Assembly: GCA_963575745.1 (NCBI GenBank)
Contig: CAUYUJ010020148.1
Location: 205,001-269,000, forward strand
Source of the DNA: Prorocentrum cordatum
Lineage: Eukaryota; Sar; Dinophyceae; Prorocentrales; Prorocentraceae
Length of the DNA: 64,000 nt
Reading direction: 5' to 3'
This document shows, in pieces, positions 1 through 64,000 of the stretch. Position numbers and translations under genes: made by a program. Below the pieces are notes generated by a model. It searched no databases. It had not been told where the DNA came from and was given only the letters and a program-made list of their open reading frames with translations. Position 1 is the first letter of the stretch; each line of letters begins with the position of its first letter.

Positions 1-1540
1 CCTTCCTTCCGTCGATGGTGGCCCCTGGTTGGGCGTCGCGTAATGGACGGGGGGCCAATAAGTGCGGGGGGAAGCGAGGGCTACAGACAAGAGGTCCGCT
101 GGGGTCCCACGTAAAACCCCCCTCCCCTCATGTGTCGCCCCCCCCAGGTGAGCGACGCCCAACCGGGGCACTCCTGGGGGCTGTCGGGTGCACACCGGCT
201 GCTGGAGGCCAAGGGCCTCCTCGCTCGCAGACCGGTGGCGGCGCCACACCCTCCTGCTGCGCCTCCCCCCCTGGCGCTGGAGGCCCCCGGGTGCGGTGGG
301 GCGGCCCGTCACCGCAGGGTCGGGGCAGGGCCGTTCCATCCCCCCACAGGCATCGTACAGGGCAGTTGTTAATACATGAGATTTTTAGAAATATAGGATC
401 TGTAATACATGATTCATGTATGAGTAAATTGATGCATGAATTCATCGTTTTTATGCAAAATTCCTGGATGTTTAATACATGATCCGCACGCGGAGCATGT
501 ATTCAAAACGGCACTGTACCACCACGGGGAGCGCTGAATGAGGATCTGAGGGGGAGCTTCTGGCCACGGCGAGCCTCGGCCACGAGCAGGTTCTCCGAAC
601 TCGAAGCGGAGGAGCGGCCTGGAAACAGCGGTCCTCCTGAATCCAGAACGGTCCTTGTTTCAACGTCCTGGCTGAGAGGCTCCCCCAGGGAACCATCGGG
701 ATGCCCCCTGGAAGCTCCTTCAAGCCCCTCGCAATGCCTGGTTGTTTCCTGGAGGCCACTGGAGATCCTTACGAGTCCTGGAGGGCCCTTGGAAGCCACA
801 GGTCCTGGGAGGCTCCTGGGCGCATCTGGGCACGTGGGCGGTAGAAGTGGGCCATCTCAGGCAGTCCGCGTGCAGCGCCACTGGGGATCTCTGAGGAGGC
901 TACATGAGATTCGTAGAGGCCCGTGGTAAACTATTAGAAATCAATGGACAGTCTGGAGGTCATCTGGAGGCCCTGGAAAATGAAGGGGACTTGCGCCCCG
1001 CTATGGGGATGCCGTTCATTGCAACGTTCCTGCAGCTTCGTGCTACCACGCTTTCTCGACGCGATACGCCTGTTGGCCCCATTTCGCTTTGCAGAGTGCT
1101 GTGCAACTGTCCTTTACAATGTCTAACATAACAACTGCGATCAACGTTCATATCAACGCTGCGCTGTAAGGATGCAAGACCCTCTGGGCTCCAAAGCGGA
1201 TTTTTTTAGCGCGCTATGGACGGCCGAAACACACGCGGATGCCAGAGTGCCCGACGGGCAAGTATAGCGCTTTTCGCCAGAGGGCCCCTCACCAGAAGAC
1301 GCTGCCCTGGGGGGCTTCACACAGGACCATCCCAGTGGCGGCGCTCTGCGTAGCAAGGGGGCGAGGCGGTGCCACGCTGTGGGGCGAGATCTATGGAACG
1401 CAGGAGAAACAAACACGAAGACAAAGACGGCGAGCAGGTCTCTCTCTCATATCTCTGGGCTGGACGCAGCAGCTGCCCCTGTGCAAGGGGTGCCCTTTGA
1501 GGCGGCACGGCTTCAGGGGTTGCGGGGTGGGCGGGATGAG
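1..1540. other. Gene-free GC-rich stretch with a short AT-rich island
   Basis: I recognise no gene. The open frames here are proline-, glycine- and arginine-rich, as expected of random GC-rich DNA. An AT-rich island at about 360-500 carries AATACATGA three times (371, 404 and 474). From about 640 to 970 the sequence has degenerate 'cctggaggc'-like phrases without a clear period. Confidence 0.5.
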
Positions 1541-1960
1541 GGGCACATCCGAGCGCGCCAGCCATGCAGTGCTGGGTGAGGCCCCCGCACCGAAGGTCAC
1601 TCTGATGAAGGTTGGAGGCCCGAATTATCTGGGGCAACTGCGGTCTGGGGGCACTCCGGTTTGGGCCCCCGAGGCGCGAACATGTAGTTCCACCTGACTG
1701 ACTCCCAACCCGGATGATCCGGGAGGGTTGGACGCCCGAATTATTTGGAATGACTGCGGTCCTGGGTTACTCAGGTCTGGGCCCCAGGGGCGTGAATCTG
1801 CAGTTGCCCCTGATCGCCCCCAGCGCTGATGATTCGGGGCCCTGATGGGATGGGGGCAAATCCAAGCGCGCCAGCCATGCAGTGCTGAGGAAGGCCTCCC
1901 CGGCCGTGGGCCCGCACCGAAGGTCACTCTGGTGAAGGGCCACTCCTGCGCGTAGCTCGG
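1541..1960 (+). repeat. Imperfect duplicated segments about 313 bp apart
   Basis: The phrase AGCGCGCCAGCCATGCAGTG occurs at 1552 and again at 1865. Each copy is followed within about 60 bases by a near copy of GCACCGAAGGTCACTCTG. A second phrase, CCCGAATTAT, occurs at about 1620 and 1735. The pattern suggests an old tandem duplication that has since diverged. No coding role is visible. Confidence 0.5.
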
Positions 1961-2413
1961 GGGCGACAACGGGAGCGAATAGCCCAAGGGTAGACCAATA
2001 CATGTATCCTCAGGGGCGCCGATGGTCCATGCCTTCAGCGAGGCTCCCAAGCGAATACGTGTCACGCCCGCACCTGGGCTACTCGCCCCTATCGCCGCCT
2101 CCGAGCAGCCGGCTCCCGAGGAAGGCCGCCGCGAGCCGCGGCCTGGGTGTCCTGGCCGGCGCTGCCATCCGACCACTCGTCGGCGTCGGAGGCCGGGCGG
2201 GAGCCTGCGGGCAGTGGTCACGGTGCCAACGGGCGACACCACCCCGCGGCCCCCCCGCGAGGGCGCCGCGAGGGCCTCGCAAGGTCTCGCGAAGTTCTGC
2301 GGGGTCTGCCGGAGTCCCTCGAAGCTCTCGGAGGGCCTCCGGGGCTTATGCGAGGGTCCTCCAGTAAGGCCCGCAGCTGGCTCCACGACCTTTGCCATAC
2401 CTAAAGGGGCCCT

Positions 2414-4300
<1,887 letters not shown>

Positions 4301-4497
4301 TGAGCAGCGCAAAGCAATGCAATGCAAAGCGCTGCCTGTTATGACATTGGGCTGCTTAGCATTGCCTTGCGTTGCTTGGCGTTGCTTGACCGTGCTTGGC
4401 GTTGCTTGCTTGGCATGTGTTTGCCGTGCTTGGCGTTGCTTGGTGTTGTCAAGCAACGCTGAGGAACCCTGGGCAACGCTGGGGGGGGGGGGGGGGG
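4301..4497 (+). repeat. Degenerate GCTTGGCGTT repeat ending in a 17-bp G run
   Basis: From about 4330 to 4480 the sequence is a loose tandem of GCTTGGCGTT/GCTTAGCATT phrases, ending with AAGCAACGCT on the complementary sense. A homopolymer of 17 G follows at 4481-4497. Confidence 0.6.
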
Positions 4498-5529
4498 CGG
4501 GCAAAACGCCGAGTAAGCCTGGGCAATGCCGCCGGGAAGGGCCCGGCGCACACTTGCTTCTTTCCGAAGAATGTTAAGAGACTTCAGGCAAAGACGGGTT
4601 GGGGATGCACGACGTCGGATGGCTAGGGGCTGTGGTGGTGAAAGGGACGTGGGGATCTTCAGGGGTCTCCTGCAGGTCTAGCGGTGAAGGCGGGGGGGCT
4701 GGACGGGGATCGCGGAACGGCCCAGCCTTGGCCTGCAGCCTTTGCCACGGCACCTCTACTCCTGTGGGCTTCGACCACCGTCGACTATCCCCCCAATGAG
4801 GTGGGGTCTTACAACGAGACTGGTCGTGGCGGGACACAGCCTGCAGCAAGACACAGCCAGCACACGCGGTAAGACTTCGAGCGGGCCCCCGCCTGGACTA
4901 GAGCTGTGCCACCTTCGCGCTCGGGGTGGATGGGGTTCTTGACAGCCTGGAACAGACCCCAAGCGCCGAAACTTCCAGCTGGGGGTCTGACAGGTCTTGC
5001 GGAGGCCCCAACTCGCCCCACGGGAGGTGCAGCTCTTACAGACACTGCAGACTATCAGCTCAGCGCTGCCACGACACGGACACGGCAGTCACTTGTGGCC
5101 GGAAACCGCCAAAGTCTCCTGGGCGCATGCCATAATCCGACGCATCTGCCGGGAAGGGGCTTGAGTCTTGAGGCCATCCCGCGGGCGACGGACCTGAGCA
5201 CATCTTTGACAGCGCCAGAAGCTCTCAACATGAAACTAAACATGATCCCCGGAAAGCTCCGAGGGGACCACAGGCGGAGGGTGAATATCGGACATCTTTG
5301 GTGGCACTGAGAGTCGAAAGCCTGGGCGGCAGCTTAGCAGCGAGCCTGCAGGCAACACGCGCAAACTTCATACAGACATCAACATCTTCAATTTTTTCTC
5401 GTCTCTCGGATGGATGGAGAGGGCACCCTTGGCGCCGAGCTCCGCGATGTGGTTCCCGAACCTCCTAGATTCCCTTTCTGGAATAAGCCCCGCCCCGTTG
5501 TGCGAGGAATGTGTTTTCATGGGCACAGC
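4498..5529. other. No gene recognised
   Basis: Short overlapping open frames are present on both strands, none with a recognisable motif. The stretch lies just downstream (in minus-strand sense) of the decayed LINE fragment and may contain more of its 3' remains, but I cannot support that from the translation. Confidence 0.3.
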
Positions 5530-6430
5530 TTATTTGATACGCTGGTCTAGGCGACTCAAATTCAGCAGGGAAGCGCCAACATATTTCCTGCGACAAGAAC
5601 GCTGGCCGTCTTTCGCCGGCTCGCGCTGGGCCTTTCCGTTCGCGCAGTCGGTCGAAAGAGCGCTATGCTCAGGCAAACACAAGGTGGCGCCCCAGTGCAC
5701 CGAGAACTCTCCCGCCTCCGGGGTCTGAGATAAGGGCGCCCAGACTGTACAGTCTACGGTGCACCGATGCTCTCTTCTTCTGGGAAAAAGGGCAGCACGC
5801 CACGAGGCGCGTTCAAGTTTCTCGACGACGTGGCAGCTATCCATCAACGTCTGACCCTGCATACAACAACTTCTGGCAGGGGCCCCTGGGCCCACTGCGC
5901 ATCCCAAAAGCAATCCTTGAGAGGGGGGATGGATGCTTGCCCCCCTGGGTGAGCCATGCAGCCTCTACTGAGGAGCACCAAGCGCCCCTCGCCTCCCTCG
6001 AAACCAAACGCTCCTCACCTCCCACAAGCTCCTTGTGCTCAGGTTCCCAAACACTTACACACATCAATGATCGAATGTGTCTCTGGCCTCTCCACACAGC
6101 TCGCAAGTCTTGGGGAAATGCCGGCCTGAAAAAATCGCATACAATCGAGTCCATGTGTCCCTTGCAGCCCAAGCGCGGAGAGCCACTCTCTCCTGAGGCG
6201 TGGTTTCTGTGGATGGCCAGGGCTTCCATGACCACGTCAAGACAACCATGATCAGGCAAACCCGATTTACCACCGATGACCCACTCCACCTGGCCGAAAA
6301 AAACCTCCTTGATCGGGAGCGGCAAAGAGTAGGGTGTCCAAGAGGGGGGGGTGCAAATCATGACCGGCGGCACGTGCGCGGCCCAGCGGGGGGGCCAGGG
6401 ACGTAATGAAATAAGAAGAGGCGCCATGAA
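5530..6430 (-). pseudogene. Decayed LINE fragment: zinc finger and RNase H region
   Basis: On the minus strand two frames carry recognisable remains of a LINE polyprotein C-terminus. At about 6065-6110 the motif CELCGEARDTFDH has the spacing Cx2Cx8H, the same as the finger of the larger element in this window. It is followed at once by a stop. Further downstream, at about 5640-5790, a second frame reads TVDCTVW, then AGEFSVHWGATLC, then STDCAN. This fits the order of an RNase H core: first Asp strand with DGS degraded to DCT, then Glu helix, then Asp strand. Stops and frame changes separate the two parts, so it cannot make an intact protein. RT motifs upstream were not found. The identification rests on motif order and spacing only. 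Confidence 0.55.
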
Positions 6431-6691
6431 ATCTGAGGAAAAATCATGGCCCGCGCCATGAAATCCACCCCCCCCTAGTCATCACCCCCCTCTTTTCCGC
6501 TCCCGACTTGAGGAGGCGCCGACCAAGAGACGGAGGAAGGCATAATACTGGCTCTTCCCCCCCGCGATCGTCGACCGGGGCGGCGAAGCTTGGCATCTGC
6601 CAGCGGATGCGCCCCAAAAACTCTGCCTCACGGCTGGGATGGGTCCTGCGGCGCTTCTCCAAGCCCTGGCATAAAGATGATACGCCGGGAC

Positions 6692-6737
6692 CCTCCTCCT
6701 CCTCCTCCTCCTCCTCCTCCTCCTCCTCCTCCTCCTC
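6692..6737 (+). repeat. (TCC)n trinucleotide microsatellite
   Basis: About 15 uninterrupted TCC units are present. They translate as Ser or Pro runs, which are not evidence for a gene. Confidence 0.95.
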
Positions 6738-6799
6738 GGAAGCAATTGGCAGAGCAACTGAAACCACCCCAGTTGCAACTGAGACCGCCCCCAGTGGCG

Positions 6800-7690
6800 C
6801 CTAGGGGGCCGGGGGGCGGGCGGAGCAACTGAGACGGGTGGGCGGAGCAACTGGGCCAGCAACTGACCCGACTGACCCAGACTGCCCCACGCTGCCCCAG
6901 ACCGCCCCACTGTCCCAGACTGCCCCAGACTGCCCCAGACTGGCCCAGACTGCCCCAGAGTGCCCCAGACAGGCCCCAGACTGCCCCAGACTGCCCCAGG
7001 CTGTCCCAGATTGCCCCAGACTGTCCCAGACTGCTCCAGACTGCCAAGGGGGCCGGGGGCGGGCGGAGCAACTGAGACGGGTGGGCGGAGCAACTGGGCC
7101 AGCAACTGACCCAACTGACCCAACTGACCCAGACTGCCCCAGACTGCCCCAGACTGCCCCACACTGCCCCAGACTGCCCCAGGCTGCCCCAGAGGGCCCC
7201 AACTGGCCCAGACTGCCCCAGACTGCCCTGCCCCAGACTGCCCCAGACTGGCCCCAGACAGGCCCCAGACTGCCCCAGACTGCCCCAGACTGCCCCAAGG
7301 GGGGCCGGGGGGCGGGCGGAGCAACTGAGACGGGTGGGCGGAGCAACTGGGCCAGCAACTGACCCAACTGACCCAACTGACCCAACTGACCCAACTGACC
7401 CAGACTGCCCCAGACTGCCCCACACTGCCCCACGCTGCCCCAGGCTGCCCCAGAGTGCCCCAACTGGCCCAGACTGCCCCAGACTGCCCCAGACTGCCTC
7501 AGACTGCCCCAGACTGCCCCAGACTGCCCCAGACAGGCCCCAGACTGCCCCAGACTGCCCCAGACTGGTGCCAAGGGGGCCGGGGGGCGGGCGGAGCAAC
7601 TGAAACGGGTGGGCGGAGCAACTGGGCCAGCAACTGACCCAACTGACCCAACTGACCCAGACTGACCCAGACTGCCCCAGGCTGCCCCAT
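6800..7690 (+). repeat. Higher-order minisatellite built on CCCCAGACTG
   Basis: The basic unit is ACTGCCCCAG (10 bp) with variants. It is organised into about four larger blocks, each opening with GGCGGAGCAACTGGGCCAGC at 6841, 7084, 7337 and 7612 (spacings 243, 253 and 275 bp). Each block then runs through ACTGACCCA units, a string of CAGACTGCCC units and a GGGGGCCGGGGG boundary. The long frames across it (Gly-Gln-Ser-Gly-Ala-Val-Trp repeats on minus, Cys-Pro-Arg-Leu-Pro-Gln repeats on plus) are repeat artefacts. Confidence 0.9.
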
Positions 7691-8460
7691 GCGCCAAGAG
7701 GGCTTCCGCGAAGGGCCCGAGAGAGGCCCTCCTGGACCCTTGCAGGGAGCAGCGCTCCGGTCCCAGCTGCACCCGGGGCCGCGCGTGCCGCGGGGGGCCT
7801 CGACGGAGGGCGGGGGGCTCCCAGAGCCTTCCGACGGGCCCAAAGGCGGCCCCAAGACAGGCCCAAGACGTTCGGAGCCTGCCCAGGGCGTTCGGAGGGG
7901 CCCAAAGGCGCCCCAAGACAGGCCCAAGAGGGCACCAGGGCAGCTTATAAAAACAGATTGTTTTATAACGTACTCCTGGGCCCTCTTGGGGGCCTCTCGG
8001 AGCCCCCTTGGGGGCCTCTGGGAGCCCTCTAGGGGCCCTCTTGGACCCTTCCCAGAAGGTTCGGGGGGGGCTCAAAGGCGCCCCAAGACGGGCCCAACAG
8101 GGCACCAGGCCAGCTTATAAAAACACCTTGTTTTATAACGTACTCCTGGGCCCTCTTCGGGGCCTCTTGGAGCCCCCCTGGGGGCCTCTGGGAGCCCTCT
8201 AGGGGCCCTATTGGACCCTTCCCAGGGCCCTCGGAGGGGCCCACAGGCGCCCCAACACGGGCCCAAGTGAGCCCCAGGACAGCTTATAAAAAACAGCTTG
8301 TTTTATAACGTACTCCTGGGCCCTCTTCGGGTCCTCTTGGAGCCCCCTCTGGGGGCCTCTGGGAGCCCTCTAGGGGCCCTCTTGGACCCTTCCCAGGGCC
8401 CTCGGAGGGGCCCAGAGGCGCCCCAAGACGGGCCCAAGAGGGCCCCAGGACAGCGTATAA
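7691..8460 (+). repeat. 170-bp tandem repeat with an AT hairpin in each unit
   Basis: Three full units and a partial one start at CAGCTTATAA at 7941, 8111 and 8280, then CAGCGTATAA at 8450 (about 170 bp each). Each unit opens with an inverted repeat, TTATAAAA followed after about 10 bases by TTTTATAA, then a GC-rich part with GGGCCCTCTTGG and CCCCAAGACGGGCCC phrases. The 7691-7940 stretch is a diverged or truncated unit without the hairpin. Confidence 0.85.
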
Positions 8461-8572
8461 TTATTCACTGCGTGGGGATCCCCATATGTGCATCTCCTTG
8501 CTGGCGCTCCCTTGGTGGTGGGACTCGGTGAGGACGAATCTGGATTTAAGTGTGACTGAGCTGCCTTTCTCT

Positions 8573-8585
8573 CTGCTCTCTCTGC

Positions 8586-8625
<40 letters not shown>

Positions 8626-8754
8626 CTCTCTCTGTCTCTGCCTCTCTTTCCCTGCCTCTCTCTCTCTCTGCCTCTCTCTCTGCCTCTCTCTCTCTGCCTC
8701 TCTCTCTCTCTCTGCCTCTCTCTCTGTGCCTCTCTCTCTCTGCCTCTATCTCTG

Positions 8755-8800
<46 letters not shown>

Positions 8801-8832
8801 CTCTCTTCTCTCTATTCTCTCTCTGCTCTCTC

Positions 8833-8867
<35 letters not shown>

Positions 8868-8979
8868 GCTCTCTCTCTTCTCTTCGCTTCTCTTCTCTTC
8901 TCTCTCTCTCTATCTCTCTCTCTCTCTTTCTCTCTCTCTATCTCTCTCTCTCTTTCTCTCTCTCACTCTCTTCCCTCGC

Positions 8980-9030
<51 letters not shown>

Positions 9031-9069
9031 GCTCTCTCGCTCTCTCTTGCTCTCTCTCGCTCTCTGTCG

Positions 9070-9101
<32 letters not shown>

Positions 9102-9112
9102 TTCTCTCTAGT
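8573..9112 (+). repeat. (CT)n microsatellite with CTG/TTC interruptions
   Basis: About 540 bp are almost purely pyrimidine, mostly CTCT with CTGCCT and CTTCTC interruptions. The tract abuts the 5' end of the large LINE. The element's 3' tail is also (TC)n on the same strand, so this tract is either the target the element entered or its 5' flank. The Ser-Leu-Ser-Leu open frame across it is not a gene. Confidence 0.9.
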
Positions 9113-9262
9113 CTCGGCTCGAGAGTGCCCAGCACTCAGACCGCAGCCGCGACGCGAAGCGCCCCGCCTCGGAGCCAGACTCCCAGGCCTCGCGAGACCG
9201 GAGGGGTCCCAGCAGGACCCTACTGATTCGCGTCACCTCTCCTCACCAGAGCGCCCGCAGCA

Positions 9263-11838
9263 ATGGCCCCCAAGAAGCCGGAGCGCCGTCGCTCTTCTAA
9301 GCAGCCTCCGAGTTCCCGCCCCACGCGCCCTGCTGCCGAAGGGTCTCTCCTTCAACGCAAGCAGGACTGCATCGCAGCGTTCAAGCAAGCGGGGTCTGAC
9401 CGCCCCACGGCCGCATACAACGGGCTTGCCGAACTGAACGCGGACGAGCTCCAGGCAACGTACGACATGCACAAGACCAACACGAAGAAGCTTGGCAGCG
9501 CCTTGATCCGCATGTGCGCCGCCAACCAGATCAGCTACACGCTTGATCACCACCAGCGCAGCAAGCCTAAGCGCATTGGCGGTGACACATCACACCCACC
9601 AGCTGGGTCCGCACGTCTTCAGGCTGCGGACACCCAATTCATCGCCTTGGACCCGGCCTTTTGGAAGGTCCCTGTCCTAGCCGAACCCACATCTCCTGAC
9701 GACGGCAAGACGTACAAGCCCAGTATCAGCCTCCACGACTACGAGAGCGGTGAACGGCTGCTGCAACACCACCTCGAGCAGGGCAAGCGAGCCACGGGTC
9801 AGCTCGCGATCGCTGTCATGGGCCCAAAAAACGACAACTACGTCGGTACCGAGCTCGCCGTCCCCGTCCTGAAGCGACACCCCAAGGCGCCCAAAGTGGT
9901 TCACACGCACGTCCCCGTGACCGTGTACCAGCTGGGCACCAAGGAGGTCGCCTGCACGGAAAAAGTTGCCGTCGCCACCATCGACCCTGCCGACCGCGTA
10001 TGCTGGATTCGGGCGACCATACATGAAACCGAGGCCATTGCCGCAGTCCCCTCCATGCACCAGGCCTTCGAGGACCAGTTCTCGGGAGGTGCCCCCGTGA
10101 ACGGTGGTCGCGCCAAGGGCCATTTTCGAGGGGACTCTGCCCCACAGGACAAGGCGCGCCAAAACCAAAAGCACAGGGAGTCCAAGAAAGACGCTCGCCG
10201 CCAGGAGCTCGATAGTCAGCTTCAGGACACCTTCAAGGCCCTCTTCCACGGCAACTTTAAAGCCGTCACCATCCTCGAACCCTGCAAAAGCCTAGGCAGG
10301 TTTGGATCGGGCGTCGGAAAGAGGTCCCTGGCCGCACCTTCGGCGTCAGTCTTCAAGCGGTCGACAAGGTCCTGGCGGGATCAGGGCAACTCGGTGCCAC
10401 CTACGACCTCAGCAACGTAGGTGCAGACGAGCCCACCGCTGACAAGTATCAGACCGTGTGGTTCCCTGAGGACCAGCCCATCACAATGGCAGACGCGTTC
10501 CAGAAGTCGGTGGAGTTCAAGGCCCTAGGAGTCGTCAGACACGGCAAGTCAGGTCTACTGGGGATCCGTGTTCCACGGGGGTCAGACGCCGCCAAGGCTG
10601 CTGCTGTCAGCATCCGTGGATGCGAGGCTACCCTCGCCAAGACGCGCTACCGCATCACTGGCATTGCGGCACGCCACGCCACGCTGACCCAGCTCGCCAA
10701 GACTCTCACGGGCCCGTCCGTCAAATGGGACTGTGAGGTCTACCACGCCGCCTGGGATCCAGCCACTGCGGCCCAGTTTGCCTTAGTGCGCGCCCATCGG
10801 CCCCCACTCACCTATACGGTGCAGGTCGCGGGGTGCCCCATCCCGTGGAGCATCACCGAGGCCCCGCTGGCTGAGGTGGTGCCGAAGCGGGACAACGTTA
10901 CCATCGTCACGCCTACCACCATCACAGAGCCTGTGACGCCGCCAGCCGGAGGTGGCGGCTTTAGCCCCGCCACCGGCACACTCCTCACCAAAGCGGCCCA
11001 GAGCCCCTACCTCCACGACCTCATGACTGCCACGCCCAAAGGCAAGGGCGTCGCACCGCTCCTGATACCCAAGGAGGAGCCTTCAGCCAAGCGCCACCGC
11101 TCCTCCAGCGGGAAACGTGACGCCACGCCGCACGCAAGGTCACCCTGCGCCCCAGGCCGCAGCTCCTCTGCACCCCCGCACGGAACGGACGAAGCCGCTG
11201 AACCGATGGCCGCCCCAGGATCAGGTGGCCATGACTCCTGGCTTGGCACGGCGGCGGCAGAAGGTGGGGGCCACACCGAAGGCGACGCTGCCACAGCCGC
11301 CGAAGTACCAGGCGACGTCGACGACGTCGAGATCCTCTCATCAGGTGATGAATACAGCGTGGCCTCCCACGAACTCAACACCTTCGGCGAGCGCTTCGCA
11401 TCGGCCTCTAAACTCCCAGATGCTGCCACGACCCGCATCCAGCACATGGAACAACAGCACGAGCTGCTAGCCAACACGGTGGATAACATGCAGGTACAGC
11501 TTGCGGGCGTCCTCTCCTCCCAGGCCACACTCACGGAGCACGTTTCAGGGCTGGAACGGGGGCTTGCCACCGTCGTCACCCAGCAACAGACGGCAACCGC
11601 CGACGCCGCTGCACTGCGCGGCGACATCCAGACCCTCCTCGGGCACCTCACGGGAGGCACCATCCACCTGCCACAAGTGGCCACTCTGGAAACTAAGAAG
11701 GAGGAAGCTGCAGCGGCCGCCGAACCCGTGGCTGCCTGCGGTTGGATCGACCAGCCAGGCCAGGTCACCCCAGGGACGGGGCCCCCAGGGGCCGACAAAG
11801 GCAAGGACAAGGGTCGGGCCACCCAGGAACCCTATTGA
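9263..11838 (+). pseudogene. LINE ORF1 (coiled-coil, putative nucleic-acid-binding), one frameshift
   Basis: The start ATG at 9263 is preceded by a 150-nt GC-rich leader after the (CT)n tract. The N-terminus is basic (MAPKKPERRRSSKQ), as in many RNA-binding ORF1 proteins. The frame beginning at 9263 runs to 10420, but its last 40 codons look non-coding. The frame of the 10456 ORF is already open from about 10297 and reads QVWIGRRKEVPGRTFGV and onward. One base gained or lost near the A-run at about 10275-10290 would join the two into a protein of about 858 residues. The C-terminal third (about 11,400-11,650) is a clear coiled-coil candidate rich in Gln, Leu and Ala (for example HMEQQHELLANTVDNMQ), then a charged tail. 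I see no CCHC knuckle. GGFSP at 10951 marks a copy of the element-wide hairpin motif. It sits first in the element, as ORF1 does in LINEs. The RNA-binding role is inferred. Confidence 0.6.
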
Positions 11839-12099
11839 AGGTGCCTCAGAGAGCCCGCCTCAGCCCTCCGAGGAAGCGCCTTCAGAGGCATCTATTCCCT
11901 CTTCGCGTCGTATCTCTTTCTTGTCACCTCATGTCTGTTTTGGCAGCAGCACGCGCAAGCTATCTGGTGTAGGGACACCCGAAGCCTTGCACGGGGCGTG
12001 ATTGTTGCAATGTACATGAGCATTCAGGGGTATTTGAGGATGTGTGCTGACATGCAGCTTTTGGCTCATCGCTCGCGCCGCCCGCCAGGCCTCGCCATC

Positions 12100-15000
12100 A
12101 TGTGGCGCCTTGCCTGCAGCCTGGCCCTCCCCTCGCTTGCGGGAGCACACCCGTCTTCAGGCGGTGCGCCCCAGCATGGAGGAGATTTTTTCCTGCGACA
12201 CGCTGAACGTGGGACGCTCTTCTACCTTTACGATGACAGCATCTACAAATACGATCACTGCACCATTTTGGACCCGATCGCGAACGGCACCGCCGCCGCG
12301 GGTCCGTGCGGCAACGGGCCGCTGGGCGCCATTGCGAGCGCCTGGCTTGAGCAGCACCAGGGGCCCTGCCCCACGCGCTGCCCCCCTGGGACTCCGACGG
12401 CTACTACGACGGCTACGGCGAGTACCAGCATGTCTCCTACGAGCACGTCCTCGTCAACTACGACACATGCATCGCAGTCCGCCCTCAGCCCGTCCTCGAC
12501 CGTCGTGCAGCACATCCTCGACGGGGCCGCCGACAAAGCCCAGGCACGCAGTGGCGGCTTCAGCCCCGCTGTCGTGCCCCGCTTTAGCCCCACGGGTCTC
12601 ACTACTCCTCTGTGCGCCAGGGGCGAACCCGAGGAGGACCCCGCCTTCTGGCACCTGATGATGATCCGAGCACGGCTCATACCGTGCGCCGCGGCGTGGG
12701 CACCAGGTGAGGACCACCAGGACGTGTACTGGGCTTGGCTCGAGGACTGCGTCCCGTACATCCTGGCGACGCTCCATCTGCCACAGTACGACCACTTTTT
12801 CCTGGAGGACTCCGAGGAGAAAAACGACGCCCTGCGCCAGCGCACCGCGTTCGACATGTGCGAGGACATCTGGCACAGAGCAGGCCCCGACAGACAGCGC
12901 ACCAACCGCAACCTCACCCGTATCCAGGGCAGCCGCGAGTACACCACTCGCTACTTTGGCCTTCTTCTGGAATACCAGGGCGCTCGTGCCCAGCTCGTCG
13001 GCCCTGAGGCTTTCACGGCACCATTGCCGCCATGCCTCTCACGGGCACACGCCTTGCTGCCAAGAGGCCTCCCTCCACCCGACCAAGACGCCCTGGCGTA
13101 CCTCGCGGATGCGATCCTGCACCACCCGCCAGACATGCAGCCGCTTGTCGAGGCGGAGCTCGCCGCGGCACCGATGGAACCGCTAAACCTACCACCGCCA
13201 GCTGGCCCCCTCGCCCAGCACGCCACGTGTGACCAGCCCGCAGCCGACGCCGAACCGCCTCTGCTCCAGCACATCGCGGCCAGCGATATCAACATATCCC
13301 TGGACTCGTTCCACGCGTCGGACGATAGCCAGGACGACATGGAAACCCAGGATCGCGACGGCACGGCACCGCCAGGTGACACGGCCCAGCGCGACCGTGA
13401 CAGCGAACCCTACATAGGGCGCCCCCCGTCGCACAGCAGTCCGCCCAACAACTCGGCCCAGGCCGACCCCAGCGCACAGCTCAACGACGCCGAAGGCGCC
13501 ACTGCCGCCGACGAGACAAGCCATCCCACTGCATCGCCAGCTCTAACCAGCCCGCGCAGTGGCGGCTTCAGCCCCGCTGCAGCATTGGCTGGACCTGGAC
13601 GCCTTCAGACCTCAGGTGGCAGAACCACGCCCCGCACCCTTGTCTGCCGTGCTAACGCGACAGACTCCAATTCCAGCGCCGTCGACCACTGGCAGGCTGG
13701 CATCGACAACGACCCCATCGACGACGCGAGCCCAGACGCCAGCGGCTCCTACGAGGCCCCGCACAGCGCAGCGGCCTCACGACGCTGTGGCTGTCTCATT
13801 TGCCTCTTCGTGGCCACGTATGCCATCGTGGTAGCCATGCCGTACAAGGACCAGATCGACGGGTACTTGCCGACACCGAGCCGAGACCGCAGCTACCGGC
13901 AGCGACGACGACGTGAAGCGGCGGCACCAGGCCCATCTGTGTCCACTACACCCCGACGCACAACGGTATACAACGTCACGCCCGCCTTGTGGGGTATTCT
14001 CAAGTGGACCAGCGCCAAACTCAGAGATATCGTCTCGGGCGGAGCCAGCGCAGTCGGGTTTGGCCTCGGGGGTGTCCTGAAATGGGCCAGTGGCAAACTC
14101 GGAGCTATTGCCACTGGCGGAGTGGTGTGCGGTCTTCTTCTTGTCGGCGCCAAACTCCTCGCTCAAGGAGCCGTCGGACACGTAGGAGCCCGCATTTGTG
14201 CGCGCGCCCTGGACTCATCCACGGCCCAGTGGTGCCTCCGCTGTTGCCAACCGAGCAGGAGGCCGCGGGATGAGGCCACACACACAATGCCGCGCACACA
14301 TCCCGACGAACCCGAAAGCCAGCACGTGCACTCACTTCGACATCCGCTGCTACAGGAACACTATGCTGCTGCAGTTGCCGCCGCAGTCGCCGATGTCACC
14401 ACCGCCACCACCGCCGCCATTGTCGAAATCACTGCCGCGGTATCGCGAGCCTCGTCTGTCACACCACGATCGACCAGCCCGTCCCCGCGAGACGGCTCCA
14501 TAAGCGGCACGGCTTATGGTACCCCACCGACTCACGAAGACGCCACAGCTCAGGCCAGCGACGCCGAGGCAAGGGAACCACGTGAGCGCACCCGCGACAG
14601 CCCGTGGTCCATCTTCCGACATGCAGATGCTCGTGGTTCCTCTTCCGACATGGACACCCAACCACCCCGTCGGCGAGCACGCTATGCATCACCCGCCAGG
14701 CCCCAGGCGCCTTCAGGCCCTGGTACGCCCCACCTAGCCCTCAGGCCACCGACGCGCAACTTACGCAACACCATCCAGCGCGACCCAGCGGCCCCCGTGC
14801 CGCCGACGAGCATCCTCAACGCCCTGTACCAAAACGGCGTTGCGCTTGGTAACAGTGGCGTGTCTACAGAGGATATCAAAGACGCCCTGCGACTCCACGA
14901 CCATCCTCGATTCACCCATGACCCAACACTCCAAGCGCTGGTGCCGTGGACTGACATCATGCAGAGGCCCCCGAACCGACTCACTTGGGTGCTGGAAGAC

Positions 15001-16173
15001 TCGGGCGGGAACTCAGGCGAGACGATCTTCCCCTACCTCACGTGGGACCTCCGTCAACGCACCACTGACACGCCCACGGTCTTCTGGCACGGGACCCGCG
15101 GCGACCTTGCGGCTCGTCTCGCTTTCAACGGAGGTCACCTCCTGCCAGGCCCCCGCCGTGAAGTGAAGGGTCGAACTGCCACAAATGTTGGCCGCGCGTA
15201 CGTGAGTGTGCACCCGTCGCTGGCCGCGTGGTACGCAGTGCCGCCCCACCCGCCCTACAGCCTCGAAGACGACACCCTCGCGTGGGGACCCATCGCGCTC
15301 TGGATGTGCGAGGCCACCCAACCGCCGCGCGGGGAGAACTGGCACAACTTCGTGAAAGGGGAGGCCCACGGAGCGCGCCTCATCTACCCTCGTGTCCTGG
15401 GCCTCCTCATCCGCATGGACTGGTGTGCCCCCACGGAAGCTGCCTCCAGGTGCCGTGCCCTGCCACAAGCCTATGGCATGGGCGACTGCGCGCACGCCCT
15501 CCACATCGCTGGCTACGATCATCCAGACCTCCGCGAGGCGGCTGAAGCCCGCGACCAGGAAGCCAACACCTGGCGCAGGCTGGACATCGCGGCAGCGTGG
15601 CCACCGCCGCAGGCACTATACTCGCCGGAGGCAGCGCGAGCATGGGCTAAACAGCACTACGACACCGAAGCCGCCACCAGGGCCGACCCCAACCAGCCCC
15701 GTCCACGCGTCTCGCTTCGCAAGCTCCAGCTGGACCCGCAGCCACTGATCGACCTGGTGTACACTGGCTTGCAAGCCGCCCCCGTGCGGGGGCAGTCCGA
15801 CGCACGTGAGTCGCGCCCCAGCGGCTCCAGCCCTGGGGCCGCGTCTGGCCCACCGCGCACCTACCAGTCAGGTGCCGCCCTGGCACACAGTCCAGACCGC
15901 TCATCGACGACATCAGGAGCCGACGACCGCCGTACGCCGTCCCTCATCAGCGCGGCCGCCGCCCTCGCCCGAGGCCATGCATGCCCGCCCACGGCGATCC
16001 GCCTCGCGTTCGTCACGGCAGAGCGGCGGAAACTCCACCTCGGACAACAGCGACATCGAGACGTGGGAGCACATCGAGACGGAAGAGGAGCCGACCGCCT
16101 ACCACGTCCTCGCCTTCCACGTCCGCGACGTGCGGGCCCGTGTCAATGCCCCTGGCATCGAGGTCTGGCTTGA
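12100..16173 (+). CDS. Extra LINE ORF: signal peptide, hydrophobic segments, ART-like HGT motif
   Basis: I chose the ATG at 12100 because it begins a good signal peptide (MWRLACSLALPSLAGAHPSS: short basic n-region, hydrophobic core, AGA-type cleavage site). The same frame is open back to 11998 without such a start. About 1,357 codons follow. Residues about 562-582 form a hydrophobic segment (CLICLFVATYAIVVAMPY). Residues about 632-690 hold a duplicated amphipathic unit (GILKWTSAKL, then GVLKWASGKL 26 residues later) and a further hydrophobic stretch. Near residue 990 the text VFWHGTRGDLAARL, with AYVS 37 residues after the His, resembles the first two catalytic motifs (H and Y) of PARP/ART-fold ADP-ribosyltransferases; the third residue is not certain. 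Between 12,360 and 12,500 another frame looks more coding, so local frameshifts are likely. GGFSP boxes lie at 12552 and 13560. Such an ORF is not standard in LINEs. Membrane topology and enzyme activity are inferred. Confidence 0.55.
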   Translation: MWRLACSLALPSLAGAHPSSGGAPQHGGDFFLRHAERGTLFYLYDDSIYKYDHCTILDPIANGTAAAGPCGNGPLGAIASAWLEQHQGPCPTRCPPGTPTATTTATASTSMSPTSTSSSTTTHASQSALSPSSTVVQHILDGAADKAQARSGGFSPAVVPRFSPTGLTTPLCARGEPEEDPAFWHLMMIRARLIPCAAAWAPGEDHQDVYWAWLEDCVPYILATLHLPQYDHFFLEDSEEKNDALRQRTAFDMCEDIWHRAGPDRQRTNRNLTRIQGSREYTTRYFGLLLEYQGARAQLVGPEAFTAPLPPCLSRAHALLPRGLPPPDQDALAYLADAILHHPPDMQPLVEAELAAAPMEPLNLPPPAGPLAQHATCDQPAADAEPPLLQHIAASDINISLDSFHASDDSQDDMETQDRDGTAPPGDTAQRDRDSEPYIGRPPSHSSPPNNSAQADPSAQLNDAEGATAADETSHPTASPALTSPRSGGFSPAAALAGPGRLQTSGGRTTPRTLVCRANATDSNSSAVDHWQAGIDNDPIDDASPDASGSYEAPHSAAASRRCGCLICLFVATYAIVVAMPYKDQIDGYLPTPSRDRSYRQRRRREAAAPGPSVSTTPRRTTVYNVTPALWGILKWTSAKLRDIVSGGASAVGFGLGGVLKWASGKLGAIATGGVVCGLLLVGAKLLAQGAVGHVGARICARALDSSTAQWCLRCCQPSRRPRDEATHTMPRTHPDEPESQHVHSLRHPLLQEHYAAAVAAAVADVTTATTAAIVEITAAVSRASSVTPRSTSPSPRDGSISGTAYGTPPTHEDATAQASDAEAREPRERTRDSPWSIFRHADARGSSSDMDTQPPRRRARYASPARPQAPSGPGTPHLALRPPTRNLRNTIQRDPAAPVPPTSILNALYQNGVALGNSGVSTEDIKDALRLHDHPRFTHDPTLQALVPWTDIMQRPPNRLTWVLEDSGGNSGETIFPYLTWDLRQRTTDTPTVFWHGTRGDLAARLAFNGGHLLPGPRREVKGRTATNVGRAYVSVHPSLAAWYAVPPHPPYSLEDDTLAWGPIALWMCEATQPPRGENWHNFVKGEAHGARLIYPRVLGLLIRMDWCAPTEAASRCRALPQAYGMGDCAHALHIAGYDHPDLREAAEARDQEANTWRRLDIAAAWPPPQALYSPEAARAWAKQHYDTEAATRADPNQPRPRVSLRKLQLDPQPLIDLVYTGLQAAPVRGQSDARESRPSGSSPGAASGPPRTYQSGAALAHSPDRSSTTSGADDRRTPSLISAAAALARGHACPPTAIRLAFVTAERRKLHLGQQRHRDVGAHRDGRGADRLPRPRLPRPRRAGPCQCPWHRGLA

Positions 16174-16550
16174 CCCAGGCGAGCACCACGACGGCACCTA
16201 CTTACCGTGGGGGACGACCGTCATGGGCCACCGCGTTATCGACCCTGTGGTGGCGGGTCGCGACGGCTGGGTCATCCTCCACCACGACCATGGCGATACC
16301 ACTACCAAGCTCTGGGCACCGACCCAAGTCCACGTCAAGGCGGACGACACTTGGCGCACGGTCATGATCCCAGCGGACCTGGGGCCCCAGTGGATCGAGC
16401 GCCATGCTGACGACGCTCGCCTCCCCGCCGAGGTGGTCCGCACTACAGGCCAGTCCTGGTTCGCCGACGTCGGGCCCTTGTGGGATCGACCCCGACCCCC
16501 ACCCAGACGACGCAGGCACCAACGAGCAAGCGCTCCCGCCCTCCCTTTAC
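16000..16550 (+). CDS. Continuation of the extra ORF in another frame
   Basis: At about 15,985-16,030 the coding signal moves from the frame of the preceding ORF to the next one. That frame (open from 15806) reads a Ser/Arg linker, an acidic patch (SDNSDIETWEHIETEEEP) and then a compact-looking stretch of about 110 residues with repeated short beta-like segments (IEVWLDPGEHHDGTYLPWG, then GWVILHHDHGD, then WRTVMIPADL). I do not recognise this domain. It most likely forms the C-terminus of the protein that begins at 12100, separated by one indel. The frame stays open through the following T-rich tract, but the hydrophobic Phe/Leu run there is a composition effect, so the true end is unclear. 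Confidence 0.4.
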
Positions 16551-16551
16551 C

Positions 16552-16672
16552 TTTTATTAATTTTATTTTTACTTATTTATATTTTTTTTGTGTTTTCCCG
16601 TTCTTTTTTCTTGTTTATTTTTTTTCTTTTTTTTTTTTCTTTTTTTTTCTTTCTTTTTATATTTTTCTTACC
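16552..16672 (+). repeat. T-rich spacer inside the LINE
   Basis: About 120 bases are nearly all T with scattered A, C and G, in an otherwise strongly GC-rich element. It lies between the extra ORF and the next coding block, so it is probably non-coding: an internal spacer, or the trace of an antisense poly(A) insertion. It translates as a Phe/Leu-rich segment in two frames, which should not be taken as a membrane helix. Confidence 0.75.
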
Positions 16673-16818
16673 AAGGCGCTGCGTCATGCCCACAGTCGCC
16701 GATTCCACTTGCTGTGCAGTAATGCGCGGCCCCCCTCCTCCCCCGCCGCAACACGCAGCTCGGCACCTCGGGCCACCCAACGTGCCCAGACTGCTCCCTC
16801 AGCGGACTACGTGCACTT

Positions 16819-19800
16819 ATGGACTGGTCCACGGACTACTCTTGCAACAGATGGACGTGTGCGTACAGCACCGACAACAGGGACTCCGACACATGCTGCC
16901 TCTCCAGCAGGTGCCCCCATCCGCCTAGTCCGCACAGCCTGTTCGACGTCCGTGCCACAGGGATGCCTCCGCACATCCTTGCCCGCCAATACGGCAACGC
17001 GCCAGCCCAGCACGACCTCAAGGATCTCCCCCGAGCGCCTTCAGGCCCCGGGGGGGAGCCTCCACAACCAGGCCAAGCAGGTTACCAGGGTCAATGGTAT
17101 CTTCCACCGAGGCCGCGTCGCGTCCTCAAGCAGGGACTGCCCGACGGCACGAGGCGGCCACCTGGGTTCACAGGAACGGGGATGCCTGAAGATCCGTCCC
17201 CCGACCAACCGCTGTGGAGGGAAGGCTACGTGCTCTTCGGCCCCCACCAGGCCCTCAAGGAGGACTTCATCTTCAACAAAACGGTCCGCCGACCTTACTC
17301 CCTAGCCATCGTCAAGATGCATAGGGATCGTGTCACAGCCAGGACCGTCTGCGAGTCCATCGCCGAGCGCATCCACACTACCCGCGCCCGCTGGCGAGAT
17401 GTGATACTGTACTGGGATGCCGAGGGCGGCCCTGGGCCTCAAGCTCTCGACTATGACATGCGCCTCTGCGACGCCATGGTGAGCCGTGCCACGACCGAAG
17501 CCGAGCTGAACCACGACCGCAGCAACCGTGGTAGCTTCTGTCTCTATGGACCAGCGCACCAGCGAGCTGTGAACATCACGGTGCTCCCCGAGCCGCAGAA
17601 CATCGACTACGTGGAGCATGTGCGGCGCTACTCACCCGTCGGGGAGACCTACCCAGACCACGCCTTCGAGCACGTCTATCAGGGCTGGCGGCGGCCCGAC
17701 GTGCCCACCATCCTCCCCGACACCCGCCCGCTCTCGAGAGCCGACCAGCAGCGCTACCAACAGCACCAGCAGCGCATTCAGCAGCGAGACCAACGCGACG
17801 CAGGTCAGCCGAGCACGCCACGCAACCGCTCCCCCGCGCGCGTCCCGACAGGCGACAGCACGGTGTACGGCGGGGGTGCCGCCTACCACCGTGGCCCCAT
17901 TGGCGCCAGGCCCGCGGCGGCAGGAGCAGCCGCCTCCAGCTGCGGCCATGCCCCCCACGCCAGGGTGCACCCAGCGGTCATCGGCTACCCGCGTGCACTC
18001 GTGCAGGCTCCCCCACGGGCCACCTCGCCCGCGCCTGGGTCCACGCGTGCCTGGGGCCTTTACCCAGGCCGCCACGACAGCACCCCCAGCAACCAGCCCG
18101 CAGTGGTAACCCCTGCGGCTTCAGCCCAGGGGGCTGCACCAAGCCGTGGCAGGACAGGGCGCCCTGAAGGATGGCGCGATGCGAACGTGCGTGCCTGGCA
18201 ACCGCGCCAACACACGCCCCCGCCAAACGTGGCCGCAGCGCTGCGCCCTTCCCAGGCAAAACCTGCCCCACCTGAGCGCGAGCGGCAGCCGCTCGTCCCG
18301 CTCGTCCTCACGTACACCCAGGCGCACCACAGCGCCTCCCCGCGGCACAGCGAGGGTAGTGCCCATCACGTCAGCCCCCGCCCTGACGCCGTCGACCCTG
18401 ACCAGGCTGCAGCCTCGGCGGCGGGCGGCACAGGCGGCTCCCGCCAGCCCAGCCCAACACCCTGCGCAGCGCCGATCCGCTCCCCGAGCAGGGCGGACTC
18501 TGCGCGCGCTAACGCCCAGGCGACCTCGCCACGCGACCGCCATACGGGCGGGCGCGTCCCGCGCAGCCGGTCCTGCAGCCGCCGCAGCTCGCGCAAGGCC
18601 CCTGGGAGCTCCACGAGCTCGCCGCCCCGCGAGACTCAGGCTGATGCCCAAGCCCCCGAGGTGGTGCCACGCTTCGGTGTCAGCGCCACCGACCCTGGCC
18701 AGGTCGACCTCGAGCCGACGCCGTCCACGGACCAGGAGATGCCGCCGCCCACCCGCGTTGTCGCCCCCATCGACGAGGCGCCGACCTTCGACCCCTTCAA
18801 GAACAAGTACCGCGTCAAGGACCTCGCGGCGGGCTTCGGCGGCGGCTCACCGCTTTCCCCTCAGAGTCGTGGCGGCGCCCCCGCCACCTCAGCCGCTGCC
18901 GCGGCAGCGGCGGCCCCGCGCGGAGTCAGCCCTGTCCGCAACGCGTGCCTCACGGCAGCGGGCATGGACGAGGCTCAGCGCCAGGCCACCGACCGCGCCG
19001 CTCGAGCTGTTCCACCCGATGCTGCTCATCACGGTACTGACGGGGCGGGCGCGCCGCCGCAGGACGGACCAGCGGTGTCGCGTGCGCAGTATATGCGCGC
19101 GCGTTGCGCCGCTGCCGCGCCGAGCTGCCGCCGCTGGTCTGCTTTTGCTCTTGTGTTCGGCAGGACGGATCGAGGAGTCGCCTCCCTCTCCCGCTGCTGC
19201 CGTCTCACCTCTCCTCCCCTCGTCCCCCACGGTACAGGAGTGAGGAGGAATTTTCGATGCAGTTTTGCCGATGTTTATGAACCCCCCCTGGCGCAGTGTC
19301 GACCATGCCTCGCCTATACTTCTGGCCTGACGGCGGCTTCAGCCCCGTTCAAGCCAATCTGCAGGGACGCCATGAGCTCCTACTGTGGCCAAGCCTTCTA
19401 CCTGGGTGAGGGCCAGGCTGCCCTCCACCGCGCGGGGCGCGCCAACCCCAGCTCCACCGACGGAGACGGGCCAGGTCGCTCCATCCACCTCGTCAGCCTC
19501 AACATCACGAGTCTCCCAGCGAACTGGCCAACCATCACCGCTCTAGGTGTCGACCACAACGCCGCAGTCATAGCACTGCAGGAGACCCGACATGCCAAGC
19601 CTACCAGGCAAGCCATCGCTACCAACGCCGCCAATCCACACAACGGAGGATATCAGGCCAGTCTGGGACCTGACCTGGATCTGGCGCGAGCCCAGCGCAA
19701 AGCTGCTCACGGTGGCACGGACCACACGGTCGAGGGCAACACTGGCGCCTCGGGAGGGGTCGCCATCCTCTCTAAGGACGCCATCGTCGACTCCACCGTC

Positions 19801-20391
19801 GACGACACAGCGTCCTGTATCGCCACCCTCAAGGCCAAGAAAAGATGGCACGAGGCCTTCCTCCCGCTCTGCACCCAGCACCGCCGCAGGCGGCGACGAA
19901 ACAACCACGGGCCTGCTGGGATCTACATTGCGAGCCTCTACGGGGTCGCTGGAGGAGACAGCACCGATTTGTTTCGGCTCGCTGACTGCGCCGCCGCGAG
20001 GGTCGGCTCAGCCCCGTATTTCATTTGCATGGACGCCAACACGAACATCGACGACAATCCACACCTGCTGCACATGATGCAGCACGGATGGTTTAACGTC
20101 GCTGAAGGCACACCCGACCACACCATGCACACATATGGCAATATCCCTGACTGGGACCGTGTCACCAAGTGTCCCCGCACTTCGCGCATCGATTACATCA
20201 TCGCCAACCAAGCGGCGCGATCCCTTGTCACCGACTTCTGCTATCTGCGTGACTTGCCAGCGAAGTCCCATGTTGGCCTACAGGTCACGCTCGACCTTAG
20301 CCGCCTCGACCATACGGCCCGACGCCTTCTAGCCCCCACGCCTTACCCTCCTAACGACGGAGCGCATGAGGACACGAACTTCAGGCTTTAG
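16819..20391 (+). CDS. Pro/Arg-rich ORF running into an APE-like endonuclease
   Basis: This is a frame of 1,190 codons. Residues about 130-280 look globular (GYVLFGPHQALKEDFIFNK and following) but match nothing I know. Residues about 290-740 are low-complexity Pro, Ala, Arg and Ser. From about residue 884 the sequence is an endonuclease/exonuclease/phosphatase-type domain: LVSLNITSL, then ALQETR (Glu at 19582), GGVAILSK, IYIASLYG, CMDANTNID (Asp at 20032, Asn two on), RIDYIIAN, and KSHVGLQVTL (His at 20269; the usual SDH is reduced to SH). This nicks target DNA to prime reverse transcription in APE-type LINEs. A separate endonuclease ORF could start at ATG 19372, since 19,080-19,370 looks weakly coding. 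It ends in a stop at 20389-20391 while the RT frame is already open, so EN and RT are probably one protein split by a -1 shift. Confidence 0.7.
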   Translation: MDWSTDYSCNRWTCAYSTDNRDSDTCCLSSRCPHPPSPHSLFDVRATGMPPHILARQYGNAPAQHDLKDLPRAPSGPGGEPPQPGQAGYQGQWYLPPRPRRVLKQGLPDGTRRPPGFTGTGMPEDPSPDQPLWREGYVLFGPHQALKEDFIFNKTVRRPYSLAIVKMHRDRVTARTVCESIAERIHTTRARWRDVILYWDAEGGPGPQALDYDMRLCDAMVSRATTEAELNHDRSNRGSFCLYGPAHQRAVNITVLPEPQNIDYVEHVRRYSPVGETYPDHAFEHVYQGWRRPDVPTILPDTRPLSRADQQRYQQHQQRIQQRDQRDAGQPSTPRNRSPARVPTGDSTVYGGGAAYHRGPIGARPAAAGAAASSCGHAPHARVHPAVIGYPRALVQAPPRATSPAPGSTRAWGLYPGRHDSTPSNQPAVVTPAASAQGAAPSRGRTGRPEGWRDANVRAWQPRQHTPPPNVAAALRPSQAKPAPPERERQPLVPLVLTYTQAHHSASPRHSEGSAHHVSPRPDAVDPDQAAASAAGGTGGSRQPSPTPCAAPIRSPSRADSARANAQATSPRDRHTGGRVPRSRSCSRRSSRKAPGSSTSSPPRETQADAQAPEVVPRFGVSATDPGQVDLEPTPSTDQEMPPPTRVVAPIDEAPTFDPFKNKYRVKDLAAGFGGGSPLSPQSRGGAPATSAAAAAAAAPRGVSPVRNACLTAAGMDEAQRQATDRAARAVPPDAAHHGTDGAGAPPQDGPAVSRAQYMRARCAAAAPSCRRWSAFALVFGRTDRGVASLSRCCRLTSPPLVPHGTGVRRNFRCSFADVYEPPLAQCRPCLAYTSGLTAASAPFKPICRDAMSSYCGQAFYLGEGQAALHRAGRANPSSTDGDGPGRSIHLVSLNITSLPANWPTITALGVDHNAAVIALQETRHAKPTRQAIATNAANPHNGGYQASLGPDLDLARAQRKAAHGGTDHTVEGNTGASGGVAILSKDAIVDSTVDDTASCIATLKAKKRWHEAFLPLCTQHRRRRRRNNHGPAGIYIASLYGVAGGDSTDLFRLADCAAARVGSAPYFICMDANTNIDDNPHLLHMMQHGWFNVAEGTPDHTMHTYGNIPDWDRVTKCPRTSRIDYIIANQAARSLVTDFCYLRDLPAKSHVGLQVTLDLSRLDHTARRLLAPTPYPPNDGAHEDTNFRL

Positions 20392-20423
20392 GGACCCTCA
20401 TCGCAGGGCGATACCATGACCGC

Positions 20424-23400
20424 ATGGAGCAGGCCGACACACGCGACGATGTGGAACGCATGTTCGCCCTGGCTAACGAGGCCAGCCATGAGTACCATCT
20501 CACCCGGCTGCGCGACCTGCCACCTCCACCGCCAGACCACCCAAAAAAGAAGCCCCCTACCATGCACGGGCTCACACCCACGTTCGAGGAGCGACCCGCT
20601 GTCCCCCGCGCTTTTCCCACCTACGGAGCTTCCACGATCCACATGAACCGCCTTCGCAAGCTCCATCGGCAACTTTGTGAGCTGCGCTTTATCGGACAGC
20701 ACCATCATATCGATTGCCATGCTATCCCGCCGTACCTGGCGCAGCGCATCGACTGCACGTGGACTGCAGCCCGCCTTCTCTGCCACAAGCTGCGCCCCAC
20801 GGTCCTCCTGGCCTTCCCCGAGGCCTGGGCCCCCGACGTTTCAGCACCACGCGGAGACCACCTGGACCGTCTGATCCAAAACCTTGACGCCGAGCTGGCG
20901 CGACGTGCAAACCGTGTCAAAGCTGAACGCATCAAGATTTGGGCCGAGGGTGTCCGTGAGCCAAGCGGGCGAAAGGCGGCCATATACGCACGGGCCGCCG
21001 ACCGCTCGCCCACGGCGTATCTCCGCACGCCCGCCACTCCCGACGATGCTCAGCTCCACTGCGACTCCACCGCCTTCAACCCTGACCAAGCTTGTACGGA
21101 CGATAGTGATGCTGACACCGACGCTGGCGGCTTCAGCCCCAGCGACGGTAGCTCGCTCGACACGGACAACGACGAAGGCCGCACTCGTGACCCATCACCT
21201 GCCCAGGTGCCCGACGCCCTCCCCGCCAACGCCATCGTTGCCAATACCAAAGACATGCTTAAGCTCATGGTCGACACCTGGGAGCCCATCCTGGGCAGGT
21301 ACCGCGCCCGCGCAGGCCATGACGCCGAAGCTATGCCGACGTGGGCAGACTTCTACGACGAGTACCGACAAGAGCTGCCTACGCCATCACCAGCAGCCCC
21401 TTTCCACCTCACCGATGACCAACTCATCCACTTCATTCGCACCCGTTCACCGCACCGGTCGGGGGGGCTCGACGGCTGGACAACTAAGGAGGCTAAGGAG
21501 CTCCCCGACGACATCCTTCGCCTCTTTGCCAGCGTTTTACGTGCTATGCAACGCACTGGCATCATCCCAGAGCCCCTCCTTCACGTGCCAAACCCGTGCC
21601 TCCGAAAAGGCCGAGGGGAACTCCCCACGGACCAACGACTTCTCTCGGTTCTCTCCGTTTGGATGTACGCGTGGGAAGCGCCAGCCTACCGTAGCCTCAC
21701 GGACTGGCGGAAAGGATGGACCCACGCCACGAGCTTCGGCGCTGTCCCCAAAGCCACCATTGGGGACGTCAGCACCTCTCTCGCCCTGCGAATCGAGCAC
21801 GCCAGGGCTTTACTCCTCCCCTTAGCTGGTGCTGCCCTTGACCGACAGAAGTGCTTCGACTACCTCATCACGGACATCTGCCTCAACCTTGCGCTGCACG
21901 CGGGGTGCCCTCAAGACATCGTTACTGTCCGCCGAAATTTTTACAGACACCACAAACGCTACATCCGCATGAACGGAGCGTTCTCTAAGGGCTTGGCCAG
22001 GACTAACGGTCACCTCCAGGGAAGCTCGTGGTCCCTGGACGACATCAAGTTGCTCATGTGCGTGTGGACAAAGAGGCAGCATCGATACGTTCCCCGATCA
22101 CTTAGCACTACCTTTGTTGACGACAGCAACTCCACTACCCACACCGCGTCTGAGCTGCAGAAATCTCTTGACGAAACCGCCAAGTTTGATCGATTCTCAG
22201 GTCAACGCATTCACCCTGGTAAAGAGGCAGGGTGGGCGCTCACCGACGAGCTTCACGCCGCCGTTACCCAGCTCACACTGGCGGAGCGCCCCCTACGTGT
22301 GGTCGATTCCTTCAAGCTCGTCGGGAGTTACATCAACGCAGAGGCAGCGCCGGCTCCAGCCGCGCTGAACCTCACGGCCACCGCAGACGCCCGTGTACGG
22401 AGGGCGACTATCCGCCTGCCGCGCATTGGCAAGCTCCCATCGCCGATGCTTATCAAGGCGCGGCACGCCCGTTCCCTGGCTGCCAGCGTCTGCACCACGG
22501 GCACCGACATTCAAGCACCATCAGGCACAGCCAAAACTGCCTACAACCACGCCCTCAAGGCGGCTATCCGCCCCAAGGGGAACAAGTGGGTCGAGTTCTG
22601 GACTCTCATGGCCGTGTGCGTCCCAGGACACGCCCTGGATATCGACGCCATCACGCAGCGTGAAGCATTCCTGTGGCTGCGGCGACAGGTAAACCGCGAC
22701 GTTACACTCTGCGGGCTCGCCAGAGACCTTCAACACCACGTCCAGACCCTGTTTGGTGGAGGACCCGTCGGACGACTCGTCCAGTCGCTCCAGCAGCTCC
22801 GATGGACCTGGCCCACATTTGGCATCATGTACGACGACTGGGGCTGCCAGATCAGCTGGCTGAATTTACCCCAAAACGCCTTCCTACACATGCTGCGGGC
22901 CTCGCAACGCAGGGCTTTTCTGCGGAGGATCAAGCCACGGCGACACGACCTTGGCGACCTAGCCTCTGTCAGACAGGGCCTCGACCTCTTCGCCAGCACG
23001 TGGCTCGCTCGAACTAAAGGAGCAGCCAAATGCACTGCCTGGCAGCTGGCGCTCCTCCTGAACTACCTGTCGGGCGGGGACCACACCCAACAGCGACGAT
23101 CCCGATCAAACACGTCGGCAGACCCCAGCCCCATCTGCCGCTACTGCGACGAGGAAGAGGAAACTCAGGAGCACACTGTCCGCGACTGCAAGTGCTGGGC
23201 CCGAGAAAGAGTCCCTCTCACCACCCTCATCAGTGACGAGCAGTGGGCCCGTCTTCCGCCGCACACAAGACACTGCGGGCTCTTCGATGAAGACCCAGCC
23301 CTCCTCAACCTGCAGGCCGACCTCGCGAGGGACCCGCTACCTCAGCCCATACCGCGGCCCCCCCCCCTGAGGGAGATCCTGCGGCTTCAGCCCAGGACTC

Positions 23401-23492
23401 CTACACCACCTACCTTGACCACGACACTGGTTGGACATGGGTCTACGCTGCCACGGACGGTGCATGCACCAACCAAGCCATCCCATTGCTAG
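20424..23492 (+). CDS. LINE reverse transcriptase with CCHC finger, left copy
   Basis: The RT motifs occur in order: SGGLDGWTTKEAK (about 21,460); block A LDRQKCFDYL with catalytic Asp at 21840; block B RTNGHLQGSSWS (about 22,000); block C FVDD with the Asp pair at 22119-22124 (FVDD instead of the more common YADD); block D SGQRIHPGKEAGWA; block E FKLVGSYIN. A Cx2Cx8Hx4C finger (CRYCDEEEETQEHTVRDC, 23136-23189) follows, as in the C-terminal part of many LINE polyproteins. The frame is open upstream of the first ATG to about 20370, so the ATG at 20424 need not be the true start. It ends prematurely at 23492 because a C-run at about 23357-23368 is 10 long here; the right-arm copy has 8 and stays open into RNase H. 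It acts on the element's own RNA in target-primed reverse transcription. Confidence 0.85.
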   Translation: MEQADTRDDVERMFALANEASHEYHLTRLRDLPPPPPDHPKKKPPTMHGLTPTFEERPAVPRAFPTYGASTIHMNRLRKLHRQLCELRFIGQHHHIDCHAIPPYLAQRIDCTWTAARLLCHKLRPTVLLAFPEAWAPDVSAPRGDHLDRLIQNLDAELARRANRVKAERIKIWAEGVREPSGRKAAIYARAADRSPTAYLRTPATPDDAQLHCDSTAFNPDQACTDDSDADTDAGGFSPSDGSSLDTDNDEGRTRDPSPAQVPDALPANAIVANTKDMLKLMVDTWEPILGRYRARAGHDAEAMPTWADFYDEYRQELPTPSPAAPFHLTDDQLIHFIRTRSPHRSGGLDGWTTKEAKELPDDILRLFASVLRAMQRTGIIPEPLLHVPNPCLRKGRGELPTDQRLLSVLSVWMYAWEAPAYRSLTDWRKGWTHATSFGAVPKATIGDVSTSLALRIEHARALLLPLAGAALDRQKCFDYLITDICLNLALHAGCPQDIVTVRRNFYRHHKRYIRMNGAFSKGLARTNGHLQGSSWSLDDIKLLMCVWTKRQHRYVPRSLSTTFVDDSNSTTHTASELQKSLDETAKFDRFSGQRIHPGKEAGWALTDELHAAVTQLTLAERPLRVVDSFKLVGSYINAEAAPAPAALNLTATADARVRRATIRLPRIGKLPSPMLIKARHARSLAASVCTTGTDIQAPSGTAKTAYNHALKAAIRPKGNKWVEFWTLMAVCVPGHALDIDAITQREAFLWLRRQVNRDVTLCGLARDLQHHVQTLFGGGPVGRLVQSLQQLRWTWPTFGIMYDDWGCQISWLNLPQNAFLHMLRASQRRAFLRRIKPRRHDLGDLASVRQGLDLFASTWLARTKGAAKCTAWQLALLLNYLSGGDHTQQRRSRSNTSADPSPICRYCDEEEETQEHTVRDCKCWARERVPLTTLISDEQWARLPPHTRHCGLFDEDPALLNLQADLARDPLPQPIPRPPPLREILRLQPRTPTPPTLTTTLVGHGSTLPRTVHAPTKPSHC

Positions 23493-25039
23493 CAAGAGCG
23501 GGCTACGGCGTCTACTACGGCATCGACCACCGCATGATCTACAGTGCACGCGTTCACGGCCTAACGCAGAACGCCCAGGTTGCGGAGACCCTCGCCGTTG
23601 TCCACCTTACGGCATGTGCCGAACGGCCCGTGCACGTTTTCGTGGACAACCAAGCGGTGGTCGATGGGTTCCAAAGCATCATCGACGGACATCCAGCGCC
23701 GCAGGGCACGCACGCGGAGCTCTGGGAAAAGATCCAACGATGTGTTATGGCCAAGCCCAACATGTTTCGCGTCGAAAAAATCGCCAGCCATCTGGGAGAC
23801 ATGGGCATCGACCTTGGGCTCATCGGGCCCATTGCGGAGGAGTTCAACCGTCAGGCCGACGCCCTTGCCACAATGGCGGCGCGCACGCACAACCTTCCTG
23901 ACCACATTGTCGAAGCTGCCAAAACACGACATCGCCAAGCGACCGTGCTCCATGGGGTCGCTGTCGCTATCTACGAGCGCAGACACCGCACTCTGCCGCT
24001 CCCACACCGCAGGGCTGGGTTTACAGCTGCGGAACTCAGCAAAATGGAACCAAACCCCCTGCTGACGGACCAGGCACCACCCGCGGCTGGACCATTCATC
24101 CCGCAAGACCCGGATGAGCTCTGGGCCGAGGCCCAACGGGCGACGCTCGATGAACAGGAGGACGACCCGTTCGGCTTCGGTGGGGGATTGGACTTCTTGG
24201 ACGACGGCCCAGCCAGCGCAAACCCTGCCCCGTCGGGCAACCTCTCGACGCCTACCGCGACTCCGACACTGAGAGCGACATCGCACCCACATGGGGATAT
24301 CGCTCACCGCCAAGACGCCGACGATGACCTGGCTGATCCCCTCGGACTGAGTGGCAGCATAGACGACGCTCCGCCGACACCCCACGCCGCCGACGATGCC
24401 GCCCCATCGAGACGCCACCCGACTACGCGGCCGACATCCGAGCCCTCGCACGGCATCATGATTGGTCCTACCGTGCCACCCACTCCGTCCCCCCACCAGC
24501 GCCAGCCCGCGGGGGCGGCTCCAGCCCCCCCGCAGGGCACCGAGCCAGTCAGGCCGTCGCACCCCGTTCACGCTTCCATTGTTGTTGGGCGTGAGGATGC
24601 GGCTCTTCTGACCTCACGGGGCGTGGCCCTAGCGGCTCCAGCCCTGGGGCCGCGTGTCACCCTCCAGTCGCCTATCAAGGGTGACGGCCGTCAGCACACG
24701 GAGTGCCGTACTGCGCTAGTCCACCACCTGGCCAGGCGCACTGATGACCTCGTCCCTGCCACGAGGCCCGCGGCCGCTGGCACTGAGCAGCCGCCCCACA
24801 CCGACCGCGAAACGGAGCTGTCCCAGGCTATGGCCGCTCTTCAGCAGAGGTGTGCTGCTCTCGCCGCTGACCTTGCCGCTGCTCAAGCCCGTCAAGGCCC
24901 TCTGCTCCAGCGCCTCCACCGCGCCGGGCGTGCTTTCGCCGAGCTGCTTACGCCCTCGCCCGATGGTGCTACGCCGCCACTCACCATCCAAGCTATGCTG
25001 TCATTTCTCCGCGGCGCTCCACCTGGTGTCCCGCGCTAA
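23486..25039 (+). CDS. LINE RNase H and C-terminal tail, left copy (separated by frameshift)
   Basis: Coding signal begins about 23,400, upstream of the first ATG, and belongs to the same polyprotein as the RT; in the right arm the two are fused. RNase H residues in order are ATDGACTN (Asp at 23456), AETLAVV (Glu), VFVDNQAVVDG (Asp) and FNRQADALA (Asp), the D-E-D-D set of RNase HI, spanning about 23,440-23,880. It would remove the RNA strand after first-strand synthesis. The last 350 residues are a low-complexity acidic and Pro/Ala-rich tail ending in a short Gln/Ala helix (MAALQQRCAALAADLAAAQA) of coiled-coil type. Stop codon at 25037-25039. Confidence 0.8.
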   Translation: MLARAGYGVYYGIDHRMIYSARVHGLTQNAQVAETLAVVHLTACAERPVHVFVDNQAVVDGFQSIIDGHPAPQGTHAELWEKIQRCVMAKPNMFRVEKIASHLGDMGIDLGLIGPIAEEFNRQADALATMAARTHNLPDHIVEAAKTRHRQATVLHGVAVAIYERRHRTLPLPHRRAGFTAAELSKMEPNPLLTDQAPPAAGPFIPQDPDELWAEAQRATLDEQEDDPFGFGGGLDFLDDGPASANPAPSGNLSTPTATPTLRATSHPHGDIAHRQDADDDLADPLGLSGSIDDAPPTPHAADDAAPSRRHPTTRPTSEPSHGIMIGPTVPPTPSPHQRQPAGAAPAPPQGTEPVRPSHPVHASIVVGREDAALLTSRGVALAAPALGPRVTLQSPIKGDGRQHTECRTALVHHLARRTDDLVPATRPAAAGTEQPPHTDRETELSQAMAALQQRCAALAADLAAAQARQGPLLQRLHRAGRAFAELLTPSPDGATPPLTIQAMLSFLRGAPPGVPR

Positions 25040-25404
25040 TTTCCTCCTTTCTGCCTGCCCGTGTGTACGCGTGGCTCCGCGTCCACGGTGTCAGGGCGTG
25101 GGGGCGGGGGGTGCCCCGTCCCTGCGCGCCGCTTTGCGGCCAAGCGCCCAACTGGCGGTCTGCCAAACCGCCTAGCCACGTGTCAGCACGTCGCCTTCCT
25201 TGTTGGGGCCTCTTTCTTCGCGCGGTCTGACATGTGAGATCTTCACCGTCTGTCCGCCGTCTGTAGCGTCTGTCGCATTGCGCCGGGGGAGGGGGTTTTG
25301 TTGCCCGCCCTCGTATCTTAAGGCTGCACCGCCGCTAATAGTGTTTGGCGAGTTGTCGCACCGCAGTGCGCCTCGCGGACGGACCCTGGTCCGCCTACTT
25401 GTCC

Positions 25405-25406
<2 letters not shown>
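25040..25406 (+). other. LINE 3' UTR, left copy
   Basis: GC-rich non-coding sequence lies between the RNase H stop and the (TC)n tail, and is conserved in the right arm (60275-60641). It has several inverted repeats: GGCGGT and ACCGCC around a 7-base loop at about 25,154-25,172; CGCAC and GTGCG around CGCA at about 25,357-25,370; and the terminal hairpin listed separately. Confidence 0.7.
25375..25394 (+). promoter_or_regulatory. LINE 3'-terminal hairpin
   Basis: GCGGAC at 25375-25380 pairs with GTCCGC at 25389-25394 around an 8-base loop. An alternative GGACC/GGTCC stem sits inside it. It lies 12 bases before the (TC)n tail. In several LINEs a 3' stem-loop is what the RT binds, and a similar role here is inferred. 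The mirror copy at 60287-60306 is unchanged. Confidence 0.55.
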
Positions 25407-25498
<92 letters not shown>

Positions 25499-25598
25499 CT
25501 CCCCTCTCTTCTCTCTCTCTTCTCTCTCTCTTCTCTCTCTACTTTTTCTCTCTCTCCTCCTCTTTCTCTCCTCTCCTCTCTCTCTTCTCTCTCCTCTC

Positions 25599-25630
<32 letters not shown>

Positions 25631-25715
25631 CTCTCTTGGCTCTCTCCTCTCTCTCTCTCTCTCTCTCTTCTCTCCTCTCTCTTCTCTCCTCTCTCTCTCT
25701 CTTCTCTCTCTCTCT
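25407..25715 (+). repeat. (TC)n tail of the LINE, left arm
   Basis: About 310 bp of TC dinucleotides with TTC/CCT interruptions start directly after the 3' UTR. The right-arm counterpart is shorter and purer ((GA)n at 60046-60274). LINE tails made of simple repeats are known for I-type elements. Confidence 0.9.
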
Positions 25716-25808
25716 CCCCCCCCCCCTTGCCCCCCCCCCCCCCCCCCCCCCCGGGGTTCCTCTGCAATTTCCCTCCCCGGCCTCGTGGACCCCCCCCCCC
25801 CCCCCCCC
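25716..25808 (+). repeat. Poly-C tracts
   Basis: Two C homopolymers lie at 25716-25752 (broken by TTG at 25727-25729) and 25790-25808. The mirror tracts in the right arm are 60008-60044 and a shorter G-rich stretch at about 59957-59972, so the lengths differ between arms. Confidence 0.9.
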
Positions 25809-25914
25809 TTCCTCATATTATTTATGCTGCTAGTATTATCATCGGATAACCAATTACTTTTTGCTATTAGCATAGTTACTATTATTTCTGCTTAGCTTAG
25901 AAATTTCTAAAAGG

Positions 25915-26440
25915 ATTCAAATCCAGGCCCCGAGAGCGCAGCGGCCCACCCTCAAATCCGAGAGTATATCGCGCAGAGACGGTTCTCACGATTTGAGTCG
26001 CGCGGAGACCGTGGGATGTCTCCAAACCATTCGAGCAGATGTGTTCAAATGGTTTGGGCCTCTACGCAGAGACGGTCCCCGAGCATTTTGCGTCAGAATG
26101 TCTGCTGCATCGAATGTTTCGCACTCAAATAAATCGGCTCCGAGTCAAGTTCACGCCATCGAGACCCGAAATTAGCGCCCACAAACCATGCAGTTCAAAT
26201 GGTTTGGACTTCCACGCAGAAGCGGCTCTGAAGATGTTAGAGTAGATCCCCCCCATTATCGAATGTTCGCACCCAAATATATTCGCCTCCTGTGACGCCG
26301 CGACCATCGGGACCCGAATTAGTTATGTGTTTAGAAACTATTTGAGCAGATGGCTTGAAATAGTCGTTTTTTTCCCGCAGAGACGGTTCGGAGTCAAACG
26401 CGTTAAGTTCCTAGATTTAGTCCCTCTGAATCTAGAGACC
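25915..26440 (+). repeat. Diverged satellite of about 158 bp, block 1
   Basis: About three diverged units share the phrases CAAATGGTTTGGGCCTCTACG, CAGAGACGGTTC, AATGTTTCGCACTCAAATAA and CCATCGAGACCCGAAATTAG. The same family forms a longer block at 32,235-33,480. No coding potential. Confidence 0.75.
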
Positions 26441-26539
26441 CCCGTCAACATGTGATCTATGTCACGAATCCCACGGTGGGCAGCCGGCGCGGCGTTGGCC
26501 ATTTAAAAGTAACAATAATCGCCAACATGCTATATCATT

Positions 26540-27538
26540 ACCTAACAGCTTGTTCTGATAGGTTTCTAGTGGTGTCAAAAGAGAGCAGCAGATGACTCCA
26601 CAGGGGGGTCTGGGCGGGTGCCGGACAGGGTGCCGCAGAAGTCGTTTTAAGCCAACAATCGAACCATTCGTGCTCTTCGACCTCCCAGAACTCCATTCCC
26701 GGGCCACATTCTGAATGCACGGAAGCCAATGTAAGCCCACTTCGTGCCTTTCGATTCCCTGAACTCCTTGCCCGGGCCTATTTGAATTGTCCGGAGCCAA
26801 CTGTAGGCCCACTTCGTGCTCTAGGCCACTTCGTGCTTCTTCGACTTCCCAGAAAACTACATTCCCGGGCCACATTGTGGATGCCCGGAGCCAACTGTAG
26901 GCCATTTCGTGGTCCTGTGTCCTTCAAGTTCCCAGAACTCCCATTCGGGCCACATTTTGAATGCCCGGAGCCACTGTTGGCCACTTCGTGTTTCTGCTAT
27001 TTTCCCAGGAATTCCACCCTGGGCCACATTTGGAATGCGGAGGCAGGCTGCTTCTGATGCTGCGGCCCGAGGCAGGCTGAGGCTGAGGTTGAGGCTGAGG
27101 CAGGCTCAGGCTGAGGCAGGCTGAGGCTGAGGCCGAGGCTGCAGGCAGACTGAGGCTGATGCAGGAGCAGGCTGAGGCTGAGGCTGAGGCAGGCTGAAGC
27201 TGAGGCTGAGGCTGATGCTGAGGCAGGCTGAGGCTGAGGCTGAGGCTGATGCAGGCTGTGGCTGAGGCAGGCTGAGGCTGAGGCCGAGGCTGAAGGCAGA
27301 CTGAGGCTGAGGCTGAAGCAGGCTGAGGCTGAGGCTGAGGCAGGCTGAGGCTGAGGCAGGCTGAGGCTGAGGTTGAGGCAGGCTGAGGCTGAGGCTGTGA
27401 CTGCGACTGCCGTTGCCGCTGCGACTGTCATCGCGAATGCGACTACGACTGCGAGAACAGCAGAATTCTACAACTGGATTTTCATCTGAATCTTAAGGGG
27501 AATGCTTTCATATATGCTTCTACACATCGCTGTTAGGT
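26540..27538 (+). mobile_element. MITE-like element with ACCTAACAGC termini, copy L1
   Basis: The element opens with ACCTAACAGC at 26540 and closes with the inverse GCTGTTAGGT at 27529-27538. Inside are a shared entry segment (GATAGGTTTCTAGTGGTGTC), a 72-bp tandem unit (about 26,640-27,035, phrase CCCGGAGCCAACTGTAGGCC), a GGCTGA minisatellite (about 27,055-27,400) and a shared exit segment (GCGAATGCGACTACGACTGC). The same order is found in the copy at 34,231, which is twice as long because its minisatellite is expanded. It encodes no transposase, so it would depend on one elsewhere. No clear target-site duplication is visible. Confidence 0.65.
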
Positions 27539-27848
27539 TGCTTCGCCGGGCTAATTTTTATTGAAGGGCACGAATTCTATATAGGCATGAGCGGCTGGTT
27601 CTAGTTGGAATTATGGTTGCGCCTGCTTCACAGGCAAGGAAAAACAAAGATAAATATACACATGAAGAAATGCATGCAAAGAAGATGGAAGAAAATAACA
27701 TATGAAAGCGGTAACAAAGAGAAACCGAACAATTAATTATCCCAGTGCGACCCGACCTAGGAGTTGGAGCCTCTAGGAAAGCAACATTAGTAGGAACGGT
27801 AAACGCCGCCCCCCTCCTTCTCCTCATCGTCGTAGTTGTAGCAATAGC
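27539..27848. other. No gene recognised
   Basis: AT-richer sequence with short frames only. It contains a short inverted repeat, GCCTGCTTCACAGGC. Conserved inverted at about 58,010-58,315. Confidence 0.4.
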
Positions 27849-27852
27849 GGTC

Positions 27853-27907
<55 letters not shown>

Positions 27908-27937
27908 CAATAATAATAGTAGTAGTAGCAATAATAA

Positions 27938-27979
<42 letters not shown>

Positions 27980-28160
27980 ATGCGGTGCTGCGCTATGATC
28001 TGCTATGCTATGCTATGCGATGCTATGTTATGCTGTGCTATGCTGCGCAATGCTATGCTGGGCTCGGCTAGGCCAGGCCAGGCTATGCGATGCTATGCTA
28101 TGGTTTGCTGCGCTTTGCTATATTGCGCTATGCTATGCGATGCGATGCTATGCTATGCTT
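27849..28160 (+). repeat. (GTA)n followed by (GCTAT)n microsatellites
   Basis: GTA trinucleotides at 27849-27977 are interrupted by AATAATA, then pentanucleotide GCTAT/GCGAT variants run to about 28160. Poly-Val and Cys/Tyr/Ala-Met frames across them are artefacts. Confidence 0.92.
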
Positions 28161-28725
28161 TTGCTTTGCCTTCGCATTTGCCTTCACATTTGCCTTTGCG
28201 TTTGCTTTTGCTTGGCGCCCAGGGAGCGCAACTGGGGGAACCGCGCGTTTGCTTTTACTTTGCTGCTGCTCTTGCTCGGCCCCCAGGGGGCCGGGTGAAC
28301 CGCCCGGGGCGGGTTCCACTGCCCGGCCCCTCTAAGCCAAAGCGGCAAGAACCCTTCTAGGCAGAGCCCAGGCAGGGCAAAACAACAAACAGGTGACGAG
28401 AGAGGAGAAGTTGTAGATGAATTTAGTATTCCTACATTCTCTTTGAAGATAAGAACATTTACTTTGTTCTAGGAATCTCGATTTAGAGTTTCTTGTGGAG
28501 ATCTCATCATGATAAGATGTGCGCAGAGTTATGTCCGTTGTCATTCGGTTCAGTCTTTCCGTAACGCATTTTGTGCCATGGCTCATTTTCCAGGCGGCAG
28601 TAAGTGTTTTATTCCCAACCCTCCTTGGTTGGGTATTCGTTTTGAATAGAGCAGTGTGGTCGCGTCCTTCCTCCTCCCGCCTCCCGCCTCTTTCCTGCCT
28701 CTGTCTGTCTTGCCTGCGGGGGGCT
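28161..28725. other. No gene recognised
   Basis: The first part repeats TTTGCCTTCGCATTTGCC-like phrases (about 28,160-28,215). The remainder is unique, with frames under 140 codons present on both strands. Mirrored at 57,166-57,715. Confidence 0.4.
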
Positions 28726-30655
28726 GCGATCTGTGAAACTGTCGCCACTTTCGAGGCCTGCTGGGGGGTCCTGCGTAGAGGGTAATCGCGGCGGATTCAA
28801 ATTAGACCTCGCCATCCCTGGGGGGCTGCGATCTGTGAAACTGTCGCCACTTTCGAGGCCTGCTGGGGGGTCCTGCATAGAGGGCAATCGCGGCGGATTC
28901 AAATTAGACCTCGCCATCCCTGGGGGGCTGCGATCTGTGAAACTGTCGCCACTTTCGAGGCCTGCTGGGGGGCCCAGCACAGTGACGCCACACGCAGATT
29001 CAAAAGTAGACCTCGCCATCCCTGGGGGGGGTGCGATCTGTGAAACTGTCGCCACCCCCCCCCCCCACCCCCCCTACCCCCCCCCACCCCGCCCCCCCCA
29101 CCCCCCCCCCTCAAAACAAAAATACAAAAAAAATATTTAATAAACAATAATAAAAAAAAATAGAAACGATCTACATTAAGTGGTGGGTATTGCCATAGAG
29201 TGGTAATCGCGGCGGATTCAAATTAGACCTCGCCATCCCTGGGGGGCTTCGATCTTGGAAAACAGTCGCCACTTTCGAGGCCTGCTGGGGGTCCGGGCAG
29301 TTTTTTTAGGGGGGGATGGGGGGTAATTCGCGGCGGATTCTAATTAGACCTCGCATTCCCTGGGGGGCTGCGATCTGTGAAACTGTCGCCACTTTCGAGG
29401 CCTGCTGGGGGGTCCTGCATAGAGGGTAATCGCGGCGGATTCAAATTAGACCTCGCCATCCCTGGGGGGCTGCGATCTGTGAAACTGTCGCCACTTTCGA
29501 GGCCTGCTGGGGGGTCCTGCAGAGAGGGTAATCGCGGCGGAGTCAAATTAGACCTCGCCATCCCTGGGGGGCTGCGATCCCTGTGGGGGCTGTGCGATCG
29601 CTGAAACTGTCGCCATTTTCGAGGCCTGCTGGGGGGTCCAGCATAGAGGGTAATCGCGGCAGATCCAAATTAGACCTCGCCCTCCCTGGGGGGCTGCGAT
29701 CTTTGAAACTGTCGCCACTTTCGAGGCCTGCTGGGGGGTCATACATAAAGGGTAATCGCGGCAGATTTAAATTAGACCTCGCCATCCCTGGGGGGCTGCG
29801 ATCTGCGAAACTGTCGCCATTTTCGAGGCCTGCTGGGGGGCCCAGCACAGTGAGGGCCACGCGCGGATTCAAATTAGACCTCGCCATCCCTGGGGGGCTG
29901 CGATCTGCGAAACTGTCGCCATTTTCGAGGCGTGCTGGGGGGCCCAGCACAGTGAGGGCCACGCGCCGATTCAAATTAGACCTCGCCATCCCTGGGGGGC
30001 TGCGATCTGCGAAACTGTCGCCATTTTCGAGGCCGGCCTGATGGGGGGCCCAGCACAGTGAGGGCCACGCGCGGATTCAAATTAGACCTCGCCATCCCTG
30101 GGGGGCTGCGATCTGCGAAACTGTCGCCATTTTCGAGGCTTGCTGGGGGGCCCAGCACAGTGAGGGCCACGCGCGGATTCAAACTAGACCTCGCCATCCC
30201 TGGGGGGCTGCGATCTGCGAAACTGATGCGCCATTTTCGAGGCCTGCTGGGGGGCCCAGCACAGTGAGGGCCACGCGCGGATTCAAATTAGACCTCGCCA
30301 TCCCTGGGGGGCTGCGATCTGCGAAACTGTCGCCATTTTCGAGGCCTGCCGGGGGGCCCAGCACAGTGGGGGCCACGCGCAGATTCAAATTAGACCTCGC
30401 CATCCCTGGGGGGCTGCGATCTGCGAAACTGTCGCCATTTTCGAGGCCTGCTGGGGGGCCCAGCACAGTGAGGGCCACGCGCGGATTCAAATTAGACCTC
30501 GCCATCCCTGGGGGGCTGCGATCTGCGAAACTGCCGCCATTTTCGAGGCCTGCTGGGGGGCCCAGCACAGTGAGGGCCACGGGCAGATTCAAATGAGACC
30601 TCGCCATCCCTGCGGGGCTGCGATCTGTGAACCTGTCGCCACTTTCGAGGCCTGC
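28726..30655 (+). repeat. 102-bp tandem array, left arm
   Basis: The unit boundaries I measured (GATCTG at 28728, 28830, 28932 and 29035) give 102-103 bp. Two subtypes are present. Type B (to about 29,800) has GCCACTTTCGAGG and ATAGAGGGTAATCGCGG; type A (29,800-30,655) has GCCATTTTCGAGG and CACAGTGAGGGCCACGCG. As 102 is 34 codons, long open frames run through the array on both strands; they have no other sign of being genes. Confidence 0.93.
29046..29205 (+). repeat. C-rich and A-rich interruption inside the 102-bp array
   Basis: A run of C with single A or T interruptions (about 29,047-29,110) is followed by AT-rich sequence with A-runs. The right-arm array shows no counterpart, so it arose or was lost after the arms separated. 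Confidence 0.7.
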
Positions 30656-32234
30656 TGTGATCCCCGTTTTCGAAGTGGCTAGGAGTGCTCAGGAATTGTA
30701 AATCATCAGCTTTATCAAGCCCTTTTCCTGTAGCCAGTGTCCTGCGAGTCTCCCGAATTCCGTCTGCAGACATATGTAACCCTCGCTCCGTCATCGCCCC
30801 CTTATAAAGTATCCTAAACTATTTGCGCCCCGCTTTTGCGCAGGGGTTGGGTACGTCGCCAAGGTAGTTTTAGATTATTATTCAAAGCGGCGTCAGGGCA
30901 TTTGAAATGAGGAGAAGGAGAGTCATAATGCAACAACTGCGATAACGAATGTGAAGGACAAGAGAGTTCAAGACCCGAGAGGCATACCAGGTGACGAATT
31001 CATTGACAGATGCGTTATACATTGCTTGTATTGGATTATTGCGCAGACTTTTCAAATTTCTTCAGAGGGCAACATTGGAATATAATCAGCTCTGGGTCAC
31101 AGGAAAGAAAATTGTCAGGCTCTAAGCATCGCCGGAAGAGGCAACGCGAATCGATTTCTTTAGTTTTACGGGATGTGCTCAGCCGCTTGAATTTCCGCAC
31201 GCCGACAATGGACTATGGCGTTGCAGTTGCCCCCGTGAAGATACGCTAAGCAAGACCTGCATGCTCGATGTCTTATCGTATTGCGCTGTAGTTCCTCAAC
31301 ATCAGCATCATGATGTCACGCGGGCTCATGGCGCAAAATGGAAGATAGTGACGTCTGGGTTTGAAACAGCATCTGAGCTGTTAGCGGCTATCACATTAAC
31401 ATTATGGATTTTACCAGGTCGACGGATTTGATTCAGTGAGCCATTACGAAATTCGATCAGAGTAGTTGTTGCATTGAGGATTGCATGGAACATGTGGAAA
31501 TAATTGTTGGTGAACATTGCCAGGGCGAGAATGATTGAAAAAACAACTGCATCCAAGGTCGCGCGGTTATAGCATGAATCCGTCATCTTTGCAAGGTTCT
31601 TCTGACCGTTGTATTATGCGTGTTGCCCCCGTAGTTTACTATGTAATGTTGGGCCACGTTCCAAGCAATCCTGTTCAGCTTGCACAGTTTTCATTGAAGA
31701 GCATTCAACATGTTGGTCATTTCCTGTGTCAACATGCCAGATGGACGTTTCCATGATAGGGCTTAGCCGACACAATCAGTTGCGATATTTGGAATGAGTC
31801 AAAGCGCGCCACCTCGAGACGCAACACATTGGCGGCATCTCGGAGATCCGATGCAGATTGGAGAGTTAAAAACGGGAGATCGATGCAAATGTTTTTAAAC
31901 CCATTCTCCGACAGCTGGAACGAAGAGACGCTGACCAAGATGCAGGCGAAGTGATGGTCAAAGTGTTCAAGATGCATAGAAATATGTAGACGAGTTTTTG
32001 GAATGCGAATTTTGCCGCAAGATCAGCGCAGTCGACGAGCGCGGAAAGTTTCTAGAGGAGCGTGCTTATATTCCAAGAGTTTCACTGAGTCTGAAGTGGA
32101 ATTGCTTAAGAATTCCCCGACATTCGCTTGGAATTGTTGTGGGCACGAGAGGTTTTGGAAGGACTACTTTTCTCGTTTCCTGCATTCAATGTATTTTTGA
32201 TCTCGCTTGCGTTGCCTCCGCAACAAAAAAAAAC
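30656..32234. other. No gene recognised (unique, AT-richer)
   Basis: About 1.6 kb of lower-GC sequence, without repeats. No frame exceeds about 90 codons with convincing composition. Conserved as an inverted copy at 53,816-55,380. Confidence 0.4.
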
Positions 32235-33480
32235 ACAAGTCCAAATCCAGGCCCGAGAGCGCAGCGGGCCCAAACCCAGGCCCGAGAGTGCAGCCGGCCC
32301 GACTCTAGACACGAGAGCGCAGCAGATGCGTTCAATCGGTTTCACGGCGAGGTGGAATTCGCTGCGCTATCAAACGCGCCGCATTCAAATCAGACCCGAA
32401 GTTGGCACCCATAATCTGAAATTGACGCCCATAACCCGTTCGAGTACAAACGCTGAAGTGAGTGAAGTTCCCATGCGCGCACGTTTGTCGAGACCTTGCG
32501 TCGGTTTTCTGCGGAATCGAACGCTTTGCGTTCGAATAAATTTGCCTCGAGTTACGTTGAGACCATTGAGACCCGAAATTGGTGCCTTCAAACCATTTGA
32601 ACAGACGCGTTCAAACCGTTTGGGTTTCAGGCGCAGACCGCCCTCGAGACCTTGCGTCAGGATTCTCGCACTATGGAACGTCTCGCACTCAGGTAAATTA
32701 GTTTCAGTGACGTTCAGACGATTGAGGAAACTGGCTTCCGCAAGCCATATGGGCAGATGCGTTCAAATGGTTTCGGCGCTAGGCAGAGACGGTTCTCGAC
32801 ACCTTGCGTCAGGGCCCCCTGCCGCACCAAACGCTTCGCGCTCAGATAAACTAGCCTCGAGCGACGTTGAGACCAAAGCCATTGTAGTATATGTGTCCAA
32901 ATGGTTTGGGACCCTACGCAGAGACGGTTCTCGACGCCCTGCGCCAGGGCCCCTGCGTAATCAAACGCTTCGCACTCAGATTAATTAGTTTCGAGCGACG
33001 TTGAGACCGTTGAGACCCGAAACTAGTGCCCGCAAAACATTTGAGCATATGTTTTCAAATTGTTTGAGCCTCTATGCAGAGACGCTTCTCGAGACCTTGC
33101 GTCGGGATTCTTGCGCAATCGAACGTTTCGCACTCAAAGAAATTAGCCTCGAGTGACGTCGACGCCATTGAGGCCCGAAGCTGGCGTCTATAAACCTTCT
33201 GAGCAGATGTGTTAAAATAGTTTGGGCTTTTATGCAGAGACGGTTCTCGAGACCTTGCGTCCACATTTCTGCGCCATCGAACGTTTCGTATTCACACATG
33301 TAAGCCTCGAGTTACGTTGAGACCATTGAGATCCGAAATTGGCGTTCTCAAGCCATTTGAGCAAATGCGTTTAAATGGTTTGGGCTTCAGGCAGAGACGG
33401 TCTTGAGACCTTGCGTCCGGACCCCCCTGCACTACGGAACGTTTCGCATTCAGCTAAATTCGTTGCCAGTGTCTTTTCTT
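32235..33480 (+). repeat. Diverged satellite of about 158 bp, block 2
   Basis: Roughly seven units are marked by variants of GAGACCCGAAATTGG at 32569, 33011, 33170 and 33328, and by GCAGAGACGGTTCTCGAGAC and CGAACGTTTCGCACTCA between them. Spacing among the clear ones is 158-159 bp. The first 100 bases carry a shorter duplication, CCAGGCCCGAGAGCGCAGC. Confidence 0.8.
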
Positions 33481-33689
33481 TCGAACATTTATGTTTGCGC
33501 GCTGCCCTGCCCCGGTGCGCAGGGCGCAGAATAATGCATATTCGCATCTGCATATGCGATGATAGCACTAGTTTTCGTCATGGAAGATACGCAGAGCATT
33601 AGATTGTTTCTTCGCTGTTGTTTTTCTTGCATTGTTCAAGTCATCCTCATTGTCCTCGTTTTTTCTTTTTTCCGTTGGCTCCGTCGGCC

Positions 33690-34190
33690 TTGCCAAGTCT
33701 GTCCGCTCTGTCCGCTCTGTCGGCTCTGTTCGCTCTGCCCGCTATGTCCGCTCTGTCAGTTCTGCCCGCTCTGTCCGCTCTTCCCGCTCCGCCCACCCGC
33801 CACGCAGCCGCCGTTCGTGCCGCCCTGCTCCAGGAACCCATCCCGAAAGATCGATCTCCGCTCTGTCCGCTGCGTCCGCTTTGTCCGCTCTTTCCGCTCT
33901 GTCCGTTGTGTCAGCTCTGTCCGCTCCGTCCGCGCTGTCGGCTCTGTCCTCTCTGTCGGCTCTGTCCGCCCTGTCCGCTCTCCGCTCTGTCCGCGTGTTC
34001 GTTTTGTCCGATCTGTCCGCTCTGTCGGCTCCGTCGGCTCTGTCGGCGCCCGATTTGTCGGCTCTGTCGGCTCTCTCCGTCCGCGCTGTCTGCTCCGTCG
34101 ACGAAGAAGACAGAGCCGTTGTTCGCGCCGCCCTGCTCCGGGAGTCCGACCCAAGAGATCGCGTTCCGCTCTGTCGGCTCTGCGTTCGCG
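33690..34190 (+). repeat. Minisatellite of TCTGTCCGC units
   Basis: Degenerate 9-bp units (CTCTGTCCG / CTCTGTCGG) are broken by two GCCCTGCTCC segments. The Ser-Ala-Leu and Arg-Ala-Asp repeat frames are artefacts of the unit length being a multiple of three. Confidence 0.85.
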
Positions 34191-34230
34191 CCCCCGTTCC
34201 CTATGAGAGGCGGGGGCCCCACCTCTTTTT

Positions 34231-36172
34231 ACCTAACAGCGAAGGTTGATAGGTTTCTAGTAGGGTCAAAAGAGAGCATCTTGACGCCCCAGGGGGGTCT
34301 GGGCGCGATCCGGGGGAGGATGCCGGGGGGTATTTTTTAAGCCAACAGTAACACACTTCGTGGTCTTCGAGTTCCCAGAACTCCATTCCTGGGCATGATT
34401 TTGAATGCCCAGAGCCAACTGTAGGCCACTTCGTGTTCTTCGAGTTCCCAGAACTCCACTCTTGGGCATGATTTAGAATGCCCGGAGCCAACTGTAGGCC
34501 ACTTCGTGGTCTTCGAGTTCCCAGAACTCCACTCCTGGGCATGATTTTGAATGCCCGGAGCCAACTGTAGGCCACTTCGTGGTCTTCGAGTTCCCAGAAT
34601 TCCATTCCTGGGCATGATTTAGAATGCCCGGAGCCAACTGTAGGTCACTTGTTCGAGTTCCCAGAACTCCACTCCCGGGCCACATGTTGAATGCTGAGGC
34701 AGGCTGAGGCTGAGGCTGAGGCAGGCTGAGGCCGAGGCAGGCTGAGGCTGAAGCCGAGGCTGAAGGCAGACTGAGGCTTTGGCTGAGGCAGGCTGAGGCT
34801 GAGGCTGATGCAGGCTGATGCTGAGGCAGGCTGAGGCTGAGGCTGAGGCTGATGCAGGCTGAGGCTGAGGCAGGCTGAGGCTGAGGCCGAGGCTGAAGGC
34901 AGACTGAAGCTGAGGCTGAAGCAGGCTGAGGCTGAGGCTGAGGCAGGCTGAGGCTGAGGCTGAGGCAGGCTGAGGCTGAGGCAGGCTGAGGCTGAGGCTG
35001 AGGCTGATGCAGGCTGAGGCTGAGGCAGGCTGAGGCTGAGGCCGAGGCTGAAGGCAGACTGAGGCTGAGGCTGAAGCAGGCTGAGGCTGAGGCTGAGGCA
35101 GGCTGAGGCTGGCTGAGGCTGAGGCTGAGCAGGCTGAGGCTGAGGCAGGCTGAGGCTGAGGCTGAGGCTGATGCAGGCTGAGGCCGAGGCAGGCTGAGGC
35201 TGAGGCCGAGGCTGAAGGCAGACTGAGGCTGAGGCTGAAGCAGGCTGAGGCTGAGGCTGAGGCAGGCTGAGGCTGAGGCTGAGGCAGGCTGATGCTGAGG
35301 CAGGCTGAGGCTGAGGCTGAGGCTGATGCAGGCTGAGGCTGAGACAGGCGGAGGCTGAGGCCGAGGCTGAAGGCAGACTGATGGCTGAGGCTGAAGCAGG
35401 CTGAGGCTGAGGCTGAGGCAGGCTGAGGCTGAGGCTGAGGCAGGCTGATCCTGAGGCTGAGGCTGAGGCTGATGCAGGCTGAGGCTGAGGCAGGCTGAGG
35501 CCGAGGCTGAAGGCAGACTGAGGCTGAGGCTGAAGGCAGGCTGAGGCTGAGGCTGAGGCTGAGGCTGAGGCAGGCTGAGGCTGAGGCTGAGGCAGGCTGA
35601 GGCTGAGGCAGGCTGAGGCTGCAGGCTGAAGGCAGACTGAGGCTGAGGCTGATGCAGGCTGAGGCTGAGGCAGGCTGAGGCTGAGGCTGAGGCAGGCTGA
35701 TGCTGAGGCAGGCTGAGGCTGAGGCTGAGGCTGAGGCTGCAGGCTGAGGCTGAGGCAGGCTGAGGCTGAGGCCGAGGCCGACGGCAGGCTGAGGCTGAGG
35801 CCGAAGCAGGCTGAGGCTGAGGCAGAGGCAGGCTGAGGCTGAGGCTGAGGCTGAGGCTGAGGCAGGCTGAGGCTGAGGCTGAGGCTGATGCAGGGCGAGG
35901 CTGAGGCAGGCTGAGGCCCGAGGCTGAAGGCAGACTGATGCTGAGGCCGAAGCAGGCTGAGGCTGAGGCCGAGGCAGGCTGAGGCTGAGGCTGGCTGAGG
36001 CTGAGGCTGAGGCAGGCTGAGGCTGAGGCTGTGACTGCGACTGCCGTTGCCACTGCGACTGTCATCGCGAATGCGACTACGACTGCGAGAACAGCAGAGA
36101 TCTACACCTGGATTCTCGTCTGAATCTTAAGGGGAATGCTTCCAGATATGCTCCTACACATCGCTGTTAGGT
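34231..36172 (+). mobile_element. MITE-like element with ACCTAACAGCG termini, copy L2
   Basis: ACCTAACAGCG opens it at 34231 and CGCTGTTAGGT closes it at 36162-36172, a perfect 11-bp terminal inverted repeat. The inside order matches copy L1: GATAGGTTTCTAGTAGGGTC entry, a 72-73-bp tandem unit (GAGTTCCCAGAACTCC at 34370, 34443, 34515 and so on, to about 34,680), a GGCTGAGGCTGAGGCA minisatellite to about 36,030, then GCGAATGCGACTACGACTGC. The minisatellite is about 1.35 kb against about 0.35 kb in L1. No coding capacity; the 530-codon minus-strand frame is the minisatellite read as Ser-Leu/Ala-Ser repeats. Confidence 0.7.
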
Positions 36173-36189
36173 TGCTCTGCCGGGATAAT

Positions 36190-36733
36190 ATGTTGATTAT
36201 ATTTCTTTGTTCACTACTCGTCCTCCTGCTCCTGCTGCTCCTTCTCCTCCTTATCACCCCCCTCCTCCTCCTCCTCTTGCAACTCCTCCCTTTCTGTCGT
36301 CTTCCTTATGTCCGTTCGTCTTGGTCTTCCACCTGCTCCCTCCCTTCGTTCCCCTGCTACCCCTCCTTTCCTCCTCCTGCTTCTCGTGCTCCTCCTCTTT
36401 CTGCTCCACGCCCCACCCCCCCTCTCAGAGGCGAAGAGGAGGGGGGGGGGCTGGGGGAGGAGGAAGAGGAGGGCCCCCCCCCCCCCCCTTTCCCCCATTC
36501 GCTTGTTCACTTTCCACTGGCTTCGCACCTGGTCGCGATCCTGTCTTTGCCTTTTGCCCGCGGCCCCTTCTATTCGCGCGGGCAGCGAATAGGAGCGTGC
36601 GATGACAACGATCACGGCTATCTTGGGCTTCCCACACTGATTTGGAATGAATGTCGGCGTCTTCTCAAGTGTTCGGGGCGTTCTTCGGCGCGTGTTTGGC
36701 CGGGTTGGGCGCGCGCGCAGGCGCTGCAAGCAA

Positions 36734-36777
<44 letters not shown>

Positions 36778-36930
36778 CGAGAGGAGGAGGAGGGGGGGAG
36801 GGGGAGCAGGAGGAAAGCGAGGAGGAGGAGGAGTAGGAGGAGGAGGAGGAGGAGGAGGAGGAGGAGGAGGGAGGAAAAGGAGGAGGAGGAGGAGGAGGAG
36901 GATAAGGATGAGTTATGTAACATCCAGGGC
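36190..36930 (+). repeat. Low-complexity block: CTC-rich, 40-bp poly-G, (GAG)n
   Basis: CTC/TCC-rich sequence at 36,215-36,480, a more complex stretch to 36,735, G homopolymer at about 36,736-36,778, then GAG/GGA repeats to 36,902. The Gly-, Leu- and Ser-rich frames here are not genes. Confidence 0.9.
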
Positions 36931-37009
36931 AACTCGCGCCCACAATCTTGAATGGGTTGATCTCTTCGCCTAAACGCGTTCTCATAGTCATTCGGCCGTC
37001 ATCATTTGC

Positions 37010-37290
37010 CTAAGCTCAATGCCCAACGCCCTAAGCTTCAAACCTGGAGCCCTTGACCCCTGAGCCCCAAACCCTAATCTCTGAGCCTTAGCCCCCAATC
37101 GCTAAGCCCCATCCCTTAAGCCCTGTGCCCCGAGCCCGCAAGCCCCGAACCCTAAGCCCTAAGCCTGCAAGCCCTGAGCCCTAACCCCTAATCCCTGGAC
37201 CCTTTACCGCTAAACCATAAGCCCTAAGCCCTAAGCCCTAAGCCCCGAAACTTAAGCCTTAAGCCCTGGGCCCTACGCCCTAATCCTCAA
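37010..37290 (+). repeat. Degenerate telomere-like heptads (CCCTAAG)n, left arm
   Basis: Seven-base units CCCTAAG, CCCTAAT, CCCTGAG, CCCCGAA and similar run for about 280 bp, with perfect stretches at 37,150-37,165 and 37,220-37,245. The complement is CTTAGGG, one base from the plant/alga-type telomere heptad TTTAGGG. Mirrored at 48,735-49,010. Confidence 0.75.
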
Positions 37291-37298
37291 AGCGGTTT

Positions 37299-37311
37299 CG
37301 TAGCCATTTGG
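37299..37311 (+). other. Possible relic of the dinoflagellate spliced leader
   Basis: CGTAGCCATTTGG matches the middle of the dinoflagellate spliced leader (…CCGTAGCCATTTTGGCTCAAG) with one T missing. It lies 79 bases upstream of the ATG at 37390. SL relics in front of retroposed genes are known in dinoflagellates. Thirteen bases could be chance. Mirror copy at 48707-48719. Confidence 0.3.
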
Positions 37312-37389
37312 TTGTCACCACTAGGTGGTGGCGGCGGCGGGGCGTTGCTTTGGCACGCGGCTCCTTCGCCTAGAGCCTCTGCCGCAGCG

Positions 37390-39552
37390 ATGGAGGGCGC
37401 TGACCCCTTCGGTGAGGACATGGGCTCGGGGGTTGGCGGGCCACCCCCGCCGGCTGCGCCGGCGGACGCGGGCCGCAGCCGCGGCGCGGGCCGCGGCCGC
37501 GGCGAGGCGGCGGCGGCCGCCGCGGTGGGCGGAAGGCGCCCGCGGGGGGCGGCGATCGGTGCACTGCTACTGGATGCTGCGATTTGAAGATCAAAGGCGC
37601 TCGGCGGCGCGCTTTCCACAAGAAGGGTGCGCAGCGCGTCGAGCACCTGCGGGGCCACAGGAAAGACGCCACCCAGGAGGGGCGGGAGGCGTTCGAAGTG
37701 CTGCGGGCGCGGGGCGCAGAGGCAGGGGAATACTTCGTGAAAGCTTGGGCGCATTACGCGCCCCCACCAGCCGATCCAAAAACGACGGCTAGGCAATCTC
37801 AGTTGCCCTCGCGACATGTTCGCGGAGATATCTCGAAGCCATCTGGGCATTCTCTGCGGGCAGTTTCGGAGCTTGTTCTCGGGGGTTTCTTTGGTTTGCT
37901 TGAAGCTTCTTATCGGGGCCCCATAGGGATTTCTGAATGATCTTTCGAGGCCGTCTTGCCCGTGCGACGCGCCAAGGGAAAACCGATGCTAATTTCGGGC
38001 GCCTCGTCGACTAGATGCGGCAGCGGGCGTTGCAGGAGACGTTCCAAACGACTCCGTCGGCGTCGTTTGGGGTGCCCTATAGTTCGGCGACCTCCCTTTC
38101 CAGACCCAGGGGGCGGGGTTGAAGGAAGTGAGAGCGCGAAGTTTCGCCAGCCACCTGCGCCCGCATGGGCGGCGGGGTTCCTCGAAGACAACCCGCGGGA
38201 GCTGAAGCGGATAAACTTCATCGACTTTGCGCAGTTCGTCCGAGTGCGCGGTGGGAAAGCACACAAGAGCAAAACGGAGGCGGACGTCCCGATGACCCAC
38301 GCGGCCCCCCTCATCTGGGCGGTTCAGGTGCTGGGTATCTCGGGCGAGGAGGCTGATGATTGGTGGCAAGAGCTGAAGAACGACCGCAAAGTCGACAGGG
38401 ATATCAATGGCCCGCGCGGGCGGCTTCAACTGCGCGCCCCTGACGTGGAGAGGCGCAAAGTACGAGGCCGTGAACAGTACGAAGACAACCGAGCTGTCGA
38501 AGGCAACGAGAAAAACAAAAAGCCGCCAGAGGCGCACCGCGCCACGCTGGAAGGAAACATTCTTCGGCAAGATGTGTATTTTGGCGACGGCTTCTTGTCG
38601 CTGAGCTCGAAGGGCGCAATCGTCGGCAAGGAGCGGCAGATGGACGAGGGGGCCATCGGCGTCGACAATGGCGACGGCAACAAGCGGGGCAGGACTAGCG
38701 GGGGAACGGCCGTTTCCGATTCCACAGGCGGCGAGGATGCATCATCGGCCAAGACGAAGGCTTTCGCGAAATACGAGGAGGAGGTCGGAGTCGCTTCTGC
38801 CAAGCTCCTGGGTGCCACAAAGAAGGGTAAGTCGGCGGCTTCGGCGCTGCTGGGGCACCCGAGTCACCTGCGGGCCCCCGACCGCACGCTGCTGGAACGC
38901 GCCAGGGCGCTACAGTTCAAGCACGAGGTTCGCTGGCCACGTTTGACTTCCACTCGCCCCCCATCGCGCCCCCCACCTTCACGCGCGCGGTTCTAGAGAG
39001 CGCTCTGGGCAACTTCGCATCTAGTGCTTCGAGCGAAGTTGGCCTTGCTCCCCCAGAGCTCGTCGCAGTGGGGACGGCGGTGGTTGCGGTCTCGGGGCGC
39101 GGGCGGGGGTTCGCTCGTGGCCGGATCGAGGTCGCGCGGCGCCTTGCGGGCGAGGACGCGGGCCCAGGCATCGCCGAGTGGAGTTCTCGTGGATCTGGCG
39201 ACGCGGCCAGCGCGAGCCGCGCGAGCGAGGCCGAGCTTTCGACGGAGAGGGTGGCCGAGATGCAAGGCATGAGAACGCGCGACTTCCTGCGGGCGGAGGA
39301 ATTCCAGAGGTTCGCGTTCTGGACGGCGGACCAGCTGCGGGAGTTCCAGCAGTGCGATCTGCTCGACTCGACTCGCCCATGGACGAGCTGGGTTTGGCCA
39401 GCCTCTTCGAAATATTTGGGCCAGCCTTCTGCGAGTACACGTCGAAGGTCGAGGCGGTGCTGGCGGTCGCCAGAATGACCGCAGCAGGAACAACGCAGGC
39501 GAAGTTCACACCACACGGCGAAACAGCTGCGGCGAACAAGGCGACGCATTAG
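37390..39552 (+). pseudogene. Unknown protein gene broken by frameshifts, left copy
   Basis: I do not recognise the family. Coding signal passes through several frames: MEGADPFGEDMG with a Gly/Ala/Arg-rich stretch (37390-37587); a basic segment KKGAQRVEHLRGHRKDA (to about 37,780); a possible MRQRALQETFQTTPSASFG piece at 38015; then the best part, frame 38,120-38,930, with ELKRINFIDFAQFVRVRGGK, EEADDWWQELKNDRKVDRD and KYEEEVGVASAKLLGATKKG. Next comes a frame change to FDFHSPPIAPPTFTRAVLE and RTRDFLRAEEFQRFAFWTAD (38,940-39,370), and another to SPMDELGLASLFEIFGPAFC, ending at the TAG at 39550-39552. Introns might explain some frame changes, but no obvious GT-AG pair was seen, so a decayed retrocopy is more likely. 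The possible spliced-leader relic upstream fits that. Confidence 0.5.
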
Positions 39553-39881
39553 TGATTGTTTCGTCTAGCGCTGCATGCGGCCGTGAAGAGATTACCAAAG
39601 TGACTTGCCATACGTCACTCCGCAAACGTCCAGGAACCCTGCGCGTGAAAACATATAGGACGAACGCTAGGGCTCAGGGGCGGGAGCTTGCGCGAACTTG
39701 TGCAATCGCCGAACTGCGTTCGTCACAAACCTTGCGAAATCACAAATAAAACCGATGCGGTGTGCCGATTCTCGCCATGTTCCGGGCAGCGGACAGATGG
39801 GGCTAGCATCCAGGACGAGTTAGGGATCACATTCCAATGGGGCCCGGACTGTGACCCCAATGGATTAGGGGCGCGCGTGGA

Positions 39882-40160
39882 TTCTCAGCGCGCCCGACAC
39901 CAACCCCTAGAAGGGCTCATACGCCGGCTCGCACAGACGATCCGACGCCGCCTCCCTTCTTTGAGGATTACTATGCGGACGGCTACGGGGGCCCCCTGGG
40001 CGATGCCGACAGCGCTTCTGACGGAGTGTTTCGCGGCAAATTTGGCGTTGGTTCCGACGCCGTTTTGCGGGGGAACTTCCACCAAAGTTCCCGTAAGTAT
40101 TCCCCCGACGGATCCCACAGAGATTCCCCCATTCCAACCCCAGGAGATATCGCCCCCTGA
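39882..40160 (+). pseudogene. Short coding-like fragment, unknown
   Basis: A frame without an ATG, ending in TGA at 40158, reads TDDPTPPPFFEDYYADGYGG and then acidic/Ser/Gly sequence ending PTPGDIAP. Its composition is more protein-like than the overlapping 195-codon frame from 39688. It could be the C-terminus of a lost gene. Mirrored at about 45,857-46,135. Confidence 0.3.
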
Positions 40161-40279
40161 TTGTCTCACATGCTCATCTCGTTTTTGTTCGACCATGTCT
40201 CAAGATAACGCCATCGACGATTCCCCGAGTCCGACGGTGCACCGACGACGACGCCATGCCGAATCGAATTCTTGAGCCA

Positions 40280-41160
40280 TGCTCGGGTAGAGGCTGTCGG
40301 AGGCTATCTTGAGCCGTGCTCGGCTATCTTGGGCCATATTGAGGCTGTCTTGAGGCCTTTTGGAGGGCTGTCGGAGGCTATCTTGAGCCAGGCTTGGCTG
40401 TCTTAGGCAGTTTTGACGCCATATTGGGCTATCTGGGGCTCTCTTGGAGCCATCTTGGGCCTAAAAAAGCGGGGCGGGGTCTTTGAGGGGGGCCGGGCGA
40501 CCTCTCGGGGCCATTTTGCGCCCCATGGCTAAACAAAAAAATCCTTCAATTAAGACCCCCGCCCTCGGAGGCTAAACAATTGCGTATTGGGGCTCTTTTG
40601 GGCCGCTCTCGGGCGCTTCTTGAGCGATCTTGGGATCATATTGGGCCTTGTTGGGCCGCTCTCGGGGCTCTCTTGGGCCATCTCGAGGTAGTCTTGGAGC
40701 CATCTTGGGGCTCTTTGAAGGGTCTGGTAAGCCTCTCTGAGCCGTCTTGGTTGGGCACCACGCCTCAAAAAAAGAGGGGGGGCGATATTTGCCCCTCCCC
40801 CTCGGAGGCTCTCAAACTGCATCTTGGGGCTCTCTTGGAGTGAGCGCCTCTTGGGCGATTTGGGTGCCGTTTTTGGCCTTCCTGGGCATTTTAGGCTTCT
40901 TTTTGGGCCACCTTGAGGCTTCCAAACCTCATCGGAACATGATTGTCCGAAGGCTTTTGAACGGTTTGAGCATCTCGGAGGGCGCCGTGGAGGGCTCGAA
41001 GGGCATGTGCATCCGTGTTGGAGCTGTCTTGGGGCCTCTTGGGAGTATGTCGGAGGCTATATTGGCCCATCTTGAAGTAGCACGGTCCATCTTGGAGGTC
41101 ATCTTACGACTTCGAAACCCTTTTGGGTAATCTTGGGCCATCTTGGACGCTTGAATGCGT
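40280..41160 (+). repeat. Degenerate repeat of CTTGGGCCATCTTGAGG phrases, left arm
   Basis: Loose tandem of short phrases such as GGCTATCTTGAGCC, GCTCTCTTGGAGCCATCTTG and CTTGGGGCTCTTT with no fixed period. A non-repetitive gap with GGGCGGGGTC lies at about 40,470-40,570. No gene. Confidence 0.6.
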
Positions 41161-42865
41161 CGGCATCACCCTTTCCTGGCCCACGTGAAGGGGCAGGGGA
41201 AGCGGCTTCAATGGAAGAAAGGAGACAGAACGCGCGACACAAGCTAAGTTCAGGGCTGGGGGGATTCATTGTGTGATATTTTCATACAGGAAGCGTTTTT
41301 TCCAAAAAGACGAGTACGGTTTCCCATGCAATAGTTCGGGACGTGTTCCAGGTTTGCGCTTCCCGTGTGAGATCTTTGGTGCGCTTCGAGACAAGAGGCT
41401 TGATATCACGTTTCTTCAATTAATTATGTTCGGTATTATTTCTGTTTAAATGTTCTACTCAAATCCCTTTGTCGCATATTCCAAAAGATTCCCGTTCTGA
41501 TGTTTCCCCATGCGAATCCCCGCTAATGCTTTATGCGTTCCAAAGTGTCGTTTGTGTTTTTTTTTGTACGGTTCCGAATTGAGACATGTCGTTCGTAGTA
41601 AAGGTCGTCCAGAAGGTGCGTTCCAAAAGCGTATTCTCATGACACCTTGAGTCCTCGATCGTGCTTACCAGAGGATCTCGATTGAAAACATTTTCTTGTG
41701 GAGCACTTGCGTGGGAATTTTCATTTTTATAAATGTGTATATATATATACACACAAATTAAGCACAGTGGAGTTGGAGGTGGACAATAAGCACGAATTAA
41801 ATGGTGACGCCAGAAAATTTGTTTTAGCAAGACCAGCTAGCAAAGTCACCAACATAATCGCGCATTTTGTGTTGAAATCATGCCGACATGTGTTCGATAG
41901 TGCCGCTTTTCCCAAAAGCAGATTTCGAAAAGATTCATTGAAAACCCTTGTGTACGGAGTGTCCCAATCGTTGATATTGTTATATATATGTGTGTGTGTA
42001 TATATACATACATATATATTGGGGCCAAGGATGCACAGACAGACAGACAGAAGCCATGCGCCAGCCTATGGCACGGCGCTTCGAGAAAACGAAGTAGACA
42101 CGCCAAGCGCGTGCAAAAATATACATGCCAAATGCACGCAGGACGCGCCAGCAGAGGGAAGAGAAAGGAGAACGAAGAGGAAGTGGCGATATTAGCAGCA
42201 TGAGGAAGACGCTTGAAGGATCATCGCCCAAAAAACTTGTGATTTTTTTCGCACCACTCACGACGCTCGTCGCCTCCGGTGGAGAATCGAACGCCCCCTT
42301 TGCGAACGACAGCCTCCGAGCTAACCCCAAGATGCCCTCCAAGATTCTTAAGACGCTCCGAAGAGGGCTGAAAAATGGTTCCATCCATGAGAACTTTCCA
42401 AACAGTTCCGAAAAAATCTAGATGACCTCCAAGAGGTACCGGTCGATATCATCACGGCACCTCCCCCGCTCAGAATTTACGCGGGCCCGGAGCTGATCCA
42501 AAAACGCCGTGCAGACTGCTCACCTCGCTGTTCGACTGTGCGCGTCTTCCTGTTCCCCCGCCAAGTGTCATGGGTATCCACCCAATCATTGCGCCAATCC
42601 GGACAAAGCAATAAGAAGAGAGGCGCCCAAAATTTGATGGGGATACGCGAATCGTCTAGAATGATTTTTTTATTATATGATCTCTGCCGTGCAGTTAAGG
42701 ACGTGCGATTGGGTTCTTACCTTCGCCGTTATTATGAAGAATTTGCGTCGTCGGTTCGGAAAATTGTTGCCGATTGTGATTGTGCCCGATTGGGTTTGTA
42801 AATGCCTTTTCCCACGCCGGCGCCATTGGTCCATCTGCGACAGCGGCAGACGGGAGACATAAATG
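41161..42865. other. No gene recognised
   Basis: AT-richer unique sequence with two TA/TG microsatellite patches (about 41,735-41,757 and 41,980-42,020). Small frames only. The inverted copy is 43,125-44,880, with different microsatellite lengths. Confidence 0.45.
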
Positions 42866-42883
42866 TTCGTTTTTTTTATTTTT

Positions 42884-42946
<63 letters not shown>

Positions 42947-43010
42947 TATATATATATTATTATTATTTTTATTTTATTTTATTTTATTTTATTATATATA
43001 TATATATATT
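42866..43010 (+). repeat. Left-arm-only poly-T and TA/TTTTA expansion
   Basis: A T run of about 50 bases, (TA)n, TTATTA and TTTTA units and another (TA)n. The right arm at the same place has only about 30 bases of A-rich sequence (43,093-43,122), so this is expanded in, or lost from, one arm. Confidence 0.85.
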
Positions 43011-43092
43011 CCCCGAAGCTCCCTTCCCTCTTGGAGGTTTATATATATATATATATACATATAAACCTCCAAGAGGGAAGGGAGCTTCGGGG
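43011..43092. repeat. Centre of the palindrome
   Basis: CCCCGAAGCTCCCTTCCCTC on the left pairs with GAGGGAAGGGAGCTTCGGGG on the right. Between them TTGGAGGTTTAT (43031-43042) pairs with ATAAACCTCCAA (43061-43072), and the 18 bases left in the middle are alternating A and T ending in ACAT. There is essentially no unique spacer. Confidence 0.97.
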
Positions 43093-44880
43093 AAAAAAAT
43101 ATAAAAAAATAAAAAAAACGAACATTTATGTCTCCCGTCTGCCGCTGTCGCAGATGGACCAATGGCGCTGGCGTGGGAAAAGGCATTTACAAACCCAATC
43201 GGGCACAATCACAATCGGCAACAATTTTCCGAACCGACGACGCAAATTCTTCATGATAACGGCGAAGGTAAGAACCCAATCGCGCGTCCTTAACTGCACG
43301 GCAGAGATCATATAATAAAAAGTCATTCTAGACGATTCGCGTATCCCCATCAACTTTTGGGTGCCTCTCTTCTTATTGCTTTGTCCGGATTGGCGCAATG
43401 ATTGGGTGGGTACCCATGGCGCTTGGCGGGGGAACAGGAAGACGCGCGCAGTCGAACAGCGAGGTGAGCAGTCTGCACGGCGTTTTTGGATCAGCTCCGG
43501 GTCCGCGTAAATTCTGAGTGGGGGAGGTGCCGTGATGATATCGACCGGTACCTCTTGGAGGTCATCTAGATTTTTTCGGAACTGTTTGGGAAGTTCTCAT
43601 GGATGGAACCATTTTTCAGCCCTCTTCGGAGCGTCTTAAGAATCTTGGAGGGCATCTTGGGGTTAGCTTGGAGGCTGTCGTTCGCAAAGGGGGCGTTCGA
43701 TTCTCCACCGGAGGCGACGAGCGTCGTGAGTGGTGCGAAAAAAATCACAAGTTTTTTGGGCGATGATCCTTCAAGCGTCTTCCTCATGCTGCTAATATCG
43801 CCACTTCCTCTTCGTTCTCCTTTCTCTTCCCTCTGCTGGCGCGTCCTGCGTGCATTTGGCATGTATATTTTTTGCACGCGCTTGGCGTGTCTACTTCGTT
43901 TTCTCGAAGCGCCGTGCCATGGGCTGGCGCATGGCTTCTGTCTGTCTGTCTGTGCATCCTTGGCCCCAATATATATGTATATGTATCTGTATATATATAG
44001 ATATATAGATATATACACACATATATATATATACATATATATAACAATATCAACGATTGGGACACTCCGTACACAAGGGTTTTCAATGAATCTTTTCTAA
44101 ATCTGCTTTTGGGAAAAGCGGCACTATCGAACACAAGTCGGCATGATTTCAACACAAAATGCGCGATTGTGTTGGTGACTTTGCTAGCTGGTCTTGCTAA
44201 AACGAATTTTCTGGCGTCGCCATTTAATTCGTGCTTATTGTCCACCTCCAACTCCACTGTGCTTAATTTGTGTGTGTATATATATACACATTTATAAAAA
44301 TGAACATTCCCACGCAAGTACTCCACAAGAGAATTTTTCAATCGAGATCCTCTGGTAAGCACGATCGAGGACTCAAGGTGTCATGAGAATAAGCTTTCGG
44401 AACGCACCTTCTGGACGACCTTTACTACGAACGACATGTCTCAATTCGGAACCGTACAAAAAAAAACACAAACGACACTTTGGAACGCATAAAGCATTAG
44501 TGGGGATTCGCATGGGGAAACATCAGAACGGGAATCTTTTGGAATATGCGACAAAGGGATTTGAGTAGAACATTTAAACAGAAATAATACCGAAAATAAT
44601 TAATTGAAGAAACGTGATATCAAGCCTCTTGTCTCGAAGCGCACCAAAAATCTCACGCGGGAAGCGCAAACCTGGAACACGTTCCGAACTATTGTATGGG
44701 AAACCGTACTCGTCTTTTTGGAAAAAACGCTTCCTGTATGAAAATATCACACAATGAATCCGACCCGCCCTGAACTTAGCTTGTGTCGCGCGTTCTGTCT
44801 CCTTTCTTCCATTGAAGCCGCTTCCCCTGCCCCTTCACGTGGGCCAGGAAAGGGTGATGCCGACGCATTCAAGCGTCCAA
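43093..44880. other. No gene recognised (mirror of 41,161-42,865)
   Basis: Inverted copy of the unique AT-richer stretch. The TA/TG microsatellite at about 43,970-44,045 is longer here than its mirror. Confidence 0.45.
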
Positions 44881-45740
44881 GATGGCCCAAGATTACCCAA
44901 AAGGGTTTCGAAGTCGTAAGATGACCTCCAAGATGGACCGTGCTACTTCAAGATGGGTCAATATAGCCTCCGACATACTCCCAAGAGGCCCCAAGACAGC
45001 TCCAACACGGATGCACATGCCCTTCGAGCCCTCCACGGCGCCCTCCGAGATGCCCAAACCGTTCAAAAGCCTTCGGACAATCATGTTCCGATGAGGTTTG
45101 GAAGCCCCAAGGTGGCCCAAAAAGAAGCCTAAAATGCCCAGGAAGGCCAAAAACGGCACCCAAATCGCCCAAGAGGCGCTCACTCCAAGAGAGCCCCAAG
45201 ATGCAGCTTGAGAGCCTCCGAGGGGGAGGGGCAAATATCGCCCCCCCTCTTTTTTTGAAGCGTGGTGCCCAACCAAGACGGCTCAAAGAGGCTTACCAGA
45301 CCCTTCAAAGAGCCCCAAGATGGCTCCAAGACTACCTCGAGATGGCCCAAGAGAGCCCCGAGAGCGGCCCAACAAGGCCCAATATGGTCCCAAGATCGCT
45401 CAAGAAGCGCCCGAGAGCGGCCCAAAAGAGCCCCAATACGCAATTGTTTAGCCTCCGAGGGCGGGGGTCTTAATTGAAGGTTTTTTTTTGTTTAGCCGTG
45501 GGGCGCAAAATGGCCCCAAGAGGTCGCCCGGCCTCCCCCAAAGACCCCGCCCCGCTTTCCAAGATGGCTCCAAGAGAGCCCCAGATAGCCCAAGATGGCG
45601 TCAAAACTGCCTAAGACAGCCAAGCATGGCTCAAGATAGCCTCCGACAGCCCTCCAAAAGGCCTCAAGACAGCCTCAATATGGCCCAAGATAGCCGAGCA
45701 TGGCTCAAGATAGCCTCCGACAGCCTCTACCCGAGCAAGG
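44881..45740 (-). repeat. Degenerate CAAGATGGCCC repeat, right arm
   Basis: Inverted copy of 40,280-41,160 with phrases such as CCAAGATGGCTCCAAGA. No gene. Confidence 0.6.
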
Positions 45741-45856
45741 CTCAAGAATTCGATTCGGCATGGCGTCGTCGTCGGTGCACCGTCGGACTCGGGGAATCGT
45801 CGATGGCGTTATCTTGAGACATGGTCGAACAAAAACGAGATGAGCATGCGAGACAA

Positions 45857-46135
45857 TCAGGGGGCGATATCTCCTGGGGTTGGAATGGGGGAATCTCTGT
45901 GGGATCCGTCGGGGGAATACTTACGGGAACTTTGGTGGAAGTTCCCCCGCAAAACGGCGTCGGAACCAACGCCAAATTTGCCGCGAAACACTCCGTCAGA
46001 AGCGCTGTCGGCATCGCCCAGGGGGCCCCCGTAGCCGTCCGCATAGTAATCCTCAAAGAAGGGAGGCGGCGTCGGATCGTCTGTGCGAGCCGGCGTATGA
46101 GCCCTTCTAGGGGCTGGTGTCGGGCGCGCTGAGAA
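45857..46135 (-). pseudogene. Short coding-like fragment, right copy
   Basis: Mirror of 39,882-40,160 with the same stop codon (TCA on plus at 45857-45859). The frame remains open in this copy too. Confidence 0.3.
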
Positions 46136-46465
46136 TCCACGCGCGCCCCTAATCCATTGGGGTCACAGTCCGGGCCCCATTGGAATGTGATCCCTAACTC
46201 GTCCTGGATGCTAGCCCCATCTGTCCGCTGCCCGGAACATGGCGAGAATCGGCACACCGCATCGGGACTTATTTGTGATTTCGCAAGGTTTGCGACGAAC
46301 GCAGTTCGGCGATTGCGCAAGTTCGCGCAAGCTCCCGCCCCTGAGCCCTAGTGTTCGTCCTATATGTTTTCACGCGCAGGGTTCCTGGACGTTTGCGGAG
46401 TGACGCATGGCAAGTCACTTTGGTAATCTCTTCACGGCCGCATGCAGCGCTAGACGAAACAATCA

Positions 46466-48628
46466 CTAATGCGTCGCCTTGTTCGCCGCAGCTGTTTCGC
46501 CGTGTGGTGTGAACTTCGCCTGCGTTGCGCCTGCTGCGGTCATTCTGGCGACCGCCAGCACCGCCTCGACCTTCGACGTGTACTCGCAGAAGGCTGGCCC
46601 AAATATTTCGAAGAGGCTGGCCAAACCCAGCTCGTCCATGGGCGAGTCGAGTCGAGCAGATCGCACTGCTGGAACTCCCGCAGCTGGTCCGCCGTCCAGA
46701 ACGCGAACCTCTGGAATTCCTCCGCCCGCAGGAAGTCGCGCGTTCTCATGCCTTGCATCTCGGCCACCCTCTCCGTCGAAAGCTCGGCCTCGCTCGCGCG
46801 GCTCGCGCTGGCCGCGTCGCCAGATCCACGAGAACTCCACTCGGCGATGCCTGGGCCCGCGTCCTCGCCCGCAAGGCGCCGCGCGACCTCGATCCGGCCA
46901 CGAGCGAACCCCCGCCCGCGCCCCGAGACCGCAACCACCGCCGTCCCCACTGCGACGAGCTCTGGGGGAGCAAGGCCAACTTCGCTCGAAGCACTAGATG
47001 CGAAGTTGCCCAGAGCGCTCTCTAGAACCGCGCGCGTGAAGGTGGGGGGCGCGATGGGGGGCGAGTGGAAGTCAAACGTGGCCAGCGAACCTCGTGCTTG
47101 AACTGTAGCGCCCTGGCGCGTTCCAGCAGCGCGCGGTCGGGGGCCCGCAGGTGACTCGGGTGCCCCAGCAGCGCCGAAGCCGCCGACTTACCCTTCTTTG
47201 TGGCACCCAGGAGCTTGGCAGAAGCGACTCCGACCTCCTCCTCGTATTTCGCGAAAGCCTTCGTCTTGGCCGATGATGCATCCTCGCCGCCTGTGGAATC
47301 GGAAACGGCCGTTCCCCCGCTAGTCCTGCCCCGCTTGTTGCCGTCGCCATTGTCGACGCCGATGGCCCCCTCGTCCATCTGCCGCTCCTTGCTGACGATT
47401 GTGCCCTTCGAGCTCAGCGACAAGAAGCCGTCGCCAAAATGCACATCTTGCCGAAGAATGTTTCCTTCCAGCGTGGCGCGGTGCGCCTCTGGCGGCTTTT
47501 TGTTTTTCTCGTTGCCTTCGACAGCTCGGTTGTCTTCGTACTGTTCACGGCCTCGTACTTTGCGCCCCTCCACGTCAGGGGCGCGCAGTTGAAGCCGCCC
47601 GTGCGGGCCATTGATATCCCTGTCGACTTTGCGGTCGTTCTTCAGCTCTTGCCACCAATCATCAGCCTCCTCGCCCGAGATACCCAGCACCTGAACCGCC
47701 CAGATGAGGGGGGCCGCGTGGGTCATCGGGACGTCCGCCTCCGTTTTGCTCTTGTGTGCTTTCCCACCGCGCACTCGGGCGAACTGCGCAAAGTCGATGA
47801 AGTTTATCCGCTTCAGCTCCCGCGGGTTGTCTTCGAGGAACCCCGCCGCCCATGCGGGCGCAGGTGACTGGCGAAACTTCGCGCTCTCACTTCCTTCAAC
47901 CCCGCCCCCTGGGTCTGGAAAGGGAGGTCGCCGGACTATAGGGCACCCCAAACGACGCCGACGGAGTCGTTTGGAACGTCTCCTGCAACGCCCGCTGCCG
48001 CATCTAGTCGACGAGGCGCCCGAAATTAGCATCGGCTTTCCCTTGGCGCGTCGCGCGGGCAAGACGGCCTCGAAAGATCATTCAGAAATCCCTATGGGGC
48101 CCCGATAAGAAGCTTCAAGCAAACCAAAGAAACCCCCGAGAACAAGCTCCGAAACTGCCCGCAGAGAATGCCCAGATGGCTTCGAGATATCTCCGCGAAC
48201 ATGTCGCGAGGGCAACTGAGATTGCCTAGCCGTCGTTTTTGGATCGGCTGGTGGGGGCGCGTAATGCGCCCAAGCTTTCACGAAGTATTCCCCTGCCTCT
48301 GCGCCCCGCGCCCGCAGCACTTCGAACGCCTCCCGCCCCTCCTGGGTGGCGTCTTTCCTGTGGCCCCGCAGGTGCTCGACGCGCTGCGCACCCTTCTTGT
48401 GGAAAGCGCGCCGCCGAGCGCCTTTGATCTTCAAATCGCAGCATCCAGTAGCAGTGCACCGATCGCCGCCCCCCGCGGGCGCCTTCCGCCCACCGCGGCG
48501 GCCGCCGCCGCCTCGCCGCGGCCGCGGCCCGCGCCGCGGCTGCGGCCCGCGTCCGCCGGCGCAGCCGGCGGGGGTGGCCCGCCAACCCCCGAGCCCATGT
48601 CCTCACCGAAGGGGTCAGCGCCCTCCAT
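46466..48628 (-). pseudogene. Unknown protein gene broken by frameshifts, right copy
   Basis: Inverted copy of 37,390-39,552, beginning at the ATG whose complement is 48626-48628. The frame changes are the same as in the left copy, so the gene was already broken before the arms formed. A few residues differ (for example RQDVYFGDGF on the left, RQDVHFGDGF here). Confidence 0.5.
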
Positions 48629-48706
48629 CGCTGCGGCAGAGGCTCTAGGCGAAGGAGCCGCGTGCCAAAGCAACGCCCCGCCGCCGCCACCACCTAGTGG
48701 TGACAA

Positions 48707-48719
48707 CCAAATGGCTACG
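48707..48719 (-). other. Possible spliced-leader relic, right copy
   Basis: CCAAATGGCTACG, the complement of the left-arm sequence, again 79 bases upstream of the gene's ATG. It is not independent evidence because it is a mirror copy. Confidence 0.3.
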
Positions 48720-48734
48720 AAACCGCTTTGAGGA

Positions 48735-49010
48735 TTAGGGCGTAGGGCCCAGGGCTTAAGGCTTAAGTTTCGGGGCTTAGGACTTAGGGCTTAGGGCTTA
48801 TGGTTTAGCGGTAAAGGGTTCAGGGATTAGGGGTTAGGGCTCAGGGCTTGCAGGCTTAGGGCTTAGGGTTCGGGGCTTGCGGGCTCGGGGCACAGGGCTT
48901 AAGGGATGGGGCTTAGCGATTGGGGGCTAAGGCTCAGAGATTAGGGTTTGGGGCTCAGGGGTCAAGGGCTCCAGGTTTGAAGCATAGGGCGTTGGGCATT
49001 GAGCTTAGGC
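48735..49010 (-). repeat. Degenerate telomere-like heptads (CTTAGGG)n, right arm
   Basis: GGGCTTA/GGGATTA/GGGTTTG units mirror the left-arm tract, with small differences (for example GGACTTAGGGCTTAGGG here). Confidence 0.75.
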
Positions 49011-49099
49011 AAATGATGACGGCCGAATGACTATGAGAACGCGTTTAGGCGAAAATATCAACCCATTCAAGATTGTGGGCGCGAGTTGCCCTGGATGTT

Positions 49100-49219
49100 A
49101 CATAACTCATCCTTATCCTCCTCCTCCTCCTCCTCCTTTTCCTCCCTCCTCCTCCTCCTCCTCCTCCTACTCCTCCTCCTCCTCGCTTTCCTCCTGCTCC
49201 CCCTCCTCCTCCTCATCGC

Positions 49220-49264
<45 letters not shown>

Positions 49265-49810
49265 TTGCTTGCAGCGCCTGCGCGCGCGCCCAACCCGGCC
49301 AAACACGCGCCGAAGAACGCCCCGAACACTTGAGAAGACGCCGACATTCATTCCAAATCAGTGTGGGAAGCCCAAGATAGCCGTGATCGTTGTCATCGCA
49401 CGCTCCTATTCGCTGCCCGCGCGAATAGAAGGGGCCGCGGGCAAAAGGCAAAGACAGGATCGCGACCAGGTGCGTCGACCACGAAAACGCACGACGCGAA
49501 ACCAGTGGAAAGGGAACAAGCGAATGGGGGAAAGGGGGGGGGGGGCCCCTCCTCTTCCTCCTCCCCCAGCCCCCCCCCTCCTCTTCGCCTCTGAGAGGGG
49601 GGGTGGGGCGTGGGGCAGAAAGAGGAGGAGCACGAGAAGCAGGAGGAGGAAAGGAGGGGTAGCAGGAGAACGAAGGGAGGGAGCAGGTGGAAAACCAAGA
49701 CGAACGGACATAAGGAAGACGACAGAAAGGGAGGAGTTGCAAGAGGAGGAGGAGGAGGAGGGGGATGATAAGGAGGAGAAGGGGCAGCAGGAGCAGGAGG
49801 ACGAGTAGTG
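49100..49810 (-). repeat. Low-complexity block, right arm
   Basis: (TCC)n at 49,100-49,218, C homopolymer at about 49,220-49,264, and a GAG-rich stretch at 49,535-49,805. Mirror of 36,190-36,930, with a shorter TCC tract. No gene. Confidence 0.9.
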
Positions 49811-49849
49811 AACAAAGAAATATAATCAACATATCATCCCGGCAGAGCA

Positions 49850-51820
49850 ACCTAACAGCGATGTGTAGGAGCATATCTGGAAGCATTCCCCTTAATATTC
49901 AGACGAGAATCCAGGTGTAGATCTCTGCTGTTCTCGCAGTCGTAGTCGCATTCGCGATGACAGTCGCAGTGGCAACGGCAGTCGCAGTCACAGCCTCAGC
50001 CTCAGCCTGCCTCAGCCTCAGCCTCAGCCAGCCTCAGCCTCAGCCTGCCTCGGCCTCAGCCTCAGCCTGCTTCGGCCTCAGCATCAGTCTGCCTTCAGCC
50101 TCGGCCTCAGCCTCAGCCTGCCTCAGCCTCGCCCTGCATCAGCCTCAGCCTCAGCCTCAGCCTGCCTCAGCCTCAGCCTGCCCTCAGCCTGCCTCTGCCT
50201 CAGCCTCAGCCTGCTTCGGCCTCAGCCTCAGCCTGCCGTCGGCCTCGGCCTCGGCCTCAGCCTGCCTCAGCCTCAGCTTGCATCAGCCTCAGCCTGCTTC
50301 AGCCTCAGCCTCAGCCTCAGCCTCTGCCTGCCTCAGCCTCAGCCTGCCTCAGCCTCAGCCTCAGCCTCAGCCTCAGCCTGCAGCCTCAGCCTGCTTCAGC
50401 CTCAGCCTCAGTCTGCCTGCAGCCTCGGCCTCAGCCTCAGCCTGCCTTCAGCCTCAGCCTCAGCCTGCCTCAGCCTAAGCCTCAGCCTCAGCATGCTTCA
50501 GCCTTTTTTTCGGCTCAGCATCAGCCTGCTCAGCCTCAGCCTGCATCAGCCTAGCCTCAGCCTCAGCCTCAGCTCAGCCTGCCTCAGACCTCAGCCTGCC
50601 TCAGCCTCAGCTTCAGCCTGCCTCAGATCAGCCTCAGCCTGCTTCAGAACTTCAGCCTTTGTGTGCCTCAGAATCGGGCCTCAGCATCCGCCTGCCTCAG
50701 CGCAGCCTGCATGAGCCTCAACCTCAGCCTCAACCTTTTCCTCAGCATCAGCCTGCCTCAGCCTCAGCATCAGCCTGCCTCGGCCTCAGCCTCAGCCTGC
50801 TTCAGCCTCAGCCTCAGTCTGCCTTCAGCCTCGGCCTCAGCCTCAGCCTGCCTCAGCCTCAGCCTGCATCAGCCTCAGCCTCAGCCTCAGCCTGCCTCAG
50901 CATCAGCCTGCCTCAGCCTCAGCCTCAGCCTGCCTCAGCCTCAGCCTCAGCCTGCTTCAGCCTCAGCCTCAGTCTGCCTTCAGCCTCGGCCTCAGCCTCA
51001 GCCTGCCTCAGCCTCAGCCTCTGCCTCAGCCTCAGCCTCAGCCTCAGCCTCAGCCTCAGCCTGCCTCAGCCTCAGCCTCAGCCTGCCTCAGCCTCAGCCT
51101 CAGCCTGCTTCAGCCTCAGCCTCAGTCTGCCTTCAGCCTCGGCCTCAGCCTCAGCCTGCCTCAGCCTCAGCCTGCATCAGCCTCAGCCTGCATCAGCCTC
51201 AGCCTCAGCCTCAGCCTGCCTCAGCATCAGCCTGCATCAGCCTCAGCCTCAGCCTGCCTCAGCCAAAGCCTCAGTCTGCCTTCAGCCTCGGCCTCAGCCT
51301 CAGCCTGCCTCGGCCTCAGCCTGCCTCAGCCTCAGCCTCAGCCTGCCTCAGCATTCAACATGTGGCCCGGGAGTGGAGTTCTGGGAACTCGAAGAACACG
51401 AAGTGACCTACAGTTGGCTCCGGGCATTCTAAATCATGCCCAGGAATGGAATTCTGGGAACTCGAAGACCACGAAGTGGCCTACAGTTGGCTCCGGGCAT
51501 TCAAAATCATGCCCAGGAGTGGAGTTCTGGGAACTCGAAGACCACGAAGTGGCCTACAGTTGGCTCCGGGCATTCTAAATCATGCCCAAGAGTGGGGTTC
51601 TGGGAACTCGAAGAACACGAAGTGGCCTACAGTTGGCTCTGGGCATTCAAAATCATGCCCAGGAATGGAGTTCTGGGAACTCGAAGACCATGAAGTGTGT
51701 TACTGTTGGCTTAAAAAATACCCCCCGGCATCCTCCCCCGGATCGCGCCCAGACCCCCCTGGGGCGTCAAGATGCTCTCTTTTGACCCTACTAGAAACCT
51801 ATGAACCTTCGCTGTTAGGT
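49850..51820 (-). mobile_element. MITE-like element, right copy of L2
   Basis: Bounded by ACCTAACAGCG at 49850-49860 and CGCTGTTAGGT at 51810-51820. Contains the CAGCCT minisatellite (about 49,995-51,350), then the 72-bp units (51,360-51,700). The minisatellite sequence differs from its left-arm partner in the order of variants, including a diverged part at about 50,480-50,740. Confidence 0.7.
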
Positions 51821-51849
51821 AAAAAGAGGCGGGGCCCCCGCCTCTCATA

Positions 51850-52370
51850 GGGAACGGGGGCGTGAACGCAGAGCCGACAGAGCGGAACGCGATCTCTTGG
51901 GTCGGACTCCCGGAGCAGGGCGGCGCGAACAACGGCTCTGTCTTCTTCGTCGGCGGAGCAGACAGTGCGGACGGAGAGAACCGACAGAGCCGACAAATCG
52001 GGCGCCGACAGAGCCGACGGAGCCGACAGAGCGGACAGATCGGACAAAACGAACATGCGGTCAGAGCGGAGAGCGGACAGGGCGGACAGAGCCGACAGAG
52101 AGGACAGAGCCGACAGTGCGGACGGAGCGGACAGAGCTGACACAGCGGACAGAGCGGAAAGAGCGGACAAAGCGGACGCAGCGGACAGAGCGGAGATCGA
52201 TCTTTCGGGATGGGTTCCTGGAGCAGGGCGGCACGAACGGCGGCTGCGTGGCGGGTGGGCGGAGCGGGAAGAGCGGACAGAGCGGGCAGAACTGACAGAG
52301 CGGACATAGCGGGCAGAGCGAACAGAGCCGACAGCGCGGACAGAGCGGACAGACCTGGCAAGGCCGACGG
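51850..52370 (-). repeat. Minisatellite of GCGGACAGA units, right arm
   Basis: Inverted copy of the 9-bp minisatellite at 33,690-34,190. Confidence 0.85.
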
Positions 52371-52569
52371 AGCCAACGGAAAAAAAAAAAAACGAGGACA
52401 ATGAGGATGACTTGAACAACGCAAGAAAAACAACAGCGAAGAAACAATCTAATGCTCTGCGTATCTTCCATGACGAAAACTAGTGCTATCATCGCATATG
52501 CAGATGCGAATATGCATTATGCTGCGCCCTGCGCACCGGGGCAGGGCAGCGCGCAAACATAAATGTTCG

Positions 52570-53815
52570 AAAAAGGAAGACACTGGCAACGAATTTAGCT
52601 GAATGCGAAACGTTCCGTAGTGCAGGGGGGCCCGGACGCAAGGTCTCAAGACCGTCTCTGCCTGAAGCCCAAACCATTTAAACGCATTTGCTCAAATGGC
52701 TTGAGAACGCCAATTTCGGATCTCAATGGTCTCAACGTAACTCGAGGCTTACATGTATGAATGCGAAACGTTCGATGGCGCAGAAATGTGGACGCAAGGT
52801 CTCGAGAACCGTCTCTGCATAAAAGCCCAAACTATTTTAACACATCTGCTCAGAAGGTTTATAGACGCCAGCTTCGGGTCTCAATGGCGTCGACGTCACT
52901 CGAGGCTAATTTCTTTGAGTGCGAAACGTTCGATTGCGCAAGAATCCCGACGCAAGGTCTCGAGAAGCGTCTCTGCATAGAGGCTCAAACAATTTGAAAA
53001 CATATGCTCAAATGTTTTGCGGGCACCAGTTTCGGGTCTCAACGGTCTCAACGTCGCTCGAAACTAATTAATCTGAGTGCGAAGCGTTTGATTGCGCAGG
53101 GGCCCTGGCGCAGGGCGTCGAGAACCGTCTCTGCGTAGGGTCCCAAACCATTTGGGCACATCTACTACAATGGCTTTGGTCTCAACGTCGCTCGAGGCTA
53201 GTTTATCTGAGCGCGAAGCGTTTGGTGCGGCAGGGGGCCCTGGCGCAAGGTGTCGAGAACCGTCTCTGCCTAGCGCCGAAACCATTTGAACGCATCTGCC
53301 CATATGGCTTGCGGAAGCCAGTTTCCTCAATCGTCTGAACGTCACTGAAACTAATTTACCTGAGTGCGAGACGTTCGATAGTGCGAGAATCCTGACGCAA
53401 GGTCTCGAGGGCGGTCTGCGCCTGAAACCCAAACGGTTTGAACGCGTCTGCTCAAATGGTTTGAAGGCACCAACTTCGGGTCTCAATGGTCTCAACGTAA
53501 CTCGAGGCAAATTTATTCGAACGCAAAGCGTTCGATTCTGCAGAAAACCGACGCAAGGTCTCGACAAGCGTGCGCGCATGGGAACTTCACTCACTTCAGC
53601 GTTTGTACTCGAACGGGTTATGGGCGTCAATTTCAGATTATGGGTGCCAACTTCGGGTCTGATTTGAATGCGGCGCGTTTGATAGCGCAGCGAATTCCAC
53701 CTCGCCGTGAAACCGATTGAACGCATCTGCTGCGCTCTCGTGTCTAGAGTCGGGCCGGCTGCGCTCTCGGGTCTGGGTTTGGGCCCGCTGCGCTCTCGGG
53801 CCTGGATTTGGACCT
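52570..53815 (-). repeat. Satellite of about 158 bp, block 2, right arm
   Basis: Inverted copy of 32,235-33,480; same number of units and only point differences. Confidence 0.8.
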
Positions 53816-55380
53816 GTGATTTTTTTTTGTTGCGGAGGCAACGCAAGCGATATCAAAAATACATTGAATGCAAGAAACGAGAAAAGTAGTCCTTCCAAAA
53901 CTTCTCGTGCCCACAACAATTCCAAGCGAATGTCGGGGAATTCTTAAGCAATTCCACTTCAGACTCAGTGAAACTCTTGGAATATAAGCACGCTCCTCTA
54001 GAAACTTTCCGCGCTCGTCGACTGCGCTGATCTTGCGGCAAAATTCGCATTCCAAAAACTCGTCTACATTTTTCTATGCATCTTGAACACTTTGACCATC
54101 ACTTCGCCTGCATCTTTGTCAGCGTCTCTTCGTTCCAGCTGTCGGAGAATGGGTTTAAAAACATTTGCATCGATCTCCCGTTTTTAACTCTCCAATCTGC
54201 ATCGGATCTCCGAGATGCCGCCAATGTGTTGCGTCTCGAGGTGGCGCGCTTTGACTCATTCCAAATATCGCAACTGATTGTGTCGGCTAAGCCCTATCAT
54301 GGAAACGTCCATCTGGCATGTTGACACAGGAAATGACCAACATGTTGAATGCTCTTCAATGAAAACTGTGCAAGCTGAACAGGATTGCTTGGAACGTGGC
54401 CCAACATTACATAGTAAACTACGGGGGCAACACGCATAATACAACGGTCAGAAGAACCTTGCAAAGATGACGGATTCATGCTATAACCGCGCGACCTTGG
54501 ATGCAGTTGTTTTTCAATCATTCTCGCCCTGGCAATGTTCATCAAAAATTCTTTCCACCTGTTCCATGCAATCCTCAATGCAACAACTACTCTGATCGGA
54601 TTTCGTAATGGCTCACTGAATCAAATCCGTCGACCTGGTAAAATCCACAATGTTAGTGTGATAGCCGTTAACAGCTCAGATGCTGTTTCAAACCCAGACG
54701 TCACTATCTCCCATTTTGCGCCATGAGCCCGCGTGACATCATGATGCTGATGTTGAGGAACTACAGCGCAATACGATGAGACATCGAGCATGCAGGTCTT
54801 GTTTAGCGTATCTTCACGGGGGCAACTGCAACGCCATAGTCCATTGTCGGCGTGCGGAAATTCAAGCGGCTGAGCACATCCCGTAAAACTAAAGAAATCT
54901 ATTCGCGTTGCCTCTTCCGGCGATGCTTAGAGCCTGACAATTTTCTTTCCTGTGACCCAGAGCTGATTATATTCCAATGTTGCCCTCTGAAGAAATTTGA
55001 AGTCCGCGCAATAATCCAATACAAGCAATGTATAACGCATCTGTCAATGAATTCGTCACCTGGTATGCCTCTCGGGTCTTGAACTCTCTTGTCCTTCACA
55101 TTCGTTATCGCAGTTGTTGCATTATGACTCTCCTTCTTCTCATTTCAAATGCCCTGACGCCGCTTTGAATAATAATCTAAAACTACCCTGGCGACGTACC
55201 CAACCCCTGCGCAAAAGCGGGGCGCAAATAGTTTAGGATACTTTATAAGGGGGCGATGACGGAGCGAGGGTTACATATGTCTGCAGACGGAATTCGGGAG
55301 ACTCGCAGGACACTGGCTACAGGAAAAGGGCTTGATAAAGCTGATGATTTACAATTCCTGAACACTCCTAGCCACTTCGA
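53816..55380. other. No gene recognised (mirror of 30,656-32,234)
   Basis: Unique lower-GC sequence. The short frames of the left arm are partly broken by substitutions here, which argues against any of them being genes. Confidence 0.4.
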
Positions 55381-57165
55381 AAACGGGGATCACAGCAGGC
55401 CTCGAAAATGGCGACAGTTTCGCAGATCGCAGCCCCCCAGGGATGGCGAGGTCTAATTTGAATCTGCGCGTGGCCCTCACTGTGCTGGGCCCCCCAGCAG
55501 GCCTCGAAAATGGCGACAGTTTCGCAGATCGCAGCCCCCCAGGGATGGCGAGGTCTAATTTGAATCCGCGCGTGGCCCTCACTGTGCTGGGCCCCCCAGC
55601 AGGCCTCGAAAATGGCGACAGTTTCGCAGATCGCAGCCCCCCAGGGATGGCGAGGTCTAATTTGAATCTGCGCGTGGCCCTCACTGTGCTGGGCCCCCCA
55701 GCAGGCCTCGAAAATGGCGACAGTTTCGCAGATCGCAGCCCCCCAGGGATGGCGAGGTCTAATTTGAATCCGCGCGTGGCCCTCACTGTGCTGGGCCCCC
55801 CAGCAGGCCTCGAAAATGGCGACAGTTTCGCAGATCGCAGCCCCCCAGGGATGGCGAGGTCTAATTTGAATCCGCGCGTGGCCCTCACTGTGCTGGGCCC
55901 CCCAGCAGGCCGGCCTCGAAAATGGCGACAGTTTCGCAGATCGCAGCCCCCCAGGGATGGCGAGGTCTAATTTGAATCTGCGCGTGGCCCTCACTGTGCT
56001 GGGCCCCCCAGCAGGCCTCGAAAATGGCGACAGTTTCGCAGATCGCAGCCCCCCAGGGATGGCGAGGTCTAATTTGAATCCGCGCGTGGCCCTCACTGTG
56101 CTGGGCCCCCCAGCAAGCCTCGAAAATGGCGACAGTTTCGCAGATCGCAGCCCCCCAGGGATGGCGAGGTCTAATTTGAATCCGCGCGTGGCCCTCACTG
56201 TGCTGGGCCCCCCAGCAGGCCTCGAAAATGGCGACAGTTTCGCAGATCGCAGCCCCCCAGGGATGGCGAGGTCTAATTTGAATCTGCCGCGATTACCCTC
56301 TATGCTGGCCCCCCAGCAGGCCTCGAAAGTGGCGACAGTTTCACAGATCGCAGCCCCCCAGGGAGGCGAGGTCTAATTTGAATCCGCCGCGATTACCCTC
56401 TATGCTGGACCCCCCAGCAGGCCTCGAAAGTGGCGACAGTTTCACAGATCGCAGCCCCCCAGGGATGGCGAGGTCTAATTTGAATCCGCCGCGATTACCC
56501 TCTATGCAGGACCCCCCAGCAGGCCTCGAAAGTGGCGACAGTTTCACAGATCGCAGCCCCCCAGGGATGGCGAGGTCTAATTTGAATCCGCCGCGATTAC
56601 CACTGTGCTGGGCCCCCCAGCAGGCCTCGAAAGTGGCGACAGTTTCACAGATCGCAGCCCCCCAGGGATGGCGAGGTCTAATTTGAATCCGCCGCGATTA
56701 CCCACTATGCAGGGCCCCCCAGCAGGCCTCGAAAGTGGCGACAGTTTCACAGATCGCAGCCCCCCAGGGATGGCGAGGTCTAATTTGAATCCGCCGCGAT
56801 TACCCTCTATGCTGGACCCCCCAGCAGGCCTCGAAAGTGGCGACAGTTTCACAGATCGCAGCCCCCCAGGGATGGCGAGGTCTAATTTGAATCCGCCGCG
56901 ATTACCCTCTATGCAGGACCCCCCAGCAGGCCTCGAAAGTGGCGACAGTTTCACAGATCGCAGCCCCCCAGGGATGGCGAGGTCTAATTTGAATCACCCA
57001 CTGTGCTGGGCCCCCCAGCAGGCCTCGAAAGTGGCGACAGTTTCACAGATCGCAGCCCCCCAGGGATGGCGAGGTCTAATTTGAATCCGCCGCGATTACC
57101 CTCTATGCAGGACCCCCCAGCAGGCCTCGAAAGTGGCGACAGTTTCACAGATCGCAGCCCCCCAG
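55381..57165 (-). repeat. 102-bp tandem array, right arm
   Basis: About 17-18 units. Type A (GCCATTTTCGAGG complement) fills 55,381-56,280 and type B fills 56,280-57,165. The order and position of the switch are as in the left arm. No C-rich interruption is present. Confidence 0.93.
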
Positions 57166-57715
57166 GCAAGACAGAAAGAGGCAGGAAAGAGGCGGGAGGC
57201 GGGAGGAGGAAGGACGCGACCACACTGCTCTATTCAAAACGAATACCCAACCAAGGAGGGTTGGGAATAAAACACTTACTGCCGCCTGGAAAATGAGCCA
57301 TGGCACAAAATGCTTTACGGAAAGACTGAACCGAATGACAACGGACATAACTCTGCGCACATCTTATCATGATGAGATCTCCACAAGAAACACTAAATCG
57401 AGATTCCTAGAACAAAATAAATGTTCTTATCTTCAAAGAGAATGTAGGAATACTAAATTCATCTACAACTTCTCCTCTCTCGTCACCTGTTTGTTGTTTT
57501 GCCCTGCCTGGGCTCTGCCTAGAAAGGTTCTTGCCGTCTTGGCTTAGAGGGGCCGGGCAGTGGAGCCCGCCCCGGGCGGTTCACCCGGCCCCCTGGGGGC
57601 CGAGCAAGAGCAGAAGCAAAGTAAAAGCAAACGCGCGGTTCCCCCAGTTGCGCTCCCTGGGCGCCAAGCAAAAGCAAACGCAAAGGCAAATGTGAAGGCA
57701 AATGCGAAGGCAAAG
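57166..57715. other. No gene recognised (mirror of 28,161-28,725)
   Basis: Unique sequence plus AAAGGCAAATGCGAAGGC-type phrases at the far end. No gene. Confidence 0.4.
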
Positions 57716-57945
57716 CAAAAGCATAGCATAGCATCGCATAGCATAGCGCAATATAGCAAAGCGCAGCAAACCATAGCATAGCATCGCATAGCCTGGCCTG
57801 GCCTAGCCGAGCCCAGCATAGCATTGCGCAGCATAGCACAGCATAGCATAGCATCGCATAGCATAGCATAGCAGATCACAGCGCAACACCGCATCCACTA
57901 CTACTACTACTACTACTAGTACTACTACTACTATTACTACTACTG

Positions 57946-57994
<49 letters not shown>

Positions 57995-58003
57995 CGCTAT
58001 TGC
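57716..58003 (-). repeat. (ATAGC)n and (CTA)n microsatellites, right arm
   Basis: Pentanucleotide at 57,716-57,890 and CTA trinucleotide at 57,898-58,003. The trinucleotide tract is shorter than its left partner and interrupted differently. Confidence 0.92.
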
Positions 58004-58315
58004 TACAACTACGACGATGAGGAGAAGGAGGGGGGCGGCGTTTACCGCTCCTACTAATGTTGCTTTCCTAGAGGCTCCAACTCCTAGGTCGGGTCGCACT
58101 GGGATAAGTAATTGTTCGGCTTCTCTTTGTTACCGCTTTCATCTGTTATTTTCTTCCATCTTCTTTGCATGCATTTCTTCATGTGTATATTTATCTTTGT
58201 TTTTCCTTGCCTGTGAAGCAGGCGCAACCATAATTCCAACTAGAACCAGCCGTTCATGCCTATATAGAACTCGTGCCCTTCAATAAAAATTAGCCCGGCG
58301 AAGCAACCTAACAAC

Positions 58316-59235
58316 GATGTGTAGAAGCATATATGAAAGCATTCCCCTTAAGATTCAGATGAAAATCCAGTTGTAGAATTCTGCTGTTCTCGCAGTCGTA
58401 GTCGCATTCGCGATGACAGTCGCAGCGGCAACGGCAGTCGCAGTCACAGCCTCAGCCTCAGCCTGCCTCAGCCTCAGCCTCAGCCTGCCTCAGCCTCAGC
58501 CTGCCTCAGCCTCAGCCTCAGCCTGCTTCAGCCTCAGCCTCAGTCTGCCTTCAGCCTCGGCCTCAGCCTCAGCCTGCCTCAGCCTCAGCCTGCATCAGCC
58601 TCAGCCTCAGCCTCAGCCTGCCTCAGCATCAGCCTCAGCCTCAGCCTGCCTCAGCCTCAGCCTCAGTCTGCTTCAGCCTCAGCCTCAGTCTGCCTTCAGC
58701 CTCGGCCTCAGCCTCAGCCTGCCTCAGCCTCAGCCTGCCTCGGCCGCAGCATCAGCCTGCCTCAGCATTCAAAATGTGGCCCAGGAGTGGAATTCTGGGA
58801 AATAGAAGAACACGAAGTGGCCTACAGTTGGCTCCGGGCATTCAAAATGTGGCCCGGGAATGGAGTTCTGGGAACTTGAAGACCACGAAATGGCCTACAG
58901 TTGGCTCCGGGCATCCAAAATGTGGCCCGGGAATGGAGTTCTGGGAAGTCGAAGAGCACGAAGTGGCCTACAGTTGGCTCCGGGCATTCAAAATGTGGCC
59001 CGGGAATGGAGTTCTGGGAAGTCGAAAAGCACGAAGTGGCCTACAGTTGGCTCCGGGCATTCAGAATGTGGCCCGGGAATGGAGTTCTGGGAGGTCGAAG
59101 AGCACGAATGGTTCGATTGTTGGCTTAAAACGACTTCTGCGGCACCCTGTCCGGCACCCGCCCAGACCCCCCTGTGGAGTCATCTGCTGCTCTCTTTTGA
59201 CACCACTAGAAACCTATCAGAACAAGCTGTTAGGT
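58316..59235 (-). mobile_element. MITE-like element, right copy of L1
   Basis: Bounded by ACCTAACAAC at 58316 (one base changed from the consensus terminus) and GCTGTTAGGT at 59226-59235. Minisatellite about 58,445-58,770, 72-bp units about 58,775-59,110. About 80 bp shorter than L1. Confidence 0.65.
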
Positions 59236-59369
59236 AATGATATAGCATGTTGGCGATTATTGTTACTTTTAAATGGCCAACGCCGCGCCGGCTGCCCACC
59301 GTGGGATTCGTGACATAGATCACATGTTGACGGGGGTCTCTAGATTCAGAGGGACTAAATCTAGGAACT

Positions 59370-59880
59370 TAACGCGTTTGACTCCGAACCGTCTCTGCGG
59401 GAAAAAAACGACTATTTCAAGCCATCTGCTCAAATAGTTTCTAAACACATAACTAATTCGGGTCCCGATGGTCGCGGCGTCACAGGAGGCGAATATATTT
59501 GGGTGCGAACATTCGATAATGGGGGGGATCTACTCTAACATCTTCAGAGCCGCTTCTGCGTGGAAGTCCAAACCATTTGAACTGCATGGTTTGTGGGCGC
59601 TAATTTCGGGTCTCGATGGCGTGAACTTGACTCGGAGCCGATTTATTTGAGTGCGAAACATTCGATGCAGCAGACATTCTGACGCAAAATGCTCGGGGAC
59701 CGTCTCTGCGTAGAGGCCCAAACCATTTGAACACATCTGCTCGAATGGTTTGGAGACATCCCACGGTCTCCGCGCGACTCAAATCGTGAGAACCGTCTCT
59801 GCGCGATATACTCTCGGATTTGAGGGTGGGCCGCTGCGCTCTCGGGGCCTGGATTTGAATCCTTTTAGAAATTTCTAAGC
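59370..59880 (-). repeat. Satellite of about 158 bp, block 1, right arm
   Basis: Inverted copy of 25,915-26,440. Confidence 0.75.
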
Positions 59881-60007
59881 AGAAATAATAGTAACTATGC
59901 TAATAGCAAAAAGTAATGGTTATCCGATGATAATACTAGCAGCATAAATAATATGAGGAAGGGGGAGGGGGGTCCACGCCGGAGAGGGAAATTGACAGAG
60001 GAACTGC

Positions 60008-60274
<267 letters not shown>

Positions 60275-60276
<2 letters not shown>

Positions 60277-60641
60277 GGACAAGTAGGCGGACCAGGGTCC
60301 GTCCGCGAGGCGCACTGCGGTGCGACAACTCGCCAAACACTATTTGCGGCGGTGCAGCCTTAAGATACGAGGGCGGGCAACAAAACCCCCTCCCCCGGCG
60401 CAATGCGACAGACGCTACAGACGGCGGACAGACGGTGAAGATCTCACATGTCAGACCGCGTGAAGAAAGAGGCCCCAACAAGGAAGGCGACGTGCTGACA
60501 CGTGGCTAGGCGGTTTGGCAGACCGCCAGTTGGGCGCTTGGCCGCAAAGCGGCGCGCAGGGACGGGGCACCCCCCGCCCCCACGCCCTGACACCGTGGAC
60601 GCGGAGCCACGCGTACACACGGGCAGGCAGAAAGGAGGAAA
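60275..60641 (-). other. LINE 3' UTR, right copy
   Basis: Inverted copy of 25,040-25,406, containing the conserved terminal hairpin at 60287-60306. Confidence 0.7.
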
Positions 60642-63600
60642 TTAGCGCGGGACACCAGGTGGAGCGCCGCGGAGCGATGACAGCATAGCTTGGATGGTGA
60701 GTGGCGGCGTAGCACCATCGGGCGAGGGCGTAAGCAGCTCGGCGAAGGCACGCCCGGCGCGGTGGAGGCGCTGGAGCAGAGGGCCTTGACGGGCTTGAGC
60801 AGCGGCAAGGTCAGCGGCGAGAGCAGCACACCTCTGCTGAAGAGCGGCCATAGCCTGGGACAGCTCAGTTTCGCGGTCGGTGAGGGGCGGCTGCTCAGTG
60901 CCAGCGGCCGCGGGCCTCGTGGGAGGGACGAGGTCATCGGTGCGCCTGGCCAGGTGGTGGACTAGCGCAGTACGGCACTCCGTGTGCTGACGGCCGTCAC
61001 CCTTGATAGGCGACTGGTGGGTAACACGCGGCCCCAGGGCTGGAGCCGCTAGGGCCACGCCCCGTGAGGTCGGAAGAGCCGCATCCTCGCGCCCAGCAAC
61101 AATGGAAGCGTGGACGGGGCGCGACGGCCTGACTGGCTCGGTGCCCTGCGGGGGGGCTGGAGCCGCCCCCGCGGGCTGGCGCTGGTGGGGGGACGGAGTG
61201 GGTGGCACGGTAGGACCAATCATGATGCCGTGCGAGGGCTCGGATGTCGGCCGCGTAGTCGGGTGGCGTCTCGATGGGGCGGCATCGTCGGCGGCGTGGG
61301 GTGTCGGCGGAGCGTCGTCTATGCTGCCACTCAGTCCGAGGGGATCAGCCAGGTCATCGTCGGCGTCTTGGCGGTGAGCGATATCCCCATGTGGGTGCGA
61401 TGTCGCTCTCGGTGTCGGAGTCGCGGTAGGCGTCGAGAGGTTGCCCGACGGGGCAGGGTTTGCGCTGGCTGGGCCGTCGTCCAAGAAGTCCAATCCCCCA
61501 CCGAAGCCGAACGGGTCGTCCTCCTGTTCATCGAGCGTCGCCCGTTGGGCCTCGGCCCAGAGCTCATCCGGGTCTTGCGGGATGAATGGTCCAGCCGCGG
61601 GTGGTGCCTGGTCCGTCAGCAGGGGGTTTGGTTCCATTTTGCTGAGTTCCGCAGCTGTAAACCCAGCCCTGCGGTGTGGGAGCGGCAGAGTGCGGTGTCT
61701 GCGCTCGTAGATAGCGACAGCGACCCCATGGAGCACGGTCGCTTGGCGATGTCGTGTTTTGGCAGCTTCGACAATGTGGTCAGGAAGGTTGTGAGTGCGT
61801 GCCGCCATTGTGGCAAGGGCGTCGGCCTGACGGTTGAACTCCTCCGCAATGGGCCCGATGAGCCCAAGGTCGATGCCCATGTCTCCCAGATGGCTGGCGA
61901 TTTTTTCGACGCGAAACATGTTGGGCTTGGCCATAACACATCGGTGGATCTTTTCCCAGAGCTCCGCGTGCGTGCCCTGCGGCGCTGGATGTCCGTCGAT
62001 GATGCTTTGGAACCCATCGACCACCGCCTGGTTGTCCACGAAAACGTGCACGGGCCGTTCGGCACATGCCGTAAGGTGGACAATGGCGAGGGTCTCCGCA
62101 ACCTGGGCGTTCTGCGTTAGGCCGTGAACGCGTGCACTGTAGTTCATGCGGTGGTCGATGCCGTAGTAGACGCCGTAGCCCGCTCGTGCTAGCAATGGGA
62201 TGGCTTGGTTGGTGCATGCACCGTCCGTGGCAGCGTAGACCCATGTCCAACCAGTGTCGTGGTCAAGGTAGGTGGTGTAGGTGTCCTGGGCTGAAGCCGC
62301 AGGATCTCCCTCAGGGGGGGGCCGCGGTATGGGCTGTGGCAGCGGGTCCCTCGCGAGGTCGGCCTGCAGGTCGAGGAGGGCTGGGTCTTCGTCAAAGAGC
62401 CCGCAGTGTCTTGTGTGCGGCGGAAGACGGGCCCACTGGTCGTCACTGATGAGGGTGGTGAGAGGGAGTCTTTCTCGGGCCCAGCACTTGCAGTCGCGGA
62501 CAGTGTGCTCCTGAGTTTCCTCTTCCTCGTCGCAGTATCGGCAGATGGGGCTGGGGTCTGCCGACGTGTTTGATCGGGATCGTCGCTGTTGGGTGTGATC
62601 CCCGCCCGACAGGTAGTTGAGGAGGAGCGCCAGCTGCCAGGCAGTGCATTTGGCTGCTCCTTTAGTTCGGGCGAGCCACGTGCTGGCGAAGAGGTCGAGG
62701 CCCTGTCTGACAGAGGCTAGGTAGCCAAGGTCGTGTCGCCGTGGCTTGATCCTCCGCAGAAAAGCCCTGCGTTGCGAGGCCCGCAGCATGTGTAGGAAGG
62801 CGTTTTGGGGTAAATTCAGCCAGCTGATCTGGCAGCCCCAGTCGTCGTACATGATGCCAAATGTGGGCCAGGTCCATCGGAGCTGCTGGAGCGACTGGAC
62901 GAGTCGTCCGACGGGTCCTCCACCAAACAGGGTCTGGACGTGGTGTTGAAGGTCTCTGGCGAGCCCGCAGAGTGTAACGTCGCGGTTTACCTGTCGCCGC
63001 AGGCACAGGAATGCTTCACGCTGCGTGATGGCGTCGATATCCAGGGCGTGTCCTGGGACGCACACGGCCATGAGAGTCCAGAACTCGACCCACTTGTTCC
63101 CCTTGGGGCGGATAGCCGCCTTGAGGGCGTGGTTGTAGGCAGTTTTGGCTGTGCCTGATGGTGCTTGAATGTCGGTGCCCGTGGTGCAGACGCTGGCAGC
63201 CAGGGAACGGGCGTGCCGCGCCTTGATAAGCATCGGCGATGGGAGCTTGCCAATGCGCGGCAGGCGGATAGTCGCTCTCCGTACACGGGCGTCAGCGGTG
63301 GCCGTGAGGTTAAGCGCGGCTGGAGCCGGCGCTGCCTCTGCGTTGATGTAACTCCCGACGAGCTTGAAGGAATCGACCACACGTAGGGGGCGCTCCGCCA
63401 GTGTGAGCTGGGTAACGGCGGCGTGAAGCTCGTCGGTGAGCGCCCACCCTGCCACTTTACCAGGGTGAATGCGTTGACCTGAGAATCGATCAAACTTGGC
63501 GGTTTCGTCAAGAGATTTCTGCAGCTCCGACGCGGTGTGGGTAGTGGAGTTGCTGTCGTCAACAAAGGTAGTGCTGAGTGATCGAGGAACGTATCGATGC

Positions 63601-64000
63601 TGCCTCTTTGTCCACACGCACATGAGCAGCTTGATGTCGTCCAGGGACCACGAACTTCCCTGGAGGTGACCGTTAGTCCTGGCCAAGTCCTTAGAGTACG
63701 CTCCGTTCATGCGGATGTAGCGTTTGTGTTGTCTGTAGAAATTTCGGCGGACAGTGGCGACGTCTTGAGGGCACCCCGCGTGCAGCGCAAGGTTAAGGCA
63801 GATGTCCGTGATGAGGTAGTCGAAGCACTTCTGTCGGTCAAGGGCAGCTCCAGCTAAGGGGAGGAGTAAAGCCCTGGCATGCTCGATGCGCAGGGCGAGA
63901 GAGGTGCTGACATCCCCAATGGTGGCTTTGGGAACAGCGCCGAAGCTCGTGGCGTGGGTCCATCCTTTCCGCCAGTCCGTGAGGCTACGGTAGGCTGGCG
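60642..64000 (-). CDS. LINE RT-CCHC-RNase H polyprotein, right copy, 5' end outside window
   Basis: The frame stays open from the window edge to the stop at 60642. The first in-window ATG (63710) lies inside the RT domain and is not the true start. Motifs in order on minus: block A LDRQKCFDYL, then TNGHLQGSSWS, FVDD, SGQRIHPGKVAGWA, FKLVGSYIN, finger CRYCDEEEETQEHTVRDC, RNase H ATDGACTN / AETLAIV / VFVDNQAVVDG / FNRQADALA, and the acidic and Pro/Ala-rich tail. The run before RNase H has 8 C (10 in the left copy), which keeps RT and RNase H fused and shows the ancestral layout. By eye about twenty residues differ from the left copy, for example GKVAG for GKEAG and FLCLRR for FLWLRR. Confidence 0.87.
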   Translation of the reverse strand, partial: PAYRSLTDWRKGWTHATSFGAVPKATIGDVSTSLALRIEHARALLLPLAGAALDRQKCFDYLITDICLNLALHAGCPQDVATVRRNFYRQHKRYIRMNGAYSKDLARTNGHLQGSSWSLDDIKLLMCVWTKRQHRYVPRSLSTTFVDDSNSTTHTASELQKSLDETAKFDRFSGQRIHPGKVAGWALTDELHAAVTQLTLAERPLRVVDSFKLVGSYINAEAAPAPAALNLTATADARVRRATIRLPRIGKLPSPMLIKARHARSLAASVCTTGTDIQAPSGTAKTAYNHALKAAIRPKGNKWVEFWTLMAVCVPGHALDIDAITQREAFLCLRRQVNRDVTLCGLARDLQHHVQTLFGGGPVGRLVQSLQQLRWTWPTFGIMYDDWGCQISWLNLPQNAFLHMLRASQRRAFLRRIKPRRHDLGYLASVRQGLDLFASTWLARTKGAAKCTAWQLALLLNYLSGGDHTQQRRSRSNTSADPSPICRYCDEEEETQEHTVRDCKCWARERLPLTTLISDDQWARLPPHTRHCGLFDEDPALLDLQADLARDPLPQPIPRPPPEGDPAASAQDTYTTYLDHDTGWTWVYAATDGACTNQAIPLLARAGYGVYYGIDHRMNYSARVHGLTQNAQVAETLAIVHLTACAERPVHVFVDNQAVVDGFQSIIDGHPAPQGTHAELWEKIHRCVMAKPNMFRVEKIASHLGDMGIDLGLIGPIAEEFNRQADALATMAARTHNLPDHIVEAAKTRHRQATVLHGVAVAIYERRHRTLPLPHRRAGFTAAELSKMEPNPLLTDQAPPAAGPFIPQDPDELWAEAQRATLDEQEDDPFGFGGGLDFLDDGPASANPAPSGNLSTPTATPTPRATSHPHGDIAHRQDADDDLADPLGLSGSIDDAPPTPHAADDAAPSRRHPTTRPTSEPSHGIMIGPTVPPTPSPHQRQPAGAAPAPPQGTEPVRPSRPVHASIVAGREDAALPTSRGVALAAPALGPRVTHQSPIKGDGRQHTECRTALVHHLARRTDDLVPPTRPAAAGTEQPPLTDRETELSQAMAALQQRCAALAADLAAAQARQGPLLQRLHRAGRAFAELLTPSPDGATPPLTIQAMLSSLRGAPPGVPR

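Follow-up and report, generated by a model that had tools for sequence, protein, structure and literature searches.

Fold-back inversions in yeast, as set out in excerpts of PMC7467729 and PMC10622511, rely on short hairpins and reach completion through secondary rearrangements that homology mediates. The locus described here, in the Prorocentrum cordatum genome assembly, shares with them an inverted copy of a chromosome segment and perhaps also a short inverted repeat at the axis and an end joined through homology, in yeast often that of repeat elements; unlike them, it appears to be natural, old (1.2-1.5% diverged) and algal, and it is known from an assembly alone. It also resembles the mammalian sex-chromosome palindromes (PMC8981503 and PMC3723533, in part) in its multi-kb inverted repeats of high arm identity; those palindromes keep >99% identity by conversion, whereas here identity is 98.5% and the axis has no spacer. 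The third likeness is to the fold-back artefact reads covered in part of PMC12870357, which show the same near-perfect mirror symmetry and absence of a spacer; in contrast to such reads, which are copies of one molecule, the arms here show differences that have evolved and that extend as far as the axis.

We consider that the locus probably arose long ago as a fold-back inverted duplication in the nuclear genome, its free end having joined elsewhere through homology between LINE copies. If so, this genome of unusual chromosomes preserves a fold-back inversion that arose in nature and can be dated, and in which the retrotransposon join is still readable; a palindrome of tens of kb would have persisted there long enough to diverge by >1%, and LINE copies would have a part in shaping the genome. 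Should the cause instead be an assembly join, the locus is a warning on hybrid assemblies of repeat-rich genomes.

Extent and axis of the palindrome

The window, the 64,000-nucleotide stretch analysed as a whole, spans positions 205,001-269,000 of a 761,948-bp contig and contains no N. BLAST of the window against itself (E = 0, pieces up to 12.9 kb) reveals inverted, mirror-ordered homology between 21,679-43,038 and 64,000-43,064, that is, a palindrome of two long arms in opposite orientation about a single axis. This self-comparison and the axis test below agree with an earlier note, according to which everything right of about 21.7 kb recurs inverted in mirror order about a centre at 43,051/43,052. 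The repeat leaves the window, as the note had also said, and could be traced in the parent contig to arms of ~34 kb each; the start that it gave for the palindrome, 21,680, was wrong, for it only mirrors the edge of the window. Inverted homology reaches its left limit at contig position 213,829 (window 8,829, ~8.83 kb) and its right limit at contig 281,694 (window ~76.7 kb). The left arm (8,829-43,051, + strand; ~34.2 kb) runs through a LINE-like element and a 17-kb core to the axis and was defined by inverted BLAST and by MAFFT alignment to contig 281,694-248,052. The right arm (~33.6 kb) occupies 43,052-64,000 (- strand) within the window and extends 12.7 kb past it, to contig 281,694. Both limits lie within CT repeats, where two LINE-like elements have their 5' ends; beyond these, the left and right sequences differ and are not mirror images. 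Order and orientation are mirrored throughout the arms, and the lengths of repeat arrays differ between them.

With the axis set at 43,051/43,052, the 45 innermost base pairs include 43 that match; no other axis tried from 43,030 to 43,075 gave more than 21 of 45. The axis region (43,009-43,094) consists of 43-bp arms on either side of this point with one mismatch, an AT-rich middle and zero unpaired spacer. The product of a fold-back is symmetric by nature, so that a pre-existing short repeat is indistinguishable from it in these 43 bp. Adjoining the axis, the left arm alone carries a T-run and TTATA expansion (42,896-43,008, + strand), which amounts to ~110 extra bases.

An assembly join at the axis would have brought two diverged copies of one region (paralogues from elsewhere, or alleles if the culture was not haploid) into head-to-head contact via the short palindrome or a fold-back read. 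The ~86-bp self-complementary stretch may have been a node at which the assembly graph could turn round, and fold-back reads do occur in long-read data: part of PMC12870357 gives 0.55-0.6% of ONT genomic reads and virtually none in a PacBio HiFi set, a comparison that apparently leaves aside older PacBio genomic read types. An assembly that is likely this one was made by MaSuRCA from Illumina and PacBio data, according to an excerpt of PMC10666404. Arguing for a correct axis are the absence of N from the window, the unlike contig flanks on both sides, and the description of the assembly as haploid in its likely source paper; together with the divergence and the genome searches given below, these lead us to regard a join at the axis as unlikely, though a serious competitor. 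A hairpin-ended or amplified extrachromosomal molecule is suggested by shape alone; the arms end in different flanks inside a 762-kb contig and are 1.5% different, which makes such a molecule highly improbable.

Divergence of the arms and relatives of the core

Outside tandem repeats, the arms differ by substitution at 1.48% (207 in 14,001 aligned sites), with a transition-to-transversion ratio of 140:67 and 16 indel events, just 10 of them single-base. The CpG transition rate is raised (44/2,296 vs 96/11,703). Differences reach the axis, with 12 transitions of the '+' sign and one transversion in the innermost 500 unmasked sites; arms that are 1.48% different all the way to the axis cannot be a single molecule read twice. 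We did not find the arms that a fold-back artefact would leave, identical save for read error chiefly near the axis. The few single-base indels, the synonymous excess and the CpG excess rule out that the arms are identical or that raw read error accounts for their differences throughout. Divergence with a signature of selection and a CpG excess is biological, and it also counts against a join at the axis insofar as a single-molecule fold-back is insufficient to produce it. Of the origins that the earlier note had left side by side, a real inverted duplication (from amplification, hairpin-ended molecules or sister-chromatid fusion) or an assembly join, an old embedded duplication is favoured, and the divergence disfavours fresh amplification, a hairpin-ended molecule read twice and a simple fold-back read. 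Divergence is uneven along the arms (variance/mean 2.7), and the longest identical tract measures 824 bp; both features could reflect gene conversion, and selection or ancestry predict them too.

The left core (25,811-43,051, + strand; 17 kb) and the right core (43,052-59,958, - strand) differ by 1.16% at 25,811-41,000. We searched the 4.13-Gb assembly with four core queries, which covered about 5 of the 17 kb, and at these four places the right core is the sole close long match of the left. The arms are each other's closest relatives for all four core queries and for a 3' piece of the LINE, and not for a piece of its reverse transcriptase (RT). For three core queries (851-1,501 bp), the other arm matches at 99% and the next long matches at 79-88%; pieces of high-copy repeats, merely 165-190 bp, match at 95-99%. 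Apart from its own sequence, recovered in either orientation (100% and 87%), the fourth query, at the axis, gave seven hits no longer than 102 bp; neither inner half has a further match >102 bp in the assembly (7/7 candidates scored), which again speaks against two copies having been joined there. The arms have different flanks in the assembly, and their ends sit in a high-copy LINE; the differing flanks, with no other close long core match at four places in 4.13 Gb, favour an old embedded duplication.

The most conserved part of the core (37,300-39,552, + strand) has 13 differences over 753 codon triplets (~0.6%). It probably belongs to a gene family, with 12 dispersed copies of 38,000-39,500 in the genome at 85-88%; no Pfam family scored above its cut-off. 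Rfam at gathering thresholds and tRNA scans returned nothing, no relic of the dinoflagellate spliced leader was found at up to three mismatches, and a 13-base part of that leader gave two matches versus 1.5 expected by chance. No copies of core pieces occur in the 59 kb of left flank compared, part of it as N; the right flank holds two, at 79-82%.

The LINE-like element and the proposed origin

At each of its outer ends, the palindrome stops at the 5' end of a LINE-like retrotransposon of ~16 kb. The left element (9,110-25,752, + strand) has endonuclease (EN), RT and RNase H signals in order, CT-rich ends and a high copy number; the right element enters the window with its 3' part (60,006-64,000, - strand), its 5' end lying outside, near contig 281.7 kb. 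The 3' junction of the LINE with the core is common to both arms and the 5' flanks are unlike, from which it follows that one arm switches LINE copy, or is mis-assembled there.

Codon comparisons and ancestry tests bear on this switch. Within the RT portion (20,424-23,357, + strand), the arms differ mostly synonymously (59 synonymous to 29 nonsynonymous), and the synonymous rate of the RT ORF is 6.9% vs 1.16% for the core (Fisher P = 1.2e-22); for LINE ORFs a-d, it is 2.2% vs 1.16% (P = 8.5e-5). Judging by these codon counts, the differences between the two LINE copies in the RT part are selection-filtered. The 3' part of the LINE, at 1.9% synonymous and 1.1% nonsynonymous, shows no difference from the core (P = 0.14 and 0.89), and its dN/dS of 0.56 is indistinguishable from 1 (P = 0.17). 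Because synonymous divergence is uneven by ORF (1.8-6.9%), the switch point within the LINE is loosely placed. ORFs a, b and d terminate at end codons that both arms share, which accounts for the one stop in each of three right-arm LINE frames; the compared codons of the right-arm LINE are otherwise free of stops. Ancestry was tested at two places in the element, with 40 matches scored in each search, out of 1,866 and 1,981 candidates; all 40 match at 97-100%, both arms included. With the RT query (21,700-23,300), 20 of the 38 other scored genome copies outscore the right arm. With the 3' portion (23,800-25,390, + strand), the right arm ranks first among the 39 other matches scored, by a narrow margin (2,784 vs 2,766 bits). 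LINE ancestry therefore differs between the two tested parts of the element, and the synonymous rates and the ancestry tests rule out that the core and the entire LINE were simply duplicated together.

We propose that a short, AT-rich inverted repeat was where the chromosome broke or stalled, and that the exposed strand folded back and primed copying of the core, at least 17 kb, and of the 3' part of the LINE. Inside the LINE, the copied end would have been attached, by homology, to another copy of the element that had a flank of its own; this would have stabilised the product, and the arms would afterwards have diverged as chromosomal paralogues. This sequence of break and fold-back priming presupposes an assembly that is correct at the axis, as we infer it to be, and the right arm would be the original. 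The axis may also be real and the outer ends an assembly jump inside the LINE, in which case the true palindrome may be longer or otherwise flanked. Homology stops at the 5' end of each LINE, two parts of the element are unlike in ancestry, and near-identical copies (97-100% for 40/40 scored matches, the arms among them) make a LINE of 16 kb a place where assemblers jump; however, a real LINE-mediated join predicts the same facts, and yeast fold-back inversions mostly end through homology (PMC7467729, in part). We consider such a jump somewhat unlikely.

Neither the whole RT ORF nor the EN part had a match in protein searches, and a PDB search with the RT protein gave two that are not meaningful (E = 0.8 and 0.95). 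A viral or phage origin was rejected, the RT protein being without a match in phages or viral contigs. A 290-residue piece found 14 relatives, 13 at 49-89% identity and one at 22%; none of these proteins bears a name.

One-sign transitions beside the axis

In the innermost 1.1 kb of the left arm (41,748-42,819, + strand) and its mirror on the right (43,169-44,276, - strand), all 18 transitions have one sign, with T on the left and C on the right, or G on the left and A on the right. Across 41,701-43,038, these 18 compare with 5.0 expected, and the opposite sign occurs once vs 5.1 expected; the pattern was spotted by eye before testing, and its statistics are post hoc. All 18 are of the G-T wobble type on the continuous + strand, and 9 of them fall at CpG. 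Over the whole arms, the differences have no strand bias (56:59 outside the inner run), and sign runs are no fewer than in shuffles.

Plain divergence does not predict such a zone. Read error could still explain it, and strand-specific errors of a fold-back read would lend some weight to a join at the axis. Within the fold-back duplication that we favour, the innermost 1.1 kb of each arm might conceivably be a fossil of a hairpin stage, a speculative and rather improbable reading in which mismatches would arise in a hairpin-capped duplex of one folded strand and replication through the cap would then fix them. Alternatively, the zone might reflect a long + strand hairpin RNA that tolerates only wobble-compatible changes; the one-sign excess, which goes beyond the shortage of the opposite sign, speaks less for this hairpin RNA.

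Extent and divergence of the inverted arms

The palindrome lies on a contig of 761,948 bp, of which the window takes up 205,001-269,000, in an assembly of 4,128,499,153 bases (21,875 contigs), and the window has a GC content of 59.4% by base counts; the available portions of PMC10666404 describe the P. cordatum CCMP1329 assembly as 4.15 Gb in 22,724 scaffolds with a mean GC of 59.7%, haploid and repeat-rich, and built with MaSuRCA from Illumina and PacBio data. The centre proposed in the earlier note, at 43,051/43,052, holds: the left arm mirrors the right there, and 43 of the 45 innermost base pairs are complementary. The left limit proposed with it, 21,680, is only the mirror image of the window edge; when contig positions 155,001-329,000 (less N-masked parts) were compared, inverted homology ran from contig 213,829 to 281,694, ~34 kb per arm. 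From outside to inside, each arm comprises a ~16-kb LINE-like retrotransposon and then a 17-kb core (left 25811..43051, right 43052..59958). Both outer ends of the homology fall in CT repeats at the LINE 5' end; these CT tracts align to each other (81% over 447 bp), and the flanks beyond them show no mirror symmetry. The structure is probably a large inverted duplication, a kind already known, and it works like a product of fold-back, a likeness rather than a proven membership. The literature searched, of partial coverage, held no report of large palindromes in dinoflagellate nuclear DNA.

When the arms inside the window were aligned globally, 20,281 positions matched, and they differed by 504 substitutions and 75 indel events, with tandem repeats holding many of these differences. 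Masking of tandem arrays leaves 207 substitutions at 14,001 aligned sites (1.48%; 140 transitions, 67 transversions), and 10 of the 16 indel events that remain involve a single base; the transition rate is 1.9% at CpG versus 0.8% at other sites. Positions 25,753-25,803, a C-rich tract, hold a 14-column cluster of differences that is partly misalignment; this cluster is counted within the 207 and was left out of the sign counts, so that 133 of the 140 transitions were scored for sign. Substitutions per 500 masked-alignment sites have a mean of 7.4 and a variance/mean of 2.7, and tracts of 824, 726 and 602 bp lack any arm difference. The 824-bp tract (25,895-26,719), in which a divergence of 1.48% predicts ~12 differences, may reflect either gene conversion or a chance of ancestry. 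Separately, G44 at 36,734 in the left arm mirrors C44 at 49,221 in the right, the lengths being equal though homopolymers usually vary.

Divergence does not drop nearer the axis, where the innermost 500 unmasked sites hold 13 differences. A single molecule read twice would match itself there save for read error. According to the available portions of PMC12870357, which concern three PacBio samples, fold-back artefact reads occur in ONT data, PacBio HiFi and Mas-Seq are virtually without them, and their frequency in Iso-Seq is 0.03%.

The LINE-like element and its ancestry

The outer element is called LINE-like for its domain order, CT-rich ends and copy number, all family matches being below cut-off: Exo_endo_phos for the endonuclease (E 3.3e-5; 24.2 bits, cut-off 24.5), RNase H (E 5.3e-4) and, weakly, RT and zf-RVT (E 0.05-0.06). 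A 290-residue RT piece has 14 relatives. Long open frames of 385, 460, 1,391, 1,190, 1,022 and 517 codons lie in more than one reading frame across 9,110-25,752. All 40 genome matches scored (40/40, both arms counted) are at 97-100%, and the unusually long element appears, by these near-identical copies, to have been recently active. Because the junction of the LINE 3' end with the core is common to both arms, at the same place, the insertion is older than the duplication; the sequences past the LINE 5' ends differ.

Compared arm against arm, LINE ORFs a-d carry 64 synonymous differences (2,909 sites) and 50 nonsynonymous ones (6,997 sites), and the RT ORF (20424..23357, +) carries 59 (852 sites) and 29 (2,076 sites), respectively. 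The summed dN/dS is 0.27 (P 8e-21), and the ten values from the two other frames range from 0.79 to 5.84. No stops occur inside the compared codons of the right-arm ORFs (5 gapped codons skipped); ORFs a, b and d each show a single stop, and this is the end codon common to both arms. Synonymous rates exceed core divergence (97/8,393 sites) both in ORFs a-d (P 8.5e-5) and in the RT ORF (P 1.2e-22), and the LINE 3' part, with 10/523 synonymous and 13/1,217 nonsynonymous differences, does not differ from the core. For left LINE positions 23,800-25,390, the right arm is the top other match, at 2,784 bits versus 2,766 for the next (best 40 of 1,981 candidates); for 21,700-23,300, it is outscored by 20 of 38 other copies and tied by 3 (best 40 of 1,866 candidates).

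The simplest account is that ancestry switches within the LINE, at a loosely placed point near 23.3-23.8 kb. Per-ORF synonymous divergence varies along the element between 1.8% and 6.9%, an unevenness that counts against a clean two-part picture. Among the 7 differing RT residues covered by relatives, the left arm is favoured at 499 and 500 and the right at 520 and, mostly, 601; at 509, 523 and 751 the relatives clearly back neither arm. An assembly jump within the LINE is a possible rival to a real join there; it would shift the outer ends and leave the axis in place, and is compatible with a real axis.

Relatives of the core and the probable donor arm

The core contains satellites, other sequence and a probable gene. 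In genome searches, which skip simple repeats and very common words, the best 40 of 1,644 candidates for query 25,850-26,700 comprised the two arms (99-100%), two copies in the right flank (81-82%) and 36 rows that covered only its final ~165 bp. That piece (26,531-26,700) recurs at 96-98% at at least 36 other loci and adjoins a complex 73-93-bp repeat and a GGCTGA-type array present twice per arm. For query 30,700-32,200, the best 40 of 1,273 candidates comprised the two arms (99-100%), two copies in the right flank (79%), 11 more at 69-74% and 25 rows that covered only its first ~170-190 bp. The ~180 bp at 30,700-30,884 recur at 95-99% at at least 25 other loci and then stop, as if a high-copy element ended there; a 102-bp satellite array occupies 28,718-30,883, with its mirror at ~55,167-57,166. 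For query 38,000-39,500, all 15 candidates were scored: the two arms (99-100%), one copy at 66% and, at 85-88%, 12 dispersed copies, of which two lie ~10 kb apart on contig C16178. The surrounding 37,300-39,552, in which no Pfam family passed its own cut-off, is a probable gene family. By these searches, the cores are the closest pair within an older dispersed family at the tested places.

Axis query 42,500-43,600 matched itself in both orientations, at 100% and, because a T expansion lowers identity, at 87%; its 7 further matches were each at most 102 bp (7/7 candidates scored). Two diverged copies joined at the axis are a possible alternative to a true palindrome, and are not exclusive of a jump within the LINE. 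Since the axis search gave no other match above 102 bp, such a join would require each copy's real continuation to be absent or to start at the axis itself.

The right flank holds two diverged copies of core pieces, oriented like the right arm. These copies (loci L010-L011) lie just beyond that arm at contig 282.4-290.5 kb, ~5.9 kb apart, at 79-82%. In the 59 kb compared on the left (contig 155,001-214,150, less N-masked parts), nothing matched the core over 150 bp at E 1e-10, and across contig 1-155,000 (less N-masked parts) the only core matches of at least 400 bp lie near 8-10 kb, to repeat parts of the core. Sequence upstream of the right LINE has two matches in the right-flank array, 1,058 bp at 80% and 734 bp at 77%, in part of low complexity; upstream of the left LINE there is a single weak match (272 bp at 62.5%). 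On this evidence the donor is probably the right arm, with the left as its inverted copy.

Proposed events and one-sign transitions at the axis

We infer the following events behind the observed structure, the arm divergence, the pairing of cores at the tested places and the difference in LINE ancestry. Fold-back at an AT-rich short inverted repeat would have primed synthesis, the core and the LINE 3' part would have been copied, and a join by homology within the LINE would have ended the process. For yeast, the available portions of PMC7467729 and PMC10622511 describe hairpin stems down to 4 bp, give replication of a hairpin-capped end as one possible route, and attribute secondary rearrangements mostly to homologous recombination.

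By sign, 74 of the 133 scored transitions are L=T/R=C or L=G/R=A (left/right arm base) and 59 are opposite. The innermost 18 (41,748-42,819) are all of the first sign (exact P 9.2e-6), and a run of at least 18 of one sign arose in 29 of 50,000 shuffles; the pattern was spotted by eye before testing, so these and the following P values are post hoc. The remaining 115 transitions divide 56:59, with no clustering by sign. Relative to expectation from the outer arms, zone 41,701-43,038 holds 18 transitions of the first sign versus 5.0 (P 4.8e-6), 1 of the opposite sign versus 5.1 (P 0.036) and 4 transversions versus 5.0. Possible sources of the pattern are hairpin-stage mismatches, strand-biased deamination, RNA pairing and strand-specific read error around the axis; the last of these would favour an artefact. 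CpG sites account for 9 of the 18 innermost transitions and 35 of the 115 others.
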